A program made the position numbers and the translations under genes. Shown piece by piece: positions 1 to 64,000 of a stretch of 64,000 nt of DNA (within the stretch, counting starts at the first letter, position 1; every line of letters begins with the position of its first letter). This DNA is from Saccharopolyspora galaxeae (GTDB taxonomy: Bacteria; Actinomycetota; Actinomycetes; Mycobacteriales; Pseudonocardiaceae). The stretch lies in contig NZ_JADDUE010000014.1 in the NCBI RefSeq assembly GCF_016526145.1, positions 1 to 64,000 on the forward strand, read 5' to 3'. Below the pieces are notes generated by a model, which did no database searches, had not been told where the DNA came from, and saw nothing but the letters and a program-made list of their open reading frames with translations.

Positions 1-525
1 ATGGACGGGTCTTTCTGTCCGGCGGACGAGTTGGTCGCACTTCTCATCCTGCCGCCGAAAGACCCGTCCCCCTCCTCAGACCCCGCCAGCCGACACCAAC
101 GTCACGACCCGCAACAGCTAGCCGTGATCGGCACGGTGCTCGCGCTGATCGACGCGCTACACCATCGGCTTCCGCACCCGTGGCTGACGATCCTGCTGGC
201 GGGCGGTCTCGTGGTGTTCGGGACAACTCGGCCGGAACTTCTGCCACGTCTGATCGCGGCGAGCCTGCTGGTATTGGCGCTCGGGCTGTTGGTGCAGTGG
301 GTGATACCGGGCGAGGTCGGCTTCGGCGACACGCTTCTACTCGCCGCGCTAGCCCCGTTCTGGGCCTGGCACGGCTGGCCGACCGTCCTTACTGGACTGA
401 TCACCGCGCACCTCGTGCTCGGGAGCTTCGCGGGACTGGCCTGGCTACTCGGGCTCCGCGAGCGAAACACCCGGATCGCAGCCGGTCCCGTGCTGCTGTT
501 GGGCGCGTGGATTCCGCTGCTGTAG
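1..525 (+). CDS. Prepilin peptidase, A24 family (TadV/CpaA-like), possibly 5'-partial
   Basis: Membrane aspartyl protease that would cleave the leader of Flp/TadE-type prepilins. Two features identify it: an Asp in the motif IDALHHRLPHPWL (about residues 50-62) and a second in GFGDTLLLAAL (about 107-117). They match the paired catalytic aspartates of A24 peptidases. Several hydrophobic segments surround them. At 174 residues it is the short form, without the cysteine-rich methylase domain. The ORF opens with ATG at base 1, so the true start may lie upstream. It heads a plus-strand pilus operon running to 10275. Confidence 0.8.
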   Translation: MDGSFCPADELVALLILPPKDPSPSSDPASRHQRHDPQQLAVIGTVLALIDALHHRLPHPWLTILLAGGLVVFGTTRPELLPRLIAASLLVLALGLLVQWVIPGEVGFGDTLLLAALAPFWAWHGWPTVLTGLITAHLVLGSFAGLAWLLGLRERNTRIAAGPVLLLGAWIPLL

Positions 526-1058
526 CCCGCTTCCGTCGGTTGCCCGCAGCACTCGGCACGGTGCTGCTAGCCGGGATGCTCACGGCTTGCGCGAACACTG
601 AGCCGCCAGATCCTCCGGATAAACCGGTGATCGCGGGTCCGCCGCAGGCCCAGTCGCCTCGCGATGGCGAGCAGGCTCGGGTCGCCGAGAGCTACGAGCG
701 GTTTTGGCGGGTGTCGCAGGCCGTGCCACACCACCCGGTCGAGCAGCAACGCCCCGAATTGGCGAGCGTGGCCACCGAGTCATTGACGAACACGATGCTC
801 GGCAACCTGGAACAGCAGCGCACCCGCAGGATCACCCTCTACGGACACATCCGGCCCCGCATCAGCGAAGTACGGATCGAGGGATCTCGGGCGGTGGTGA
901 CGGATTGCCAGGACGCCAGCCGCTCCGGACAGGCCGATGCCTCAGGACAGCCGCGCACGGTGGGTCTGGCCCGCAACCCGGTCTCCAGCACGTTGCACCA
1001 CGACGCGGATGGGCAGTGGCGGATGGTGCGGATCGACTATCCGGGCGGGAGCTGCTGA
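507..1058 (+). CDS. Predicted lipoprotein in Tad operon
   Basis: Secreted lipoprotein of about 183 residues and unknown function. A GTG at 507 gives a short arginine-rich N-terminus, a hydrophobic core and the lipobox LLAGMLTAC, so the cysteine would be lipidated. The start overlaps the prepilin peptidase stop, and the stop overlaps the next start by ATGA, showing translational coupling. TTG at 540 is the alternative start; it also keeps the lipobox. The mature part has no domain I recognise. Its position suggests a surface or envelope role in pilus assembly. Confidence 0.6.
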   Translation: MDSAAVARFRRLPAALGTVLLAGMLTACANTEPPDPPDKPVIAGPPQAQSPRDGEQARVAESYERFWRVSQAVPHHPVEQQRPELASVATESLTNTMLGNLEQQRTRRITLYGHIRPRISEVRIEGSRAVVTDCQDASRSGQADASGQPRTVGLARNPVSSTLHHDADGQWRMVRIDYPGGSC

Positions 1059-1894
1059 TGCGGGCGCGCAGCGTGTTTTCCGTGCTGGCCGGGCTCACCG
1101 CCGGAGCGTTGCTACCGGCACCTGCGTTCGCCGACGGCGTCATGGTGCTGCCCGGTGATGCTCAGGGCTACTACGGCTCGCCCTCGATCGACCTGGGTGC
1201 TGTGGCCGGAGGAACACACGCAGGATCGGGGAGCCCAGGTTCCGACGAGTCCGACGGGACCGGCGGCGATGTTGCTGGGCCGCCTTTGGGATTGAGCTGG
1301 TCGGCCCCGGCAGGCGGTGTGCCGGAGTGGTTTTCGATCCTGCCGGAGTTCCGCTTTCCCGATTTCACTGATCCCGCGGCGCCGTCGCCGGGCGTGCTGG
1401 CCAGGCAGGCGGCCGAGCAGTTGCGGTTGCCGTTGCCGACACCGCTGCATTCGCCGGATCTGCAGCTCCCGGACGGGCGCGCGGCCACGGTGGTCGGTGA
1501 GCACACCTGGTTCTGGACCGAACCCACGGACTGGCGACCGGTGTCGCGGCGGGTGCAGATCGGGCCGGTGTGGGCAGAAGTCACCGCCACGCCCCAACGG
1601 TTGAACCTGGATCCAGGTACCGGGCAGCCAGCGGCCTCCTGTGCTGGTCCGGGGACGCCCTACGCGCGGTCGTTCGGACTGCACACCGCTTCTCCGGACT
1701 GCGACATCGTCTTCGACCGCTCCTCAGTCGGTCGGCCCGGCGAGCAGGTGCGCGCCGAGTGGGCGATCGCCTGGTCGGTGTCGTGGCGCGGATTCGACGG
1801 CACCATCCCTGCAGGCGGCACCCTGGCACCGATGACTTCGCGAGCCGACGCGGAGCTGGCCGTGGCCGAGGCCCAAGCCCTCACTACCGACTGA
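1058..1894 (+). CDS. Secreted protein of unknown function in Tad operon
   Basis: A 278-residue protein with a clear Sec signal peptide (Arg near the N-terminus, hydrophobic stretch ending AFA-D at about residue 23). The mature part is rich in Gly, Pro, Ser and Trp. It has two cysteines near ASCAGPG and SPDCD that could form a disulfide. No membrane anchor is visible after the signal. I do not recognise the family. ATGA overlap with the lipoprotein gene shows co-translation, so it is probably an exported pilus accessory protein. Confidence 0.6.
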   Translation: MRARSVFSVLAGLTAGALLPAPAFADGVMVLPGDAQGYYGSPSIDLGAVAGGTHAGSGSPGSDESDGTGGDVAGPPLGLSWSAPAGGVPEWFSILPEFRFPDFTDPAAPSPGVLARQAAEQLRLPLPTPLHSPDLQLPDGRAATVVGEHTWFWTEPTDWRPVSRRVQIGPVWAEVTATPQRLNLDPGTGQPAASCAGPGTPYARSFGLHTASPDCDIVFDRSSVGRPGEQVRAEWAIAWSVSWRGFDGTIPAGGTLAPMTSRADAELAVAEAQALTTD

Positions 1895-1944
1895 CACCTC
1901 CTCTTTTCGTTTTCCGCATTGTTCTCTTGTTTCCGGGGAGACGT

Positions 1945-2613
1945 ATGTCCACAACAGACACATCACCCAGCACGGACCGGCATGGTCAACGCATTTCGGA
2001 TGAGCCGCGGGTGCCGCGGAAGAAGCGTGGCTGGGTGTGGGCGACCGCGGTCGTGCTCGTGATCGGCGCTACCGGCGGCAACGCCGCTTTGATCGCTGCG
2101 TTGTCGGATCGGGAGCCCGTACTCGTACTGGCCCGAGATGTGCCCTGGGGCAAGCGGATCTCGCAGGCCGACGTCCAACCTGTCGAACTTTCCGCCGACG
2201 TAACCCAGTTCGCGGTCCCGGATACCGATCGCGGAACGGTCGTCGGGCAGGTGGCCGGGCAGAACCTGCACGCCGGAGGTCTGCTCGCCTACAGCGATCT
2301 GGCTCGGCAGGCCATCCCCGCGGCCGGGCAACAGGTGCTCGGACTCCGGTTGGAACCAGGCCGGTTTCCAGTCCGGGGGTTGCTGCCGAACGATCCCGTC
2401 GCCGTACACCCCGCGCCCGAGCAGACCACCACGTCCACCCAGCAGGCCGAGCCGGGGGCGGAGTTCACGGCCCGCGTCGTGCGCAGTTCTCCACCGGATG
2501 CCGAGGGCGCGATCACCGCGGACCTGCTCATCCCGGACGCCACCGCATCTGAGGCGGTTGCTGCCGCGGTCGGCGGGGCACAAGTCAGCCTCCTCGGCCC
2601 GGACCACCAGTGA
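1945..2613 (+). CDS. SAF-domain pilus assembly protein (CpaB/RcpC-like)
   Basis: A 222-residue protein with a cytoplasmic basic N-terminus (RKKRG), one membrane segment (about 30-50) and then an SAF-like domain starting at LARDVPWGKRISQADV. SAF domains occur in the CpaB/RcpC family, which helps position the outer pilus assembly machinery. Start ATG 1945 has a GGGGAG ribosome site eight bases upstream; longer in-frame ORF starts would run into the preceding gene. It sits between the secreted protein and the CpaE-like gene, the usual place for CpaB in Tad loci. Confidence 0.65.
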   Translation: MSTTDTSPSTDRHGQRISDEPRVPRKKRGWVWATAVVLVIGATGGNAALIAALSDREPVLVLARDVPWGKRISQADVQPVELSADVTQFAVPDTDRGTVVGQVAGQNLHAGGLLAYSDLARQAIPAAGQQVLGLRLEPGRFPVRGLLPNDPVAVHPAPEQTTTSTQQAEPGAEFTARVVRSSPPDAEGAITADLLIPDATASEAVAAAVGGAQVSLLGPDHQ

Positions 2614-2640
2614 TTCCCCTGTTGTGAAAGGAGAAATGCA

Positions 2641-3435
2641 ATGGCGATCACCGCAGTGATCAGTGCACTCGGCGCGCCTGGAGTGTCGACGACGGTGGCG
2701 GCGTTGGCCACCGCCTGGCCCGGCCCCCTCTTGGCGGCGGATGCCGACCCGGTACGCGGAGCGTTGGTACCGGGGTGGCTCTCACGCTGGTGGGTCGACG
2801 GGCGCCTGACGACCGAGACCGGGGTGGTGACTTTCGCCGCCAGCACTCGACGCATGACCACGGTGCCGGCCGAAGGGTTGGCCGGGCACGTCCACGCCGT
2901 TCCCCACGCCCGGCACATCCGTGTCCTCCCCGGGGTGCTGCACGCCGAACAGGCGATCGCGATCGGCTCCGATGGCTGGTCACGGTTGGCCAGTGCCCTG
3001 CGCGATGTCACGAAGTCCGGACCGGACGTGCTCGTCGATGCCGGACGGTGGTGCCCGCAAACTCCGTGGCCGCTGCTGAACGCGGCTGACCGGGTGTTGC
3101 TCGCGGTGCGGCCGAGTTTGCGGTCCTGCTCGGGTAGCACCGACCTCGCCCGGTACCTGACTGATCGGTACCAGCGCGTCGAACTCGCCGTGTTGGCAGC
3201 GGATTCTCGACAGGCTGCCGACACCGCGCAGGCTCTGGGCGTGCCTGTCGGGTTCTCACTGCCCGAGGATGCGCCCAGCGCGCGGGTGTTCTCCGATGGC
3301 GCCGAGCAACCGAAGCATCTGCATCGCCGTCCGTTGTGGAAGGCGATTCGCTCGACCGCTCGCGGGTTGCATCGTCAGGCCCACGTCACGGTCCGGTTCT
3401 GCCGCGACTCGACACGGGCAGGTGTCGGCGAATGA
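2641..3435 (+). CDS. CpaE/MinD-like P-loop protein of the Tad system, degenerate Walker A
   Basis: A 264-residue ParA/MinD-superfamily protein, the usual partner that localises TadA. The N-terminal loop reads SALGAPGVSTTVAALA; it has the shape of the deviant Walker motif (KGGxGKTT) but lacks both lysines. Nucleotide hydrolysis is therefore doubtful and the protein may act as a scaffold. The fold is otherwise recognisable from ADADP and VLVDAGR. A strong AAAGGAG lies just before ATG 2641. The stop overlaps the tadA start by ATGA. Confidence 0.65.
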   Translation: MAITAVISALGAPGVSTTVAALATAWPGPLLAADADPVRGALVPGWLSRWWVDGRLTTETGVVTFAASTRRMTTVPAEGLAGHVHAVPHARHIRVLPGVLHAEQAIAIGSDGWSRLASALRDVTKSGPDVLVDAGRWCPQTPWPLLNAADRVLLAVRPSLRSCSGSTDLARYLTDRYQRVELAVLAADSRQAADTAQALGVPVGFSLPEDAPSARVFSDGAEQPKHLHRRPLWKAIRSTARGLHRQAHVTVRFCRDSTRAGVGE

Positions 3436-4775
3436 CCACACACGCGCTGCCGTGGTTCGACGACGGCGACCCCATTCCCGACCCGGCCACTGTGGACGCC
3501 TTGCGGCAACGGGCCGCCGCGCGCCTGAGCCGACAGGAGCATGACGAGCAGGCGGTGGTTTCCGACGTCGTCTTCGCCTGGGCCGCCGAACGTGCCAGCG
3601 CCGGGCTCCCTGCCGTTGCCGACGCAGTGGAACGCCGCGTGATCCGCGCGGTGCACGGCGCCTTGGCCGGTCTCGGCGGTATCGCGGCCCTGCTAGATCG
3701 CGACCAGATCGAAAACATCCACATCCACGGGCACGACCACGTGCTCGTCGAAACCGCCACCGGCACCACCGCACGCTGGCCACACCCGGTCGCCGACTCC
3801 GACGAAGCCCTGATGGACACCCTCGGTGAGATCTTCGCCCGCGCCGGCCGCACCTCGCGCGAATTCTCCCCGGCACATCCCATCGCCAACGTCCGCATCC
3901 CTGCCGGCGGGCCACTCGGCGCCCGCATCGCGGCCGTGCGCGAACTCTGCGACCGGCCCAAGGTCGCGATCCGCCGACACCGCCTCGCCCACGCCACCCT
4001 CGACGACCTCCACACCAACGGCACTCTCGATGCCCGGCTGCACCAGTTCCTCGCCGCCACGGTGGCTGCCGGACTCAACGTGCTAGTCACCGGCGGGCCG
4101 TATGCGGGCAAGACCACCCTGTTGCGGGCGCTGTGCCAGCAGGTTCCCGCCCCGGAGCACGTGGTCACCGTCGAAGACGACTACGAACTCGGCCTGCACC
4201 TCGATTCCGCACGGCACCCGGTGGTGAGCGCGTGGGAATCGCGGACCGCCGGAGCCGAAGGAACCGGGGAGATCACCCTCGACGATCTGCTCAAACAAGC
4301 CCTGCGGCATTCACCGTCACGAGTGGTGGTCGGTGAGGTCCGCGCCGGAGAAATCACCGCATTGCTGCGGGCATTGGGCAACGGAGCAGCAGGTGGGATG
4401 GGCACCCTGCACGCCACCAGCGCTCGTGCGGTCCCCGATCGGATCGCCGCCCTCGGCCAGTTGGCGAACCCACCGCTGCCGATCCACGCCGCACACCGCT
4501 GGACCGCTTCCGCGCTCGATCTGATCGTGCACGTCACTCGCCACGATCGACCCGACGGGCGCAGGCGCAGCGTGGGCGAGATCGTCGAAGTCGGACCAGT
4601 CGGTGACGCTGAAACTCCCGACCTGACCCCGATTTTCGCCACTCCGACTGGCCAGGACCAGCCGACCCCCATCGGGCCACCGGCCCCGCACCTGCTCGAC
4701 CGGCTCACTCGCGCCGGTCTCAACCCCGGAGTGTTCGACTGCGCTGCACCGGCCTGGGGCGGTGAGCATCAATGA
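3432..4775 (+). CDS. tadA: Tad pilus secretion ATPase (TadA/CpaF family)
   Basis: Hexameric secretion ATPase that powers Flp/Tad pilus assembly from the inner face of the membrane. It has 447 residues. Walker A is GGPYAGKTT (about 221-229). A Walker-B-like segment with the catalytic glutamate is RVVVGEVRAGE (about 297-307). The GMGTLHATSA motif is typical of VirB11/TadA enzymes. Start ATG 3432 overlaps the upstream stop; the longer ORF start at 3336 lies inside the CpaE-like gene and is unlikely. It is coupled by ATGA to tadB. Confidence 0.9.
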   Translation: MTTHALPWFDDGDPIPDPATVDALRQRAAARLSRQEHDEQAVVSDVVFAWAAERASAGLPAVADAVERRVIRAVHGALAGLGGIAALLDRDQIENIHIHGHDHVLVETATGTTARWPHPVADSDEALMDTLGEIFARAGRTSREFSPAHPIANVRIPAGGPLGARIAAVRELCDRPKVAIRRHRLAHATLDDLHTNGTLDARLHQFLAATVAAGLNVLVTGGPYAGKTTLLRALCQQVPAPEHVVTVEDDYELGLHLDSARHPVVSAWESRTAGAEGTGEITLDDLLKQALRHSPSRVVVGEVRAGEITALLRALGNGAAGGMGTLHATSARAVPDRIAALGQLANPPLPIHAAHRWTASALDLIVHVTRHDRPDGRRRSVGEIVEVGPVGDAETPDLTPIFATPTGQDQPTPIGPPAPHLLDRLTRAGLNPGVFDCAAPAWGGEHQ

Positions 4776-5608
4776 ACCCCGAGCTGCTCACCGCCGGGGC
4801 CTGCGGACTAATCCTCGCGCTCGCCGTCCTGCTCCTCCTCTATGGACACCACATTCCTCGTCGCGTTCCGCCGGTGTGGAACGTGCCGCGGTCGTGGCGC
4901 CTCGCCACAGGTGGGCTCGTGCTTGGCACTCTCGCCTGGTGGGCGACAGGCTGGCCGGTAGCCGGAGCGATCACGACCGCCACCACAGTGGGCCTGCCGC
5001 CTGTACTCGCCCCGCCTGCGGCGAAAGAGGCCATCGCCCGCGCCGAGGCACTGACCACGTGGACCAGACGACTCGGCGACCTGCTCGCCTCCGGCTCCGG
5101 CGGCCTCTCCCACGCGATCACGCGGTCCGCGGCGACCGCCCCGGAGCCCCTGACGTCGCCGGTGCAACGCCTCGCCCACCGAATGCGCACACAGGGCACC
5201 GAAACAGCACTGCGCGCCTTCGCCGACGACCTCGCCGACCCCGCCGTGGACACCGTCGTGCTCGCCCTGCTGCTGCGACTGCGCGCCGGAGGACGTGGCC
5301 TCGCCGACCTGCTGCACCAGCACGCCGAAACCCAAGCCCGCGAGGTCACCTCCCGGCGCCAAATCGAGGCCGACCGGGCGAAACCGCGCACCACCGTGCG
5401 CTGCTTGCTCGGCATCACGGTGGCGATGCTGACCGGGCTCGTGGCCTTCGCCGGCGACTACCTCACCCCGTTCGACACTCCCAGCGGGCAAGGCGTCCTC
5501 GCTGGGCTCGGACTGCTCGGCGCCGCGGCGGTGGCGTGGATGCACCGGCTCACCCGCCCCGGCACGCCCCCGCGCTACTTGCTCAGCCCTGCCACGGAGA
5601 ACAGATGA
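4772..5608 (+). CDS. tadB: Tad inner-membrane platform protein TadB (T2SS F family)
   Basis: A 278-residue polytopic membrane protein with hydrophobic segments at the N-terminus (LILALAVLLLL), at about 45-75 and two near the C-terminus. Between them is a cytoplasmic helical stretch with the GxGGLSHAI pattern of the type II secretion F domain. It forms the inner-membrane platform with TadC and contacts TadA. ATGA overlaps on both sides place it firmly in the operon. Confidence 0.8.
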   Translation: MNPELLTAGACGLILALAVLLLLYGHHIPRRVPPVWNVPRSWRLATGGLVLGTLAWWATGWPVAGAITTATTVGLPPVLAPPAAKEAIARAEALTTWTRRLGDLLASGSGGLSHAITRSAATAPEPLTSPVQRLAHRMRTQGTETALRAFADDLADPAVDTVVLALLLRLRAGGRGLADLLHQHAETQAREVTSRRQIEADRAKPRTTVRCLLGITVAMLTGLVAFAGDYLTPFDTPSGQGVLAGLGLLGAAAVAWMHRLTRPGTPPRYLLSPATENR

Positions 5609-6474
5609 TCCCGCTCGCCGTGACCTGCGGTCTCGCCCTCGGCGCCGGACTGGCCGCTGCCTTCACCTACTGCCTGCCCCGAGCACGACTCGACCTACCG
5701 GCAGCACTGCACCACGTCACCAACACTGCAGACCACGAACCGACCAGGCCGAACGTCGTCCCGTGGCTATCCGCCCGCACACAACGATGTCAGCACCCAT
5801 GGCTGCGCCCACCCGATGCGGACCTGAACCTCCTGGAATTGTCGACCGAGCACTACGTCGCTCGCCGTCTGCGGGCCGCCGCACTCGGTCTCACGGCCGG
5901 GGCCGCGCTCGGCGCACTCGGTCTGGTCGTGAACCTACTTCCAGCAGTTGTCGCAGTCCTGTGCGCGGTCACGGGCGCCGCAAGCGGCGGGATGCTGCCA
6001 CATCTCCAGGTGCGCGAGACCGCCACCGAACGCAGGAAAAGCTACCGACGAGTGCTGGCGGTCTACCTGGACCTCGTCGCCCAAGAACGCAGCGCCGGAC
6101 GCGCCGCAACCCCGGCCCTGCGCGAAGCCGCCGAAACCAGCGACCACCCGCTGTTCCGACGCATCCACGCCACCGTCACCCACGCCCACCGGCTCGGCAA
6201 CACCCCCTGGGACGCCTTGCGCGACCTCGGAGACCGCCTGCAAGTGGCAGAACTGACCGACGTGGCCGACCTCGCGAACACCGCCGCCGACGGAGCCGCG
6301 ATCACGACCAGCCTGCACACCAAAGCCACCGCACTGCGCCACGCAGCGCTCACCGACGACACCACCCGAGCCAACTCCCGCAGCGAACACCTCACCGTGC
6401 CCGCCACCGTCCTGATCGTCGCCTTCCTCGGACTCGCCCTCTACCCCGCGATCAGCCCACTCCTGCAGTCCTGA
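5605..6474 (+). CDS. tadC: Tad inner-membrane platform protein TadC (T2SS F family)
   Basis: A 289-residue membrane protein: N-terminal segment, central pair of hydrophobic segments (about 92-130), a cytoplasmic F-domain (RVLAVYLDLVAQERSAGR) and a C-terminal segment (VLIVAFLGLALYP). The stretch LGDRLQVAELTDVADL is typical of TadC. It pairs with TadB as the second platform subunit. The ATG at 5605 overlaps the tadB stop; the long ORF starting at 4762 is out of register with tadB and has no support. Confidence 0.8.
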   Translation: MIPLAVTCGLALGAGLAAAFTYCLPRARLDLPAALHHVTNTADHEPTRPNVVPWLSARTQRCQHPWLRPPDADLNLLELSTEHYVARRLRAAALGLTAGAALGALGLVVNLLPAVVAVLCAVTGAASGGMLPHLQVRETATERRKSYRRVLAVYLDLVAQERSAGRAATPALREAAETSDHPLFRRIHATVTHAHRLGNTPWDALRDLGDRLQVAELTDVADLANTAADGAAITTSLHTKATALRHAALTDDTTRANSRSEHLTVPATVLIVAFLGLALYPAISPLLQS

Positions 6475-6494
6475 CCCCGAAAGGAACCCCGGCC

Positions 6495-6731
6495 ATGCAG
6501 CACCTACGCACCTTCCGAGCACGCCTCGAACGACTCGTCCTGACTCTCGCGCTCATCGCGACCACCGCACTGGACCACTGCCTCAGCCGCGCACGCCGCA
6601 TCCGAGTCGACGACCACGGCTCGGAAAGCACCGAAAAAGCCGTGCTGACCGCGATCGGGCTCACCATCGCGCTCGGCCTGGCCGGAGCGATCGCCGCCGT
6701 GGTGTCCAAATACCAAGGCCAACTCCACTAA
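6495..6731 (+). CDS. Small Flp-like major pilin
   Basis: A 78-residue protein with a long basic leader, then GSESTEKAV followed by a 22-residue hydrophobic helix. This resembles the Flp/TadE cleavage region, in which a glutamate five residues after the cut (E+5) precedes the helix. The gene sits between tadC and the tadE-like genes, where flp is expected. An AAAGGAA ribosome site precedes ATG 6495. The assignment rests on size, position and the pilin-like helix. Confidence 0.6.
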   Translation: MQHLRTFRARLERLVLTLALIATTALDHCLSRARRIRVDDHGSESTEKAVLTAIGLTIALGLAGAIAAVVSKYQGQLH

Positions 6732-6744
6732 CCCAGGGCCCGAC

Positions 6745-7146
6745 ATGACTGTCCACACCAGACACACCGATCGGGGTTCGGAAACCGTGGAAACGGCCGT
6801 GCTCGCCGGGCTCGCTGTCGTACTGCTGCTGTCGGTCGTGCAAGCGGGGTTGTGGTGGCACACCCGCAACCTGTGTCTGCACGCCGCGGCGACGGGGCTA
6901 CAAGCTTCCCGTGCCCTGCACGCCACCCCCGACGCGGGCGAACGGGCCGCGGCCGAGTTCCTGCACCGCGCTCCGAACGCCGCCAGCGACCCCGCCACGA
7001 TCGTCTCCGCCTCCGCCACGGAGGTATCGGTTCGAGTTTCGGCGACCGCGCCACGGGTGCTGCCGATTCCAGGGCTGGACTTCCGCGTCCACGAAACCGC
7101 CAGCGCCGCCCAAGAACGGTTCACCACCCCAGGAGAAACGCGATGA
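6745..7146 (+). CDS. TadE-like pseudopilin
   Basis: A 133-residue protein whose N-terminus, DRGSETVETAVLAGLAVV, is the TadE signature: Gly-Ser, then Glu, then a hydrophobic helix. The rest is a predicted extracytoplasmic domain. It would be processed by the peptidase at the start of the operon and form a minor pilus subunit. The stop overlaps the next start. Confidence 0.7.
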   Translation: MTVHTRHTDRGSETVETAVLAGLAVVLLLSVVQAGLWWHTRNLCLHAAATGLQASRALHATPDAGERAAAEFLHRAPNAASDPATIVSASATEVSVRVSATAPRVLPIPGLDFRVHETASAAQERFTTPGETR

Positions 7147-7571
7147 GCATCCCGGAATCCGAGCAGGGATCGGCCAGCATCGAACTCGCCGTACTCACCC
7201 CCGTCGTCCTGCTGGTGTTGGCACTCGTGATCGCCGGTGGACGCATCGTCACCGCGAATGCCGCCCTCGACACCGCCACCACCGCGGCAGCTCGCGCCGC
7301 GTCGCTCGCACGCACCGCCGGCCACGCCCAGACCGCGGCCCGCACCGTCACCGACCACGCCCTGGGCGAACACGGGCTGCATTGCACCGACCAACATCTC
7401 GCCGTGGACACCGGCGGATTCGCCACCACGCCCGGCCACACCGGCACCGTCACCGTCCGGACCTCCTGCACCGTGCCGCTGGCCGAGCTCTCTTTACCCG
7501 GCCTACCCGGCAGCGTGGCCCTTACCAGCGAGTTCGCCAGTCCTCTGGACCCGTACCGGGAACGCATATGA
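7143..7571 (+). CDS. TadE/TadG-like pseudopilin
   Basis: A 142-residue protein with an N-terminal GSASIELAVLTPVVLLVLAL segment, the classic TadE motif with conserved Glu before the helix. A small extracytoplasmic domain with two cysteines (CTD and SCTV) follows. It starts at ATG 7143, overlapping the previous stop, and ends overlapping the next gene. Confidence 0.7.
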   Translation: MSIPESEQGSASIELAVLTPVVLLVLALVIAGGRIVTANAALDTATTAAARAASLARTAGHAQTAARTVTDHALGEHGLHCTDQHLAVDTGGFATTPGHTGTVTVRTSCTVPLAELSLPGLPGSVALTSEFASPLDPYRERI

Positions 7572-7978
7572 TCCGGCCGCACGAACACGACCGCGGCTCG
7601 ATCAGCGTGCTCGTAGCCGTCTTGCTGCCCTGCCTGCTGCTCGTGCTCACCCTCGTCGTCGACGGTGCCGACCGGATGCGCGCGCTCGCCCGCGCCGACG
7701 CGGTCGCAGCCGAAGCCGCCCGCGCCGCGCTGACCGCCCTCGACACCCGCACCACGACGATCACCATCGACACCCACCGAGCACGCCGTGCCGCGCACTC
7801 AGCCCTTGCCGCCAGTGGGCACCGCGGCACGATCACCCTCGACGGGCGGCGCGTGCAGGTGCGAGTCGCACATTCGGAACTCACCAAGATCGGCCTGCTC
7901 GGACGCATCCACGACGTCACCGGCCACGCCACTGCCGAACTCGGTCTCGGCACCAGCAGCCCGGGACTCACGCCATGA
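7568..7978 (+). CDS. TadG-like minor pilin
   Basis: A 136-residue protein. DRGSISVLVAVLLPCLLLVL is a TadE/G-like transmembrane start, but the usual Glu is replaced by valine, so processing may differ. The C-terminal part is a small domain ending in TAELGLGTSSPG. It has ATGA couplings on both sides. It is the third pseudopilin-like gene in a row. Confidence 0.65.
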   Translation: MIRPHEHDRGSISVLVAVLLPCLLLVLTLVVDGADRMRALARADAVAAEAARAALTALDTRTTTITIDTHRARRAAHSALAASGHRGTITLDGRRVQVRVAHSELTKIGLLGRIHDVTGHATAELGLGTSSPGLTP

Positions 7979-10275
7979 GCACCGTGTGGCGCCGTGTGCC
8001 CGCAGTGCTCGGCATCCTGTTCCTGCTCACCGTGATGCCCACAGTGCTAGTGCTGTGCACCCGGTGGTTCGACTGGCCCGCAGTGACGTGGCCACCGCTG
8101 CACTCCGGGTTCCTCGGCGCCTTCGAACCCGCCGACGTCCGCGCGTGGGCAGTAGCGACGTACCACGAGATCCGCCTCAGCCTCGGCATGGACGGCCTGC
8201 TGCTGGCCAGCTGCCTCCTGGCGCTCTGGGGCACCTGGCTGGTGATGATCTGCTGGCTAGTCACCGACACCGTAGCTCTGTTGCGCTTCGGCGTCCGCCG
8301 CCTGTGCGCCAACGGCCCCGACGGGGTCCGCGGCTGGATCACCGCCCTGGTCACCAGCACGGTCCTCGTCAGCACCGCCAGCCCCAGCCTCGCCGCAGCA
8401 GTACCTGCGAATCCGGTGGCGGCCAGTGCTCCCCGCCACCCCAGCGGCCCGCACCATGCCCCGCTGCCGGCGGCACCGGAGGCGGACGGGCCAGGCCCCG
8501 GCCCGTCCGCCTCCGGCCCCATGCTGCGCACCCACCGCGGCGATTCGCTGTGGGAGCTCGCGAAAATCCACCTCGGCGACGGCACCCGGTGGCGCGAGAT
8601 CACCGACCTCAACCCACACCTCTCGCCCGAACCGCAGTTCCTCCGCGCCGGCGACTGGCTCCGACTGCCCGACGACGCCGTACACACCGAGCCCGCACCG
8701 CTGCCGGACGGGGCTCGGTGGATCATCGTCGCCGACGGCGACACCCTCTCCAGCCTCGCCCAGCAACACCTCGGCGACCCCGACCGATGGCACGAAATTT
8801 TCGAGCTCAACCGCGGCCGCACCCAAGACGCCGACCGCACTCTGCGCAGGCCCGGCTTCCTCATGCCCGGCTGGCGTCTCGCCGTTCCGCCGACCGGCAC
8901 CAATGACTCCGATGCTGCGCATCTGCGACCGTCCACTGGGGAACCGGTATCGCTGCCGCTGCTCGCGCCCGAACCGGTCACTGCTGCACCGCAGCGGCCA
9001 ACCACCTCGCCGCAGCCGTCTGCGCACGGTCGCATTAAGCACGTGGACGTGGGCGTTTCGGCGGGAGTCGTGGCAGGAGTGTCTACGGCTGGAGCGCTGG
9101 GTGCTGTCGCCCTGGTCCACTACCAATTCCGCCGCCGACGCCCTCATCGCCGCACCAAGGCCGAGCCGCTCCCAACGATCTACCCGCTCCCGCTCGCCCA
9201 GCACCGACTAGCGACGAACATGTCCGCCGATGCCGACGACGAGGCCAACACCGACGTCGACGAAGACGAAGCCGACTGGTCACCAGGCAAGGGCCACCGT
9301 CCTGCGGCGAGCACCATCAGCACGCCGGCGAGCGCGGCACACAGGGAGCCTGCTGGCGAGCACAGCACCGCGCCGGCTCCCGAACAACCGGCGCAGGCAG
9401 CCTCCACGCCCACGGCTGCCTCGGGCGGCCAGCCCGTCGCCGGTGGCGGGTTGGAGATCGCGCGCACCACCCCGGGCACCTCGGAAGCGACCGGCGAGCC
9501 CGGTGCTGTTCCACTGGAGACCGCCATCGGGGACGGCCAGCGGTTGCGCATCACAATCTTCGGTCCACCGTGCCTGCACTACGTTCCGCAGGACGGCGCC
9601 GCGCTGCGGGAGGTGACCGATGCTTTGCAACCCCGGATGCGGGAGCTGCTGGTGTTTCTGGCTTTGCATCCGGGCGGCGTGAGCCGCGACGAGTTCATGG
9701 ACGCGCTCTGGGGCGAAGCGCCCACCAGCAACGCCTTCAACACCGCCCTGTCGCGGCTGCGTCGCACACTGGAAAAGATCGACCCGGAGCTGACCGATCT
9801 CGTGCAGGCCGCACCGGGCCGTTACCGGCTCGACCCCGACTTGGCCAGCGTGGACTACTGGCACTTCACCAGCGCCCTCGCGGCCCGGCGCACCGCGCAC
9901 ACTGACGCCGACCGTCACGTCGCCGACGAGCAGATCGTGGCCAGCTACCACGGCAGCATCGCACCAGGCATGGAAGCCGCGTGGGTCGAGCCGCTGCGCG
10001 AACACGCCCGCCGCGGCTTCCTCGACGCCGTCGCCTCCTGCGCCCGCGCCTGGCACCAGCACGATCCCGAGCGCACGCTGAGCCTGCTTGAAAACGCCCG
10101 CGACCTCGACCCGCTGCACGAACCTCTGTATCGCGACATCATGCGTTTGCAATCCCTGCTTGGGCACCGCGAATCAGTTCCACGCACCATGCGCCTGCTA
10201 GAATCCCGGCTCGCAGAGATTGGCACACGGCCCACCACCGGAACCCGCGAACTCGGCGCACGCCTCGCGCACTGA
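7975..10275 (+). CDS. Membrane protein with LysM repeats and a BTAD regulatory domain
   Basis: A 766-residue last gene of the Tad operon. Order: three or four N-terminal membrane segments (about 1-150); two LysM-like repeats (about 180-235, HRGDSLWELAKIHLG, and 245-300, ADGDTLSSLAQQHLG); a further membrane segment (about 355-385); a long low-complexity Ala/Pro/Glu linker; then a C-terminal region from LRITIFGPPCLHY. That region contains an OmpR-like winged helix (LHPGGVSRDEFMDALWG) and a BTAD helical repeat region as in SARP regulators. LysM predicts peptidoglycan binding on one side of the membrane and the winged helix implies the other, so it could link wall contact to gene control. That role is inference. 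Confidence 0.75.
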   Translation: MSTVWRRVPAVLGILFLLTVMPTVLVLCTRWFDWPAVTWPPLHSGFLGAFEPADVRAWAVATYHEIRLSLGMDGLLLASCLLALWGTWLVMICWLVTDTVALLRFGVRRLCANGPDGVRGWITALVTSTVLVSTASPSLAAAVPANPVAASAPRHPSGPHHAPLPAAPEADGPGPGPSASGPMLRTHRGDSLWELAKIHLGDGTRWREITDLNPHLSPEPQFLRAGDWLRLPDDAVHTEPAPLPDGARWIIVADGDTLSSLAQQHLGDPDRWHEIFELNRGRTQDADRTLRRPGFLMPGWRLAVPPTGTNDSDAAHLRPSTGEPVSLPLLAPEPVTAAPQRPTTSPQPSAHGRIKHVDVGVSAGVVAGVSTAGALGAVALVHYQFRRRRPHRRTKAEPLPTIYPLPLAQHRLATNMSADADDEANTDVDEDEADWSPGKGHRPAASTISTPASAAHREPAGEHSTAPAPEQPAQAASTPTAASGGQPVAGGGLEIARTTPGTSEATGEPGAVPLETAIGDGQRLRITIFGPPCLHYVPQDGAALREVTDALQPRMRELLVFLALHPGGVSRDEFMDALWGEAPTSNAFNTALSRLRRTLEKIDPELTDLVQAAPGRYRLDPDLASVDYWHFTSALAARRTAHTDADRHVADEQIVASYHGSIAPGMEAAWVEPLREHARRGFLDAVASCARAWHQHDPERTLSLLENARDLDPLHEPLYRDIMRLQSLLGHRESVPRTMRLLESRLAEIGTRPTTGTRELGARLAH

Positions 10276-11110
10276 CCGAGGCATTCGATCGCGGCCTGTC
10301 TTTCAGTCCGTGTACATGGTTTGTTCCCGTTCCGGGGAGGATAAGGGCAACCCAGTGCGAGGCTTTTGCCATTCCGCGCTCGACACATTGTGCAGCCTGC
10401 CATGACTCGCTCGTTCATCGTAGTGAAAACGCGACAAATCTGGGATGGCTGCGAGAGAGGAATCGGTCGACGCGGCCTTGCGACGGGCTCTTACCGTCGC
10501 GCCGACCGGGATACCGGCCGGGGTACCAACCGGGGCGCCGTACGGGCAACCGCTTCAACACTCGCCCCGCCCCGGCGCCTCGCCCGCAGGTCACGTCTGC
10601 CACAGGTGGTTCCGACGGACACCCAGGCTCGTGCGTCCCGCACTGCGAAAGACACATCAGCGGCGCGCGGCACGACCCGCCCGCATCGCGGGAGACGCAA
10701 CAGCAGCGTTCCGTAGGACTCGCCCGATGCTGTCGGGTTAAGTAATCGAGGATACCCAGTGTGGTGTGTCCATACTCCTTCTTTTCATGATGCAGCTCGG
10801 CTGCCAGGTTTCTTTCTTGCCGGTCGCAGGGAGGCGATCTGCTCGGTTGACGGTTTTCTCGCGAGTCGTGTTTGTGCGCGCCGCCGCGTCGAATTCTGCC
10901 GACGAGGACACGGTTTCCACTGGTCATAGCGTCGGGGTTTGTTTACAGGAGGACCCGTTTGGAGGACTATTTGTGGTTGTGTGGCGGGTCGGTGCAGAGC
11001 TAGCTTTGAGTTGTTCGCGGGGATTCCCCGGGGTTTCAGAAAATGGCCCGGCTGGCGTGAGCTATGTCGGAAATCGGGCGCAGTGTGCGCATTCTGAGAG
11101 AGGACGAGGT
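10276..11110 (+). other. 835-base stretch without a convincing gene
   Basis: Lies between the Tad operon and the MoxR gene, which run the same way. ORFs on both strands are Arg/Pro-rich high-GC shadows with no recognisable protein. The 3' part is more AT-rich (about 10740-10990) and contains CAGGAGG near 10947. It probably holds the moxR promoter and leader, but no clear -35/-10 pair or terminator could be defined. Confidence 0.4.
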
Positions 11111-12403
11111 ATGCCTTCCACTAGTAGCAACAACGGGACCACCACCGCTGCGGCGTCGTCGGGGCGGTTGCGCAGTGGGCAGTTGCGGGCGCAGGTCGCG
11201 CAGGTGTTGGCCGATGACCGCACGGGTGAGCACAGCCCGCGGCAGGTGGCCGTGCGGTTGGATCGTTCGGCCGGGGCGGTGGGCAATGCGTTGGCGACGT
11301 TGGTCGAGCAGGGTGCGGCACAGGTGACCAGTACGGCGCCGGTGCGGTACAAGGCCACCCGCACGACCCGGAAGGCCGCGGCCGCCGCCCCGGCCAGCGC
11401 GGCAGGCGCGGGCACATCCGCCGCGGGTTCCACGGTCGCGCGGGCCGGTCAGTCCGCGCAGCCGGGCAAGTCCGGGCGATCTGCGGCCGGGAAGTCCGGC
11501 GGTGCGGCGGCATCCGCATCCACTCGCGGCACGTCCGCCACGGGCGCGGGCACGGCGTCCGGCGGGAAGTCTGCCTCGGCTGGGTCGGGTGCGGCGTCGG
11601 TGCCGGTGTCGGGTCCGGTGGCGCGGCCGAACGGGCAGCAGTATCACCCGCGCAAGCTCGCGGGGTTGCCGGATGTGACGGCGTTGCAGCGGTTGCGGGC
11701 CGCGGAGGTGCCGGTGCTGCTGTACGGCCCGCCCGGAACCGGGAAAACCGCCGTGGTCGAGGCCGCGTTCCCCGATGTGATCACGGTTGCCGGGGATGGG
11801 GATACCGCGGTGGCCGATCTGGTGGGTGAGTACACCCAAACCCCGGACGGGCGCTACGAATTCGTACACGGCCCGCTGGTCACCGCGATGCGGGAGGGCC
11901 GCCCGTTGTTTCTGGATGACGCCTCGCTGATCCCGCCGACGGTCCTAGCCGTGGTGTATCCCGCGATGGACGGGCGCCGGGAGGTCACGATCAAGGCCAA
12001 CGGCGGCGAGCGCGTCACCGCCGCGGACGGGTTCTACGTGATCGCCGGGCACAACCCCGGCGTACACGGGGCGATCGTGTCCGACGCGCTGTCGTCGCGG
12101 TTTTCCGCGCAGGTGCGGGTTTCCAGCGACTACGACCTCGCTCGGCAACTCAAGATCAACCCGAAGGCGGTGCGGACCGCGCTGAACTTGTCCACCAAGC
12201 AACAGCGGGGCGAGATCGGCTGGGCCCCGCAGCTGCGGGAACTGATCGCTTTCGACCGCATCGCCGCGGTGCTAGGTGCGGATGCGGCGGCCGGGAATTT
12301 GCTCAATCTCGCCCCGGAGGAGGACCGCGACACCGTGGCCGCCGTGGTCCGGACCGTGTTCGGCGGCACGGTGGCGCCCCTGGCCTTGGGCGATCGCATC
12401 TAG
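11111..12403 (+). CDS. MoxR-family AAA ATPase with N-terminal winged helix
   Basis: A 430-residue protein. About residues 15-75 form a winged-helix domain (SPRQVAVRLDRSAGAVGNAL). Next comes a long Ala/Gly/Ser linker, then a MoxR/AAA_5 module with Walker A GPPGTGKTAVVEA (about 207-219), Walker B PLFLDDASLIPP, and VIAGHNPG as sensor-1-like segment. MoxR ATPases act as chaperones, usually with a von Willebrand A partner; the next gene supplies one. ATG 11111 follows GAGGACGAGG; the longer ORF from 10766 has no support. Confidence 0.8.
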   Translation: MPSTSSNNGTTTAAASSGRLRSGQLRAQVAQVLADDRTGEHSPRQVAVRLDRSAGAVGNALATLVEQGAAQVTSTAPVRYKATRTTRKAAAAAPASAAGAGTSAAGSTVARAGQSAQPGKSGRSAAGKSGGAAASASTRGTSATGAGTASGGKSASAGSGAASVPVSGPVARPNGQQYHPRKLAGLPDVTALQRLRAAEVPVLLYGPPGTGKTAVVEAAFPDVITVAGDGDTAVADLVGEYTQTPDGRYEFVHGPLVTAMREGRPLFLDDASLIPPTVLAVVYPAMDGRREVTIKANGGERVTAADGFYVIAGHNPGVHGAIVSDALSSRFSAQVRVSSDYDLARQLKINPKAVRTALNLSTKQQRGEIGWAPQLRELIAFDRIAAVLGADAAAGNLLNLAPEEDRDTVAAVVRTVFGGTVAPLALGDRI

Positions 12404-12457
12404 TCCGTGATCTCTGGTCACCGTTCTTGTCCCGCTGCATGTAAGGAGATTCGCACG

Positions 12458-14230
12458 ATGAGTACGCATGTGATCGCCGACCCGACCGCCACCGGCACGA
12501 TGTCCGCCCCGCTGCGGCCGGACTGGTGGGCACTGTCGGCCGGGTTCACCGACGAAGCCCCGATCATCGCCGACCGCGATGACTTGATCGTGACGATCGC
12601 GCCCGGCGCCGGGCATGGGTCCCCGGCCTGTTTCCTGCCGCCGCACGCGTCGATCGAAATCGACGGGGCGCACCTGGGCGCGGTCGATCCCCGCACCGCC
12701 GACCCCGCCGACCCGGCTGATCGTGCCCGTTACGCGACCGCGTGGGGCCTGTTCACCCACGAATGCGCCCACGCCGCCCATTCCCGATGGGACCCGCCCA
12801 CCGGGGCACCAGCCGGGATCGCCGAGGCGGCGCTGTTGTTGGAAGAGTCCCGCATCGAAGCCGCCCATTTGGCCCGGCGCCCCGATGACCGGCATTGGCT
12901 GCGCGCGGCCACCCGCAACCTGATCCTCGACGACATGCCCACCACCACAACCGGCATGGACACGAACTCCGCGGCACGCGCAGCGGGGTTGCTGCTGGCA
13001 CGCCGCGACGCCGGGGTGCTCGACCACAGCGAAACCACGGCCATCACCAGCGTGATCCACAACATCCTCGGCACGTCCACACTGGACACTCTGCAGCAGT
13101 TGTGGCGGGAAGCCCACACCGTCGCCGACGACGACGCCGAGACCATGCTGGAGTTGGGCCGCCGCTGGTGCGCCGCGCTCGGCACCGACCCGGACACCGC
13201 CACCCACAGCGGCCCGGACACCACCAGCGCCAGCAGTTCGGACGGGGACAGGGACGGGCAGGCGGACCGGTCGCCGCTGGCTCGCATCGTGCAGGCCACC
13301 ACCTCGCTGATCGCGCACCACGTCGCCGACGAACCAGCACCGGACGGGGACACCGGGCCTGCGGCAGCGCAAGCCGCCCAGCAGGCCGCCGACCGCACCG
13401 CGCAGCAGCAGGCCCGCACGGCGGCACAGCAGGTGTTCGGCCGTGCTCCGGGCGGCACCCCCGCGGGCGGTACCGGCACGGCCGGAACCCGCACACCCAC
13501 CACCGGTGAGCGCCGCGCGGCCCGCACCCTGGCGCGGGCGCTGAGTACCGCCGGGGTCACCGAACGCCACACCACCCGCACCACCGTGGCGACCCCGCCC
13601 GGCCGGTTGCGGATGCGCGGCGCACTGGCCGCCGACGCCCAACGCGCCGCCGGACAGATCCCCACCGCCGAGCCGTTCACCCGCACCCACCGCCGCGCGG
13701 CGCCCGCCCCACCGTTGACGGTCGGCATCGCCTGCGACGCCAGCCTGTCCATGCAGCCCTACACCGGCGCGGTCGCCTCAGCGGCCTGGATCGTGGCCAA
13801 CGCCACCCGCCACACCAGCACACCCGCCCAATCCGCGACCGTCCTATTCGGACAGCACGTGCATCCGCTGACCCACCCCGGCAGCGCGCCGCGGCTGGTC
13901 ACCACGTTCGACTCCGAGGACTGCTATCACGACATTCCCCGGGCGATCCGGGCCCTGGACGGGTCCCTGGGCCTGTCCCAACCCGGGGCGGCGCGGCTGC
14001 TGGTGATCCTCAGCGACGGCGTGTTCGAACAGGACAACTACGACCAGGGACAACACGTGCTGGACCGGCTGCGGGCGGCCGGGTGCGGGCTGCTGTGGCT
14101 GGCCACCGACCCCGACTCCCGCCCCATGCGCGGCGCCACCGTGCACCAGCTCACCGACCCGGCCACCACCGCGACCGTCATCGGCCGTGCGGCCACCGCA
14201 GCCCTGCGCGCCACCGCCCGCCGCCACTAA
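12458..14230 (+). CDS. HExxH metallopeptidase-like and von Willebrand factor A protein
   Basis: A 590-residue partner of the MoxR ATPase. The N-terminal half contains HECAHAAHS (about 105-113), an HExxH zinc site, with EESRIEA about 28 residues on as a likely third ligand. A Thr/Ala/Asp-rich linker follows. The C-terminal half (about 420-590) is a VWA domain with the MIDAS motif DASLSM and LLVILSDGVFEQD. The layout resembles VWA-like metal-dependent peptidases paired with MoxR ATPases. AAGGAG precedes ATG 12458. Client and function are unknown. Confidence 0.75.
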   Translation: MSTHVIADPTATGTMSAPLRPDWWALSAGFTDEAPIIADRDDLIVTIAPGAGHGSPACFLPPHASIEIDGAHLGAVDPRTADPADPADRARYATAWGLFTHECAHAAHSRWDPPTGAPAGIAEAALLLEESRIEAAHLARRPDDRHWLRAATRNLILDDMPTTTTGMDTNSAARAAGLLLARRDAGVLDHSETTAITSVIHNILGTSTLDTLQQLWREAHTVADDDAETMLELGRRWCAALGTDPDTATHSGPDTTSASSSDGDRDGQADRSPLARIVQATTSLIAHHVADEPAPDGDTGPAAAQAAQQAADRTAQQQARTAAQQVFGRAPGGTPAGGTGTAGTRTPTTGERRAARTLARALSTAGVTERHTTRTTVATPPGRLRMRGALAADAQRAAGQIPTAEPFTRTHRRAAPAPPLTVGIACDASLSMQPYTGAVASAAWIVANATRHTSTPAQSATVLFGQHVHPLTHPGSAPRLVTTFDSEDCYHDIPRAIRALDGSLGLSQPGAARLLVILSDGVFEQDNYDQGQHVLDRLRAAGCGLLWLATDPDSRPMRGATVHQLTDPATTATVIGRAATAALRATARRH

Positions 14231-14250
14231 CCCCACCCACTGCCCGAGCC

Positions 14251-14290
14251 CGGTGCGGGGCCGACCACTTGGCTGGTCGGCCCCGCACCG
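14251..14290. terminator. Strong hairpin after the MoxR-VWA pair
   Basis: A perfect 17-bp inverted repeat (CGGTGCGGGGCCGACCA, then its complement after a six-base loop CTTGGC) begins 20 bases after the VWA stop. There is no T-run, but GC-rich I-shaped terminators without U tracts are common in actinomycetes. Confidence 0.65.
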
Positions 14291-14808
14291 CACTCGGTCA
14301 CCCCCGCCGCCCGCACCCCCAGTGGGTGCGGTGCCCGCGTACCGCCGATGGCGCACCGACACCGCCACACCCGGGCCGCGCGCCGGTTCCCGTGCGGGGC
14401 GGTGCCTGCTGCCCACGACCGACCGGGACGGCATAGCCCTGATCACGCCCTAACGCCCGCCGATCAACGACGAGGGCGGCAGGAACCGCCGGGGCGACCG
14501 GGTCGATAGACCGATCCGACCGGCCAGCGCGCGAACCTGGTTTCGGCGTGTCCCGGGCCCGGGCCCAGTGGTGCGGCCGCTGTTCCCGTCACCCGGTGCC
14601 GGGCTGGTGGCTCGCCCGGGGTTGCGGTGTCGGCGTGCGCAGGGCGCCACCTGCGGCCGGGCACGCGCCCGGGCGCCCTACGCGTGACGTGCCGGTGTGG
14701 CTGCCCCGGCGGGCACGGTGTGCAGCGTCGCGCGGGCCGCCCTGAATGCGCCTGTGCCCCGCCATCCCGGGCAGGGTGGCGGGGCACAGGTTCGCCGCGC
14801 GGGCGGGC
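14291..14808. other. Intergenic stretch without a supported gene
   Basis: About 520 bases between the hairpin after the VWA gene and the stop of the minus-strand gene at 14809. Very GC-rich. All ORFs are Arg/Pro/Gly shadows and no promoter can be picked out. It separates two convergent genes. Confidence 0.4.
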
Positions 14809-15729
14809 TTACTCGTCGAGGTCGGGGTCCGGGTCGTACGGGTGCAAGGAGGGAAGCGGCGCGGCATGGGGCAGCAGGCGCCGGTGAGCGCTGAGCAGCA
14901 GCCGCACGGTCGGTGTGATGATCTCGGGCCAGTCGGTGCCCAGATCCGGCCACTGGCCGACCAGGCGCCACTGGCCGTGTTCGCGGTGCAGCAGCCGCAC
15001 CGTCACCCGCGGCCCGCCTGGCCCCGGCGGATGCGCGATCGCCCGGACCACGACCGTGTCATCGAACCCCGGGTCTGGCGGGAGCGGCGCCCGGTGCCAC
15101 ACCCCGTACACAAACCCCGGCGGTGGCCCGCGGTGTTCGCCGGGTGGTTCGGACAGTTCCAGATCGGTGATCTCCAGCGCCCACATCTGCGTCGGCGTGC
15201 CCATCGGCGGGGCGATGAGCATCCCGGGATGCGCCAGCAGCACCTCGTCGTGGTCTCGATCCCACCGCCAGAGCGCCTCGTCGAACGGCGGCGGGTCATC
15301 GTGCGGCGGGTGCGCCACCGTCTCCGCGACGGTGGCCGCGATCGCGCCCGGCCAGTCAGGGCCGAGCGCGTCCACGCGCCGGACCACGCGCCAGCCCGCA
15401 CGGCCCTCCTGCACGATCACCACCTCGGTGGCCGTCTCGGACCGCTGCCGTGGCACGACCGCCACCCGCCGCCGTGCCGTTTCCGCTGAGCACAGTGGGC
15501 CGTGGCACCACTTCGCGGTCACCGCCGCTGGCGGGGCGGACTCGCGTTCGCCGGGCAACACCCCGGTGATCATCAGCACCCACGCGGACCGGGGCGGTTG
15601 CGGCGGCGGGACCCGCATTCCCCGGGCATACAGCAACACCTGCCCCTCCGGAACGGTAATCCGCGCGACCTGTCCGGCATCCGAATCGGTCTCCGCCGAC
15701 GCGGCGTGTAGGATCATTTCTGCATCCAT
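14809..15729 (-). CDS. Hypothetical protein
   Basis: A 306-residue soluble protein of unknown family, rich in Pro, Asp and Trp and acidic at the C-terminus. Two stretches look like a repeat: about 102-135 (VVIVQEGRAGWRVVRRVDAL, then GPDWPGAI) and about 240-280 (VRLLHREHGQWRLVGQWPDL, then GTDWPEII). This suggests an internally duplicated domain. ATG 15729 with GAGG upstream was chosen over the ORF start at 15801. It is convergent with the VWA gene. Confidence 0.6.
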   Translation of the reverse strand: MDAEMILHAASAETDSDAGQVARITVPEGQVLLYARGMRVPPPQPPRSAWVLMITGVLPGERESAPPAAVTAKWCHGPLCSAETARRRVAVVPRQRSETATEVVIVQEGRAGWRVVRRVDALGPDWPGAIAATVAETVAHPPHDDPPPFDEALWRWDRDHDEVLLAHPGMLIAPPMGTPTQMWALEITDLELSEPPGEHRGPPPGFVYGVWHRAPLPPDPGFDDTVVVRAIAHPPGPGGPRVTVRLLHREHGQWRLVGQWPDLGTDWPEIITPTVRLLLSAHRRLLPHAAPLPSLHPYDPDPDLDE

Positions 15730-15826
15730 AACTGACCTCGTTTCGCAGTGAGAGAATGGAGGAGGTTCCACCCACGCCTCCGGAAGAGAACCGTTCCCCA
15801 TGTGCGGAAACGGTCCGGCTGGGTGG

Positions 15827-16450
15827 TCATTCGTCGTCGGGGGCGATCGAGAACCGTTTCGGCGCGGCCTGGGTTTTGACCGCCACCTCCTCGGCAGCCA
15901 TCTTTTCCAGAGCGTTGTTCACCGCGCCGGAGGACCGGTTGAGGTCTTTGCCGATTTGACTCGGCCCGAATTCCTGCCCGGGTCGGTCGCGGAGATAGTC
16001 CTCGACCAGCCCGTACAGGCCGCCGGACTTGAGTCGTTCCGGCCGCCCGGCACTGGGCCCGGCCGAGGCCGGCGACTCGGGCTCCTCCGCGGCGCCAGCG
16101 TCGTCGTCGGCCGGGGCGTCGGCAGTCAGGGCCTCGGCGGGTTCGGGCGGTGTGTGGTCGTCCGGCGGTGGGGCGTCGTCCGGTTCGGCGGTGTCCGCGC
16201 CCGGTTCGTGCTGCTCGTCGGGGGTGTGGAGCCAGGTGGTGGCGGTGGTGTGGTCAGGGGCATCGTGGCGGATGATCAGCCCGGCTGCGGCCCAGCGAGC
16301 CAGGGCTTTGCCCGCCGTGGAACGACCCACCCCGGCCCCGGCCACGACCTGCGTGGTCGTCTGCGGCTGGGCGCTGAGCGTGTCCCAGATGCGGATCTCG
16401 GTGTCGGTACGCGGCCCACCATCGGCGGCGGTGTGCGTGTCGGCAGACAT
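15827..16450 (-). CDS. Protein with two winged-helix domains
   Basis: A 207-residue protein with an N-terminal helix-turn-helix (about 15-60, TTTQVVAGAGVGRSTAGKAL) and an acidic Pro/Ala linker. A C-terminal winged helix (about 145-205, FGPSQIGKDLNRSSGAVNNA) follows. That last segment resembles the N-terminal domain of the MoxR protein at 11111, which has SPRQVAVRLDRSAGAVGNAL, so the two may read the same DNA or interact. Start ATG 16450 follows GGAGAAGGG by seven bases. Probably a local regulator. Confidence 0.65.
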   Translation of the reverse strand: MSADTHTAADGGPRTDTEIRIWDTLSAQPQTTTQVVAGAGVGRSTAGKALARWAAAGLIIRHDAPDHTTATTWLHTPDEQHEPGADTAEPDDAPPPDDHTPPEPAEALTADAPADDDAGAAEEPESPASAGPSAGRPERLKSGGLYGLVEDYLRDRPGQEFGPSQIGKDLNRSSGAVNNALEKMAAEEVAVKTQAAPKRFSIAPDDE

Positions 16451-16816
16451 AACCATCCCTTCTCCGGAAATCGGTCCCACCGGCCGAGCATTCCCGTTCC
16501 CGAGCCGGTGGTGATGCGCACCCCGGATGTGCCCCCGGGAATGCGGCGCGTGGAAATCGCGCCCCACCAGGAACGCTCGCTTACCAGTCGATTGTCAAGC
16601 GATCCGTCCACCCAGACACGCATCTTGTTTTTCCGCCCTGGGAAAACGGGCCGGGGATACGCCCATCTGGGTCCGGTCAGCACGATTCAGGTTGACAATG
16701 CCACCGAAGCCGAGCGTTGCTGGGATGCGTCAGACATCAGCCCGCCGCTGTGTCGACACGTCCCGTATCCCTATTCCGCGCCGCCGCCATGCGTGGACAG
16801 AAAGAGAGCGTGTTTC
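16451..16816. promoter_or_regulatory. Divergent intergenic region with two outward TTGACA hexamers
   Basis: 366 bases between divergent genes. TTGACA occurs at 16692-16697 reading right, and its complement at 16593-16598 reading left. Both could be -35 elements. No good -10 hexamer is visible at 17 bases for either, so this is suggestive only. Confidence 0.35.
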
Positions 16817-17254
16817 ATGCCGGAATACACCTATGCCGTGCACGGGCTCGCGGCCGGTCTCGGCCGCGGTTTCAGTCTCGAAGCCGCCGCCGTGCGGCTG
16901 GCCGACGCGATCGGCGAACTCCGCGACGACGGGGACCTGCCCGCCCGGTTGCACACCCACACCGACATCAACCCGCACAGCCGCACCCTCACGCTGCGCG
17001 GCCGCGGGCTCTGCCCCGACGACGACCCGGACCGCACCGAGGCCCGCAGCGTGCTGGCCACGTTGTTCCAGCTGGCCAGCTTCCACAACATCGTGCCTCT
17101 CGACGAGACCACCCCGCCGCTGTTCACCGTGCGCATCGTGCTGCTGGACCGGCACGACCGGCCGTTCGCCGCGCTGGTCGGCGCCGGGATGGGCGAGACC
17201 GAACCGCTTCCCGCCGGAGCACCCTGGAACGAGACCACCAGCACCACGCCCTGA
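16817..17254 (+). CDS. Hypothetical protein
   Basis: A 145-residue soluble protein, family not recognised. The pattern looks like a small alpha/beta domain (MPEYTYAVHGLAAGLGRGFS, then a helix, then strands LTLRGRGLC and FTVRIVLLDRHDRP). ATG 16817 follows AAAGAGAG. It faces the cell wall hydrolase gene and shares a terminator with it. Confidence 0.55.
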   Translation: MPEYTYAVHGLAAGLGRGFSLEAAAVRLADAIGELRDDGDLPARLHTHTDINPHSRTLTLRGRGLCPDDDPDRTEARSVLATLFQLASFHNIVPLDETTPPLFTVRIVLLDRHDRPFAALVGAGMGETEPLPAGAPWNETTSTTP

Positions 17255-17278
17255 CCCGTCCCCGACCGCGAAAATCCG

Positions 17279-17308
17279 GGGTGTGGCGCGCAAAACCGCG
17301 CCACACCC
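17279..17308. terminator. Bidirectional terminator
   Basis: A 12-bp perfect stem (GGGTGTGGCGCG and complement, six-base loop CAAAAC) followed by TGTTTT on the plus strand. It lies between the convergent genes ending at 17254 and 17337. Confidence 0.8.
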
Positions 17309-17336
17309 TGTTTTGTGCTCCCTGCGGGCGGTCGTG

Positions 17337-18284
17337 CTAGCCCACACACAACCGCAGCCCGCGCTGCGCATAGAAGGCCACGGGGTCGACCGGGCCGCCG
17401 TCGGTGTCGATTTGGAAGTGCAGGTGCGGGCCGGTGGACTGGCCGCGGTTGCCGACCTCGGCGATCGGCTGTCCGGCGCGGACGGGTTGGCCTGGGGTGA
17501 CGTGGTTGGTGTGGTTGTGCCCGTAGGTCGTGACCGTGCCGCCGGGATGCTGCACGCGCACCCGGAGGCCGTAACCGCTGGCGGGGCCTGCGTCGAGCAC
17601 CGTGCCCTCGGCCGCGGCCCCGATCGGCGTGCCGATCGGGGCAGCGAGGTCTTGCCCCTGGTGGAAGTCCCCGTCGCGCGGGCCGAACCCGGAGCTGCAC
17701 CGGCCCGCCGCGGGCACCGCCCAGCCGCCCTGCGAGGCCGGTGGCGTGCTGGCCGCAGCGCGGTAGCGCTCGGCCTGGGCGAGCACCTTCTCGACATACC
17801 AGTCGGCGTGGTTGTAGCCGAAGATCGCTGCGCGGAGGTCGCCGTCGCGGGCGCCGGAATCGCACAGGTAGAACGCGGCGGCATGGGTCGCGTCGTGCGG
17901 GTCGTACCGCGACGGCGGGCTGGCGCCGCCCGGCGGTAGCGGGTGCCGCGCGACCACGGAGGCGAAAGTCGGGGCCAAAAACTGCATCGGCCCCGCCGCT
18001 CCGGCCGAGTTTTCTCCATTGTGGACACCGGGTGCGTCGAGACGCCCGTGGTCGGTTTCGACCTTGCCGACCGCGGCCAGCACGGGCCAGTCCAGCCCCG
18101 GGCACACCGGCGCGGCCTGCTGATAGAGGGCGAGGTAGTCGGCGGGGATGTCGGCCACGGCCTCCGGGCTGGGACCGCTGTCGCTTCCACTGCCGAAGAC
18201 GGAGGTCAACGTCGCGGTGATCGCGGCGATGAGGGTGACGAACACGAGCAGGAGGACGGAGGCGATGCTGGCGGCGAGGCGCAT
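17337..18284 (-). CDS. Lytic transglycosylase-M23 endopeptidase (conjugation wall hydrolase)
   Basis: A 315-residue bifunctional peptidoglycan hydrolase that would open the wall for the transfer apparatus (VirB1-like role). Order: N-terminal membrane segment (about 5-30); SLT-like domain with catalytic Glu in GKVETDHG and the GPMQF motif; then an M23/LytM domain with FHQGQDLAAPIGTPI and GPHLHFQI, giving His, Asp and HxH zinc ligands. All expected residues are present. It is the last gene of the minus-strand transfer operon, seven bases after the replication-relaxation gene. Confidence 0.85.
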   Translation of the reverse strand: MRLAASIASVLLLVFVTLIAAITATLTSVFGSGSDSGPSPEAVADIPADYLALYQQAAPVCPGLDWPVLAAVGKVETDHGRLDAPGVHNGENSAGAAGPMQFLAPTFASVVARHPLPPGGASPPSRYDPHDATHAAAFYLCDSGARDGDLRAAIFGYNHADWYVEKVLAQAERYRAAASTPPASQGGWAVPAAGRCSSGFGPRDGDFHQGQDLAAPIGTPIGAAAEGTVLDAGPASGYGLRVRVQHPGGTVTTYGHNHTNHVTPGQPVRAGQPIAEVGNRGQSTGPHLHFQIDTDGGPVDPVAFYAQRGLRLCVG

Positions 18285-18291
18285 GGCCGGG

Positions 18292-19296
18292 TTACCGCCG
18301 GCCGGGGTGCAGGGTGGGGACGCGCGGTGCGGGTGGTGGCAGGAGCACGGTGGCGCCTGCTGGGGCCGGTGCTTCGGTATCGCTGGCGGCTGCGTGGGTG
18401 CTGAGTTGAGGCCAGCAGCTGGACAGCGCGTCGAGGCTGCGTCGCGGCCCGGGCGAGTCCAGCGGTAGCCACACCGGCCCGGTGGGGTCGCAGCTCGGCT
18501 CGGGTGTGGCGGTCGCGAGGGGCACGGTGGAGGGGTCGTCGAGGCTGGTCCAGGTTCGGTGCAGGGCTCGGCGCGCGGCGGTTTCGCGGCGCGCGGTCGG
18601 TAACCAGATAAGGACTTGCGTGACCTGGCCGGTCGCGCGGGCGAGGTCGTGGTAGCCGGGGAGTTTGCGGGCGAGTTGGGTCAGGGATTCGGTGCCGAGG
18701 TCGATTTCCAGGTACGCGTCGAGTTCGGCGCGGGTGGTGTTCCAGCGGGCGTAGGCGTCGGGCCGGACGAGGTCGCCAAGGTGCCGCGCGCAGCGCGTTT
18801 CCGACCACCAGCAGGTCAGGCCCGCCGCGCCTGGTGGTGCGGTCGCGGCCAGTCGACAGAGAAGGTCGTTGGTGGCGACCTGGTGGGTCAGGCGCAGGCT
18901 GTTGGCGATGGCGAAGGCGCGTTCGCGTCGGTATCCGAGGTCTTTGACCTCGAATCCGTGCTGGGCGGCGAGAATGCTGGCTCCGGCGGGGCCGAGGACG
19001 TAGTGCATGGGCGCGGTGCCGTAGGTGAGAAACGGCTGGAAGCGGTCGAGTACCGACCACTGAAACAAGGTGCGCAGTCGGGCGCGGGTGGCGCGTTCGG
19101 ACGGGAATGCCAGCTGGGTGATTTGGGTGCTGGTTAGTACGCGGTGCTCGTGCACCATCGCGGCCAGCCACCGGTCCCTGGGCGTGAGCCGGGAGACGAG
19201 GAAGACGTGGTGCTCAATCGTGTTGGCCGCCCGCGGGAGGCGCCCGTCGACGCGGGGGTTGCGCAGTGCGCGTTGACGCCAGGCAGGTTTGGGCAT
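18292..19296 (-). CDS. Replication-relaxation family protein
   Basis: A 334-residue protein with a winged-helix-like N-terminus (DRWLAAMVHEHRVLTSTQIT, about 40-60), then RARLRTLFQWSVLDRFQPF and a C-terminal region with YLEIDLGTESLTQLARKL. The YLEIDLGTES segment suggests a nuclease-like core, typical of the replication-relaxation proteins found on actinobacterial plasmids and ICEs. It may help process or replicate the transferred DNA. No relaxase is otherwise present in the window. Family call is by motif memory only. Confidence 0.65.
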   Translation of the reverse strand: MPKPAWRQRALRNPRVDGRLPRAANTIEHHVFLVSRLTPRDRWLAAMVHEHRVLTSTQITQLAFPSERATRARLRTLFQWSVLDRFQPFLTYGTAPMHYVLGPAGASILAAQHGFEVKDLGYRRERAFAIANSLRLTHQVATNDLLCRLAATAPPGAAGLTCWWSETRCARHLGDLVRPDAYARWNTTRAELDAYLEIDLGTESLTQLARKLPGYHDLARATGQVTQVLIWLPTARRETAARRALHRTWTSLDDPSTVPLATATPEPSCDPTGPVWLPLDSPGPRRSLDALSSCWPQLSTHAAASDTEAPAPAGATVLLPPPAPRVPTLHPGRR

Positions 19297-19380
19297 GGCT
19301 CACCTCACAGCATCATGGGGACAAGGGAGGCCGGGCGTGGCAGGAATGTCCGGTGGCGGAAAGCGTCGTGCGCCCCTGGT

Positions 19381-21816
19381 TTATCTGTCCTGAATGGACT
19401 GCGCGGCGCGGAGATGACGGGCGCGGCCGGGGATCGCATCGGGTAGTGCGCGGGTGGTGAGGGTGAACGGGCGGGCGTGTTCGCCGTTGGTGACCAGACG
19501 AGCGGCGGCGTGGTAGGCGCCGAGGTGGGTCAGGTCGTGTTCGGACAGGTGTGGGTGGGTGTGCCGCGCAAGGTCGCGGGCGTCATCGGGCCCTGCGGCG
19601 AAGTAGATTTTCGAGCGGGCGTTGGTGGAAATGCCCTCGCGGAGATCCCGTGGGAGTTGCCCGAGGTGTTGGTGGGCCAGGGTCATCGACAGCCGGAAGC
19701 CGCGGGCTTCGGCGAGCATGTCCTCGATCGGGTAGGGCAGATTGAGGAAGTTGTGTGCTTCGTCGATGACCAGCGAGGCGTCCGGGCGTTCGTGTTGTGG
19801 CCGCTGGGCGCGGCCGGTGGTGGCTTGCCAGGCCTGCGCTACTACCAGGGAACCGACGAGCCGGGTGGTTTCTTCGCCGAGGGAGCCTTTCGGGATGCGC
19901 ACCAGGCAGATGCCGCCTTCGTTGAGCACTGCGGGCATGTCCACTGTGGAGGATCCGGCGGCCAGGGCGTCGCGGACGAACGGTCGCAGCAGGAACGCGC
20001 GGAGTTTGTTCATCAACGGGGCGATGACTTGGCTGCGCGCGGAGTCGGTGAGGTCGTCGTACCAGGCCCAGAATCCGCGCAGGACCGGGTCGTGGATGCG
20101 GGCGAGTACGCGGGCGCGGAAGGCGGGCTCAGTTAGGAGTTTCGGAAGGTCGGCCAGCGTGGCGAGGCCGGTTTGGGCGCGCAGGGTCAGGCAGGCTGCG
20201 CGCATCACGTCGTCGGTGCGTGGGCCCCAGAATGCCGCGTACACCCGGCGGAACACCGATACGAGGTTGTCTACGGTCAGGTCGGTGTCGTCGCCGTCGA
20301 GAGGGTTCAGGCACGGCGGCCTGCGGGAGCTGTCGGCGTCGAAGAGCACCAGTCGCGAGGCGGCCTTGCGGGGGAGCCGGGTGAGCAGGTCGGTGGCGAG
20401 GTCGCCTTTGGGGTCGATGAGCACGAGGCCGCGTCCGGCTTCGGCGTCGTCCAGGAGCAGGTGGGCGAGCAAGGTGGATTTGCCGGACCCGGTGGCGCCG
20501 AGCACGTGCAGGTGGTGGCGGGCATCGGACATGCGCAGCCCGACCGGGCGTCCTTGGCCGGTGTCGGCGTCGCCGAGGGGTTTCACCCCGGGGCCAGGGA
20601 TGGCCACGCCGGGCGGCGGGGCGAGGGCTTTGGAACCGGCGCGGTGCAGGCCCGGGAGGTTGTCGTCGTGCGGGAGGTGGGCCAGCGCGGCGAGTTCGTT
20701 GACCGAGAGCAGATCGCCCCGGCCCAGGCGTCGTTGGTCGACGCGGCGGGTGGGCCGGTACAGGCGGCGGCGGGTGTAGTGGTTGTGGTCGGTGAAGACC
20801 GCGAACGCGGCCGCGAGGGCGTGTGCCCGGCCGCGGGCGGCTTTGCGGGCCGCGCGGAGCTGGTCGGCGTCGGCGTCGGCGGGCAGGTCGGTGGCCACGG
20901 TGTAGCGCACGCGAGTTTCGTACTGGCCGCCTTGCTGCTTGGCGACTATGGCCCGGTTCAGCGCTGAGGTCGCGAGGGAGGTTTGCGGGTCGTGCGCCGG
21001 GGTGCGCGAGGCGGTGGCAGTGCGGCGCCGGTTGCTGCTGTGCGGCGTGAGCAGGTCCAGCACCTGCCCGGCGAGGCTGAATGAGCGGCCGGTGTGCAGC
21101 CGTCGGGCGGCTCGGCGGGCACGGGCGGCCCGGGTTCCGGCGACTGGGCGGGCCAATACCTGTACGCAGGCGTATTCGCCGGTCTGAAGTCCCACCGGAG
21201 CGCCCAGTAGCCCGCGGGTAGGGTCGGCCTCGAAGTTGGTGCGGATCGGCAGCGCTTCGGCACGTCCCAGCCGCAACTGTCCGGCCACCACCACGCGCTG
21301 CTGCCCGCGGTCGGGTTCGGGAAACGGGACCCCGGCGGGTTCGGTGCTGGTGCGCGCGCTGGGCCAGGCGGCTTCCACGGCACGCTCGACCAGGCCGGGT
21401 GGAATCACCCCGGGCACCCACAAGCGCAGTGCGGTACCGGCCTCGGAAAAGGCGTATTCCCAGGCGAGGTGGGGTTGCCCGGACAGCCAGCGCCGCCACG
21501 ACGGGCGCAGTAACCCGAGCAGATTCGACCACACCGCCGCCCCGCCCGCGGCATCCACCGACGGCGGCGCCAGCACGGTCACCACCCGCGCCTCGGCTGC
21601 CCATCGGGCGCGGCAGCGCCGGACCCAGCCGTAGCGGGCCGCGGACAGCGCGGCACCGGCAAGCACCAGCAACGGCCACCCGGTGCCGACCAGGTTCGTG
21701 GCGGTGCCGACAACGCCCCGCACTACAGCGCCAGGGTCTCGTAGCGCGTCTTCCGCCCATCCCGCGATCACCGCGGTCGCACCTACTGTGCTCGACAGAA
21801 TGGTCCCCATTGGCAT
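19381..21816 (-). CDS. Type IV coupling protein (VirD4/TraG family ATPase)
   Basis: An 811-residue membrane ATPase that would hand DNA to the secretion channel. The N-terminus has membrane segments (about 1-60). The ATPase core starts near 430, with Walker A GATGSGKSTLLAHLL (about 440-454), GLVLIDPKGDLA, and Walker B SLVIDEAHNFLN. AHQHLGQLPRDLREGI is the typical segment after it. ATG 21816 follows GAGGAGG by four bases, so the ORF start at 21969 is not used. It lies directly after virB4. Confidence 0.88.
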   Translation of the reverse strand: MPMGTILSSTVGATAVIAGWAEDALRDPGAVVRGVVGTATNLVGTGWPLLVLAGAALSAARYGWVRRCRARWAAEARVVTVLAPPSVDAAGGAAVWSNLLGLLRPSWRRWLSGQPHLAWEYAFSEAGTALRLWVPGVIPPGLVERAVEAAWPSARTSTEPAGVPFPEPDRGQQRVVVAGQLRLGRAEALPIRTNFEADPTRGLLGAPVGLQTGEYACVQVLARPVAGTRAARARRAARRLHTGRSFSLAGQVLDLLTPHSSNRRRTATASRTPAHDPQTSLATSALNRAIVAKQQGGQYETRVRYTVATDLPADADADQLRAARKAARGRAHALAAAFAVFTDHNHYTRRRLYRPTRRVDQRRLGRGDLLSVNELAALAHLPHDDNLPGLHRAGSKALAPPPGVAIPGPGVKPLGDADTGQGRPVGLRMSDARHHLHVLGATGSGKSTLLAHLLLDDAEAGRGLVLIDPKGDLATDLLTRLPRKAASRLVLFDADSSRRPPCLNPLDGDDTDLTVDNLVSVFRRVYAAFWGPRTDDVMRAACLTLRAQTGLATLADLPKLLTEPAFRARVLARIHDPVLRGFWAWYDDLTDSARSQVIAPLMNKLRAFLLRPFVRDALAAGSSTVDMPAVLNEGGICLVRIPKGSLGEETTRLVGSLVVAQAWQATTGRAQRPQHERPDASLVIDEAHNFLNLPYPIEDMLAEARGFRLSMTLAHQHLGQLPRDLREGISTNARSKIYFAAGPDDARDLARHTHPHLSEHDLTHLGAYHAAARLVTNGEHARPFTLTTRALPDAIPGRARHLRAAQSIQDR

Positions 21817-21871
21817 GAGTCCTCCTCTTTCCGGGAGATAGCAAGGAAAACGCCCGCGTTGGGGCCGCGTG

Positions 21872-23749
21872 TCAGACGGAGCCGAGGTCGATCTCACCGT
21901 CAGCGTCGACCGCGAGTTCCTCGGCATGAGCGGTTTCGGCGGCATTCCCGCCGGGCATACTGTCCACAATGGCCTGATCGGGGTCTTGGTCGCTGGCGAG
22001 TTCGGCGGGGTTACTCGTGACCAGGCTGTGCTCGGCGGGGGAGGCCAGGGCTTGGAAGGCGACCCGTTGAGTCCCGGAGGCCAGCAGACCTTGCCCGAGA
22101 TCGGCGGAGAGCAGGAACTGGCGTTCCCCGCCGGAGAGAGCGAAGGTCGTGGTGATCTCGTCGATCGCTTGCGGGGCTTGGCGCAGCAGGATCTGGGTGG
22201 CCGCGTTGGCTACGACGGCTTTGCCCAGGTCGGTGCCGAGCACGTCGGCGGTGTCCTGGGTGGCTACGGTCAGCCCGGCCCAGTGCTTGCGGGCGGCTTT
22301 GGCCAGCCGGAACAGGAACCGGGCGCCTTCGGGTTGTTGCATGAGCAGCCAGCCCTCGTCGACCACGACGAGGCGGGGTCGCTGTTCGGCGGGGTTGGTG
22401 ACCCGTCGCCACACCGCGTCCAGGGCCAGCAGGGTGCCGATGGGTTTGAGCTCGTCGGGCAGGTCGCGCAGCCCGAAGGTGACCAGGTGCCCCTCGGGGC
22501 GGGTGGTGCTCGGCCCGTCGAACAGGCCGGAGAAGGCACCATCGACGTAGGGGTGCAACCGCTCGGCCAGAGTCCGGGCCACCGTGTCCTCGTCGGTGGC
22601 GAGCACGTCGCGCAGCGTGCGCAGGGTTGGGGCTGGGCGGGTCCAGGTGCGTGGGTCGTCGGTCAGGCCGACACTGCGGTAGGTGGTGGTGATCGCGCGG
22701 TCCAGCACGGCGCGTTCAGCCGGGTCCAGGTCGCGTCCGAATAGGACGGCCAGCACGGTGTGCAAGAACAGGCTGCGCCGCGACAACGCATCCGGGGACA
22801 CGCTGCGGCGCCCATCAGCACGGGTGTGGACGGGCAGATCGAAGGGGTTCAGCCGCACACCTGCCTCGCCCAGGCGGATCTGCGTGCCGCCGACAGCTGT
22901 GGTGAGCCGGGCGTACTCGTCCTCGGGGTCGAGCACAGCGACTTCGACGTTGCGGTAGAGGCTGCGCAGCAGTTCCAATTTGACCAAATAGGACTTGCCC
23001 GATCCGGAGCGGCCCAGCACGACGCTGTTGTGGTTGTGCATCCCGGCGGCGAACCGGTCCCAGTGCACCAATCCTTGCGAACCGAGGTTGTAGCCATACA
23101 GCACGCCGTCGGCCACCGCCGGCGAGGCCGGATCGGGCGGAGGCAGATCGGGGCTGGTGAACGGGAAGGCCGCGGCCAGCGCGCTCGTGTCGAACGCGCG
23201 GCGCATCTCGATCAAATCGAGGCCCATCGGCAGGGTGGAAACCCAGCCTTGCATCGAGCGGAACGAGCACGGCTGTGCATCCAGCAGCAGGCTCGCCGCC
23301 AGCGCCCGCACAGCCTGCACCAAGTCGGCCAGTGCCTGCTCGGAGTCGGCGTGCACGCTCAGATACAGCCCGAGCCGGAACAGCTTGCCCTCGCCGCGGG
23401 CGAGCCGGTCGGATAGGTCGTAGGCGTCTTCGGTGGCGGCCTCGACCTGCGGTTCGTGCAGGCGCCCGTGCTCGGCGGTGTGGCGACGGCCGGATTCGAG
23501 TTTGCTGAGTTGTTTGCGCAGGCTCTTCGCGGCGGTGGCGGGGTCGATCGGGGTGATGTGCACGCTCACATCGACCCGGCCGGGATAGGTCAGCAGCGGT
23601 GAGAGCCAGCCCGGGTGGACCTCGCGGGGGTAGCCGGTGATCGCGAAGCTGGCCACCCAGTCGGAACCGACCTGCACATGCCGGGTGCTGATCGCGAGCG
23701 AGTCTGGGGTGAACACCGACGCATCGGTGTTGCGGGCGTGCTGGTGCAT
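21872..23749 (-). CDS. VirB4/TraE-like type IV secretion ATPase
   Basis: A 625-residue motor ATPase of conjugative secretion systems. The N-terminal region resembles the CagE/TrbE/VirB domain. Walker A is VLGRSGSGKSYLVK (about 243-256). AVLDPEDEYARL and the Walker B segment LVVVDEGWLLMQ are canonical, as is GLTVATQDTADVLG. The C-terminus is acidic. Its start overlaps the PrgI stop by one base. With PrgI, the coupling protein and the TrbL-like protein it defines the element as a T4SS-type ICE, not an FtsK/Tra-type AICE. Confidence 0.88.
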   Translation of the reverse strand: MHQHARNTDASVFTPDSLAISTRHVQVGSDWVASFAITGYPREVHPGWLSPLLTYPGRVDVSVHITPIDPATAAKSLRKQLSKLESGRRHTAEHGRLHEPQVEAATEDAYDLSDRLARGEGKLFRLGLYLSVHADSEQALADLVQAVRALAASLLLDAQPCSFRSMQGWVSTLPMGLDLIEMRRAFDTSALAAAFPFTSPDLPPPDPASPAVADGVLYGYNLGSQGLVHWDRFAAGMHNHNSVVLGRSGSGKSYLVKLELLRSLYRNVEVAVLDPEDEYARLTTAVGGTQIRLGEAGVRLNPFDLPVHTRADGRRSVSPDALSRRSLFLHTVLAVLFGRDLDPAERAVLDRAITTTYRSVGLTDDPRTWTRPAPTLRTLRDVLATDEDTVARTLAERLHPYVDGAFSGLFDGPSTTRPEGHLVTFGLRDLPDELKPIGTLLALDAVWRRVTNPAEQRPRLVVVDEGWLLMQQPEGARFLFRLAKAARKHWAGLTVATQDTADVLGTDLGKAVVANAATQILLRQAPQAIDEITTTFALSGGERQFLLSADLGQGLLASGTQRVAFQALASPAEHSLVTSNPAELASDQDPDQAIVDSMPGGNAAETAHAEELAVDADGEIDLGSV

Positions 23750-24771
23750 TACCGGGGCTCCTCGGCATCGGCGGTGGTGATCACGTCGTCGTCGGCGGCG
23801 GTGTGGGCAGGCGCCAGCCGGTCGGGGTTGCAGGCGGCGGCGAGCACGGTGCTGGCCTGGGTGGCGTCGAGGCCGGTGACGGTGATTCCGGCCGGGTGCA
23901 ACAGCTCGGCCGCTTCGGACAGACGCCGGGCCAGGCGGGTTTCGGCCGCGCGGCGCTCAGGTTCGTCGTGCGGTGGGACCGGTGCGCCACGGCTGGGCAG
24001 GAGCCCCGCGAGCCCCCGGCGGGCCGGAAGTGCGGCGCGGGGTTCGCGCAGTACCAGCAACACCTGGCGGCGCAGCAGATCGCTGCTGGCGGCGAGATCG
24101 GCGAGGTAGTCGGCGTGGGCGGTCGCGGCGGCTTCCAACGCCGGATGCGGCAGCGACGGTGCGCGCGCCTCCAGCTCGGCGACCTGTCCGGATACGTCGA
24201 GCCGTTCGGCACGGACCAGGATCTGGGCGGGCGCGGTGAGGCTGTGTGCCCAGCGGGCGAACACCCCGACCAGCGCGTCTTGCTCGCCCGGGGTGCGCAG
24301 GGCGAAGTTCACCGTCGAACATGCCGCCACGACCGCCAGACCGTCGCGGCCGAGGTCGATCACTCCGGCCTCGGAGACGTCCTCGGCCGGCAACCCGATC
24401 CCGGCCGCCGCCGTACCCGGCTGCGGGGCCGTGCTGGTGGCGTGGGCGCTGAGCCACTCGGGCACCGGTGCGATGCCCTGCGGGGCGGCCAGCCGCAGCC
24501 GCGGCCCGAGACGTTGCCGCACGGCGGCGGCCAGTAGCCGATCCAACGACAGCCCGTCACGGGTGCTCAGGACCAGCACCGCGACGGCCCCGGCGAGCAC
24601 GAGCGCGACCACGACGAACACCGGCACCGGCAGCACGTTCTGAGTGGCGCGCCACGCGAGGTAGAGGGCGAGCCCGGTTGCGGTGAACAGGGCGAGTTGC
24701 CGCGCGGTGAGCGGACCGAGCACCCGGTCCTCGATGTCGACATCGGCGGGAATCTTCACCGGAGCACTCAT
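23749..24771 (-). CDS. PrgI/VirB3-like conjugation membrane protein
   Basis: A 340-residue protein. The N-terminus, KIPADVDIEDRVLGPLTARQ, is the PrgI family opening, followed by two membrane segments (about 28-70). PrgI is the Gram-positive counterpart of VirB3 and is usually encoded directly upstream of VirB4, as here. The remaining 270 residues are an Ala/Leu-rich cytoplasmic extension with helical character, longer than the usual PrgI, resembling PrgI-fused SCO6880-type proteins of actinomycetes. Confidence 0.75.
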   Translation of the reverse strand: MSAPVKIPADVDIEDRVLGPLTARQLALFTATGLALYLAWRATQNVLPVPVFVVVALVLAGAVAVLVLSTRDGLSLDRLLAAAVRQRLGPRLRLAAPQGIAPVPEWLSAHATSTAPQPGTAAAGIGLPAEDVSEAGVIDLGRDGLAVVAACSTVNFALRTPGEQDALVGVFARWAHSLTAPAQILVRAERLDVSGQVAELEARAPSLPHPALEAAATAHADYLADLAASSDLLRRQVLLVLREPRAALPARRGLAGLLPSRGAPVPPHDEPERRAAETRLARRLSEAAELLHPAGITVTGLDATQASTVLAAACNPDRLAPAHTAADDDVITTADAEEPR

Positions 24772-25886
24772 CAGCGATCACTCCCAGCAGCAGGCGGGTC
24801 GTCGGGGTCGGTCGGCAGGTTTTCCAGCGCCAGCAGTTGCTGCCGCGGGTGGTGTGCGGGCTGGTGCGGCCACGACGACTCGGGCCGGGACGTTCGCCCC
24901 GGTCGCGGTCGCGGCCGAGGCGCGGTCGCCAACGGCAGCGGGTATTGCCCGTGCTTGTCCGGGCGCAGCCCGCGATAGGCGTCCGGCAGCCTCGGAGCGG
25001 GCGGTCGGGCGCGGCGAGGACGGCGGGCGCGTGCCGTCGGGTGGACGCTGCCGTCGCGGCGCAGCAACGGCTGCTGTCCCGGCACCCGGCTCGGCCCAGT
25101 CGGCTCGGGCTGCGCCGACTCCGATGTCGCCGCACTAGGCCGAGCCTGGCTGGTGAAGGGCCCGACCAGCGGTAGGTGATGCTGCTGGCCGGGCTCCGTG
25201 CTGACCGGCAGTGCGCCGGACTGCCCGGCACGGGGCGGACGGGCCGCCGCGCGCACCCGGCCGTTGCGGAACAGCAGGGCTTCCTGATCGTGGTCCGTGG
25301 CCGCAGCGCCCGACGGCGGTGCTGGGTCGTCGGCGAGGGTGCGGCGGCCAGTGCGATCCGGGGCGTGGCGGGTCGGGATCGGCAACATGGTCTGCTGCCC
25401 CGGCTGCGTCTCGTGCCGTGCCGCGCCTGGCCCCAGATCGGGAGGCAGTGCCCGCCGATGCGGCTGCACCGTCCTAGCTCCCTCAGCGTCGGCCTCGACC
25501 GAGAACAACGCGCCTTGCTTCCCTCGCGGACCCGAGGACTTGTTCGGACGTTGCCGACGCTGCGCATAGCGCTCGTGGGGCGGTTTTTTCGGCTTGGTGC
25601 GCTTCAACCCCTCGAAGGGCATCACGTACTGGCCGCGGGAATCGGTCCGCGCCCGCGCGTACGGATCGCCGGGCTCAGCCGGGGGCGTAGGAGCCGAAGG
25701 CGTTTTCCGTGCCCGCCCGGCACGGCCACCGCCGCCACCGACCATGCCCAGGGTTTTGTAGGCAATGAATCCGCGCACGAGCCCGCCGAGGAAGGACGAT
25801 CCGCCTCCTTTGATCGCACCGAGAACCCAAAACGGGATTTTGATCAAGACATAACACAGGGCGAGAGCCACCAAAAAGTGAATCAT
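24771..25886 (-). CDS. Pro/Arg-rich membrane protein of the transfer operon
   Basis: A 371-residue protein with one or two N-terminal membrane segments (FLVALALCYVLIKIPFWVLG, then a Gly-rich turn). A long Pro/Arg/Gln-rich tail follows, with no recognised domain. The tail repeats short elements such as PGQQ plus a hydrophobic pair (QQTMLPI, QQHHLPL, QQPLLR, QQLLAL), and also GQYVMPF/GQYPLPL. These look like disordered binding motifs. Start ATG 25886 gives the cleanest N-terminus. It is probably a structural or scaffolding part of the conjugation machine. Confidence 0.55.
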   Translation of the reverse strand: MIHFLVALALCYVLIKIPFWVLGAIKGGGSSFLGGLVRGFIAYKTLGMVGGGGGRAGRARKTPSAPTPPAEPGDPYARARTDSRGQYVMPFEGLKRTKPKKPPHERYAQRRQRPNKSSGPRGKQGALFSVEADAEGARTVQPHRRALPPDLGPGAARHETQPGQQTMLPIPTRHAPDRTGRRTLADDPAPPSGAAATDHDQEALLFRNGRVRAAARPPRAGQSGALPVSTEPGQQHHLPLVGPFTSQARPSAATSESAQPEPTGPSRVPGQQPLLRRDGSVHPTARARRPRRARPPAPRLPDAYRGLRPDKHGQYPLPLATAPRPRPRPGRTSRPESSWPHQPAHHPRQQLLALENLPTDPDDPPAAGSDR

Positions 25887-25933
25887 GAACGCACCAAGCT
25901 GCGATTCGTGACTGCGACAACGGAGCGCCGGGG

Positions 25934-26806
25934 TCAAAACAGTGCGATTCCGCCGGGCAAGAAGAACAGTTTCAATGCCGCCACCAGCGCGAAAGACTGG
26001 CCGATCTGGATCACCAGGGTTCCGGCGAAAGCTTTCCACCACCAGAAAGCGATCGACTCGGTATGCGGCAACGCATGGCACATGAGCAACAGCGGCGCGG
26101 CGGCGAGCAGGAGGATGGTCAGCATCAACCGCACGACATAGGTCAGCAACACCACCAGCAGCATCCCGAGCAAAGCCAGCGCGACGAACACCAACAACAG
26201 GCTGCCGCCGTCGAGATCGTGCAGGAGCGTGTCCGCCATGGCTTGCCCGACCTGATTCGGATCCAGATTGCTCCCCAAGATCGCCCGGGAGAACGCATTA
26301 GCCACGTCGATCGCATAGCCGGCGAACAGCAACGAGAAGTTCGCTGCGATGAACCCGACCACGATCCGAGGCAGAATCTCTTTGATCGACGCCCGCGTCT
26401 GCAACGTGTGGTAGGCCAGCACCACGAGCCCGGCGACCGAGACGACGAGTGTGTACGACAGCAGCACGATGTGGCGGGACTGCTCCCAGATTCCGCTGAG
26501 AACCGGCACCTCGTCCAACTTCGGGGTCACCAGCAGCGAGTCCGACAGCAACCCGAGCACCTCGCTGAGCCCCGGCGTGACCAGGGCCGTGAAAAAACTC
26601 CCGATCGCCTCCGAGACGCAGGCTGGGAGGTTGAACAAGCCGCATTCGCTGGCAGGTGCGGAATCGCCGGGTTCGGGCACCGGAGCCGTCGGGGCCGATA
26701 CCGGCGATGACACCGGAGGTAGCTGGGCTTCTGCGGGAGCGGCAAGGCCCGCAAGCACTGTCAGCGCCAGCAGTACCATCACCGGCACGCGCAGAATCGG
26801 ACGCAT
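25934..26806 (-). CDS. VirB6/TrbL-like polytopic membrane protein
   Basis: A 290-residue protein with a cleavable signal peptide (ending AEA-Q near 27), a Pro-rich spacer, a cysteine pair (ECGLFNLPAC) and five or six membrane segments from about 110 to the end (for example VLLSYTLVVSVAGLVVLAY). This topology matches the channel protein TrbL/VirB6 of T4SS loci. It lies between the pilin-like gene and the Pro-rich protein in the transfer operon. Confidence 0.7.
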   Translation of the reverse strand: MRPILRVPVMVLLALTVLAGLAAPAEAQLPPVSSPVSAPTAPVPEPGDSAPASECGLFNLPACVSEAIGSFFTALVTPGLSEVLGLLSDSLLVTPKLDEVPVLSGIWEQSRHIVLLSYTLVVSVAGLVVLAYHTLQTRASIKEILPRIVVGFIAANFSLLFAGYAIDVANAFSRAILGSNLDPNQVGQAMADTLLHDLDGGSLLLVFVALALLGMLLVVLLTYVVRLMLTILLLAAAPLLLMCHALPHTESIAFWWWKAFAGTLVIQIGQSFALVAALKLFFLPGGIALF

Positions 26807-26808
26807 GA

Positions 26809-27201
26809 TCAGGCTCCGACCAGGCCGCGGAGAATGCCCACGACCACCGGCGCCAGCGCGGCCAGCACATATCCGAACGCGGCGTTGCGAAAGCAGCCTT
26901 TGGCCTTTTCCACTTCGCCGGGATCGCCACCGGCCAGTAGATACCGGACTCCGCCGATCGTGAGGAACACCGTCGCGACTAGCGCGAGAACCCCCATAAT
27001 CCAGGTCCGGATATTGATCAACAGCTCACCCAGCGACCCCACCAGCGCCACGACCTGGGTCGTGGTTGCCTGCGCCGGACAGGCAGCCACCATCACGGCG
27101 GTCGCAGCAAAGAGGGTCAGCACCAGCGCGCGGCGCAGAGTCGGCCGGGACGGCAGGAAAGGGCGGGCACGAACCGAACGCGGCCGGGACGTGTGGGCCA
27201 T
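26809..27201 (-). CDS. VirB2/TrbC-like pilin or small membrane subunit
   Basis: A 130-residue protein: Arg-rich N-terminus, signal peptide (ending AQA-T near 48), then two hydrophobic helices separated by a short basic loop (TIGGVRYLLAGGDPGEVEKA). This is the typical two-helix layout of TrbC/VirB2-like subunits in Gram-positive transfer loci. ATG 27201 has GGAGG upstream, favouring it over the ORF start at 27261. Confidence 0.65.
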   Translation of the reverse strand: MAHTSRPRSVRARPFLPSRPTLRRALVLTLFAATAVMVAACPAQATTTQVVALVGSLGELLINIRTWIMGVLALVATVFLTIGGVRYLLAGGDPGEVEKAKGCFRNAAFGYVLAALAPVVVGILRGLVGA

Positions 27202-27257
27202 GACGGCACCTCCGGGACAGCGGTGATCGGACAGGCACAGGGCGGGGTGATCGGGGC

Positions 27258-28100
27258 TCATCGCGCGATTCCGGACTCGGGCCCCTGCCGCGACGCCGCA
27301 GGTGCATCCCCGACGGCAGTTACGGTGTGTGATCGTTCAGGGTGCGGGAGGGCGACGTTGGGCGGCGCCTCATCCGTGTCGGCGAGGTGGGCGAGCAGGC
27401 GGCGTTCGGCGCGGCGACGTTGCTGTTTCAGCGCCGGATACGAGCTGTCGCGCTCAGCGGCAAGCCGGGTGAGCGGACGGCGATCGAGGCGGGTCTGCCC
27501 GATCAGCTCCGCCTCGTCCTCAGTCACGACGCCCTCAGCGATCGCCCGAAGCAGCACCACATCCGGATGTCCCGCCGCGCGCCGGGTGACGGGGTCGCGG
27601 CGCCGCGACCTGTCGCAGGTGGGGACGGGAGCATCCAGGGCCTCGCGGAGCGCGGCATACCCGGCCCGGAACGCAGCCCAGCGCAGCCGGTTCATGATCC
27701 GGGGCCGATCGAGGTCGACCTCGGCGAGCTCGCCGAGAAACCCGGCCAGTACCGCGGAGTGCAGATCGGCTGGATCCGCGGCGAACCGCGCCGACAATCG
27801 CGCGGCGATCGCCGTCAACGCCGGTAGTGCCACCCCGGCACACGCGACTGTCCACGCCCCACCCTCAGCGCGCGAACGGGTCACCAGCACCACCCACACC
27901 CGATCGCGAAGAGCTTGTGGGCAACGGCGATGCAACACCACCTCCCGCACCTCATCCAGGCGCACGCACCGGGCAGGCAAACCCGAAATATCCCGGCCAT
28001 CCACCGCCAGCGGATGCGGTCCGGTGGTCAGCAACGAAAAAGCCTGGCGGGCGCTATCCAGCGCGCCCCCTCTGGCCCTGTCGACCTGGTCGTCGTGCAT
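27258..28100 (-). CDS. Regulatory protein with sigma region-4-like helix-turn-helix
   Basis: A 280-residue protein, first in the transfer operon. Near the C-terminus, TRLDRRPLTRLAAERDSSYP followed by ALKQQRRRAERRLLAHL resembles sigma-factor region 4 DNA-binding helices. The N-terminal 130 residues are of unknown type and no region 2 is visible. It may be a plasmid-type transcription factor acting on the phased repeats 57 bases upstream. ATG 28100 follows AAGGAGCTCTCTC, preferred over the ORF start at 28151. Confidence 0.55.
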   Translation of the reverse strand: MHDDQVDRARGGALDSARQAFSLLTTGPHPLAVDGRDISGLPARCVRLDEVREVVLHRRCPQALRDRVWVVLVTRSRAEGGAWTVACAGVALPALTAIAARLSARFAADPADLHSAVLAGFLGELAEVDLDRPRIMNRLRWAAFRAGYAALREALDAPVPTCDRSRRRDPVTRRAAGHPDVVLLRAIAEGVVTEDEAELIGQTRLDRRPLTRLAAERDSSYPALKQQRRRAERRLLAHLADTDEAPPNVALPHPERSHTVTAVGDAPAASRQGPESGIAR

Positions 28101-28623
28101 GAGAGAGCTCCTTGCAGAAACGCGGCGAGCAATGCCGGGCAAGGAAGCCACATGAGGTAGTACCGATCTCTGACCACATCAGTACCGGAGAATGACTGAC
28201 CGAGTACCGAACAAGTACCGCAGCCCGGTCCGAGATCGTCTGACGTCGTCGCGGCGGGAGCGCGGTCGATCACGTTGTGATCGCCAGTACTTGGTGTGTA
28301 CTGGGAGGTTAGCGCCGCACGGCCAGAGGTCCGTGCTCCACTACGAACATACCGTGCTGCCGCGCACGACTTTCACCAAGATCGCCCAAGAGTTTTTCGG
28401 ACGATCTTGCGCACACGGAGACGCCATACGGCGCGATGATTCCGGAACCATCACGTGCGAGACCGGTGCCGCGCTCAAAGCCCCACTGGTCAGGGGATGC
28501 TTCGATGAATTCGGACGCATTCGCAGCAAAAAGTTCGAGGGCATGTGTTCCATCGAGGTCATTTCAGCGGAGTTCAGAGGTGTCACCGCCACACGGCACC
28601 CCCTGCCCGACGAAAGGCCCCTG
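28101..28623. other. Intergenic region between transfer operon and methyltransferase genes
   Basis: 523 bases. The first 200 hold the phased GTAC repeats described separately. The rest (about 28310-28623) is more AT-rich, has no convincing gene, and probably carries the promoter for the rightward genes. An open frame from 28192 runs in but lacks a good start before 28624. Confidence 0.4.
28159..28304. promoter_or_regulatory. Phased GTAC operator array
   Basis: AGTACCG occurs four times in direct orientation at 28159, 28181, 28203 and 28214, so the steps are 22, 22 and 11 bases: two, two and one helical turns. A perfect inverted repeat CCAGTAC-N7-GTACTGG follows at 28284-28304, with its two GTAC cores again 11 bases apart. 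The array is just upstream of the transfer operon start (28100) and looks like a cooperative repressor site or an iteron cluster. Confidence 0.7.
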
Positions 28624-29505
28624 ATGCCGCGAGAGCATTCCCGGAATGACCGGCCCCCGCGTGGAACCGATCCGCGCCCGTACCCCGGCGCCCGATCCCG
28701 CACTAGGCCCCACCACGCCCGCCGCTCCAGCACCCTCCGCGCACCCAGCCCGCGCGCCGCGGCGATCCCGAGTTCGGTGTGGGCACCGTCCGCCGTGGTC
28801 GACCCCGCCCTGACCTGGCCGCCGCCGCTCGTGCGCATGATCACCACCGCGTTGTCCGAACCCGGCGCCCGGGTCGGACTCCTGCCCTGGCCCACCGACG
28901 ACACCACCGCCCCCGAGAGTGCGGACCGGCCCGAGGCCGACACGCAAGCCGACGATGCCCTCGTCGCGATCGAACGCCTCGGCCGTACCGGCGTCCTCGA
29001 CCAGCACCCCGAACCCGCATCGGGATGGCACGGCTCGATGTCGCGGCCGTTCTGGGACCGGTTCGCCACCGCCGACGCGCACCACGCGGCCGTCCCTGAC
29101 CGCGCCACTCAACCACCCGATCTTCCCGCCGAGGCCCCCGCTGCCGAGCTGGATCTAGTGATCACAAGCCTGCGCCCAGACGAATCGGGGGACGCCCGCT
29201 GTGATCTCGTGGCCCTGCACGCTGCACACCGCTTGCGCACCGGCGGCCTCCTCGCAGTGCTCACCCACAGTGACTACCATGAGGGTGCGCTGATCGATCC
29301 CACCGGCGCACTCGTCGCGGCCGGGCAAAACGCCGATCTGCTGTACCTGCAACACCTCGTCGTGCTTCACACGCCCCTGCACCGCCGCCCCTTCGCTGAG
29401 GCGCACACGAGCGAACACGCCGTGCACCAGCGCATTCACTCGGACCTGCTCGTGTTCGCCCAACCCACCGAGTTCGCCGAGTCCGACGACCCAGGCCACC
29501 CGTGA
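28624..29505 (+). CDS. Methyltransferase-like companion protein
   Basis: A 293-residue protein with a basic, Pro-rich N-terminus and a C-terminal half that looks like the end of a Rossmann methyltransferase: LDLVITSLRPDESGD in the place of motif IV (the aromatic PPY triad is missing), LRTGGLLAVLTHSDYHEGAL, and LLYLQHLVVLH. No SAM-binding glycine motif is visible. It ends next to the complete methyltransferase at 29550 and may be a regulatory or specificity subunit. ATG 28624 was chosen for the AAAGG upstream; the start is uncertain. Confidence 0.5.
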   Translation: MPREHSRNDRPPRGTDPRPYPGARSRTRPHHARRSSTLRAPSPRAAAIPSSVWAPSAVVDPALTWPPPLVRMITTALSEPGARVGLLPWPTDDTTAPESADRPEADTQADDALVAIERLGRTGVLDQHPEPASGWHGSMSRPFWDRFATADAHHAAVPDRATQPPDLPAEAPAAELDLVITSLRPDESGDARCDLVALHAAHRLRTGGLLAVLTHSDYHEGALIDPTGALVAAGQNADLLYLQHLVVLHTPLHRRPFAEAHTSEHAVHQRIHSDLLVFAQPTEFAESDDPGHP

Positions 29506-29549
29506 CCGCGGACCACCGACCCGACCATCCCGACCGGAAGGCATCCGCC

Positions 29550-30488
29550 ATGCCCCAACAATCCGCCGACACACCGGTCACGTCACCAGGGGTGTCGGTC
29601 TGGGCCACGGCCCAGTCCGCGCCCGCCAGCCAGCGCAAACACCGTTACACCCCTGATTCGACCGCGCATCCGGCCAAGATGCTCCCGGCCGTGGCCGCCC
29701 ACGCCATCACCCACTACACCCGCCCTGGCGAGCTGGTGCTCGATCCCATGTGCGGCATCGGCACCACGCTCGTCGAAGCCCTCGATGCTGGACGCGGTGC
29801 CGTCGGCGTCGAATACGAACCCCACTGGGTCCGCACCGCCCGCGGCAACGTTGAACTCGCCCACGACAGCGGCGCACCCGAATCCGGTGAGGTCTACTCA
29901 GGCGACGCCCGCCGACTGCCCGCACTCCTACCCACCGACTACCGCGGACAGGTGTCGCTCGTGGTCACCAGCCCGCCCTACGGACCCTCGGCGCACGGCC
30001 AGGTCATCACCACCAACAACGTCGTGCAGAAGTTCCATCACCGCTACGGCAACACTCTCGACCGCGGCAACCTCGCCAACATCGGCCACCATCGACTCCT
30101 GGCCGGATTCACCCGCATCCTCACCGCCCTGCGGCCTTTCATGAAACCTGGCGGACACATCGCCATCACCGCTCGACCCTGGCGCGAACACGCCGAACTC
30201 ATCGACCTACCCGCCCAAATACTGGCCTGCGGCACCCACGCCGGACTCATCCCCACCGAACGCTGCGTCGCGCTGCTGGCCCGCGTGACCGACACCGAAC
30301 TCATCGCCCGCGGCTCGTTCTTCCAACGCGACTTCATCCGCAAACAGCGCGAGTCAGGGTTGCCGCTGCATCTGATCGCGCATGAAGACGTGCTCATCTT
30401 CCGCGCACCGCCGCACACCGACCCCGCCACCACACCGCACGACCACACCCCCTATGCAACCGACAAGACGCTGGATCCCACCCCATGA
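29550..30488 (+). CDS. SAM-dependent DNA methyltransferase (N4/N6 amino type)
   Basis: A 312-residue enzyme. SAM motif I is LDPMCGIGTTLVEAL (about 63-77); acidic motif II is VGVEYEPHW; catalytic motif IV is VVTSPPYGPS (about 138-147). The order I before IV is that of gamma/alpha-type amino-methyltransferases; TRM11-like annotation is also possible. ATG 29550 follows GGAAGG; an upstream GTG at 29502 overlapping the previous stop is an alternative. No restriction endonuclease is nearby, so it is probably a solitary methylase protecting the element or regulating it. Confidence 0.75.
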   Translation: MPQQSADTPVTSPGVSVWATAQSAPASQRKHRYTPDSTAHPAKMLPAVAAHAITHYTRPGELVLDPMCGIGTTLVEALDAGRGAVGVEYEPHWVRTARGNVELAHDSGAPESGEVYSGDARRLPALLPTDYRGQVSLVVTSPPYGPSAHGQVITTNNVVQKFHHRYGNTLDRGNLANIGHHRLLAGFTRILTALRPFMKPGGHIAITARPWREHAELIDLPAQILACGTHAGLIPTERCVALLARVTDTELIARGSFFQRDFIRKQRESGLPLHLIAHEDVLIFRAPPHTDPATTPHDHTPYATDKTLDPTP

Positions 30489-30778
30489 CCCCTCGCAGGA
30501 AAGAAACCCGACCTGCCGATTCTCACCGGGACAAGTCCACGCCTACCGAGTCCGAAAACGGCTCCGCGACCGCTACATCCGCGCAGCTCTACACGCCCAA
30601 ACAGGCCGCCGAGATGCTGACCGTCAAAGAGTCCTGGCTGCGCCGCAAGGCAGGGACACGCTCCATCCCCTGCACGTTCCTCGGTAAGCACCTGCGCTTT
30701 TCCGAACGAGATCTCCACGCCATCATCGCCCACGGGGCGAGGACTCCAGCCGCCCGCCGGGGACGACCGCGACGCTGA
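30485..30778 (+). CDS. xis: Excisionase-like helix-turn-helix protein
   Basis: A 97-residue basic protein. After a polar N-terminus it has a MerR/AlpA-type winged helix: LYTPKQAAEMLTVKESWLRR, then IPCTFLGKHLRFSERDLHAI. This is the standard excisionase-type HTH found directly before integrases on actinobacterial elements. ATGA overlap with the methyltransferase stop; 99 bases separate it from the integrase. It would bend att DNA and direct excision. Confidence 0.75.
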   Translation: MTPRRKETRPADSHRDKSTPTESENGSATATSAQLYTPKQAAEMLTVKESWLRRKAGTRSIPCTFLGKHLRFSERDLHAIIAHGARTPAARRGRPRR

Positions 30779-30877
30779 TCGACATCCATTCAGGGAAATC
30801 TCCGCGGAAACACTTCCGCTCCGCGCGAAACCGAGCGTCCATCTGTTCGTCAAACCCACCGCATTCTGGAGCAACTC

Positions 30878-32089
30878 ATGGCGTGGAGCGAAAAACACGG
30901 AAAGCACTCGTGGCGCGTGCGCTACAGCAAAGACGACGGCACACTCGGCTCGATCAACGGTTTTCCCACCAAGACGTCCGCCGATAACTACGCCGACTCG
31001 ATCGAGTCCGATCAACGCAAAGGAACCTGGATCGACCCCTCCGCCGGGAAGATCACCCTCGAAGAGTGGAGCGTCGACTGGCTCGAAGCACTTGACGTCG
31101 CCGCCAACACCGAATCCCAATACCGCTGCCTACTCAAAAACCATATTTTGCCCCGCTGGGGCCAGGTCGCTCTGTCCGACATCACCAACAGCAGTGTGAC
31201 CACCTGGGCCAAGAAAACCCGCGCCCGCGGCTACGCCGAGGCATCCGTATCCACCATGACCAAAGTGCTGTCGATGATGCTCGCCGACGCCGCCGACGAC
31301 CACCTCATCCCCGCCAACCCGATCCGCACCCGCCAACGCGGCAAACGCCGCCGCGCCAAGCGCACCGAACGCCTCTGGGCCACCCCCGACCACGTCGTAC
31401 GCATCGCCGACCAAGCCGCCGCCTTGGTCGGCCCCTGGGCAGCCGCACTGCTGATCACCGCAGGGTGGACCGGAGCACGCTGGGGAGAACTCCTGGGGCT
31501 GCAACGCCACAACACCCACCTCGACGACGCCCGCCTCGTCATCGACCCCGACATCGGAGCCCTGCACGAAGTCGACGGGCGATTCAGCCTCGGCTCCCCC
31601 AAAACCGCCGAATCCGCCCGCACCATCACCCTGCCCCCCTTCCTCGTCGAACTACTCCGCTCCCACCTCGCCAGCCACGACCACCCCCATGTCTTCGTCA
31701 CCAGAGACGACGAGCATCCCCGGCGGTCCAACTTCTCCCGCCGCGCCATGCGCCCCGCCACCGACGGCAACCACCACCTCACCGACCCCGCCATCCGCAC
31801 CCAGCCGGTCAAACCCGGCCTGACCTTCCACGGACTCCGCCACAGCCACAAAACCTGGCTGATCGAAGACAACATTCCCGAAATCGCCCAAGCTCGCCGC
31901 CTCGGCCACACCCTCGGAGACGAAATCCGCGAGATCTACTCTCACCTCGGCCCCACCGTCGAACCCCACCTCATCGACACTCTCCAACAACGCTGGACCA
32001 ACGCCATCACCGACAACCCCACCCACCACTTCCCGCCAAACTGGCTGACGCACACAACCGCACACCGCACACTCAGAGCAGTGAACTAA
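30878..32089 (+). CDS. int: Tyrosine recombinase (ICE integrase)
   Basis: A 403-residue site-specific recombinase. The N-terminus (about 1-45) is an arm-type DNA-binding domain (WRVRYSKDDGT, then GFPTKTSADNYA). A SAM-like core-binding domain spans about 60-150 and the catalytic domain 170-385. Catalytic residues are visible: Arg about 201 in GARWGELLGL, His and Arg in HGLRHSHKT (318 and 321), His in RRLGHTLG, and the nucleophile Tyr about 354 in EIYSHLG. It is complete. It probably inserted the element at the tRNA-Pro gene 16 kb to the right, although integrase genes usually lie beside the att site. Confidence 0.9.
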   Translation: MAWSEKHGKHSWRVRYSKDDGTLGSINGFPTKTSADNYADSIESDQRKGTWIDPSAGKITLEEWSVDWLEALDVAANTESQYRCLLKNHILPRWGQVALSDITNSSVTTWAKKTRARGYAEASVSTMTKVLSMMLADAADDHLIPANPIRTRQRGKRRRAKRTERLWATPDHVVRIADQAAALVGPWAAALLITAGWTGARWGELLGLQRHNTHLDDARLVIDPDIGALHEVDGRFSLGSPKTAESARTITLPPFLVELLRSHLASHDHPHVFVTRDDEHPRRSNFSRRAMRPATDGNHHLTDPAIRTQPVKPGLTFHGLRHSHKTWLIEDNIPEIAQARRLGHTLGDEIREIYSHLGPTVEPHLIDTLQQRWTNAITDNPTHHFPPNWLTHTTAHRTLRAVN

Positions 32090-32314
32090 CACCCACGGAA
32101 TGGCGGTGCGGGGGTGTGACGCTGCGGGCTCCGTTTCCTGATCTTGTGGTGGGCCTGTCGGTCCGGTTCCTGACCTAGTCTTATAAAGCGCTCTGACCGA
32201 AACCGTGGGTTAAATCTGCGTCGCACGGAGTTCCGGCGAATTGCCTCCCATAACAGCTGAGACCGCTCTTCCTCGCAGTGATCATCACAATGATGATCTG
32301 CGACGCGTGCGAGG
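32090..32314. other. Short intergenic stretch between integrase and metabolite cluster
   Basis: 225 bases with no gene and no recognisable copy of the tRNA-Pro 3' end. One CCTCCCAT (32244-32251) matches the repeat found beside the tRNA (see 48314-48375), which may be chance. It marks the visible junction between the ICE backbone and the more AT-rich cluster. Confidence 0.4.
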
Positions 32315-32899
32315 TCAGGGAAGTCCGGTCTCGCCCACGTGCGAGATACCTTGATCACCCTGGCGCGTCTGTACGTCGCGCAAAAGGTCACGCAGGAGTT
32401 CGGCCAACTGCTCACGCCGCCCGGATTCGATGCCATCGAGAAGTTCGGCCTCACGGCTAAGAACCAGGTCGACGGTCCGCTCGACGAGCGCGTGGCCAGC
32501 GCGAGTCAGCTCCACCCAGACGCTCCGATCAACGGGATCCGTCCATCGCACCACCAGACCCTCGCGTTCGGCCCGGGCCACCCGTTGTGAGATCGCACCC
32601 GCCGTGACCAACGTCAACTCGGTCAATTCCCTGGTAGTACGCCTGTAGGGCGATGAGCTGCGGCGCAGCACGCTGAGCAGATCCAGCGTTGCGGAGTCGA
32701 CCCCTGCATCGGACAGGACCCGTCGGCGGTCATCGCCGAACAACTTGGCCAGTTGCCACACCCGAGTCACCACCCCTATCGACGCAGTGCGTGTACCTGG
32801 CCGCTCCCGCTCCCAAGAAGCTGCGATCTCATCTGCAGCATCCGAGACGTCCCTTTGATCGGGCGCCTGTTCGGTACCGTCTGCGTTATCCCTTGTCAC
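32315..32899 (-). CDS. MarR-family transcriptional regulator
   Basis: A 194-residue regulator with the MarR winged-helix core: LDLLSVLRRSSSP, then RELTELTLVTAGAISQRVAR (recognition helix), then the wing GLVVRWTDPVDRSVWVELT. The N-terminus has an extra 40 polar residues. GTG 32899 has GGAG five bases upstream. It diverges from the first reductase gene and very likely controls the cluster by binding the TTTAnnnnTAAA site between them (32950-32961). MarR proteins usually release DNA on binding a small phenolic ligand, which would fit an aromatic product or precursor. Confidence 0.82.
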   Translation of the reverse strand: MTRDNADGTEQAPDQRDVSDAADEIAASWERERPGTRTASIGVVTRVWQLAKLFGDDRRRVLSDAGVDSATLDLLSVLRRSSSPYRRTTRELTELTLVTAGAISQRVARAEREGLVVRWTDPVDRSVWVELTRAGHALVERTVDLVLSREAELLDGIESGRREQLAELLRDLLRDVQTRQGDQGISHVGETGLP

Positions 32900-32933
32900 T
32901 CTCCGCTACCTCCCGCAGCAATGCTCCGGCAAA

Positions 32934-32961
32934 TATAATACGCTACTACTTTATCCCTAAA
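32934..32961 (+). promoter_or_regulatory. Promoter and operator of the reductase genes
   Basis: A perfect TATAAT (32934-32939) is followed after ten bases by the palindrome TTTATCCCTAAA (32950-32961), which would overlap the transcription start. The same TTTAnnnnTAAA pattern recurs at 33877 and 47489. The location is right for repression by the adjacent MarR protein. No good -35 is visible. Confidence 0.55.
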
Positions 32962-32981
32962 CACCAGAAGGGTCTTCCGCA

Positions 32982-33782
32982 ATGACACCCTCATCGGTTC
33001 GGATCAGCAACGATCGTCACTCGACGCGCCGAGGTATCATCATCACCGGCGGGAGTAAAGGATTGGGGTATGCGGTAGCCAAACGACTGGCTCGACAGCG
33101 GGATGCGCTGGCGCTTTGCGGCAGGGATACGGGTCGGCTGCGCAGCGCGGCCGCTGAGTTGCGCCATGAATCATGCGCCGAGGTCCACACCGAAGCCCTG
33201 GATGTCGTTGATGGCGACCTCGAAGGTTTCATCGAACGGGCAGCCAATGCGTTGGGACGGGTCGACGGTTTAGTGCTGTGCGCTGGGGGCGCAAGTGGCG
33301 GCGGATTGGCGGAGTCCACATCGCGAGACTGGCAACGGACCTACGAGCTCAATGTGGGCCACCCTGCACGGGCCCTCCGAACGTGCTTACCGCACCTGAG
33401 CGCATCGCGCGGCTCTGCACTACTGATCTCGTCCATCTCGGGTTGGAAGCCGGCTCCGCCCGCCCAGTACGCGGCGGCCAAGGCAGCCCAATTGAGCCTC
33501 GCCGCCTCGTGGGCACGCGAGCTGGGCCCACAAGGCGTGCGGGTCAACGCTCTCTCGCCAGGTTCGATGTGCATTCCGGGCGGCACATGGGATCGGCTAC
33601 GACTCAACGATCCCGCCGCTTACGAAACCTTCCAGCGAGAATTTCCTGGAAAAGAGCTCCCCGGCCCTGATGAAATAGCCGATGTGGCATGTTTCCTCCT
33701 CTCCGAGGAAGCAGCCGCTATCAGCGGAACAAATATCCCGGCCGATCGAGCCCAAAATGCGCCAACCGCTTTCGGATACTGA
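32982..33782 (+). CDS. Short-chain dehydrogenase/reductase
   Basis: A 266-residue NAD(P)-dependent oxidoreductase. The Rossmann glycine motif is TGGSKGLGYAVA (about 22-33), followed by LCAGGA. The catalytic Ser lies in LISSISGWKP and the YxxxK pair in YAAAK. The C-terminus SGTNIPADRAQNAP is typical of the family. Substrate unknown; presumably reduces a keto group of the cluster product. AAGGG precedes ATG 32982 weakly. A 123-base gap with its own promoter separates it from the second reductase. Confidence 0.82.
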   Translation: MTPSSVRISNDRHSTRRGIIITGGSKGLGYAVAKRLARQRDALALCGRDTGRLRSAAAELRHESCAEVHTEALDVVDGDLEGFIERAANALGRVDGLVLCAGGASGGGLAESTSRDWQRTYELNVGHPARALRTCLPHLSASRGSALLISSISGWKPAPPAQYAAAKAAQLSLAASWARELGPQGVRVNALSPGSMCIPGGTWDRLRLNDPAAYETFQREFPGKELPGPDEIADVACFLLSEEAAAISGTNIPADRAQNAPTAFGY

Positions 33783-33846
33783 AGGCCCCGTTGCCTACAA
33801 GACCGAACATCGACCAGTACGACTAGGTTCCCTTCCGCCGACTTGC

Positions 33847-33888
33847 TTGCGAACAGCGCTCCATCACGGTACTATATTTAGACCTAAA
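33847..33888 (+). promoter_or_regulatory. Promoter and operator of the second reductase gene
   Basis: TTGCGA (33847-33852) and TACTAT (33870-33875), spaced 17 bases, make a plausible sigma-70-type promoter. The palindrome TTTAGACCTAAA (33877-33888) begins one base after the -10. It matches the pattern at 32950 and 47489 and would place a repressor on the start site. AAAGGAG for the gene follows. Confidence 0.6.
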
Positions 33889-33905
33889 CATGAAAGGAGT
33901 GCTTC

Positions 33906-34631
33906 ATGAGCAGGACTGTGCTCGTGACCGGCGGTGGCAGCGGTTTCGGCCGTGCCATCGCCGCTCGGTTCGCCCAGGATTCCGACCGGGTCTTCATCAC
34001 GGGGCGACGAGTCGACGTGTTGGAGCGGGCAGCCGGTGAACTCGGTAGCAGCACCCATGCGCTTCCGTGTGACGGGACCGACCCGGCCGCGGTCGAGAAT
34101 GCAGTGGCGGGCATCGACGGTGCAGTGGACGTCTTGGTCAACAACGCGGGCGGGAACACCGACTTCAACATGCCCACCGGAGGCGGGCTAAAAGGAAGCC
34201 TGGACCGCTGGCGGGCCAACATCGATGCGAACGTCATCACCGCGGCCCTCATGACCGAGGCATGTGACGACAAACTGGCGCACGGCGGCGCATTGGTCCA
34301 CATCGGATCCATCGGCGCCGACCAGGGCGGCGGCTCCTACGGCGCGGCTAAAGCAGCGTTGGCATCCTACAACATCGGGCTGGCCAAGCAGTTCGGCCCG
34401 CGCGAGATCACGTCCAACGTGGTGGCACCCGGCTATTTTCCGGACACCGAGTTCTTCGGCAACGGACTACCCCAAAGCGTCCACGACCACTTGCTCTCGT
34501 TGACCAACCTGGGTCGGCACGGTTACCCCGAAGAGATCGCCGAGGCCGTGCACTTCCTCGCCTCGCCCAACGCACGCTTCATCACCGGTCAGGTCATCAA
34601 CGTCAACGGGGGCGCCAGCACAACCCGCTGA
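33906..34631 (+). CDS. Short-chain dehydrogenase/reductase (FabG-like)
   Basis: A 241-residue oxidoreductase. Cofactor motif TGGGSGFGRAIA (about 8-19), VNNAGG, catalytic Ser in IGSIGADQGGG, and YGAAK. The end, ITGQVINVNGGAS, is characteristic of FabG-like enzymes. A strong AAAGGAG precedes ATG 33906. FabG relatives act on carrier-bound or CoA-bound beta-keto substrates, which would fit the free-standing carrier protein in this cluster. It ends before a terminator shared with the opposing operon. Confidence 0.82.
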   Translation: MSRTVLVTGGGSGFGRAIAARFAQDSDRVFITGRRVDVLERAAGELGSSTHALPCDGTDPAAVENAVAGIDGAVDVLVNNAGGNTDFNMPTGGGLKGSLDRWRANIDANVITAALMTEACDDKLAHGGALVHIGSIGADQGGGSYGAAKAALASYNIGLAKQFGPREITSNVVAPGYFPDTEFFGNGLPQSVHDHLLSLTNLGRHGYPEEIAEAVHFLASPNARFITGQVINVNGGASTTR

Positions 34632-34720
34632 TTACCATTTCCGGAAGCTGGAACAGGCCCCGAGCCGCGACCGCTGCCGCCGGGATTCCGATTCCACTCC
34701 CGATCGAACCGGCAACCACC

Positions 34721-34760
34721 GGCGGAGCCTTGCTTAGTATTAAACAAGCAAGGCTCCGCC
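34721..34760. terminator. Bidirectional terminator between the two cluster operons
   Basis: A perfect 15-bp stem (GGCGGAGCCTTGCTT and complement) with a ten-base AT-rich loop. It sits between the convergent second reductase and asparagine-synthetase-like genes, so the stem can stop transcription from both sides. Confidence 0.85.
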
Positions 34761-34820
34761 CGTTCAGTTTCGATGTCGACACAACCGTATGATTCGACTA
34801 TTCCACATCGAGTGCATTTG

Positions 34821-36634
34821 CTACTGCAACCATTGATCGAGCATCAGCGTGGTCTCGAACGGGTTGCGGCTCAGTTGTGAATTGAAGCTCCCCAGCGGCT
34901 GCTTTAACAGCTCTTGGATTCCTGCACGATCGACGATATCAAGCGCAGGAGACTCGCCCTGATGCAGCACCCGCCGCACCCTGTCGCGCAGATCCCACTC
35001 ATACGTCAGATTTCCAGTGGTCGGGTAAGGACTTTTTTTCGGTTTAGCACCGACTCCGGAAGTAGATCGGAAACTGCGCCGCGGAGTACGCTCTTTTCTT
35101 TTCCGTCGAAACATTTCATCTTCCACGGAATATTGTAGACGTACTGCACCAACCGGTGATCACAAAAGGGGACACGCACTTCTAGACCCGAAGCCATGCT
35201 CAGTCTATCTTTGCGGTCCAGCAGGATCTGGAGCCATCGGGTCAGATGGAGATGACTTAGCTCGCGCATACGCTGCTCGCCCGCGTCTTCTGTGTCAATA
35301 CGGGCAACCTCGGACACGGCGGACCGGTAGGCATCCGAAACGTATTCGTCGAACCGCGTCTGCCGCCGAAACTGACAGGTCAACAAACTCGGCGGAATGA
35401 GCTGCATACGGCTGAGCCATGGGAACTCGGCCCCTGCGACAACTGTCGGGTCATGGAACCATCCGTAACCGCCGAACACTTCATCGGCCGACTCCCCGGA
35501 AAGCGCAACCGTGGAATGCTCCCGAATCCGCGAGAACAGCAGGTACAGTGAACTGTCCACGTCACCGAATGTCAGCGGCAGATCATGCGCATCGAGCACC
35601 GCGCGAGGCGCCTTGTCACTAAGCAGCGACTCCGACGCCAACTCGATCGTGCGATGATCTGTTCCGATGTGCTCGGCCGCCAGGACCGCATACGGATTAT
35701 CACGCTCAGGCCGAAATTCGGTGCTCTGGAAGTCGCGAGCACTGCCCGCGAAGTCCACCGAGAACGAGCTCACCTGGCCTTTCCCATTGGCGGCGAGCTC
35801 GTTTGCCGCGATGGCGGTCAACGCACTGGAATCGAGCCCGCCGGATAGCAGAGTGCACAGCGGCACGTCTGTAATCAATTGCCTCTGAACGATGTCCTCG
35901 AGCAAGTCCCGGACGTGTCCAACTGTCTCGGGAATACCGTCGGCGTGCGGCTCGCTCTCAAGACGCCAGTAGCGGTGCAGACGGCTACCGGTGCGCCCTA
36001 CCGCCAAGAAACAACCAGGAGGCACCTCGTACAAGTTGCGTAGTGGCGTCTTGCCGGGCGTCTTGGCCAGGGCCAGCAGGTCGGCGAGCCCCTCGTAGTC
36101 GACGACTTTGGAGAAGTCCGGGTGCGCCAGTAGAGCCTTGGGTTCGGAGCCGAACAGCACACCACCCGCCAACTCAGAATAGTAGAGCGGCTTGATTCCC
36201 AATCGGTCGCGGACCAGCAGCAGCCGCTGCTCGCGCGCGTCCCAGAGAGCAAACGCGAACATCCCGTTGAGCCGATCGACGAGACCCGTGCCCCATTCCT
36301 GGTAGGCGGCGAGCACGACTTCGGTGTCGCTGTGCGTGTGGAAGTAATGACCTCGGTGGTACAGCTCGTGTCGTAACTCCTTGAAGTTGTACACCTCGCC
36401 GCTGTAGGAGAGCACCGCGTGCGGGTCGGCTTCCGATCCAGCCAGCATCGGCTGGTTGCCTCTCTTGACGTCGATAATCGCCAGCCGTCGGTGTCCGAGG
36501 CCGGCGTGCGCGTCTAGCCAGTGGCCGCCCGCGTCCGGCCCCCGAGCGTCCATCGCCGCGGTCATCAATTCCAATGATTCTCGGTCGGATCCCCTGGGTC
36601 GCTGGAAATCGACCCAGCCGACGATACCGCACAT
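34821..36634 (-). CDS. asnB: Asparagine-synthetase-like amidotransferase with a frame break at an A7 run
   Basis: Glutamine-dependent amide synthetase (AsnB family): N-terminal Ntn glutaminase with Cys2 (MCGIVGWVD) and RGPDAGGHW, then the ATP-pyrophosphatase domain with LLSGGLDSSALT. The first frame runs from 36634 to a stop at 35006 (542 residues, ending NRKKVLTRPLEI). The expected C-terminal part (KKSPYPTTGNLTYEWDLRD, then LDQWLQ) continues in the -1 frame to 34821. The switch falls at CGA AAA AAA GTC on the minus strand (about 35031-35038). A -1 slip there restores a protein of about 604 residues, the usual AsnB length. It could be programmed frameshifting, a sequencing error in a homopolymer, or a real mutation. 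Last gene of the ten-gene operon. Confidence 0.8.
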
Positions 36635-36691
36635 AGAACCTCGCTCGATCTTGGATATACTTTCCCCGGGTTCGACTCCTGGCCCGGGTCC

Positions 36692-38272
36692 CTATAGCTT
36701 TCCTTCGGCGAGAACGGTGGCCAAACGCTCGAGATCAGCCGACATGAACCGGTCCGCGGTCAGCGTTCGAACGTGCTCGCGGATCTGATTATGAGTTCGC
36801 TTGCCCACCGGGCTCAGATAAAAGCTCCGATCGCCGGCGTCCACGGCCTGCGCCGCCGCCAATGCCTCTACTGCAAGAATGCGGTCATTGTTCCGCAGGA
36901 CGCGACGGGCGTTGCGGGCGGCGATCAGGCCCATACTCACGACATCCTGGTTATCCCCGTTCGCAGGGATGCTCTGTGTACTGGCGGGTCCTATGGTACG
37001 ATTCTCCGCGACCAGGGCGGTGGCAGGGTATTGACTACCGGCCAGGCCGTTAGAAAGGCCTGGCTCACCAGCCACCAGGAATCCGGGCAAGCCGCCGTTG
37101 AGGTGGCGATTGAGCAACCGATTGGTCCGGCGCTCGGAGAGCACGCCGAGTTGGGTCAGTGCGAGGGTAGCGTAGTCCATCGCCAAGGCGACCGGTTGAC
37201 CGTGGAAGTTCGCCCCGTGGAAAACCTCACCACCGTCGAAGATCAACGGGTTGTCGTTGGCCGAATTCAGCTCGGTTCGCACCACCTGCTCCGCGTGGCC
37301 TAGGGCATCGCGCACCGCACCGAGCACCTGCGGTGTTGCCCGTAGCGAATAGGCCTGTTGCAGAAGCACGTCGGTATGGTGGACTCCACTTGAACTGCTT
37401 TGTTCCTCGGCTTGTCGCAGAGCTTGCGCTTGGAGCTGGGCGTCGCTCCGGAGCAGCTTGCCACCGGTTGTGAACTCCCGCAGATTCGCGGCCGAGGTGA
37501 TCTGGCCTGGGTGCGGCCTAGCCAACTCGTGCCCCTCCTCGGCAAGGGGACTGGACGACGTCTCCAGTGCCTCAAGCGCCAGCGCGGCGATGGTCTCGGC
37601 TTGTCGTACCTGCTCCAGCGCTCGGCACACGATAAGTGCGCCAAGCCCCGTCATCGCCGACGTCCCGTTAATCAGGGCGAGCCCTTCCTTGAACCGCAGC
37701 CGTAACGGCTCGATTCCGCGTTCGCGGAGGACGTGTGCCGTTTCGATAGGTCCGTTGGTGCCAAGGACGAAGCCTTCGCCGATCATGGTGGAGGCGACAT
37801 GTGCCAACGGGGTCAAATCGCCGCTGGCACCGAGGGATCCGACCTCCGGGATCGCAGGGGTGATGCGCGTGTTGAGGTAGCATTCCATTCGCTGGATCAA
37901 CTCCGGACGCACCGCCGAGTAGCCACGCACGAGGGCGTTAAGCCGCGCACACAGAATCGCTCTGCCCTCTGCCGCCGAGAACAGCGTCCCCATACCGCAG
38001 CTATGACTTCGCACCAGGTTTGTCTGCAGTTCGGTCTCATTGGCTGCGTCCACGACGAAGTTGACCATTTCGCCGAAGCCGGTGGTGACACCATAGACCG
38101 GAGCTCGACGTCGGATCAATTCTTCGAGCTGTTCCCGATTTCTGGTCACGCGTTCGAGTGCGGCCCCAGGGATCTCGCATGGAGCGTCTTCCTCGGCGAC
38201 CTTGCGCACATCGTCGAGGCACACCGTTTCTCCGTCGAGCGGGATCGGCGCGCGTGCAGCAGCGACGCTCAT
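36692..38272 (-). CDS. MIO-dependent aromatic amino acid lyase/2,3-aminomutase (tyrosine aminomutase-like)
   Basis: A 526-residue enzyme of the histidine/phenylalanine ammonia-lyase superfamily. The cofactor-forming triad A149-S150-G151 lies in GSLGASGDLTP, and catalytic Tyr60 in VYGVTTGFGEM. QQAYSLRATPQVLG and NSANDNPL are conserved. The selectivity position reads LVRSHS (S89-H90), the Ser-His pair of histidine lyases and of the enediyne tyrosine 2,3-aminomutase SgcC4, not the Phe-Leu of PAL. The overall text also resembles SgcC4. So beta-tyrosine is the likeliest product, with 4-coumarate or a histidine product as alternatives. The start overlaps the transporter stop by ATGA. Confidence 0.82.
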   Translation of the reverse strand: MSVAAARAPIPLDGETVCLDDVRKVAEEDAPCEIPGAALERVTRNREQLEELIRRRAPVYGVTTGFGEMVNFVVDAANETELQTNLVRSHSCGMGTLFSAAEGRAILCARLNALVRGYSAVRPELIQRMECYLNTRITPAIPEVGSLGASGDLTPLAHVASTMIGEGFVLGTNGPIETAHVLRERGIEPLRLRFKEGLALINGTSAMTGLGALIVCRALEQVRQAETIAALALEALETSSSPLAEEGHELARPHPGQITSAANLREFTTGGKLLRSDAQLQAQALRQAEEQSSSSGVHHTDVLLQQAYSLRATPQVLGAVRDALGHAEQVVRTELNSANDNPLIFDGGEVFHGANFHGQPVALAMDYATLALTQLGVLSERRTNRLLNRHLNGGLPGFLVAGEPGLSNGLAGSQYPATALVAENRTIGPASTQSIPANGDNQDVVSMGLIAARNARRVLRNNDRILAVEALAAAQAVDAGDRSFYLSPVGKRTHNQIREHVRTLTADRFMSADLERLATVLAEGKL

Positions 38273-39768
38273 CAGCGCATCTCCAGGACCCGCTCGTTGG
38301 TCCCGGCCTCAGGTGTGTTCAGGCGACGCCCCAACACTCTGCTGAGGACCGCGGTCGCCAGTGCTAAGAGGCCGAGCAGGACACACGTAATCGCGAACGA
38401 GTTCGCATAGGCGCTGTTAGGGATGGCGCCCGCAGCCTGCTGCGGATTGGCCCCCAGCACGCCGCGATACAGGGTGCCTACCGCCGCGATGCCTAACGCC
38501 ATAGCCGCCTGCGTCATCGTGTTGATCACTCCGGAGGCGGCGCCTGCAAGTGAGTCGGGTACCTGCGCCATGGTCAAGTTGATCAGCGGAGAAACGACCA
38601 GTCCCTGACCGATGCCGGAGACTCCTATGGCCGCTGCCAACAGCACGGCTTGAGTTCCGCTGCCAGCCTGGACGATGAACGGAACCGGGGCATAGCTCGC
38701 AGCCATCAACAATGCACCAGTGACCAGGACTCGGCTGCCATAGCGCTCAGCAAGGCCGCGTCCGAACACCGACGCCATCGCGAACCCTAATCCCATCGGT
38801 ACGAATACCAGTCCCGTACCTAATGGCCCCAGCCCAAGGCCGGACTGCAGGTGGTAGGTCAACACCAGAAAGCAACCGGAATTGCCGCAGAAGAACACGG
38901 TGATAGCGGCCATGCTGGTCGGAAACCCAGGCCGACCCAATAGTTTTGGCGGTAGCAGTGGATCTCCTCCCCGCGCAGCCAACCATCGCTGATGTCGGAA
39001 CAACAGAGCAGTGAGGACAGCGGCGGTGGCAAAGAATACCCATACCCAGAGTGGCCAACCGTGCTCAGCACCGAGGAACAGCGGCACCAACAATGCAGGG
39101 AGCACCGTCGCGGTGAGCACCGTGCCGACGGTATCCAATGGAGCAGTCGTCGGACTCCGGCTCTCTCTAATCGTCGCCGGAGCCACCGCCAACATGACCA
39201 GCCCCACGGGAACGTTGATCAAAAATATCGTCCGCCACTCGAGTCCAAGAATGTTCCAGTGCAACAACAGGCCGCCACCGATCAAGCCTGCGACCACACC
39301 CAGTCCGATTACCGCGCCGTAGAGACCCACGGCCCGCTGCTGGTCACGGGAGTCACCGAAGGTACCGTAGATGAGCGACAGCACCTGCGGCATGAGTACG
39401 GCGGCGGCCGCGCCCTGCAAAGCTCGCGCCGCGATCAGCAAGCTGGCCGTCGGAGCCAGCGCGCACAGCAACGACGTCAGCGTGAACGCGGCAACACCGT
39501 ACTGGAAAACTCTCTTCCGACCGAGCCTGTCGCCAAGTTTGCCACAGGTCACCATGCCGGCCGCGTAGAGGATCACGTATCCGTCAATAATAAATTGCAT
39601 TTGACCGAATGAAGCACCCAGGCTTTTCTGGATCGGCGGGCTCGCCACGTTAACAATGAACATGTCGATCTGCCCCATGAAAATAGCTAGCAACGCTACT
39701 CCGACACCGATCCAGTCACGGGTACTGGACGCCCGAGCAGGCGAACTTTTCATTATAGATGTTGCCAC
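38272..39768 (-). CDS. MFS drug exporter, DHA2 (EmrB/QacA) family
   Basis: A 498-residue transporter with about 14 hydrophobic segments, as expected for DHA2 proteins. The loop 2-3 motif GKLGDRLGRKRVFQYG matches motif A (GxLaDrxGrkxx). A proton-antiport segment follows with LQGAAAAVLMPQVLSL. It probably exports the cluster product and protects the host. Encoded between DAHP synthase and the MIO enzyme within the operon, with 15 bases to the gene before it. Confidence 0.85.
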   Translation of the reverse strand: MATSIMKSSPARASSTRDWIGVGVALLAIFMGQIDMFIVNVASPPIQKSLGASFGQMQFIIDGYVILYAAGMVTCGKLGDRLGRKRVFQYGVAAFTLTSLLCALAPTASLLIAARALQGAAAAVLMPQVLSLIYGTFGDSRDQQRAVGLYGAVIGLGVVAGLIGGGLLLHWNILGLEWRTIFLINVPVGLVMLAVAPATIRESRSPTTAPLDTVGTVLTATVLPALLVPLFLGAEHGWPLWVWVFFATAAVLTALLFRHQRWLAARGGDPLLPPKLLGRPGFPTSMAAITVFFCGNSGCFLVLTYHLQSGLGLGPLGTGLVFVPMGLGFAMASVFGRGLAERYGSRVLVTGALLMAASYAPVPFIVQAGSGTQAVLLAAAIGVSGIGQGLVVSPLINLTMAQVPDSLAGAASGVINTMTQAAMALGIAAVGTLYRGVLGANPQQAAGAIPNSAYANSFAITCVLLGLLALATAVLSRVLGRRLNTPEAGTNERVLEMR

Positions 39769-39783
39769 GCTGATTACCTATCC

Positions 39784-41016
39784 CTAAGAACCTATGAGGT
39801 CGACGGCGCGGGATACAACCCGCTCAGCTTGCGAATAATTTAGGCGGGGGTCACAAGCGGATTTGAACAAACCTGCGGGTTGCGGCGAAGCGAGTTCCGC
39901 CTTGATTTCGACGCATTCAGAAACATCGTCGGGAGTAGTCTCCAGGTGCAGACCCCCTGGCCAACACCCGCGCGCCCGCAGTACTTCGAAAAACTGCTCG
40001 ACCTCCGCTACGACATCGGTCATCACCCGCGTTTTCCGCCCGTCCCCGGCGCGCACGGTATTGCCGTGCATCGGGTCACAGAGCCACACCACCTCCCGCG
40101 CCAGGGGGCCCAACGCGTCAATGAGCGCAGGTAACCGTTCGTAGAGTCGGCCAGCGCCCATACGCACGATCATGGATACCCGGCCCGGCCTTCGTCCGGC
40201 CGTCAATCGTTCGGCGATGGCGACGACGTCCGCCGGTTCCGCAGCAGGCCCTAGCTTGACTCCAACCGGATTGCTGATTCCTTCCGCGAACTCCACGTGC
40301 GCATGGTCGACCTGCCGTGTTCTTTCCCCGATCCACAGTAGGTGGGCGGAAGACGCATAATTTCCCCCCTTAACGTGATCAGGCCGGACCAGGGCGCTCT
40401 CGAACTCAAGAAGCAGGGCCTCGTGACTGACGTAGGTAGGCGCGAGCATAGACCGCAGGCCGCTGTTGCTTTCGGAAATCAGCAACTGGCGCATGAAGAG
40501 CGCTTCCAACGCGCTCGATGCGTGGTCGTAAGCTGCGAGCAGTCGCGTCGGGTCCGGGCGCCGGGAAAGGGCAGTGGCTTCCCGAGCGTTGACGGCATCG
40601 CCCAGGTAGGTCGTAAGCACGGTCCCATCCACCAGCGTCTCGGTCGACTGCGACCGGGGTTTCGCGTACTGCCCGGCCAAACGGCCTACGCGGATCGCTG
40701 GCATTCCCGCACCTTCCACGATATCGGCGAGCCGATGCACCTGCGTGGCTTTTTCGCGAATGCGGTCGGGGGCGGCGTCGTCGAAGATTTCAGCGCACTC
40801 ACCGGCTTGAATGACGACCGCCTCACCCCGCGCGACGAACTCCAATTCACCGGCTAGCGCATGAACCGACTCCGCAGAAACCAACGGCGGCCTCTTCAGC
40901 AGTTTATCGAAAACATTGACAAGGACGTCCGAATCCTCCCAACTGACCTGGTGGGCAGCTTTGACGGCTACCGGCTGGGAATCTTTCAAGGGTCTACCCG
41001 GTCCTATTGAAGGCAT
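39784..41016 (-). CDS. Class II 3-deoxy-D-arabino-heptulosonate 7-phosphate (DAHP) synthase
   Basis: A 410-residue enzyme condensing phosphoenolpyruvate and erythrose 4-phosphate, the first step of the shikimate pathway. Metal and substrate motifs of the plant/PhzC class are present: QAGECAE, RVGRLAGQYAKPRS, GVKLGP, CDPMHGNT, GGLHLETTPDDVSEC and CDPRLN. It is shorter than housekeeping class II enzymes (about 460 residues), mainly at the N-terminus, as in secondary-metabolism copies that escape feedback control. In this cluster it would raise aromatic amino acid supply for the MIO enzyme. Confidence 0.88.
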   Translation of the reverse strand: MPSIGPGRPLKDSQPVAVKAAHQVSWEDSDVLVNVFDKLLKRPPLVSAESVHALAGELEFVARGEAVVIQAGECAEIFDDAAPDRIREKATQVHRLADIVEGAGMPAIRVGRLAGQYAKPRSQSTETLVDGTVLTTYLGDAVNAREATALSRRPDPTRLLAAYDHASSALEALFMRQLLISESNSGLRSMLAPTYVSHEALLLEFESALVRPDHVKGGNYASSAHLLWIGERTRQVDHAHVEFAEGISNPVGVKLGPAAEPADVVAIAERLTAGRRPGRVSMIVRMGAGRLYERLPALIDALGPLAREVVWLCDPMHGNTVRAGDGRKTRVMTDVVAEVEQFFEVLRARGCWPGGLHLETTPDDVSECVEIKAELASPQPAGLFKSACDPRLNYSQAERVVSRAVDLIGS

Positions 41017-41040
41017 TAGGTAAGTCTGCCCTTCAGGTGT

Positions 41041-42507
41041 CTACATTGGATGCATCTCGAGTTCGCCCGCGGACTGCTCGACCCGCCGGGCGAGGTGAAT
41101 GAGCCGTTCCTCACTACCGCGCGGACCTACCAGCTGCACCCCCAACGGCGCCCCGTTAATTCGGCTCCGCTGTGCTGGAACTGTGATTGCTGGGAGACCC
41201 GCGAAGCTGGCGATCGGCGTGTACCCGATTCTTCGGTCGTAGTCGGGCTCACCCGGCATCGGGATCGTGCTCAGCGACGAACTGTGCACTCGGATGTCCG
41301 GCGGTGCCGATGGATCCAGCGGCAGTAGCCAGGCGTCGAGGTCGTCCCCAAACATTGCGGGAGCCTCTCGCCGACTAGACACCATATTTTCCAGAATCTC
41401 AGCATAACGCTCGTCATCTACCTTCGCGCCGACGTCCAAGGCACGGTGCGTGCTGTCGAGCAATGGCACTGTGATCCAGCGTCGCCAGAGCTGGTATCCG
41501 TCCCTTGCCTGGCGCGCGCAGAGTTGCCAGGCATCTCCCCGAAATCGCCAAAGATCGCCCAGGCGGACCTCGTCGACCACGTGGCCGTCATCGGCCAACC
41601 AATCACTTACCTTATCCACGGTCTCCAACATTTCAGAGGAGGCACACCCGTGGCGGATGTTATCCACTACTCCTACTCGATAACGTCGCCGTTCCCATTC
41701 CACCCCGCTCGAGGAACGATTTTCCTCCGAGACCAGCGAGCCGAGCCCGAGCCGCCTCCAAAGCAGCGCGAGATCGGCAGCACTGCGTGCCACCAATCCG
41801 ATCGCATCCATCGGAGGCGAGAGCGGGAAGACGCCATCGAGCAGGTCGGGGGCGTGGCTCATCCGCAAGCCAACGGTGCCGCACTGGCCAGCAGGCCAGC
41901 GCACTGATCCCAGTACATCAGTCCCGACAGCCAGATCACAAAGACCCGCCGCTACGGCGACGCCCGCCCCCGTGCTGGAACCCGCCGGGTCGATGTGCGG
42001 AAAGCAAGGATTGACGCAACCCGATCCGACACCAATGTTCAGCTCGGTGCTCACCAATTTAGCGATCACCGAAGCTGTACCCCCGTCACCCTGCTCGATC
42101 GATTCGATGGCAGGTGCAGATGCTTTTGGATGATGCCGGTACCACCGCAGTCCGAGGCCGGTGGGAAAATCCGCCACGTCGATGGTGTCCTTCACACCGA
42201 CACGCACCGCTGGAGTAGCTGACCGCCGGGCCACGATGGGTCGGTAACGGGCATCGGCCGCAAGCGTCCACTCCTCGCATTGCTCTGCCCACGCGTCGTC
42301 GTCCCAGTCGCCCACGTCGATTTGGTTAAATCGTTGTTCCAACGACGTCCGCACCAGCGGCGGGGGTTGCAGCAATTCGTCCGGGTAACTGAGGCCGGCG
42401 CGACGCGCGTAAGAAGCGACAGCTCGGTCGGGGCGCTGATTCGCTTGCACCTCCGAATTTTCGTTTCCTATCGACCAGATCGGGCTTTCGGTTGCACGAG
42501 ATCTCAT
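41041..42507 (-). CDS. Amidase signature family enzyme
   Basis: A 488-residue hydrolase. The Ser-cisSer-Lys triad is visible: Lys in VGVKDTIDV (about 105) and the serine region DPAGSSTGAGVAVAAG followed by GTDVLGSVRWPA (nucleophile Ser of GSVR). C-terminal ITVPAQRSRINGAPLGVQLV is typical. The enzyme could hydrolyse an amide in a biosynthetic intermediate, or form one in reverse, possibly linked to the amide-forming AsnB-like protein. ATG 42507 overlaps the ligase stop; the ORF start at 42534 would overlap more and lacks support. Confidence 0.82.
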   Translation of the reverse strand: MRSRATESPIWSIGNENSEVQANQRPDRAVASYARRAGLSYPDELLQPPPLVRTSLEQRFNQIDVGDWDDDAWAEQCEEWTLAADARYRPIVARRSATPAVRVGVKDTIDVADFPTGLGLRWYRHHPKASAPAIESIEQGDGGTASVIAKLVSTELNIGVGSGCVNPCFPHIDPAGSSTGAGVAVAAGLCDLAVGTDVLGSVRWPAGQCGTVGLRMSHAPDLLDGVFPLSPPMDAIGLVARSAADLALLWRRLGLGSLVSEENRSSSGVEWERRRYRVGVVDNIRHGCASSEMLETVDKVSDWLADDGHVVDEVRLGDLWRFRGDAWQLCARQARDGYQLWRRWITVPLLDSTHRALDVGAKVDDERYAEILENMVSSRREAPAMFGDDLDAWLLPLDPSAPPDIRVHSSSLSTIPMPGEPDYDRRIGYTPIASFAGLPAITVPAQRSRINGAPLGVQLVGPRGSEERLIHLARRVEQSAGELEMHPM

Positions 42508-43562
42508 CCGCAGGATCCCCCCATATCCGCGCACGGTTCGATGTTCGCGTACAGTTGAGTTACCGGTACTTTTCCTGTCGACGTCTTCGGGATACGGCAG
42601 ACCCGGTGCACAGCGCGCGGCGGGACTACGTCTTCTAGCACACTGCGGATCGCCTGCAAGATCTGTCCTGCACTAAGGGTTCGCTCGCACCGATAAAATA
42701 TCTCGTAATGCTCGCCGCGTACCGAATCATGCACCGGTACGCAGACGGCATCGGTACCCGGAACTGCTTCCCGTAACGCGTCGGCAATGTCGGACAATTC
42801 GCACCGAAGCCCGTTGATCTTCACCAGATCGGTACCGCGCCCACCAAAATCGAATGAGCGCTCACCTTTGCGAGTGACCACATCGGACAACTGCCACTCC
42901 GCTGGGGGATCCGTCATGTCGGAGCGTCGAGCCAGCCGAGGACTCCGAACTGACAACCACTCGCCTTCCGGATACCTTTCCTGCTCGGAAACGCACTCGG
43001 CGAACTCGACGTCGGAGAGCAACGTCCACGGCCCTCGGCTGCCGCGGTGCGGCGGTATTCTGCGATGAGCGATACCACCGGTCTCAGTGGACCCGAACAG
43101 CTCCACTGCACGAAACTGGGTATCGGCTAGGGCGGAGACGACCTCGTCGGTTGCGTCCACCGTCGGCCCCGTTCCGTGCAGCGCCATCGAGGCTGGCAGC
43201 TCGCGGAGCTGGGATAATGACCTCCGCAAAACCACCCAACTCGATGGAAGACACGCGAAGAGCGTGCGCTTTCGCATCGCAGAGCCCGGCAGTGCGGTCG
43301 GCTCGTGTCCAACGTTCAGCACGTCGACCGCCAAACGGTCCGGCAGCAACTCTCCCGTCAACCGTCCGAACAGATGGTCGGTCGGAGCGAAGTTCACGAC
43401 CTGGTCAACCTCTCCGACAAGTTCCCTCGCAAGAACATCGGCTTCCGCACGCAACTGCCACTCAGTACGCCACCAAACGACTGGGGTATTCGCGCTCCCT
43501 GAAGTGCGGAAGGGAATCTCCCCGATGGTTTCTGAAATGACACCTGCCGTTGTTTCGGTCAT
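42504..43562 (-). CDS. Short AMP-dependent ligase-like protein
   Basis: A 352-residue member of the acyl/aryl-AMP ligase superfamily that begins at the phosphate loop: FRTSGSANTPVVW at about residue 18 in place of SGSTG. Later motifs are ordinary: ELFGSTETGGIA, GRGTDLVKINGLRCEL (hinge) and a C-terminal Lys in KTSTGKVPV. About 150 residues usually found before the loop are missing, and several core motifs look relaxed. It directly follows the carrier protein gene (ATGA overlap), suggesting it loads that carrier, alone or with the PaaK-like ligase. Confidence 0.75.
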   Translation of the reverse strand: MTETTAGVISETIGEIPFRTSGSANTPVVWWRTEWQLRAEADVLARELVGEVDQVVNFAPTDHLFGRLTGELLPDRLAVDVLNVGHEPTALPGSAMRKRTLFACLPSSWVVLRRSLSQLRELPASMALHGTGPTVDATDEVVSALADTQFRAVELFGSTETGGIAHRRIPPHRGSRGPWTLLSDVEFAECVSEQERYPEGEWLSVRSPRLARRSDMTDPPAEWQLSDVVTRKGERSFDFGGRGTDLVKINGLRCELSDIADALREAVPGTDAVCVPVHDSVRGEHYEIFYRCERTLSAGQILQAIRSVLEDVVPPRAVHRVCRIPKTSTGKVPVTQLYANIEPCADMGGSCG

Positions 43563-43861
43563 CGGATAGTCCCTAAAGCAGCCATGTCTTCCCGACGGTT
43601 CCGCACGAACCGCGCCATATTGTCGATCGTGGAAAAGGCATATCGGATATCGTCGGCCACAAAATCGACCTCGATGCCGAACTGTTTCTCCACCTCAGTG
43701 ATGCACTCGAGCGCACCGAGGCTGTCGTAACGGTCGCCGAGCGTGTCGCGCAACTCCGAATCGGCGGCCACGTCACGAGCTTCGTCGCCGAACAGGCCCG
43801 TGAGTACGCCACGGATCTGCGTTTGAATGTGGTCGAGATCGACAGGTTCCATCCCGCTCAT
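43559..43861 (-). CDS. Free-standing acyl/peptidyl carrier protein
   Basis: A 100-residue acidic four-helix protein. The phosphopantetheine serine lies in YDSLGALECITEVEKQF (about residue 61), the canonical DSLxxxE pattern. GIEVDF and IDNMARFV fill the later helices. It would tether a biosynthetic intermediate. ATG 43861 follows GAGGGGAAAG; the stop overlaps the short ligase start. A perfect inverted repeat lies just upstream (43899-43917). No phosphopantetheinyl transferase is in the window. Confidence 0.85.
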   Translation of the reverse strand: MSGMEPVDLDHIQTQIRGVLTGLFGDEARDVAADSELRDTLGDRYDSLGALECITEVEKQFGIEVDFVADDIRYAFSTIDNMARFVRNRREDMAALGTIR

Positions 43862-43898
43862 ACTTTCCCCTCGCACAAAGTGTGGACATATCCAGATC

Positions 43899-43917
43899 AA
43901 CCACTTTACGAGTGGTT
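43899..43917. repeat. Inverted repeat upstream of the carrier protein gene
   Basis: AACCACT-TTACG-AGTGGTT, a perfect 7-bp inverted repeat with a five-base loop in the 71-base gap between tautomerase and carrier protein. It could be an mRNA hairpin tuning expression inside the operon or a binding site. It is too short for a confident terminator and has no T-run. Confidence 0.5.
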
Positions 43918-43932
43918 GCTCGTTGAGCTGAC

Positions 43933-44331
43933 TTAGTCTCCCGTTTCCGCCGCGCTACGCAGCTGGCCCGCGACACCGAAGCGCACGTCACCCCGCGAAG
44001 TCGGACGAAATTCGATGTAGAGCAACGCAGTGCTTTCGGTCATACCGAGTGCTTGCGCGATCTCACGAGCCAGTTCATCGCGAAACTGTTCGTCCCAGCC
44101 TTCGGCGATGCAACACAGAACGCTCGCGTAGTGCAACGCTTCACCAGAATCGGGTAGTGCTTCCACGGGCATCCCGCCGACAAAAACACTGCCTTCGTCG
44201 GTTTCTTCGAATCGAACAACGACATGCCGGCGATCACTGCCCCGCCGGTACAGCCAGCGAGTGAGCCGTACCGACACTTCCCTGCGGCGTGGCGCACTCA
44301 TCGCCGGTGTATTGATCACGATTGTCGGCAT
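43933..44331 (-). CDS. Tautomerase-superfamily protein (4-oxalocrotonate tautomerase-like)
   Basis: A 132-residue protein starting MPTIVINTPAMS, so that removal of Met leaves the catalytic N-terminal proline of this superfamily. HVVVRFEETDEGSVFVGG fits the first beta-alpha-beta unit. The second half (WDEQFRDELAREIAQALGM, then ALLYIEFRP) resembles another unit without its own proline, so it is a fused double-unit form. It would shift a keto-enol or enamine double bond. ATG 44331 follows GAGGAG; the ORF start at 44556 runs into the toroid gene. Confidence 0.7.
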   Translation of the reverse strand: MPTIVINTPAMSAPRRREVSVRLTRWLYRRGSDRRHVVVRFEETDEGSVFVGGMPVEALPDSGEALHYASVLCCIAEGWDEQFRDELAREIAQALGMTESTALLYIEFRPTSRGDVRFGVAGQLRSAAETGD

Positions 44332-44344
44332 TCCGCGCGTCTCC

Positions 44345-46105
44345 TCAGGAAAGCGTGAGCGCCGGAAGGCACTGCAAGTGTCCAGTGAACCGACGATCCA
44401 AGAGTTCGGCGAGGCAGTCAGCCAGAGGTCCCCCACCAGCGGGCGCGAGTGGGGTCCACGCGGTCCCTTCCTGCGTACGCACGCGCCCGAGAAAACCTTC
44501 GAGCTGGGCAGCCTCGATGACGATGCCGTAGGCATCGGCCGTCGCCACTGCCTCATAGCTGCTCAACAGGTCCGGCATGCGGTTTCCCTCATTGGCGAAC
44601 CCACCGCTGCGCACTCGGTGCCGCTCCAGGAGCGCGACGACCCCCTCGAACGATCCTCGTCCGAGATAGCGCAGCACGCGGTGAGCCTGCAACCCGGCGC
44701 GCAAGGTCGGCGCGGCTCCAGGAACATTGCCGTACCCCGATGCCGGGCTGTCGCCACATGTCACGACGAATCCGGCAAGGCGCCCGACGTCGAGCACATC
44801 GGCAACGGGGACATCTAGGACCTCTAGAATCCCCACGGCGGAGGATGTCGAGACCAAGTCCGAACCGCGGCCTTCCCAGTATCCGAAACCGCCGTCAGGG
44901 TTTTGCAGTGCTCGCAGCCATGTCGCTATGCTGCGGCAAACCTCCTCGTCGTTCCGGCACGCTCCCGCCGCCAGTGCCCACAGCGTGCAACGAACCTCAC
45001 TACCCCGCGCCGGCATGTACATCACGCCGCCCTCATTCGGCAGTCGGCAGCCCGCGAGCCACCGGCGCCAGCTCTCCAATCGCGAATCGTCATCGGGTGC
45101 GGTCAATGCCGCGGCGGCCGTGCTCAGTGCGTCTCCCGCCTCAGTAGGCTCTCGGTAGGTGAAGCCACCTCCAGGACACGAAAGCTCGCGTACCCTGCTG
45201 ACAACCGCTTCCGAGTGGGCGGCCGTGTCAGCTTGCAATGCGTCTAAGGAACCGATGGCGCAGAACGATGCCCACACGTCAGCGACGTCGTATCCCGACC
45301 ACCGTACGAAAGCCCCGGATGGCAGGCGCAATGATTTGATCCACTCGATGCAAGCGATGGCTTCAGCGGGCTCAACCCCCAACGCGTGGAGCGTGGCAGT
45401 CGCTCGGTAGGTCGCCCACATACACGGGACCTCGGCACTGGTGCCGAAACGAAATCCGCCCTCCGCACATTGTTGCTCACGAAGCCACTTCACGAGCGCA
45501 GGGGCGTCCCATGGCAAAGGAAGATCACGGTGGACCGAGGCCAGGGCACGCCACGTCATGACACCGTAAAAGCAGGCACGCACGTCAGAAGTGCTGTCGT
45601 TCGTTCGGTAGGCGTCCTCGGCGTGCTCGGGCGACCAAGTCAGCCCACCGTCGGGTGCTTGTAGCTTCCGCAACCAGCTCACCAATGCCCTGGCGTCAGG
45701 GACGTCATCACCGCAGAGTTCAATCACGGTGCGGGTCGAAAAGTGCGTGGCCCACGCATCCGGCGCTTGTCCTGGAACCATCGCATAGGCGACACCGGAC
45801 CACGTACTGCGGAGCCATTGCGCGGTGCGTTCCAGCCTAGGCACTTTACCTCGAATATCGGCTAACGCGTGCGTGCAGTAGAATGTGGCCCATGCATCTG
45901 AAGCCATGCCCTTGCTCCATGCATAACCGCCATCGGCGTTCTGCCGACCGCTGAGCTGGGCGATGGTTTTCTCGAGTTGCGGAACGTCGGATATTCGGTT
46001 GAGCCAGGACAGCGTCCGGACCGCAGCATAAGTGCACCAGAGATCAGGTTCCCCCATGGCGACCCCGGTACCGGTGGGCGCAACAGCAACTCCAGTTGTG
46101 CTCAT
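44345..46105 (-). CDS. Alpha-toroid protein, prenyltransferase-beta/squalene-oxidase repeat family
   Basis: A 586-residue protein built from about eleven double-helix repeats. Each carries a core like SDAWATFYCTHALADI, PDAWATHFSTRTVIEL, DVWASFCAIGSLDAL or SDLVSTSSAVGILEVL, alternating with glycine turns (NADGGYAW, APDGGLTW, AEGGFRF, NPDGGFGY). One repeat, TSDVRACFYGVMTW, matches the DxR-x2-Y segment of protein prenyltransferase beta subunits. No DxDD motif of class II terpene cyclases is visible, so chemistry is open: cyclase, prenyl or acyl transfer, or a scaffold. ATG 46105 overlaps the upstream ligase stop; the 46144 ORF start is not used. Confidence 0.7.
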   Translation of the reverse strand: MSTTGVAVAPTGTGVAMGEPDLWCTYAAVRTLSWLNRISDVPQLEKTIAQLSGRQNADGGYAWSKGMASDAWATFYCTHALADIRGKVPRLERTAQWLRSTWSGVAYAMVPGQAPDAWATHFSTRTVIELCGDDVPDARALVSWLRKLQAPDGGLTWSPEHAEDAYRTNDSTSDVRACFYGVMTWRALASVHRDLPLPWDAPALVKWLREQQCAEGGFRFGTSAEVPCMWATYRATATLHALGVEPAEAIACIEWIKSLRLPSGAFVRWSGYDVADVWASFCAIGSLDALQADTAAHSEAVVSRVRELSCPGGGFTYREPTEAGDALSTAAAALTAPDDDSRLESWRRWLAGCRLPNEGGVMYMPARGSEVRCTLWALAAGACRNDEEVCRSIATWLRALQNPDGGFGYWEGRGSDLVSTSSAVGILEVLDVPVADVLDVGRLAGFVVTCGDSPASGYGNVPGAAPTLRAGLQAHRVLRYLGRGSFEGVVALLERHRVRSGGFANEGNRMPDLLSSYEAVATADAYGIVIEAAQLEGFLGRVRTQEGTAWTPLAPAGGGPLADCLAELLDRRFTGHLQCLPALTLS

Positions 46106-47415
46106 GACGTAGACTCCAACACGCGGAAATTGGATCGCTTCCAATTTTTCTGGGAAGCGCCGCTTTTTGTCGTAGCGGGCAGCTGGTTGACGAAGACTAC
46201 CTCATCCCACTGCAGCCCCAGATTGTCCTGCGATAATGCTTGGAGCCGCGCCGTCATATCCGTTTCGCTGTCCCGATCCCAGTTCACATCGCGCTCCAAT
46301 ATCAGCCGAGCGAACTGACCAGCTGAATCAGCTTCCATCAAGTATCCGGTGGATTCAGTAGCGCCAAAGACGACTTCCTCGACAGCGCGGACCGTCAGAT
46401 TAGCGTTACGGACCTGCAGCGCATCGGAGCTACGTCCTACGACCTGCACGACCGGAGCTTCATCCCCACATTCGCAAGCTGAGCTGATCTTGACATCGTC
46501 GCCCGTGTCCAATCGCAACAAAGATCGGGCATGCAAGTTGAGGGGCGTAACGACCAATCGTCCCGCACCGGAGTCGGACAGTGGAGCCGCTCCGTCGTCA
46601 GTGGCCAACTCGAAGTAGTTCGTCGCTGTCAGCAAGTGCAGTTGATCATTGGCACAGCTAGTCGCCAGGGTACCGGTCTCGGTACTGCCGTAGCTGGCGT
46701 CGAAAGCACTCGCGTCCCACCATTGCCCAAGGCGCGCGCGGAACGGCGGGGTACTCACCTCACCAAGCAGCATCATCTTCGTGACAGACGCTCCGTACCG
46801 CTCGAGCAGCCCTCGTTCTTTGAGTAAACGGCTTAACTGCAGCGCGACGCCGGGGGCGATGAAAACCGTAGAAGGCTGCAAGGTTTCCCATAGACCAATA
46901 AGCCTGTCCCAGTCCGATATACCAGTAGTGAACGGGTAGCAACGCGCGTGCGGAAGATCGAGGTATTCGCAAACTCCGACGATCATGTCCGCGACAGGAA
47001 CGATGTCCGAAGGCATCATAACGAGCACACGTTCGTTTTTCCCTAAGAGATTGCGCCACGATTCAGCAACAGATACAGTGTTCCATATAATGTCTTCTGC
47101 TGTTCTCGGCGTTGGCGTCGGTTGCCCCGTCGTGCCAGTCGTTTCGTAGTATTTTACCTCCCTCCTTGCTGCTCCTGCGAGAAACTCTCCCGGAGTCGCT
47201 TTCAGGCGATCTTTTGGCGTCCTCGACAGCCCTGCAAACGCCTCCCAAGAAAACTCACCTAACGAGCGATAGGATTCAGTTTTCTGCGCTCGACACCACA
47301 CGGTCCGAAGTTTTTCTTGATAGAATGAAGAATCCGGGATACCACCCCGACTGCCGGAGATCTCCTTACTAGCGGAACGCAGTTCGTCCATACGTTCTGG
47401 ACAATTTATCAGCAT
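46102..47415 (-). CDS. PaaK-like acyl/aryl-CoA ligase
   Basis: A 437-residue adenylate-forming enzyme. The ATP loop is YYETTGTTGQPTPTP (about 92-106), the adenine motif SYGSTETGTLA, and the hinge region LRLDTGDDVKI. A C-terminal lysine-rich end follows (TTKSGASQKNWKRSNF). This pattern is closest to phenylacetate-CoA ligase-like enzymes. It probably activates an aromatic or amino acid for CoA or the carrier protein. ATG 47415 was chosen: it puts the TTTAnnnnTAAA operator upstream, whereas the ORF start at 47520 would bury it in coding sequence. First gene of the minus-strand operon. Confidence 0.78.
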   Translation of the reverse strand: MLINCPERMDELRSASKEISGSRGGIPDSSFYQEKLRTVWCRAQKTESYRSLGEFSWEAFAGLSRTPKDRLKATPGEFLAGAARREVKYYETTGTTGQPTPTPRTAEDIIWNTVSVAESWRNLLGKNERVLVMMPSDIVPVADMIVGVCEYLDLPHARCYPFTTGISDWDRLIGLWETLQPSTVFIAPGVALQLSRLLKERGLLERYGASVTKMMLLGEVSTPPFRARLGQWWDASAFDASYGSTETGTLATSCANDQLHLLTATNYFELATDDGAAPLSDSGAGRLVVTPLNLHARSLLRLDTGDDVKISSACECGDEAPVVQVVGRSSDALQVRNANLTVRAVEEVVFGATESTGYLMEADSAGQFARLILERDVNWDRDSETDMTARLQALSQDNLGLQWDEVVFVNQLPATTKSGASQKNWKRSNFRVLESTS

Positions 47416-47488
47416 ACGAATACCCCCAAAAGTTACTCGTTCCCAGTGAGCGGCAGCGGCTTCGCTGAACTTCCCCAGCAGCGTGCAG

Positions 47489-47500
47489 TTTAAGCCTAAA
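47489..47500 (-). promoter_or_regulatory. Third TTTAnnnnTAAA operator, upstream of the ten-gene operon
   Basis: TTTAAGCCTAAA, extended by G and C to a perfect 5-bp inverted repeat GTTTA-N4-TAAAC. It lies 74 bases before the chosen ligase start. It matches the two copies at 32950 and 33877, so both arms of the cluster appear to share one operator. No clear -10 could be assigned here. Confidence 0.55.
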
Positions 47501-48313
47501 CACGCGCGCCGTGCAACCACTTGGGCAATGTCGAGGACAACACCTGGTCAAGCAGCCATGCCCCTACATCCCACCTCGACGGCCGCCTTGCGCGCGCCTG
47601 ATAGAGACCGCCATCTGCCCTTCTTGCGCTCAAGATAATGCATGTGACAACTGTCAACACGACGCTTAGAGAATACTAAGTGTCTATCGTCACTGGGGTT
47701 ACCGGGTTCGAAGCGTAACGTTCGGTATCGGTTGGACATAACCTGCGTACACTCGAGGAATGTGCTACTGACGTTGATCGGTGCCAGGATGGGCCTTCGA
47801 CTTTTGTAGCGGCCCGCCGGTGGTCGACGTCGGGTTTGTTCGTCTGCCCACGGCCGATCCGATGTGCGCAACATGGTCGCGAGGTGGCGGCGCGTGGCGC
47901 GGCGGCTGGTGAGGACACCACGATGCCAGCGGCGTCGAGTTGGACCGCCTAGCGAACGGATTGCGCCCCTAGTAGGGCGGTGGAGACGGATCCCGCCCCG
48001 TGGGCGGCAGCTGCGCCGTACCGCCGCGTTGCGACCTTGCCGTAGAGGCGGTGGACGCCCAAGAGCAAAAACCTTTGGGCAATCGGCATCTCATGTGAAC
48101 TTGCCATAGTTCGAATGCAGTAGATAGGCAGTTCTGCAGCATACCGAGACAAGGCCCGCACAACTTCTCATACCGGGCTTCTCTAGCAAACTCCCCGACG
48201 CGCACTGTCCGAGCGTTCGCGCCACCCGTCAACGCACTGCAGCAGGCGTCAGTAGCCCGGCACCCCGAACGACGACCACCCACTAAAGATCACCCAGCCG
48301 GGCGACAAGGAAA

Positions 48314-48375
48314 TCCTCCCATCACGCGACCCCATTTCACCCCGGCGCCGACCGGTCCTCCCATATTCCTCCCAT
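48314..48375. repeat. Phased TCCTCCCAT repeats, candidate integrase arm sites
   Basis: TCCTCCCAT occurs at 48314, 48356 and 48367 in direct orientation. Steps of 42 and 11 bases equal four turns and one turn of DNA, so all copies lie on one face. Short phased direct repeats beside a tRNA end are the usual form of tyrosine-integrase arm-type sites. They sit 108-169 bases from the tRNA 3' end. Confidence 0.6.
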
Positions 48376-48432
48376 AAATCGGCGCACACCCACCAGCAAG
48401 ATCAACTACAAGATCACCAGCACAACATCAAA

Positions 48433-48473
48433 AAGCCCGCTGACCTGCGCTTTCACGCTAGATCAGCGGGCTT
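48433..48473 (-). terminator. tRNA-Pro terminator
   Basis: On the minus strand AAGCCCGCTGATC pairs with GGTCAGCGGGCTT (one G-U-type pair), with an inner GCG-TGAAA-GCGC hairpin, and is followed by TTTT. It starts ten bases after the tRNA. Confidence 0.85.
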
Positions 48474-48482
48474 CCGCGACCG

Positions 48483-48556
48483 TCGGGACGGCGGGATTCG
48501 AACCCACGACCCCCTGACCCCCAGTCAGGTGCGCTACCAAGCTGCGCCACGTCCCG
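48483..48556 (-). tRNA. tRNA-Pro, anticodon GGG
   Basis: A 74-base cloverleaf. The acceptor stem CGGGACG/CGTCCCG is perfect, with discriminator A. The anticodon stem CCTGA/TCAGG encloses the loop CTGGGGG, giving anticodon GGG. The T arm has GTTCGAATC. CCA is not encoded. Its 3' end points at the element, the normal orientation for a tRNA that serves as ICE attachment site, with the att core expected within its 3' half. Confidence 0.95.
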
Positions 48557-48626
48557 GCCGCACCCTCCGTGGGGTGCGCGGACAGCTTAGCGCATCGGGT
48601 GGTGTCGATCTCCGAGAGGTCCCTGT

Positions 48627-49682
48627 TCAGGGTTCGTCGCTGGTCAGAGACTCGGCGCGGGTGCCGATGAGGCGGGTGGGGCGGGTCGGGGTGAAGCGGG
48701 CGAGGGCGCGGTGGGACGCGGCGGTGAGGGTTTCGGGGTCGGCGCTGGGCGGGTCGACCGGGGTGCCGTGGGAGTGGGTCCGGAAGTGCGAGTCGCGCAG
48801 CTTCACCACGACACGGCCTGCGCGGCAGGAGTGTTCTCGCAGGTCGTCGGCTACGAGGTGGGACAGGCGGGCGAGTTCGGCGCGGAGTTCGGCGGGGTCG
48901 CGGACGTCTTCCTGGAAGGTGAACTCGCGGCCGTAGGAGCGTGGCCGGTACGGCTCGCCGCGCACGGGGGTCGGGTCGATGCCGCGGGCCAGTGCCACTA
49001 GCCAGGGGCCATTGCGCGGGCCGAAGGTTGCGGCGAGGGCTGATCGGTCCGCGGCCGCGAGGGCGCCGACGGTGGTCAAGCCGTGTTCGGCGAGGCGGGC
49101 GGCGGTTTTGCGGCCGATGCCCCACAGCGCTTCGGGGCTGCGCTGGTGCATGGTCGGCGCCCAGTTGTGCTGGTCGAGGCGGAAGGTGCCGGTCTCGTCG
49201 CGCAGCGGTGAGCCGGGTTTGGCGAAACCGGAGGCCAGCTTCGCGCGGAGCTTGTTGTCACCGATGCCGACCGAGCAGGTCAAGCCGGTGCGGGCGGGGA
49301 CCGCGGAGCGCACCGATTCCGCGTCGTGCTGGGCGTCGGCGGTGTCGAGTTGCAGGAACGCCTCGTCCCAGCCCGCCTCCTCCACGATGCCGCCGAACTC
49401 GCGCAGCGCGGCCGTGAACAGCGCGGACTTGGCCAGGTACGCGTCCCGGTCGACGGCGAGGAAGACCGCTTGCGGGCACCGTTTCAGCGCGGTGCGCAGC
49501 GGAGTTCCCGAGCGGACGCCGAACTCGCGGGCCTCGTAGGACGCGCCTGCGACGACTCCGCGGCGGGTGGGATCGCCGGTTCCGCCGACCAGCACCGGTC
49601 GCCCGCGCAGCTCGGGGCGGCGCAGCAGTTCCACGGCGACGATGAACTGGTCGAGATCCACGTGCAGCACGACGCGCTCCAC
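48627..49682 (-). CDS. dinB: DinB-like Y-family DNA polymerase (Pol IV)
   Basis: A 351-residue translesion polymerase. The palm motif HVDLDQFIVAVELLRRPEL carries the first catalytic Asp. The second catalytic pair is GWDEAFLQL (usually SxDEA; the Ser is replaced here by Trp). SVGIGDNKLRAKLASG and the helix-hairpin-helix WGIGRKTAARLAEHG are typical. GTG 49682 starts the conserved domain directly; the ORF start at 49790 overlaps the divergent NUDIX gene. A host gene next to the insertion tRNA. Confidence 0.85.
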   Translation of the reverse strand: MERVVLHVDLDQFIVAVELLRRPELRGRPVLVGGTGDPTRRGVVAGASYEAREFGVRSGTPLRTALKRCPQAVFLAVDRDAYLAKSALFTAALREFGGIVEEAGWDEAFLQLDTADAQHDAESVRSAVPARTGLTCSVGIGDNKLRAKLASGFAKPGSPLRDETGTFRLDQHNWAPTMHQRSPEALWGIGRKTAARLAEHGLTTVGALAAADRSALAATFGPRNGPWLVALARGIDPTPVRGEPYRPRSYGREFTFQEDVRDPAELRAELARLSHLVADDLREHSCRAGRVVVKLRDSHFRTHSHGTPVDPPSADPETLTAASHRALARFTPTRPTRLIGTRAESLTSDEP

Positions 49683-49718
49683 GCCCTCAGCGTGCCACCG
49701 CACCGGTACGGTCGTCGG

Positions 49719-50180
49719 ATGGCGAAGCGCAGCGCGGGCATCCTGCTGCACCGGATGCGGGACGGCGGGCCGCAGCTGCTGCTGGTGCATCCCGGCGGCC
49801 CGTTCTGGCGGAACAAGGACCTCGGTTCGTGGTCGATCCCGAAGGGCGAATACGGCGACGACGAGTCACCGCGCGATGCGGCGCTGCGCGAATTCGCCGA
49901 GGAAACCGGTCATCGGCCGGATCCGGGCGCGCTGGTCGAGCTCGGCGAGATCCGGCAGAAGGGCGGCAAGTCGGTGCTGGCCTGGGCATTGCGCGGTGAG
50001 TTCGATCCCGCGCAGCTGGTCAGCAACCCGGTGGAGCTGCCGTGGCCGCCGCGCTCGGGACGCACCGCGTCGTTCCCCGAGGTCGACCGGGCCGAGTGGT
50101 TCGACCCGGCGACCGCGCGGGACAAGCTGATCCCGGCCCAAGCCGAGTTCGTCGACCGCTTGCTGGCGGCGTTGAGCTGA
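49719..50180 (+). CDS. NUDIX hydrolase
   Basis: A 153-residue hydrolase with the NUDIX box GEYGDDESPRDAALREFAEE followed by TG (about 43-64), preceded by WSIPK. It starts AKRSAGILLHRM and ends with EVDRAEWFDPATARDKL, as in small Ap4A/diadenosine-type NUDIX proteins. Substrate not determinable. Divergent from dinB with a 36-base gap. Confidence 0.88.
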   Translation: MAKRSAGILLHRMRDGGPQLLLVHPGGPFWRNKDLGSWSIPKGEYGDDESPRDAALREFAEETGHRPDPGALVELGEIRQKGGKSVLAWALRGEFDPAQLVSNPVELPWPPRSGRTASFPEVDRAEWFDPATARDKLIPAQAEFVDRLLAALS

Positions 50181-50184
50181 GGGG

Positions 50185-50673
50185 TCAGCGCTTGACCCGG
50201 TCTCCGAGCGTCAGCAGCACCAAGTACAGCGCCCCCACGATCACGAACGCGACCGGCAGCAACATCGGCGCGTCCGCCGCGTAGAACAAGCCGGTGATCG
50301 CACCGACGATCGAGCAGGGGATCGCGACCGCGATCGCGGCGGCTTGCAGGTGCCGGCGCGGGAACTGGACGGCGGAGGCCGGCTGGGGTGCGGGGGTCCG
50401 GTCCTGCCGGACCTCGTCGTGCCGCGCCTCGTCCTGCCGCTCGTCGAAGCGCGGACACGGCTCCGGCAGGTCGCGGAACAGCGTGAGCAGCTCGCCGCGG
50501 GTGCGTGCCTGCTTGGCCTGCACGACCCGGTCCCCGTACTCGTCCGAGGTGAGGCAACCGGAAACCACGTGCTCGTTGAGCAGCCGCTCCCCCTGCGACC
50601 GGTCGGCGTCCGACAACCTGATCATCTCGTTGCCCGTGGCCCCGGGCGTGGCCGGGACGTTCGTGGACGACAC
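50185..50673 (-). CDS. DUF1707-domain membrane protein
   Basis: A 162-residue protein with an N-terminal DUF1707/SHOCT-like domain (LSDADRSQGERLLNEHV, then LTSDEYGDRV and ARTRGELLTLFRDLP). A charged linker and two C-terminal membrane segments follow. GTG 50673 has GAGGAG just upstream. Common small actinobacterial membrane protein of unknown role. Convergent with the NUDIX gene. Confidence 0.75.
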   Translation of the reverse strand: MSSTNVPATPGATGNEMIRLSDADRSQGERLLNEHVVSGCLTSDEYGDRVVQAKQARTRGELLTLFRDLPEPCPRFDERQDEARHDEVRQDRTPAPQPASAVQFPRRHLQAAAIAVAIPCSIVGAITGLFYAADAPMLLPVAFVIVGALYLVLLTLGDRVKR

Positions 50674-50779
50674 GACGTTCTCCTCTCGCTGCGCAGTGGG
50701 TTGCGCCGGCAAGGCTATGGACGAACGCGAGTGCCGCGCCTCGGCCTTCGGGCCGGAACATCCGGCCGGACGGCCGAGA

Positions 50780-52087
50780 TCAATCCAGTGCGGATTCCTT
50801 GGTCTCCCGGCTCACCAGCAGCGCGATCAGCGTCAGCACCGCCATCGCCGCCAAGTACACCCCGACCCAGCCGAGCCCGTGGGAACTGGCCAGCCACGTC
50901 GCGATGTACGGCGCGACCGACGCGCCGAGCAGGCTCGCGATGTTGTAGGACACCGACGCCCCGGTGTAGCGCACCGCGGTCGGGAACAGCTCGGGCAGCA
51001 CCGCCCCCATCGGCCCGAACGTCAGGCCCATCAACCCCAGTCCGACGACGAGGAACGACAGCACCGCGGGCAGCGAACCGGAGCCGAACCACGGCCCCAT
51101 CAGCAGGCCGAACGCGATGATCGCGGTGGTGACGACCAGCAGCGTGGGCCGCCGGCCGAACCGGTCGGCGAGCCGCCCGGCGATCGGCACGGTCAGCCCG
51201 AAGAACACGACGCCGACCAGCAACAGCACCAGGAATTCGGAGCGGCTGTAGCCCAGCCCGCCCTCCGCGGTGCCGTAGGACAGCGTGAACACGGTCATCA
51301 GGTAGAACAGCACGTAGGTCGCGAGCATGATGAACGTGCCGAGCACGAGGCCGGTGAAGCCGGTCCGGAACACCTGCACGAACGGCACCTTCGCCCGATC
51401 GCCTGCCTGCACGACCTTCGCGAACGCCGGGGTCTCGTGCAGGCTCAGCCGCACCCACAACCCGACCGCGACCAGCACCGCCGAGGCGAGGAACGGCACC
51501 CGCCAGCCCCAGGACAGGAACGTCGCGTCGTCCATCACCTCGGACAGCAGCAGGAACAGGCCGTTCGCCACGAAGAACCCGATCGGAGCACCCAGCTGCG
51601 GGAAGGTCCCGAAGAAGGCCCGTTTGCCCGCGGGCGCGTTCTCGGTGGCCAGCAGCGCGGCGCCGCCCCACTCACCACCGAGCCCGATGCCCTGCCCGAA
51701 CCGGCACAGCGCCAGCAGCAGCGGCGCTGCCACGCCGATCGAGCCGTAACCGGGCAGGAGTCCGATCAGGACGGTGGAGATCCCCATCGTCAGCAGCGAA
51801 GCGACCAAAGTGGACTTGCGGCCGATGCGGTCGCCGAAGTGCCCGAACAGCGCGGAACCGACGGGCCGGGCGACGAACGCGATCGCGAACGTGGCCAGCG
51901 ACTGCAGCGTGGCCGCCGTCGCGTCCCCGGCCGGGAAGAACAGTTTCGGGAACACCAGCACGGCAGCGGTGGCGTAGACGTAGAAGTCGTAGAACTCGAT
52001 GGAGGTCCCGACGAGGCTGGCCACCACGACCTGGCGCGTGGAGTTGCGGCTTTCCGCGACGCCGCTGGAAACGTGTCCGACCGCCAT
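50780..52087 (-). CDS. MFS metabolite:H+ symporter (MHS family)
   Basis: A 435-residue, 12-segment transporter. EFYDFYVYATAAVLVF, FGHFGDRIGRKSTL (motif A) and GEWGGAALLATENAP are hallmarks of the shikimate/alpha-ketoglutarate/proline MHS group. Likely imports a carboxylate or compatible solute. Single gene; upstream region carries a duplicated CGTTCGAACCTGC. Confidence 0.82.
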   Translation of the reverse strand: MAVGHVSSGVAESRNSTRQVVVASLVGTSIEFYDFYVYATAAVLVFPKLFFPAGDATAATLQSLATFAIAFVARPVGSALFGHFGDRIGRKSTLVASLLTMGISTVLIGLLPGYGSIGVAAPLLLALCRFGQGIGLGGEWGGAALLATENAPAGKRAFFGTFPQLGAPIGFFVANGLFLLLSEVMDDATFLSWGWRVPFLASAVLVAVGLWVRLSLHETPAFAKVVQAGDRAKVPFVQVFRTGFTGLVLGTFIMLATYVLFYLMTVFTLSYGTAEGGLGYSRSEFLVLLLVGVVFFGLTVPIAGRLADRFGRRPTLLVVTTAIIAFGLLMGPWFGSGSLPAVLSFLVVGLGLMGLTFGPMGAVLPELFPTAVRYTGASVSYNIASLLGASVAPYIATWLASSHGLGWVGVYLAAMAVLTLIALLVSRETKESALD

Positions 52088-52319
52088 GGCCCGGAACCTC
52101 CTCGTGGACCTGCCCTCGTTCGAACCTGCCCGCGTTCGAACCTGCGCAGCCTAACTCGGGCTGACCACCCATCGGGACACGATTTCCAGGAAATGGACGT
52201 GGGAAGCGACACGGTCCGCTGCTCGCATGAGCGGGCATTGCCGACCGGGGAGTCCGCGATCGGCGGCGAGCTTCGGCGGCCGATCGCGCCGACGCGCGAG
52301 CCAAAGCCGCACGACGTGA

Positions 52320-53909
52320 TCACGGGTCGGGCAGTCGCTGGCGGACTCCGAGCAGCGCGGCGAACGGGTCGCCGACCTCGGCCAGCCGGTCGAACACGGT
52401 GCGCACGCTCCAGCGGTCCGGCGCCAGCTCCGGGTCGTCGAGTTCGTCCCACTCGATCGGCACCGAGACCGGCGCGCCGGGCCGCGGGCGCGGGCTGTAG
52501 GGCGCGACCAGCGTCTTGTTCAGCACGTTCTGGGTGTAGTCCAGCCGGGCCTTGCCGCGGCGTTCGCCCTTCTGCCAAGCCCAGCTGACCAGGTCCGGAA
52601 CGGTGCTGCCGATCGCCTCGGACACCGCCCGCGCCCAGCGGCGGGTGTCGTCGTAGGTGTAGCGGGGTTCGATCGGCACCCAGATCTGGATGCCGCGCTG
52701 CCCGGTGACCTTCGGCCGGGCCTGCACGCCGAGGTGCTCCAGCGCGGTGCGGTGCAGCCGGGCCAGCACCAGCACGTCCTCGAAGGATGTCCGGTCGCCG
52801 GGATCGATGTCGAACAGCGCCCACGTGGGGCGTTGCGCGTCCTGGGTGCGCGAGGTCCACGGGTGCAGTTCGAGGGCTCCGTAGTTGGCCAGCCACGCCA
52901 GCGCCGCCGGTTCCTCCGGTACCAGGTAGGTGCGGGCCTCGTCGGCGTCGGCGTGCTCGTAGTCCCAGGTCCGGAACCATTCCGGGGTGTGCTCGGGCGC
53001 TTGCTTGTGCCAAAAGCCGGGTTCGCCGATGCCTTCCGGGAACCGGTGCGCGTTGAGCGGGCGGCCGGCCAGGTACGGCAGCATCACCGGTGCGATCCGG
53101 GCGCAATAGCGGATCAGGTCGCGCTTTTCGACCGCCGGTTCGTGCGCGCCTGCCGGGATCAGCACCTTGTCCAGGTTGGTCAGCGCCAGCTCGCGTCCCG
53201 CGAAGTGCCAAGGTCCCTTGCGCCGCAACCGGTCCAGTTCGGCGAGTTCGGCGTCCTCGGGCGGGCGCCAGGTGTGCGCCGCGGGAGGCTGCTCGGCTCG
53301 GGCGGCGGGCAGGTCGCTGCGCCAGACGGCTTGCGGGTCGGCGGCGACCTGTTCGCTGGTGCGGCCGCTCTTGACCGAGCGGGGGTGCTCTTCGGCGTCC
53401 CAGCCGGGTTCGGCGTGCTCGTCGTCCTTGTGGATCAGCAGCCAGTTCGCCGGATCCCCGCTGCCGCGGCGCACCAGCACGAAGTGCCCGGCGAGCTTCC
53501 GGCCGAGCAGCTCCAGGTGCACCTCGCCGGCCTCGATGGCACTGGCGGGGTCGGCGCCGTCGGAGGTCCACCAATGCCCGCGGTCCCACACGACGACGTC
53601 TCCGCCGCCGTACTCGCCGGACGGGATCACGCCTTCGAAATCGGCGTACTCCAGCGGGTGGTCCTCGACGTGCACGGCAAGCCGCTTCGCCGCGGGGTCC
53701 AGCGTCGGGCCCTTCGGCACGGCCCAGCTCGCCAGCACGCCGTCCGCCTCGAGCCGGAGGTCGTAGTGCCGGCGTCGCGCGCGGTGGCGCTGCACCACGA
53801 ACCGATTTCCGGCCGCAGCCGCACCTTCCGCCCCGGCCGGCTCGTCCGTGCGTGTGAAGTCGCGCTTGCCCCGGTATTTCGCCAATCGATCGGCTCGCGA
53901 ATCAGCCAC
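52320..53909 (-). CDS. ligD: LigD-type protein: 3'-phosphoesterase plus polymerase domains
   Basis: A 529-residue end-joining repair protein. The N-terminal phosphoesterase domain holds FVVQRHRARRRHYDLRLEAD, WAVPKGP and GEYGGGDVVVWDRG. The C-terminal primase-polymerase domain holds TNLDKVLIP, the catalytic acidic pair in FDIDPGD, and RGIQIWVPI. The ATP-dependent ligase domain of full LigD is absent, so a separate ligase and Ku should be encoded elsewhere. GTG 53909 was chosen because ADSRADRLAKYRGKRDF begins the conserved part; the start is uncertain. Confidence 0.85.
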   Translation of the reverse strand: MADSRADRLAKYRGKRDFTRTDEPAGAEGAAAAGNRFVVQRHRARRRHYDLRLEADGVLASWAVPKGPTLDPAAKRLAVHVEDHPLEYADFEGVIPSGEYGGGDVVVWDRGHWWTSDGADPASAIEAGEVHLELLGRKLAGHFVLVRRGSGDPANWLLIHKDDEHAEPGWDAEEHPRSVKSGRTSEQVAADPQAVWRSDLPAARAEQPPAAHTWRPPEDAELAELDRLRRKGPWHFAGRELALTNLDKVLIPAGAHEPAVEKRDLIRYCARIAPVMLPYLAGRPLNAHRFPEGIGEPGFWHKQAPEHTPEWFRTWDYEHADADEARTYLVPEEPAALAWLANYGALELHPWTSRTQDAQRPTWALFDIDPGDRTSFEDVLVLARLHRTALEHLGVQARPKVTGQRGIQIWVPIEPRYTYDDTRRWARAVSEAIGSTVPDLVSWAWQKGERRGKARLDYTQNVLNKTLVAPYSPRPRPGAPVSVPIEWDELDDPELAPDRWSVRTVFDRLAEVGDPFAALLGVRQRLPDP

Positions 53910-54163
53910 CCCGGTGCTATACCCGATTTCCGCCTGCGGCAAAGATCCGGACTCCGCCGTTCCGCACGCACCCGCACGAAGGGCGCGCGGAAATGCAGCG
54001 AAATGCGCGTTCCCGGCACACCGAACAAATACCTTATTCATGACAACGTTTTCGGTGACGGTGGTCCGCGCACTAGGGTGCACCGCGACAACTGACAGGC
54101 GAGGTGCCGCGAAGAAGGCGGCACACCGGCCGTCCGGGTTGGACGGTCTCGGAACAGCGAAGG

Positions 54164-55597
54164 ATGTTTGCCTTGGCAAACGCAGACTCGGCCGATGTTG
54201 AATCGGGCGAATATTCGGTAAACGACGTCACGGTCACCGAGCCGGGAGTGATCCGGCGCGCCGTGGGGGCCGCCGCGATCGGCAACGTCACGGAGTGGTT
54301 CGACTTCGGCGTGTACTCCTACCTCGCGGTCAAGATCGAGAGCGTTTTCTTCGCCGGCCTCTCCCCGACGATGAGCACGATCGCCACGCTCGGGACCTTC
54401 GCGGCGGCGTTCCTGGTGCGCCCGTTCGGCGGGCTGTTCTTCGGCCCGCTCGGCGACCGGATCGGCCGCCAGAAGGTGCTGTCGCTGACCGTGATCATGA
54501 TGGCGATCAGCACGTTCATCATCGGCATCCTGCCGGACTACAGCACGATCGGCGTCGCGGCGCCGATGCTGCTGCTGCTCGCCAGGCTGCTGCAGGGCTT
54601 CTCCACCGGCGGTGAGTACGGCGGCGCGATGGCGTTCATCGCCGAGTACGCGCCGGACAAGCGCCGCGGCTTCCTGTGCAGCTTCCTCGAATTCGGCACC
54701 CTGACCGGCTACGCGATGGGCGCGACGTTCGCGACGCTGCTGGAGGTGCTGCTCAGCGAGGACGCGCTGCTGAGCTGGGGCTGGCGCATCCCGTTCCTGA
54801 TCGCGGGCCCGATCGGCGCGATCGGCCTGTACCTGCGGATGAAGCTGGAGGAGACCCCGGCGTTCGCCAAGATCGCCGCGGAGTCCGAGTCCCGCGAGGG
54901 CAACCAGACCCTGGCCGAGTTCCGCAAGATCTTCGTCAACCACTGGCCCGCGATGCTGGTGTGCGGCGGGATCGTGCTGGTGTTCAACGTGACCAACTAC
55001 GTGCTCACCAGCTACATGCCGACCTACCTGACGCAGACGCTGCCGGAGCACGGCCACGCGGGTACGGACAGCACGGTCTCCCAGGTCTTGCAGATCATCG
55101 TGCTGGTCCTGTCCATGGTGCTGATCACGTTCGTCGGCAAGCTCAGCGACCGGATCGGCCGCAAGCCGGTGATGTACACCGGTTGCGTGCTGCTGGTGGT
55201 GCTGTCCATCCCGGCGGTCATGCTGCTGAAGACCGGTGGGACCGTGGCCACCTTCTGCGGACTGGCGCTGATGGGGTTGATGCTGCTGTGCTTCAACTCC
55301 ACCTCGCCGTCGACGCTGCCCGCGCTGTTCCCGACCGACATCCGCTACGGCGGGCTCTCGATCGCGTTCAACATCTCGGTGTCGCTGTTCGGCGGCACGA
55401 GCGCGACCGTGATCGCCAGCCTGATCGCGGTGACGGGCGACTTGAACACCCCCGCCTACTACCTGATGGGCGCGGGCGTGATCGGCGCGGTGGCGGTCTA
55501 CTTCGCCAAGGAATCCGCGGGCAAGCGCCTGCCGGGTTCGCCGCCTGCCGCCGTCGACCACGCGGAGGCGCAGCAGCTGGCCACCAAGGCCGGCTGA
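54164..55597 (+). CDS. ProP-like MFS proline/glycine betaine symporter
   Basis: A 477-residue, 12-segment transporter. GNVTEWFDFGVYSYLAV, FFGPLGDRIGRQKVL and STGGEYGGAMAFIAEYAPD are characteristic of ProP and relatives, which import osmoprotectants with protons. ATG 54164 is the annotated choice, but a TTG nine bases on is better spaced from GAAGG and may be the real start. Ends at a strong terminator. Confidence 0.82.
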   Translation: MFALANADSADVESGEYSVNDVTVTEPGVIRRAVGAAAIGNVTEWFDFGVYSYLAVKIESVFFAGLSPTMSTIATLGTFAAAFLVRPFGGLFFGPLGDRIGRQKVLSLTVIMMAISTFIIGILPDYSTIGVAAPMLLLLARLLQGFSTGGEYGGAMAFIAEYAPDKRRGFLCSFLEFGTLTGYAMGATFATLLEVLLSEDALLSWGWRIPFLIAGPIGAIGLYLRMKLEETPAFAKIAAESESREGNQTLAEFRKIFVNHWPAMLVCGGIVLVFNVTNYVLTSYMPTYLTQTLPEHGHAGTDSTVSQVLQIIVLVLSMVLITFVGKLSDRIGRKPVMYTGCVLLVVLSIPAVMLLKTGGTVATFCGLALMGLMLLCFNSTSPSTLPALFPTDIRYGGLSIAFNISVSLFGGTSATVIASLIAVTGDLNTPAYYLMGAGVIGAVAVYFAKESAGKRLPGSPPAAVDHAEAQQLATKAG

Positions 55598-55610
55598 GCC
55601 CGCGCGACGA

Positions 55611-55653
55611 AAACGGCCCCGCCGCCCGGGCATTCCGGGCGACGGGGCCGTTT
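55611..55653 (+). terminator. Terminator after the ProP-like gene
   Basis: AAACGGCCCCGCCGCCCGG and its near-perfect complement (one mismatch) around a five-base loop, ending in TTT. It starts 13 bases after the stop codon. Confidence 0.9.
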
Positions 55654-55713
55654 CGGGTTTCAGCGCCGTCTTGGAACCCGCTCGCTGCCGACGGGTTCTA
55701 AGAAAGCGGGCTC

Positions 55714-55818
55714 TCAGCGGCTGGTTCGCAGCACGGAGCGGGTCCACGTGGTGATCGCTCCGGCAATGGCGAACAGTCCGGCGGCTTCAATCGACAGGGC
55801 CACGACGATGTGGTTCAT
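55714..55818 (-). CDS. Small membrane protein, 34 residues
   Basis: ATG 55818 with AGGAGAG six bases upstream opens a 34-residue ORF: MNHIVVALSIEAAGLFAIAG, then a short basic tail ending RTSR. One hydrophobic helix, no known family. The ribosome site and sensible membrane-protein composition support it; codon choice fits the host. Role unknown. The 200 bases between it and the dehydrogenase stop at 56019 show nothing else. Confidence 0.55.
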   Translation of the reverse strand: MNHIVVALSIEAAGLFAIAGAITTWTRSVLRTSR

Positions 55819-56018
55819 GGAGATCTCTCCTGCGGCTAACGCGATTTTGATCGGTCATGGGAGAAAACGCCGCATTAGCTGATCTTGGGTGCTTAGACGC
55901 TGCGCCCGCCACCGGTTCTGCTCTTCATCTCCCGCCCTCTGCATCGCTGCGCCCCGGGCCGGTATTTCACCCGATCTCGCTCGCCGCGGGTGAGGTATGC
56001 CACAAGCCGTTCGGGCCG

Positions 56019-58379
56019 TTACACGACCGCCTCATCGGCGTCTTCCTGCACCTCATCGCCCCGCACGGGCAACGTCGCGAACGCGGCGGGCGGCTCCTGC
56101 CACGGCGAGGCCAGCGTGCCCGCGCGCGCATCCCGGATCGTCTGCCACACCCGCTGCGGAGTCGCGGGCATGTCGACGTGGCGAACCCCGAGGTGGCTGA
56201 GCGCGTCGACGACCGCGTTCTGCACCGCGGGCGTCGACCCGACCGTGGCGGACTCGCCGATTCCCTTGGCGCCCAAGGGATTGTGCGGAGTGTCGGTCTC
56301 GGTGTTGACGACCTCCAGCGCGGGCACGTCCGCCGCCGAGGGCATCGCGTAGTCGGCCAGCGTCGCCGTCGCCGGGTTGCCGTCCTCGTCGTAGGACATC
56401 TGCTCCCACAGCGCTTGCGCGATGCCCTGCACCGCACCGCCCTGCTGCTGACCGCGCACCAGCTTCGGGTTCACGATCCGGCCGCAGTCGTCGACGGCGA
56501 TGTGCCGCAGCGGCGTCACGAAACCCGTTTCGCTGTCGATCTCCACCACCGAAACGTGCGCGCCGAACGGGAACGTGGCGCCACCCGGCTGGAAGTCGGT
56601 GGTGCCGGAAAGTTCGCCGTCACCGGCGACCCGCACCAGCTCCGCCCAGCTCACCGTCGCGCCGGGAGCCCCGGCGACGCCGAGCCCGCCGTCGGTGACC
56701 CGGATGTCGTCCGGGGACGCCTCGAGCCTGGCCGCGGCGAGTTCGCTTGCCTTGCGCAGCACCACTTCCCCGGCTTCGCGCACCGCGCTGCCGCCGACCT
56801 GCAGCGAGCGCGAGCCGCCGGTGCCGCCGCCGCGCGGGACGGTGGCGGTGTCGGACTGCACGAACTCGACCGACTCCATCGGGATGCCCAGCAGGTCGGA
56901 GACCAGCATGGAGAACGCGGTGGCGTGGCCCTGCCCGTGCGCGGAAGTGCCGACCTTGATGGTGGCGCCGCCCTCGTGCACGTCCACTTCGGCGAACTCG
57001 CCGGAACCGCCGCCGGTGATCTCGACGTAACTGCTCAGGCCGATGCCCAGCAGCTTCGGATCGTCCGCGGCGCGGCGCCGGGCCTGCTCGGCGCGCAGCT
57101 GCTCGTAACCGGCGATCCGCAGCGCCTCGGTCAGCGCCAGGTCGTAGTCGCCGCTGTCGTAGCCGGCGCCGGTCAGCGTGGTGTGCGGGAACTGCTCAGG
57201 GCGCAGGAAGTTGCGGCGGCGCAGCTCGGCCGGGTCGATGCCGAGCTCGGCGGCGCCCATGTCGATCAGGCGCTCCAGCATCGCCGCGGCCTCCGGCCTG
57301 CCCGCGCCGCGGAACGCGCCGACCGGGGTCGTGTTGGTCAGGACCATCACGCCGTCGTAGCTCAACGCCGGGAGGCGGTAGACGCCCTGGGACATCAGCC
57401 GGGTCGGGCCGAGCGCGAGCGAACCGCCGAAACCGGCGTAGGCACCGGCGTCGCCGACCACCCGCGCGCGCAGGCCGACGATGTCGCCTTCGCGGCTCAG
57501 GCCCAGCTCGGCGAACTGCACCTGCGCCCGGCCGTGCGGCATCGACTGCATGTTCTCCGAGCGCGACTCCACCCACTTCGCGGGCCGCCCGAGCTCGCGG
57601 GCGGCGGCGATCACCACCAGGTATTCCGCGGCCGCGCCCGCCTTGCCGCCGAACGCGCCGCCCACGTGCGGGGCGATCACCCGCACCCGCTGCTGATCCC
57701 AGCCGAACGAACCGGCCAGGCCGCTGCGCAACCCGTGCGGCATCTGCGTGGAGGCGTAGACGGTGACCTCGTGGTCGTCGTCCGGTCCGCCCGCGATCGC
57801 GGCGAAGGCGTTGCCCTCCATGGGAACCACGGCCAGCCGCTGGTTCTCGATGCGGGCGCGCACCACCACGTCGGCGCCCGCCAGCACGTCGGCTCCGGCG
57901 GCGTCCCGATAGCCGCTGGCGATGTTCGAGCCGTGCTCGGGGAACTGCGCCGGAGCGTCCGGGGCCAGTGCGCCCACCGGGTCCACCGCCACGTCCAGCG
58001 GGTCGTAGTCGACGTCGACGAGTTCGAGCGCGTCGGCGAGCGCTGCGGTGTCCTCGGCGACCACGGCCACCACCGGTTCACCGGCGAACCGGACGCGATC
58101 GGTGGCCAGCGGCTCGCGGGTGAAGTCGCCGACCGGGATGAACGCCTGCACCGGCGGCAGGTCCAGATCCTTCGCGGTGTAGACGGCGACCACGCCCGGT
58201 GCGGCGGCCGCAGCGCTCGTGTCGATTTCGGAGATCAGCGCGTGCGCCAGGGGTGAGCGCACGAAACCCACGTGCAGCACGCCTTCCAGCGGCAGGTTGT
58301 CCACGTAGGTGGCGCGCCCGCGCAGCAAATCCGGGTCCTCGACCCTGTTGACCTCGTTGCCCAGCAGAGATCCGACCAT
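56019..58379 (-). CDS. Xanthine dehydrogenase/CoxL-family molybdenum-binding subunit, orphan
   Basis: A 786-residue molybdopterin-binding large subunit. The N-terminus NRVEDPDLLRGRATYVDNL is typical. GGAFGGKAGAAAEY, AFRGAGRPEAA and GTSAHGQGHATAFSM are cofactor-binding segments, and the C-terminal catalytic Glu lies in GAKGIGESATVG. The loop AFRGAGR is the form-II version, not the AYRCSFR loop of true CO dehydrogenase, so a hydroxylase of unknown substrate is likelier. The FAD and iron-sulfur subunits usually encoded beside it are absent here. Confidence 0.85.
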   Translation of the reverse strand: MVGSLLGNEVNRVEDPDLLRGRATYVDNLPLEGVLHVGFVRSPLAHALISEIDTSAAAAAPGVVAVYTAKDLDLPPVQAFIPVGDFTREPLATDRVRFAGEPVVAVVAEDTAALADALELVDVDYDPLDVAVDPVGALAPDAPAQFPEHGSNIASGYRDAAGADVLAGADVVVRARIENQRLAVVPMEGNAFAAIAGGPDDDHEVTVYASTQMPHGLRSGLAGSFGWDQQRVRVIAPHVGGAFGGKAGAAAEYLVVIAAARELGRPAKWVESRSENMQSMPHGRAQVQFAELGLSREGDIVGLRARVVGDAGAYAGFGGSLALGPTRLMSQGVYRLPALSYDGVMVLTNTTPVGAFRGAGRPEAAAMLERLIDMGAAELGIDPAELRRRNFLRPEQFPHTTLTGAGYDSGDYDLALTEALRIAGYEQLRAEQARRRAADDPKLLGIGLSSYVEITGGGSGEFAEVDVHEGGATIKVGTSAHGQGHATAFSMLVSDLLGIPMESVEFVQSDTATVPRGGGTGGSRSLQVGGSAVREAGEVVLRKASELAAARLEASPDDIRVTDGGLGVAGAPGATVSWAELVRVAGDGELSGTTDFQPGGATFPFGAHVSVVEIDSETGFVTPLRHIAVDDCGRIVNPKLVRGQQQGGAVQGIAQALWEQMSYDEDGNPATATLADYAMPSAADVPALEVVNTETDTPHNPLGAKGIGESATVGSTPAVQNAVVDALSHLGVRHVDMPATPQRVWQTIRDARAGTLASPWQEPPAAFATLPVRGDEVQEDADEAVV

Positions 58380-58478
58380 GATCCGAGCCTAGCCGTGGTG
58401 GCGGCCGCTGCACAGCCTGTGTCGGCGCCGACCGGTGCGGGTAGCCGCCGGGACGAGCCGACTACGGAGGTGCTGCCC

Positions 58479-58685
58479 GTGCAGGCACTGACCTGGCAAG
58501 GACCGCGCGAGGTGCGCGTCGAGCAGGTGCCCGATCCGCGCCGCGAGGCCGGTACCGATGCGCTCGTGCGGGTCACCTCGAGCGCGATCTGCGGATCCGA
58601 TCTGCACCCGCCCGCGCAGGCACCGCAAGGCTACGAGCAGTTCCAGCGCACGACCGGCGGCACGATCATGGTCGAGACGGAGTGA
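58479..58685 (+). pseudogene. Internally deleted zinc alcohol dehydrogenase remnant
   Basis: A 68-residue ORF that joins the extreme N-terminus of a glutathione-independent formaldehyde dehydrogenase-like protein (ALTWQGPREVRVEQVPDPR, then SSAICGSDLH with the first zinc cysteine) directly to its C-terminus (APQGYEQFQRTTGGTIMVE). About 300 residues between are missing, yet the frame is kept. GGAGG eight bases before GTG 58479 is intact, so the stub may still be translated, ending just before the oxidoreductase start and perhaps serving as its leader. Confidence 0.7.
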
Positions 58686-58688
58686 CTC

Positions 58689-59660
58689 ATGGTCCGCTTC
58701 GGCTACACGTTGATGACCGAGCAGTCCGGGCCGCGCGCGCTGGTCCGGCACGCCCCGCTGGCCGAACGCGCGGGGTTCGATTTCGCGGTGATGAGCGACC
58801 ACTTCTCGCCGTGGCTGGACACCCAGGCGCACTCCCCTTACGCGTGGAGCGTGCTGGGCGCGGTCGCGCAGGTCACCGAGCGGATCGAGCTGATGACCTA
58901 CGTGACGGCGCCGATCATGCGCTACCACCCGGCGGTGGTGGCGCAGAAGGCCGCGACGATCGGGCTGCTGTCCGAGGAGCGGTTCACCCTCGGGCTCGGC
59001 GCCGGGGAGAACCTCAACGAGCACGTGATCGGGCAGGGCTGGCCGCCGGTGAACGTGCGGCACGAAATGCTCTCCGAAGCGGTGGAGATCATCCGGGCGC
59101 TGTCCGGCGGCGGGTACGTCAACTACACCGGGCGGCACTACCGCGTGGACTCGGCGAAGCTCTGGGACGTTCCGCAGCGTCCGGTGCCGATCGGCGTCGG
59201 AGTGTCCGGGCCGCAGTCGGTGCGGCGGTTCGCGCCCGCCGCCGAAGCGATGATCTCCACCGAGCCGCGGGCCGAACTGTGCCGGGGCTGGGACTCGGCC
59301 GGCGGCGGTGACCGCAAGATCGGGCAGCTGCCGGTTTCCTGGGGCACCGACCGGGACGCCGCGGTGCGCCGAGCGCACGAGCAGTTCCGCTGGTTCGCCG
59401 GGGGCTGGAAGGTCAACGCGGAACTTCCCGGCCCGCCCGCCTTCGCCGGGGCGACGCAGTACGTGCGGCCGGAGGACGTGGCGGCCACGATCCCGTGCGG
59501 CCCGGACGTGCAGCCGATCGTGGATTCCGTGTCGGCGTTCTGGCAGGCCGGGTTCACCGACGTGGCGCTGGTGCAGATCGGCGGCGACGACCACCAGGAC
59601 GGGTTCTTCGAGTTCGCCGAACGCGAGCTGCTGCCCGCGCTGCGCAAAGCGTCGTCCTGA
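58689..59660 (+). CDS. LLM-class F420-dependent oxidoreductase (G6PDH-like group)
   Basis: A 323-residue TIM-barrel flavin/F420 enzyme. FGYTLMTEQSGPRALVRHA, VMSDHFSPWLDTQ, LGLGAGENLNEHVIGQGWP and GVSGPQSVRRFAP match the F420-dependent glucose-6-phosphate dehydrogenase-like subgroup. Substrate unknown. It starts three bases after the dehydrogenase remnant and may be translated by readthrough of its ribosomes; no separate Shine-Dalgarno is obvious. Confidence 0.82.
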   Translation: MVRFGYTLMTEQSGPRALVRHAPLAERAGFDFAVMSDHFSPWLDTQAHSPYAWSVLGAVAQVTERIELMTYVTAPIMRYHPAVVAQKAATIGLLSEERFTLGLGAGENLNEHVIGQGWPPVNVRHEMLSEAVEIIRALSGGGYVNYTGRHYRVDSAKLWDVPQRPVPIGVGVSGPQSVRRFAPAAEAMISTEPRAELCRGWDSAGGGDRKIGQLPVSWGTDRDAAVRRAHEQFRWFAGGWKVNAELPGPPAFAGATQYVRPEDVAATIPCGPDVQPIVDSVSAFWQAGFTDVALVQIGGDDHQDGFFEFAERELLPALRKASS

Positions 59661-59806
59661 ACGAGCTGACCGTTCACCACCCGCACGGACATCCCGCCGG
59701 CGCGGCGCCTGGTTCCCGCCGGAGCGAACGGCGTGTTCGCCCCACTGGATTGGTCCAACGGTCCGTTCGCTCGGAAGAATCGGGCGGGTCGGGCGGCGGG
59801 CACCGC

Positions 59807-60607
59807 TCAGCGGCGGGCTCGCGGGATCCGCGCGGTGGGCGCCTCCGCGGACATCGGCGCGGGCAGCCGCGTCGTGGGCATCTCGCCCGCCTGCCCGTCG
59901 AGCACCGGCAGATCCCGGGTCGTGCCGTCCGTGGCCGGAAGGGGTGTCCACCCCGAATCCGGGCCCGGGCCGAACAACAGCGCTCCGGCCGTGAGCCCGC
60001 GGGCACCGTCCACGACCGGCTCGAGCATCCGCGCCAGCCGCGGCAGCAGCGCCGCGACCGCCGCACCCAGCAGCAACCCGACCAGCACGTCGTGCGGGTA
60101 GTGCACCCCCACGTAGACCCGCGACAACGCGGTCGCCAGCGCCAGCACGACGCCGAGCCACAACCACGCCCGGCGCACGCAGATCAACGCCACCGCGGAT
60201 GCACCGGCGAGCGTGGCGTGGTTGCTCGGGAACGACCAGTCCCCCACCTCGGGGCACTGCTCGATGGTGCTGATCCGGGGGAACGCGCGGCACGGGCGGT
60301 CCTCCTGGATGAACGTCTTGAGCACTTCGCTGATCAGGTAGGCCAGCAGCACCAGCGGGACCGCGAGCACCGCCCGCGCCGACTCCGCGGCCGTTCCCGG
60401 GCGGGAGCGCCAGATCAGCACGCCGAAGATCAGCAGGAACGCGACGATGATCGCGTCGGTGGCGAACGCGCCGAAGCCCTGCAGGAACGCCGGGCTCGCC
60501 GCGCCCGACCCAGCCAGGTCCCGGTACCACCACTCGCTGATGTCCGGAACACCCGGAACGTTCTGGGAAATGCGGGATTTCCCGAAGATGAACGAAAGAT
60601 GAAGCAC
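59807..60607 (-). CDS. PAP2-family phosphatase, membrane-bound
   Basis: A polytopic protein of up to 266 residues. The acid phosphatase signature is spread over KTFIQEDRPCR, FPSNHATLAG and SRVYVGVHYPHDVLVG, giving the Arg, His and His of the active site. Likely undecaprenyl-diphosphate or lipid phosphate phosphatase. The C-terminal 60 residues are a Pro/Ala/Thr-rich tail. The GTG start at 60607 has no clear ribosome site, so the start is uncertain. Confidence 0.78.
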   Translation of the reverse strand: MLHLSFIFGKSRISQNVPGVPDISEWWYRDLAGSGAASPAFLQGFGAFATDAIIVAFLLIFGVLIWRSRPGTAAESARAVLAVPLVLLAYLISEVLKTFIQEDRPCRAFPRISTIEQCPEVGDWSFPSNHATLAGASAVALICVRRAWLWLGVVLALATALSRVYVGVHYPHDVLVGLLLGAAVAALLPRLARMLEPVVDGARGLTAGALLFGPGPDSGWTPLPATDGTTRDLPVLDGQAGEMPTTRLPAPMSAEAPTARIPRARR

Positions 60608-60631
60608 CGCTATATCGTAAGGAGATCAACA

Positions 60632-60736
60632 ATGCCGGCCCGCGCCCGCCCCCGCGGGAAACCGGTGCCACGTCCGGCGCACACCCACATCCCGACGCAC
60701 CGCCGCGCAAGGTCTTTTCGAGTGATCACCGAGTAG
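60632..60736 (+). CDS. Possible small basic protein, 34 residues
   Basis: AAGGAG seven bases before ATG 60632 opens a 34-residue ORF, MPARARPRGKPVPRPAHTHI and on to RSFRVITE. Very basic and Pro-rich. No family known. Supported mainly by the ribosome site and clean stop; it could be a chance ORF. Confidence 0.35.
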   Translation: MPARARPRGKPVPRPAHTHIPTHRRARSFRVITE

Positions 60737-60937
60737 CGGTCGTCACAAAATCTGCTCCATTCACGCGAAACCGGACGACGGGAATGCCGGGTGATCAACC
60801 TTCGCTACGGTGACCCGCGGGCACGGCAGCACTGCGGGGCGGCAGCGCTGCGGGGCGGCGACCTGCGGGCGGCGGCCTCGGGTGCCCCGCGGACGGCCGA
60901 CGAATCCGCGCACTGCGCGCGGAGGTATGAGGAATCG

Positions 60938-62230
60938 ATGGGACAAACGACAGGCTGGATGGTCGGCGGGCTGCTCGTCCTGGTGGTGCTGCTCGGCGCC
61001 GCGGTGGCGGTGCTGGGAACGCGGTTGGCGCGGCAGAACCGCGAACGGTGGCAGCCGCCGGTGCTGGAGCAACCGCCGCAACCGGTGCTGGAAGCCCGCC
61101 CCGAACCACCGCCGGAACCGGCCCCGCCGGTCCGGGCCGACCTGGACTACCGGCGCGAGGTGGTGCAGGGCGCGCAGGAAGCGCTCGGCGGCACGATGCG
61201 GCGCATCCTGGCGCTGACGAACAACGCCGCCGAACAGCTCCAGCAGATGCAGCGCTCGCACGGTCCGGAGGTGCTGGAAGACCTGCTGCCGATCGACCAC
61301 CTGCTCGCGCAGGCGCAGCGCCGCGCGCAGATGGTGACCGTGCTGTGCGGCTCCACCCCCGGCCAGCAGCGTTCCCCGCAGCTGCTGGCGCGGCTGGTCG
61401 GCGCGGCGCAGTCCCGCATCCACGACTACGACCGGGTCCGGTTGTCCACTCGGGACACCACGACGGCGGTGCTGGGCCGGGTGGTCGAGCCGATCAGCGC
61501 CGGCCTGGCCGAGCTGCTGGACAACGCGACCCGCTCGTCCCCGCCGACCGCGCCGGTCGACGTGCTGATCACCGCCGAGTACCACGGGGTGTCGATCGAG
61601 ATCCACGACGGCGGCGTGGGAATGCCGCCGGACGCGCTGGGGCAGGCCAACGCGCTGCTGGCGCACGGCGAGTCCGAAGTGGAGCTGACCGAGCTGGGCA
61701 ACCCGCCGCGCACCGGGCTGGCGGGCTGCGGCGTGCTGGCGGCGAGCTACGGCTTCCACGTGCGGCTCGACGCCGCGTCCAGCCGGGGCGGGCTGCGCGC
61801 GGTGCTGCTGGTGCCGCACAACCTGCTGACCACTCTGGAACCGGCGACCACCGAGGAGGCACCGGCCGCGGCGCAGACCGCGGAGGCCGAACCCGCGCCG
61901 CGGCACCGCCGCAGCGAACCGGAGACGGACACCACCGCCTCCGGGCTGCCGAAGCGGCCGCGCCGCACGGTGACCCGCTCCGGCGACCTGTCCGAGCACC
62001 CAGCAGCAGGCGACACCGCGGAGTCCGTCGGCGACACGGCTGGACTGCGCACGCAGGACGTCGCGAAGACGCTGCGCGGCCTGCAACGCGCGAGCCGCCC
62101 GACGACGGATCAGGACGTGGGGCCGTCCGACGTGGCGGCACCGGACATCCCCGGGCCGGACAGCGCGGTTCGCGACCGCGAAGCGGGGGATCCGACCGCC
62201 ACCTCATCAGGAAAGGACGCGAACGCATGA
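60938..62230 (+). CDS. cvnA: Conservon sensor histidine kinase-like ATPase (CvnA)
   Basis: A 430-residue membrane kinase-like protein: one N-terminal membrane segment (MVGGLLVLVVLLGAAVAVLG), a Pro-rich linker, then an ATPase domain with N-box LAELLDNATRSSPP and G1 box IHDGGVGMPPDAL. The C-terminal 110 residues are an acidic disordered tail. CvnA heads a conserved operon in which the kinase-like protein signals to a small GTPase module. GAGGAATCG precedes ATG 60938. Its stop overlaps the next start. Confidence 0.88.
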   Translation: MGQTTGWMVGGLLVLVVLLGAAVAVLGTRLARQNRERWQPPVLEQPPQPVLEARPEPPPEPAPPVRADLDYRREVVQGAQEALGGTMRRILALTNNAAEQLQQMQRSHGPEVLEDLLPIDHLLAQAQRRAQMVTVLCGSTPGQQRSPQLLARLVGAAQSRIHDYDRVRLSTRDTTTAVLGRVVEPISAGLAELLDNATRSSPPTAPVDVLITAEYHGVSIEIHDGGVGMPPDALGQANALLAHGESEVELTELGNPPRTGLAGCGVLAASYGFHVRLDAASSRGGLRAVLLVPHNLLTTLEPATTEEAPAAAQTAEAEPAPRHRRSEPETDTTASGLPKRPRRTVTRSGDLSEHPAAGDTAESVGDTAGLRTQDVAKTLRGLQRASRPTTDQDVGPSDVAAPDIPGPDSAVRDREAGDPTATSSGKDANA

Positions 62231-62652
62231 GCGAGACCGCTCGCCGAGCAGCGCTGCCGGACCGCACCTGGGTGCTCGACGACCTGGTCGAGCACGCCGG
62301 GATCCGCGCGGCCATCGCGGTGTCCGGGGACGGGATGCTGCTGGTCAAGAACGCCGCCCTGGACCGGGCCGACGCGGAGCGGTGGGCGGCCGTGAGCGCC
62401 CCGCTGCAGTCCTGCGCCCGGCACGGGATGGAACCGCTGGGCTACCCGACCGGTGGTTTCGAGCAGGTGATGGTGCAGCACGCCCGCGGCTTCCAGCTGC
62501 TGCAGCCGTTCGGCGAGGAGTCGTACCTGGTGCTGGTCACCGAAGCGGACGCCGACCTGGGCGTGGTGGCCACCGAGATGCAGGCGACCGCTCAGCGGCT
62601 CGGGCAGGAGATGGGCACGGCTGCGCGCACCGCCGCCGGGAACCGGCCGTGA
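62227..62652 (+). CDS. cvnB: Roadblock/LC7-domain protein (CvnB)
   Basis: A 141-residue protein with a Roadblock/LC7 fold: WVLDDLVEHAGIRAAIAVSG, GMLLV, QVMVQHARGFQLL and YLVLVTEADADLGVV. Roadblock proteins regulate small GTPases. ATGA overlap with cvnA and GTGA overlap with the next gene mark tight coupling. Confidence 0.9.
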   Translation: MSETARRAALPDRTWVLDDLVEHAGIRAAIAVSGDGMLLVKNAALDRADAERWAAVSAPLQSCARHGMEPLGYPTGGFEQVMVQHARGFQLLQPFGEESYLVLVTEADADLGVVATEMQATAQRLGQEMGTAARTAAGNRP

Positions 62653-63017
62653 GTCCAGGCCCGCACAGACGCGAATCCGAGCTGGTGCGCTCGTACGTGC
62701 TCACCCGCGGGCGGGCGCGCGCGGACAACCCGGTGGAACCCGCGACGCTGGTGCGGGCCGTATCGCGCGGCACCGTGCCCGAACTCGAACCGGACCGCCG
62801 CCGGATCGTGCAGGTCTGCCAGGGCGGGGCGCTGGCGGTGGCGGAGATCGCCGCGCACACCCGGCTGCCGCTGAGCGTCTCGCTCGTGGTGGTCGGGGAT
62901 CTGATCGATGACGGCTACCTGGCGCCCGCCGCGGCTTCCCGGCCGTCGGCCACGCCCAGCCCGGACCTGTTGAAGGAGGTGCTGGATGGACTTCGCAACC
63001 TGGACACCTCCGCATGA
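62649..63017 (+). CDS. cvnC: DUF742 protein (CvnC)
   Basis: A 122-residue protein of the DUF742 family, with LVRSYVLTRGRARADN, CQGGALAVAEIAAHTRLPLS and LIDDGYLAP. A small winged-helix-like protein always found in conservons between the roadblock and GTPase genes. GTG 62649 overlaps the cvnB stop; the 3' end overlaps the GTPase gene by 32 bases. Confidence 0.9.
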   Translation: MSPGPHRRESELVRSYVLTRGRARADNPVEPATLVRAVSRGTVPELEPDRRRIVQVCQGGALAVAEIAAHTRLPLSVSLVVVGDLIDDGYLAPAAASRPSATPSPDLLKEVLDGLRNLDTSA

Positions 63018-63609
63018 GTCGGCCTACCTCGCCCCGACCGTGCGCCGCTCGGCGAAGATCCTGATCGTCGGCCCCGCCGGGGTCGGCAAGACCACGTTCG
63101 TCGACACCATGTCGGAGATCGAGCCGCTGCACACCGAGGAATCGCTGACCGCGGCCAGCGAGGGCGTGGACGACCTGCGCGGCACTCCGGCGAAGACGAC
63201 CACGACGGTGGCGCTGGACTTCGGGCGGCGCACGCTCAACGAGCAGCTGGTGCTGTACCTGTTCGGCACGCCGGGGCAGCAACGGTTCAACTACCTGTGG
63301 CGGACTTTGGCGCGCGGCGCGCTGGGCGCGATGGTGCTGGTGGACACCCGGCGGCCGGACGCCTCGTTCGACGTGATGGACCGGGTGGAGCAGCTGGAGG
63401 TGCCGTACGCGATCGCGGTGAACGCCTTCGACACCGCGCCGCGCTACCCGGCCGAGGAGCTGCGCGAGGCGCTGGACCCGCCGCCGGGCACGCCGCTGGG
63501 CGTCTGCGACGCGCGCGACGAGCCGTCCTGCAACCGAATGCTGATCACGCTGGTGGAAAACGTGCTCGCCGGCGCGGGCACGACGAAGGAGCACGGAGTC
63601 TCGGCTTGA
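62986..63609 (+). CDS. cvnD: Conservon small GTPase (CvnD)
   Basis: A 207-residue Ras-like/MglA-type GTPase. The P-loop is VGPAGVGKTTFVD (about 29-41), switch region TTTVALDFGR, and the G3 equivalent LFGTPGQQRFNYLW. AVNAFD replaces the NKxD base-specificity motif, as is usual for conservon GTPases. Cytoplasmic signal switch controlled by CvnA-C. Stop overlaps the P450 start (TTGA). Confidence 0.9.
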   Translation: MDFATWTPPHESAYLAPTVRRSAKILIVGPAGVGKTTFVDTMSEIEPLHTEESLTAASEGVDDLRGTPAKTTTTVALDFGRRTLNEQLVLYLFGTPGQQRFNYLWRTLARGALGAMVLVDTRRPDASFDVMDRVEQLEVPYAIAVNAFDTAPRYPAEELREALDPPPGTPLGVCDARDEPSCNRMLITLVENVLAGAGTTKEHGVSA

Positions 63610-64000
63610 CCACTCATCTCGACACCGAGCGCATCCCGCTGTACGGCGAGGACTTCACCGGGAACCCGGACCGGGTCTATTCGCAGCTGCGCTCGCGCGG
63701 CCCGATCGTGCCGGTGGAGCTCGCCCCGGACGTGCCCGCGATGCTGGTGGTGGACTACGACACGGCGCTGCAGGTGCTGCGCAGTCCGCACGTGTTCGTG
63801 AAGGACTCGCGCCGCTGGCAGGCCACCGCGCCTGCGGACGCGCCGGTGCTGCCGATGATGTCGTGGCGGCCGAACACCTTGTTCGCCGACGGGGAGCAGC
63901 ACGCGCGGCTGCGCCCGCCGGTGGCCAACAGCCTCGACCTGGTCAAGCCCGCGCAGCTGCGGCGGTACGTGCGCAGCAGCGCGGCCGGGCTGATCCGCGG
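63606..64000 (+). CDS. cvnE: Conservon cytochrome P450 (CvnE), cut by window end
   Basis: The first 131 residues of a P450, from TTG 63606 overlapping the GTPase stop. RIPLYGEDFTGNPDRVYSQL and LFADGEQHARLRPPVANSLD (C-helix region with the conserved His-x3-Arg) identify it. The heme cysteine and I-helix lie beyond the window. Conservons of the five-gene type end in such a P450, whose substrate is not known. Confidence 0.85.
   Translation, partial: MTTHLDTERIPLYGEDFTGNPDRVYSQLRSRGPIVPVELAPDVPAMLVVDYDTALQVLRSPHVFVKDSRRWQATAPADAPVLPMMSWRPNTLFADGEQHARLRPPVANSLDLVKPAQLRRYVRSSAAGLIR

What the first reader, a model, noticed from the sequence alone, without database searches (positions are those of the whole stretch)
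32315..47415. PKS/NRPS-free biosynthetic cluster carried by an ICE, built around a tyrosine aminomutase-like enzyme
Thirteen genes form one coherent set: MarR regulator, two SDRs, AsnB-like enzyme, MIO aminomutase/lyase, exporter, class II DAHP synthase, amidase, two AMP-ligase-type proteins, a carrier protein, a tautomerase and an alpha-toroid protein. I know of no described pathway with this combination. It lies between the integrase and the tRNA attachment site and looks more AT-rich than either neighbour (by eye), so it reads as horizontally acquired cargo. An amide-containing beta-aryl amino acid product is a reasonable guess.
Basis: partly seen in the sequence, partly recalled or inferred. 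Interest (0 to 1): 0.9.

Follow-up and report, generated by a model that had tools for sequence, protein, structure and literature searches.

The report
Orphan small-molecule gene cluster on ICE
A mobile element in an actinobacterium carries an uncharacterised set of small-molecule genes whose conserved heart is a five-gene unit also found in other actinobacteria and on Rhizobium plasmids, and that unit may process a tyrosine-derived cinnamic-acid building block in a way not yet described.

Summary
All 13 genes lie at 32315-47415, between an integrase and a tRNA-Pro attachment site, at 61.3% G+C against 69.8% (ICE part of the window) and 71.2% (chromosome). It reads as acquired cargo: the toroid gene is missing from five of five other genomes of the genus, and two related ICEs hold a type I-E CRISPR-Cas system in the same slot. 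Twelve of the 13 genes recur together in five other genomes. Across 36 distinct loci the constant part is PaaK-like ligase, alpha-toroid, Pro-1 tautomerase, carrier protein and a minimal ligase ("LigC"), in one order in 29 of 29 loci holding all five. The aminomutase is replaced by other MIO enzymes or lacking (full length in 17 of 29). The 22 LigC proteins scanned all match the 4-coumarate ligase model, the window's far below cut-off. I therefore favour a carrier-bound 4-hydroxycinnamoyl intermediate over a beta-amino acid, with an amide added by AsnB or ATP-grasp. Here AsnB is split between two frames. Substrates and product are unknown. The toroid lacks the DxDD motif of class II terpene cyclases; its reaction is the real novelty.

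The parts
32315..32899 (-). MarR-family regulator
   Evidence: PF12802 1.6e-7; orthologues 69-77% in L023, L024, L034, L051, L090
32982..33782 (+). SDR1, short-chain dehydrogenase; like the SDR of seven Streptomyces clusters (54-62%), no orthologue in the five TAM-type clusters
33906..34631 (+). SDR2, short-chain dehydrogenase; like the SDR of the five TAM-type clusters (60-62%)
34821..36634 (-). AsnB-like glutamine-dependent amidotransferase (Cys-2 and SGGLDS present), split: one frame 36634-35006, C-terminal part in another frame from 35039 down
   Evidence: TIGR01536 504 bits, cut-off 267; frame change; motifs
36692..38272 (-). Tyrosine 2,3-aminomutase (MIO enzyme)
   Evidence: TIGR03832 775 bits, cut-off 501; best PDB match tyrosine aminomutase 2rjr 2.7e-198; GASGDL, NLVRSH
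38272..39768 (-). MFS transporter, presumed exporter
   Evidence: PF07690 7.4e-44
39784..41016 (-). Class II DAHP synthase, short form (410 aa)
   Evidence: PF01474 2.7e-124; TIGR01358 393 bits, below cut-off 614.7
41041..42534 (-). Amidase-signature enzyme (motifs taken for the Lys-Ser-Ser triad; their role is recalled)
   Evidence: PF01425 5.6e-45; motifs
42504..43562 (-). LigC: minimal AMP-ligase starting at the P-loop; core gene 5
   Evidence: TIGR02372 4-coumarate-CoA ligase 66.2 bits, 2.1e-18, cut-off 334.7; the model is matched by 22 of 22 members of A4; alignment
43559..43876 (-). Carrier protein with DSL serine; core gene 4 (exact start uncertain)
   Evidence: PF00550 6e-6; DSL; family
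43933..44331 (-). Tautomerase-superfamily protein with Pro-1, tandem 4-OT fold by prediction; core gene 3
   Evidence: Met-Pro-Thr invariant in 25 of 25 of A5; model pLDDT 90, best PDB match fused 4-OT 7puo 1.2e-7
44345..46105 (-). Alpha-toroid protein without DxDD motif; core gene 2
   Evidence: PF00432 1.1e-34; model pLDDT 91; Foldseek drimenyl-PP synthase, Rab GGTase beta, squalene-hopene cyclase; no DxDD
46102..47415 (-). PaaK-like AMP-ligase; core gene 1
   Evidence: NF045666 71.9 and BagE/FevW model 69.8 bits, both below cut-off; PDB AjiA1 6wuq 1.1e-26
30878..32089 (+). ICE tyrosine integrase
   Evidence: PF00589 2.6e-9; 78-79% in G001 and G004
30485..30778 (+). HTH_17 protein, excisionase-like by position
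   Evidence: PF12728 2.2e-8
18292..27261 (-). ICE conjugation genes: Replic_Relax, HerA/coupling-type ATPase, VirB4/TraC-type ATPase, PrgI, T4SS pilin
48482..48556 (-). tRNA-Pro(ggg), attR; its 3' 44 bp are repeated at G000:C6:93973-94016 (attL)

Best explanation
The cluster is ICE cargo that makes an exported small molecule through a carrier-bound 4-hydroxycinnamoyl intermediate. Inferred order: DAHP synthase raises the supply of tyrosine; the MIO enzyme turns tyrosine into 4-coumarate (here a TAM, which may also give beta-tyrosine); LigC adenylates the aryl acid and loads the carrier protein; the Pro-1 tautomerase and the alpha-toroid protein change the thioester (conjugate addition, isomerisation or cyclisation); the PaaK-like ligase activates a second acid or drives coupling; the SDRs reduce; AsnB (ATP-grasp in sister clusters) makes an amide; the amidase matures or detoxifies it; the MFS protein exports it. 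Shown: gene content, linkage, the conserved core, motifs, folds by prediction, signs of mobility. Inferred: every substrate and every reaction.
For: Core in identical order and strand in 29 of 29 loci holding all five, with distance matrices that run together (Mantel r to Toroid 0.93-0.96 for the other four, none of 999 permutations as high). The 4-coumarate-CoA ligase model is the only family matched by all 22 LigC proteins of A4. Three MIO types serve the same core: TAM; a type best matched by the bagremycin/ferroverdin TAL model (L050, L055, below cut-off); and a short type over no cut-off (L035, L041), the L035 one 55-56% alike to MIO enzymes that stand next to LigC relatives in L027, L028 and L030, loci with EryCIII-like glycosyltransferases. 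A TAM works through 4-coumarate (recalled), so 4-coumarate is the one product all could share. PaaK-like protein nearest to aryl-acid ligases. Tautomerase Pro-1 invariant in 25 of 25. AsnB in 13 and ATP-grasp in 8 of 29 core loci, never both; amidase in 19 of those 21 against 2 of the other 8. The Rhizobium versions show no MIO and no DAHP synthase in the fetched stretch, as would fit use of plant hydroxycinnamates (inference).
Against: The window LigC scores 66 bits against a cut-off of 335, so its substrate is a lead only. 12 of 29 core loci have no full MIO gene and 5 of 29 no DAHP synthase within the fetched flank. The window MIO clears the aminomutase cut-off, as does L090's, which favours beta-tyrosine for this subgroup. 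MIO and MFS follow the core less closely (Mantel r 0.77 each). Split AsnB may mean that its step is dead in this strain. In the Rhizobium loci ACP and tautomerase are only weakly like the window's (31-32% and 21%; L060's tautomerase is found only through L061's). No product, no assay. Fisher and Mantel figures are not corrected for shared ancestry.
Confidence: 0.45

Rival explanations
1. Beta-tyrosine pathway: TAM gives beta-tyrosine, which a ligase loads on the carrier protein; the product is a beta-tyrosine amide. The core then handles beta-amino acids.
For: MIO enzyme clears TIGR03832 (775 against 501 bits) and L090's does too (851 bits); the three best PDB matches are labelled tyrosine aminomutase (the next two are labelled histidine ammonia-lyase); the TAM-like type is in all six clusters of this subgroup (window, L023, L024, L034, L051, L090).
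Against: The same core goes with other MIO types or with none found; LigC matches a 4-coumarate ligase model in 22 of 22.
Confidence: 0.3
2. The toroid is a prenyl-handling enzyme (terpene cyclase or prenyltransferase) and the product is a meroterpenoid.
For: PF00432 1.1e-34; fold matches to drimenyl-PP synthase, squalene-hopene cyclase, Rab GGTase beta, the last with TM-scores up to 0.72 by target length.
Against: No DxDD motif in the four toroids scanned for it; no isoprenoid gene among the 13; TM-scores of the 50 listed matches only 0.29-0.47 by query length.
Confidence: 0.07
3. In this strain the cluster is a decaying relic on an ICE and makes nothing.
For: AsnB is split between two frames. 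Two of my ad-hoc motif patterns (a serine motif in SDR1, a lysine pair in PaaK) found nothing.
Against: Orthologues of the other 12 genes match in one frame each; the remaining patterns tried on AsnB, TAM, amidase, LigC, PaaK, ACP and SDRs were found; the genome is a 34-contig draft, so the shift may be a sequencing error.
Confidence: 0.12

Closest known systems
Bagremycin/ferroverdin biosynthesis (BagA, BagE)
   Same: Tyrosine lyase plus PaaK-like synthetase; the window's PaaK-like protein matches the BagE/FevW model and the MIO enzymes of L050 and L055 match the BagA model best
   Different: All these matches are below cut-off; no toroid, tautomerase, LigC or carrier protein known to me there (recall)
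Saccharomicin aglycone genes sam8/sam7
   Same: TAL and an acyl-CoA-synthetase-like protein thought to activate a hydroxycinnamate for an amide (passages of PMC3469384 and PMC8234114); MIO-LigC pairs stand in L027, L028 and L030 with EryCIII-like glycosyltransferases
   Different: No toroid, tautomerase or carrier-protein core found with those pairs; their link to saccharomicin is inference
Tyrosine aminomutases of known structure (2rjr, 2ohy, 2qve)
   Same: MIO enzyme of the window is a member of TIGR03832 by its cut-off
   Different: The solved ones are known to me from enediyne clusters with NRPS partners (recall); here no NRPS, and sister clusters use other MIO enzymes
PaaK-like ligase AjiA1 (6wuq)
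   Same: Nearest solved relative of the PaaK-like ligase, 1.1e-26
   Different: Aligned over residues 60-354 only; its role in benzoxazole formation is recalled
Class II terpene cyclases / protein prenyltransferase beta subunits
   Same: Alpha-toroid fold
   Different: No DxDD, no prenyl partner genes; in 29 of 36 loci part of the ligase/carrier-protein core
Actinobacterial T4SS-type ICEs at tRNA genes
   Same: Integrase, HTH protein, VirB4-type ATPase, PrgI, pilin, Replic_Relax, tRNA att
   Different: Cargo slot holds this cluster; two relatives hold CRISPR-Cas I-E there

Membership tests
Tyrosine 2,3-aminomutase (TIGR03832) | Score over curated cut-off | tested here: met
   775.3 against 501 bits
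Tyrosine 2,3-aminomutase (TIGR03832) | MIO-forming Ala-Ser-Gly | tested here: met
   GASGDL at residue 148
Tyrosine 2,3-aminomutase (TIGR03832) | Mutase rather than lyase activity | not testable with these tools
   Needs an assay
4-coumarate ligase (TIGR02372) | Score over curated cut-off | tested here: not met
   66.2 against 334.7 bits; works-like claim only
Class II terpene cyclase | DxDD catalytic motif | tested here: not met
   Absent in window, L061, L091, L093, the four scanned
Tautomerase superfamily | Pro-1 after Met removal | tested here: met
   Met-Pro-Thr in 25 of 25 of A5
Tautomerase superfamily | Beta-alpha-beta repeat fold | tested here: met
   Predicted model pLDDT 90; 7puo, cis-CaaD, Cg10062
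Bagremycin/ferroverdin synthetase BagE | Score over cut-off 800 | tested here: not met
   69.8 bits
Glutamine-dependent asparagine synthase (TIGR01536) | Score over cut-off, Cys-2, ATP-site SGGLDS | tested here: met
   504 against 267 bits; MCG and SGGLDS
Glutamine-dependent asparagine synthase (TIGR01536) | Intact open reading frame | tested here: not met
   Frame changes near 35035; draft-sequence error not excluded
NRPS/PKS cluster | Condensation or ketosynthase domain | tested here: not met
   None among the 13 genes at E 0.001
ICE | Integrase, conjugation genes and flanking att repeats | tested here: met
   the two att copies lie on two contigs joined by synteny only
ICE | Excision and transfer | not testable with these tools
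   Needs an experiment
Any MIBiG entry | Same gene block | not testable with these tools
   MIBiG not held; nine literature searches aimed at the pathway gave no match

The most novel reading that the evidence does not exclude
PaaK-Toroid-Taut-ACP-LigC is an unnamed biosynthetic core, seen in actinobacterial genomes, on one ICE and on Rhizobium plasmids, in which an alpha-toroid protein, a scaffold known from terpene cyclases and protein prenyltransferases, together with a Pro-1 tautomerase acts on a carrier-protein-bound aryl acrylate; this would be a new class of thioester-dependent cyclase or coupling enzyme, with a swappable front end (three MIO types or none) and a swappable amide-forming end (AsnB or ATP-grasp).
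Probability: 0.35. Interest if true: 0.85.

Novelty: new variant of a known kind. Interest (0 to 1): 0.62.

Why it matters
If right, it gives a five-gene signature for a family of small-molecule clusters that tools built on NRPS/PKS domains may miss, and puts an alpha-toroid enzyme on a non-terpenoid, carrier-bound substrate. It also shows an ICE cargo slot that holds a biosynthetic cluster in one host and a CRISPR-Cas system in two relatives.

Tried and rejected
LigC alone as query in genome contigs gave no relative; the toroid alignment A1 gave 26 loci there and none in viral contigs. LigC in 150 relatives matched 119 at E <= 0.001, most of them partial matches to unrelated ANL enzymes; only the strongest ten or so were followed. 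PaaK in plasmids gave 113 records; with the toroid as query at E <= 1e-20 only three, all Rhizobium rhizogenes. A terpenoid product was considered and set aside (no DxDD, no isoprenoid gene). A beta-lactam-synthetase role for AsnB was set aside because Cys-2 is present (that the synthetases lack it is recalled). Of the ten paper searches nine were aimed at the pathway and one at saccharomicin; the papers they listed, such as PMC8773403, were seen only as listings, except passages of PMC3469384 and PMC8234114. A second structural look by VIA-align was not available.

The 7 others: L044, L052 and L054 break off at contig ends; L058 has toroid, PaaK-like gene and a tautomerase on the other strand but no ACP or LigC match; L092 and L093 have the toroid alone beside NRPS genes; L094 has no LigC match. 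The queries were taken partly from L035, L040, L041, L043, L048, L055, L061 and L091, which therefore match by construction. With window proteins alone as queries 28 of the 29 show all five; in L060 the tautomerase is seen only through L061's. In L057 and L059 the PaaK or toroid match is broken into pieces (coverage 34-65%). For L053 an amidase match covering 15% was counted as present. Absence means absence from the fetched flank.
Full report
Observation. G+C is 61.3% in the cluster, 69.8% in window 1-32089 and 71.2% in the chromosome to the right. Two details change: the tautomerase begins at 44331, and AsnB is split between two frames near 35035. Orthologues of the other 12 genes match in one frame each.

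Mobile element. tRNA-Pro lies at 48482-48556. Its 3' 44 bp recur at G000:C6:93973-94016, inside a 70-bp exact repeat; ARAGORN finds no tRNA at that copy. Window 117-32045 aligns with ICEs at the same tRNA-Pro in G004 and G001 in blocks of 67-78% nucleotide identity, and the end of contig C6 aligns directly next to the start of the window, so the ICE very likely runs from C6:93973 to the contig end and on to C5:48525, about 73 kb. In G004 the stretch between integrase and att (L081 about 6.5-17 kb) holds Cas3, Cse1, CT1975-type Cas7 and Cas1 by Pfam (four of its eight ORFs were scanned), and a 10.8-kb block of it is 88% identical in G001. A toroid search found nothing in 5 of 5 other genomes of the genus, G150 of the same species included; the same query rang in G000 and 15 others of the family, which serves as its control. 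In G150 about 8 kb lies between the two att copies; no stretch of 100 bp or more of it matches the window, though about 230 bp next to the att copy match the start of the ICE on C6. So this cluster reads as recent cargo.

The cluster family. A toroid alignment found 26 loci in genome contigs: 16 Streptomyces, two Amycolatopsis, one each of Actinophytocola, Actinokineospora, Lentzea, Kutzneria and Micromonospora, two Nocardia, and one labelled a Melainabacteria bin with a 3-kb contig (L054), which I would not trust. Within 390 genomes of the window's family 16 match at E <= 1e-60, the window's own among them (three candidates per genome were scored in the rows shown). The family is Pseudonocardiaceae by inference: G069's contig has the same length, 196961, as that of Actinophytocola xinjiangensis (L041). 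Three Rhizobium rhizogenes plasmid records (K84, C5.7 and NZ_MK318971) carry PaaK and toroid at 39-40%; in the two looked at these are followed by two small proteins and an AMP-binding protein. Direct likeness of those small proteins to the window's is weak: ACP 31-32%, tautomerase 21% in L061 and not found in L060, LigC 26-27%, but L061's small protein begins Met-Pro-Thr and L060's is 90% like it.

Counts. Of 36 distinct loci 29 hold PaaK, Toroid, Taut, ACP and LigC, in the same order and on one strand in 29 of 29; AsnB 13, ATP-grasp 8, both 0, amidase 21, DAHP synthase 24, full MIO 17 and one partial (how the queries were chosen is told under Tried and rejected). Amidase goes with an amide-forming enzyme (19 of 21 against 2 of 8, Fisher p = 0.0014, not corrected for ancestry). 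Pairwise distances of the core proteins run together (Mantel r to Toroid: PaaK 0.95 on 28 loci, Taut 0.95, ACP 0.93 and LigC 0.96 on 29; AsnB 0.98 on 13, amidase 0.95 on 20, DAHP synthase 0.92 on 20, MIO 0.77 on 17, MFS 0.77 on 27). These too reflect shared ancestry in part.

The window cluster is nearest to L090 and the Amycolatopsis clusters (all but SDR1) but also holds SDR1, whose closest relatives (54-62%) are in seven Streptomyces clusters that lack an SDR2 orthologue. It joins both SDR types.

Enzymes. TAM is a member of its family by score. LigC starts at the P-loop TSGS and keeps later ANL motifs; all 22 members of A4 match the 4-coumarate-CoA ligase model, the only family that all match; the window's is below cut-off and the best E-value, 1.9e-24, implies the same for the rest. 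The PaaK-like protein is nearest to AjiA1 in the PDB. The carrier protein has its serine. The tautomerase has Met-Pro-Thr in 25 of 25 and a 4-OT-like predicted fold. The toroid model is confident (pLDDT 91); 61 residues are invariant in 34 toroids, and no DxDD motif was found in the four scanned for it. Fold matches are to terpene cyclases and prenyltransferases, TM-score 0.29-0.47 by query length and up to 0.72 by target length.

Mechanism. The MIO enzyme occurs as TAM, as a type whose best model is the bagremycin/ferroverdin TAL (L050 672 and L055 618 bits, below cut-off 1000), and as a short type with no family over cut-off (L035, L041). With LigC matching a 4-coumarate ligase, the simplest common intermediate is a 4-hydroxycinnamoyl thioester. 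That is inference. MarR regulators that sense hydroxycinnamates are known to me from recall only. Beta-tyrosine remains the main rival for this subgroup.

Known systems. Saccharomicin genes sam8/sam7 (passages seen in PMC3469384 and PMC8234114) show a similar lyase-ligase pair; loci L027, L028 and L030 have a MIO-LigC pair and EryCIII-like glycosyltransferases, but their link to saccharomicin is a guess. No paper describing the core was found in searches. Absence from this open library, under such narrow queries, is weak evidence.

Noticed in passing
L081 6500-17300 (G004) and the matching stretch of G001 (L088-L089): Sister ICEs at the same tRNA-Pro carry a type I-E CRISPR-Cas system, with a tandem array of about 61 bp period between it and the integrase, in the slot where the window has its biosynthetic cluster.
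   Followed up: partly
window 117-32045 against 48286-49940: The ICE body lies inverted relative to the tRNA-Pro when compared with G004 and G001; no explanation found.
   Followed up: no
L032 9846-15689 (G000:C6, left arm of the same ICE): Lantibiotic dehydratase, LanC-like protein and a PCMT-type methyltransferase with a small possible precursor ORF: a class I lanthipeptide-type cluster on the same ICE.
   Followed up: partly
window 35006-35126: AsnB changes frame near its 3' end; real or draft error.
   Followed up: partly
L092 9479-11197 and L093 9024-10742: The toroid also occurs without the other core genes; in L093 it stands beside a C-A-T NRPS, a thioesterase/acyl-CoA-dehydrogenase fusion and a P450, and L092 has the same gene starts.
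   Followed up: partly
L074 9173-17396 (G150): tRNA-Pro looks like an integration hotspot in the genus: several 44-bp att copies; the same-species genome has a different, about 8-kb insertion there.
   Followed up: no
L060, L061: The core on Rhizobium rhizogenes plasmids (pAtK84c and pC5.7c) beside GNAT, amidase, MFS and ATP-grasp genes.
   Followed up: partly
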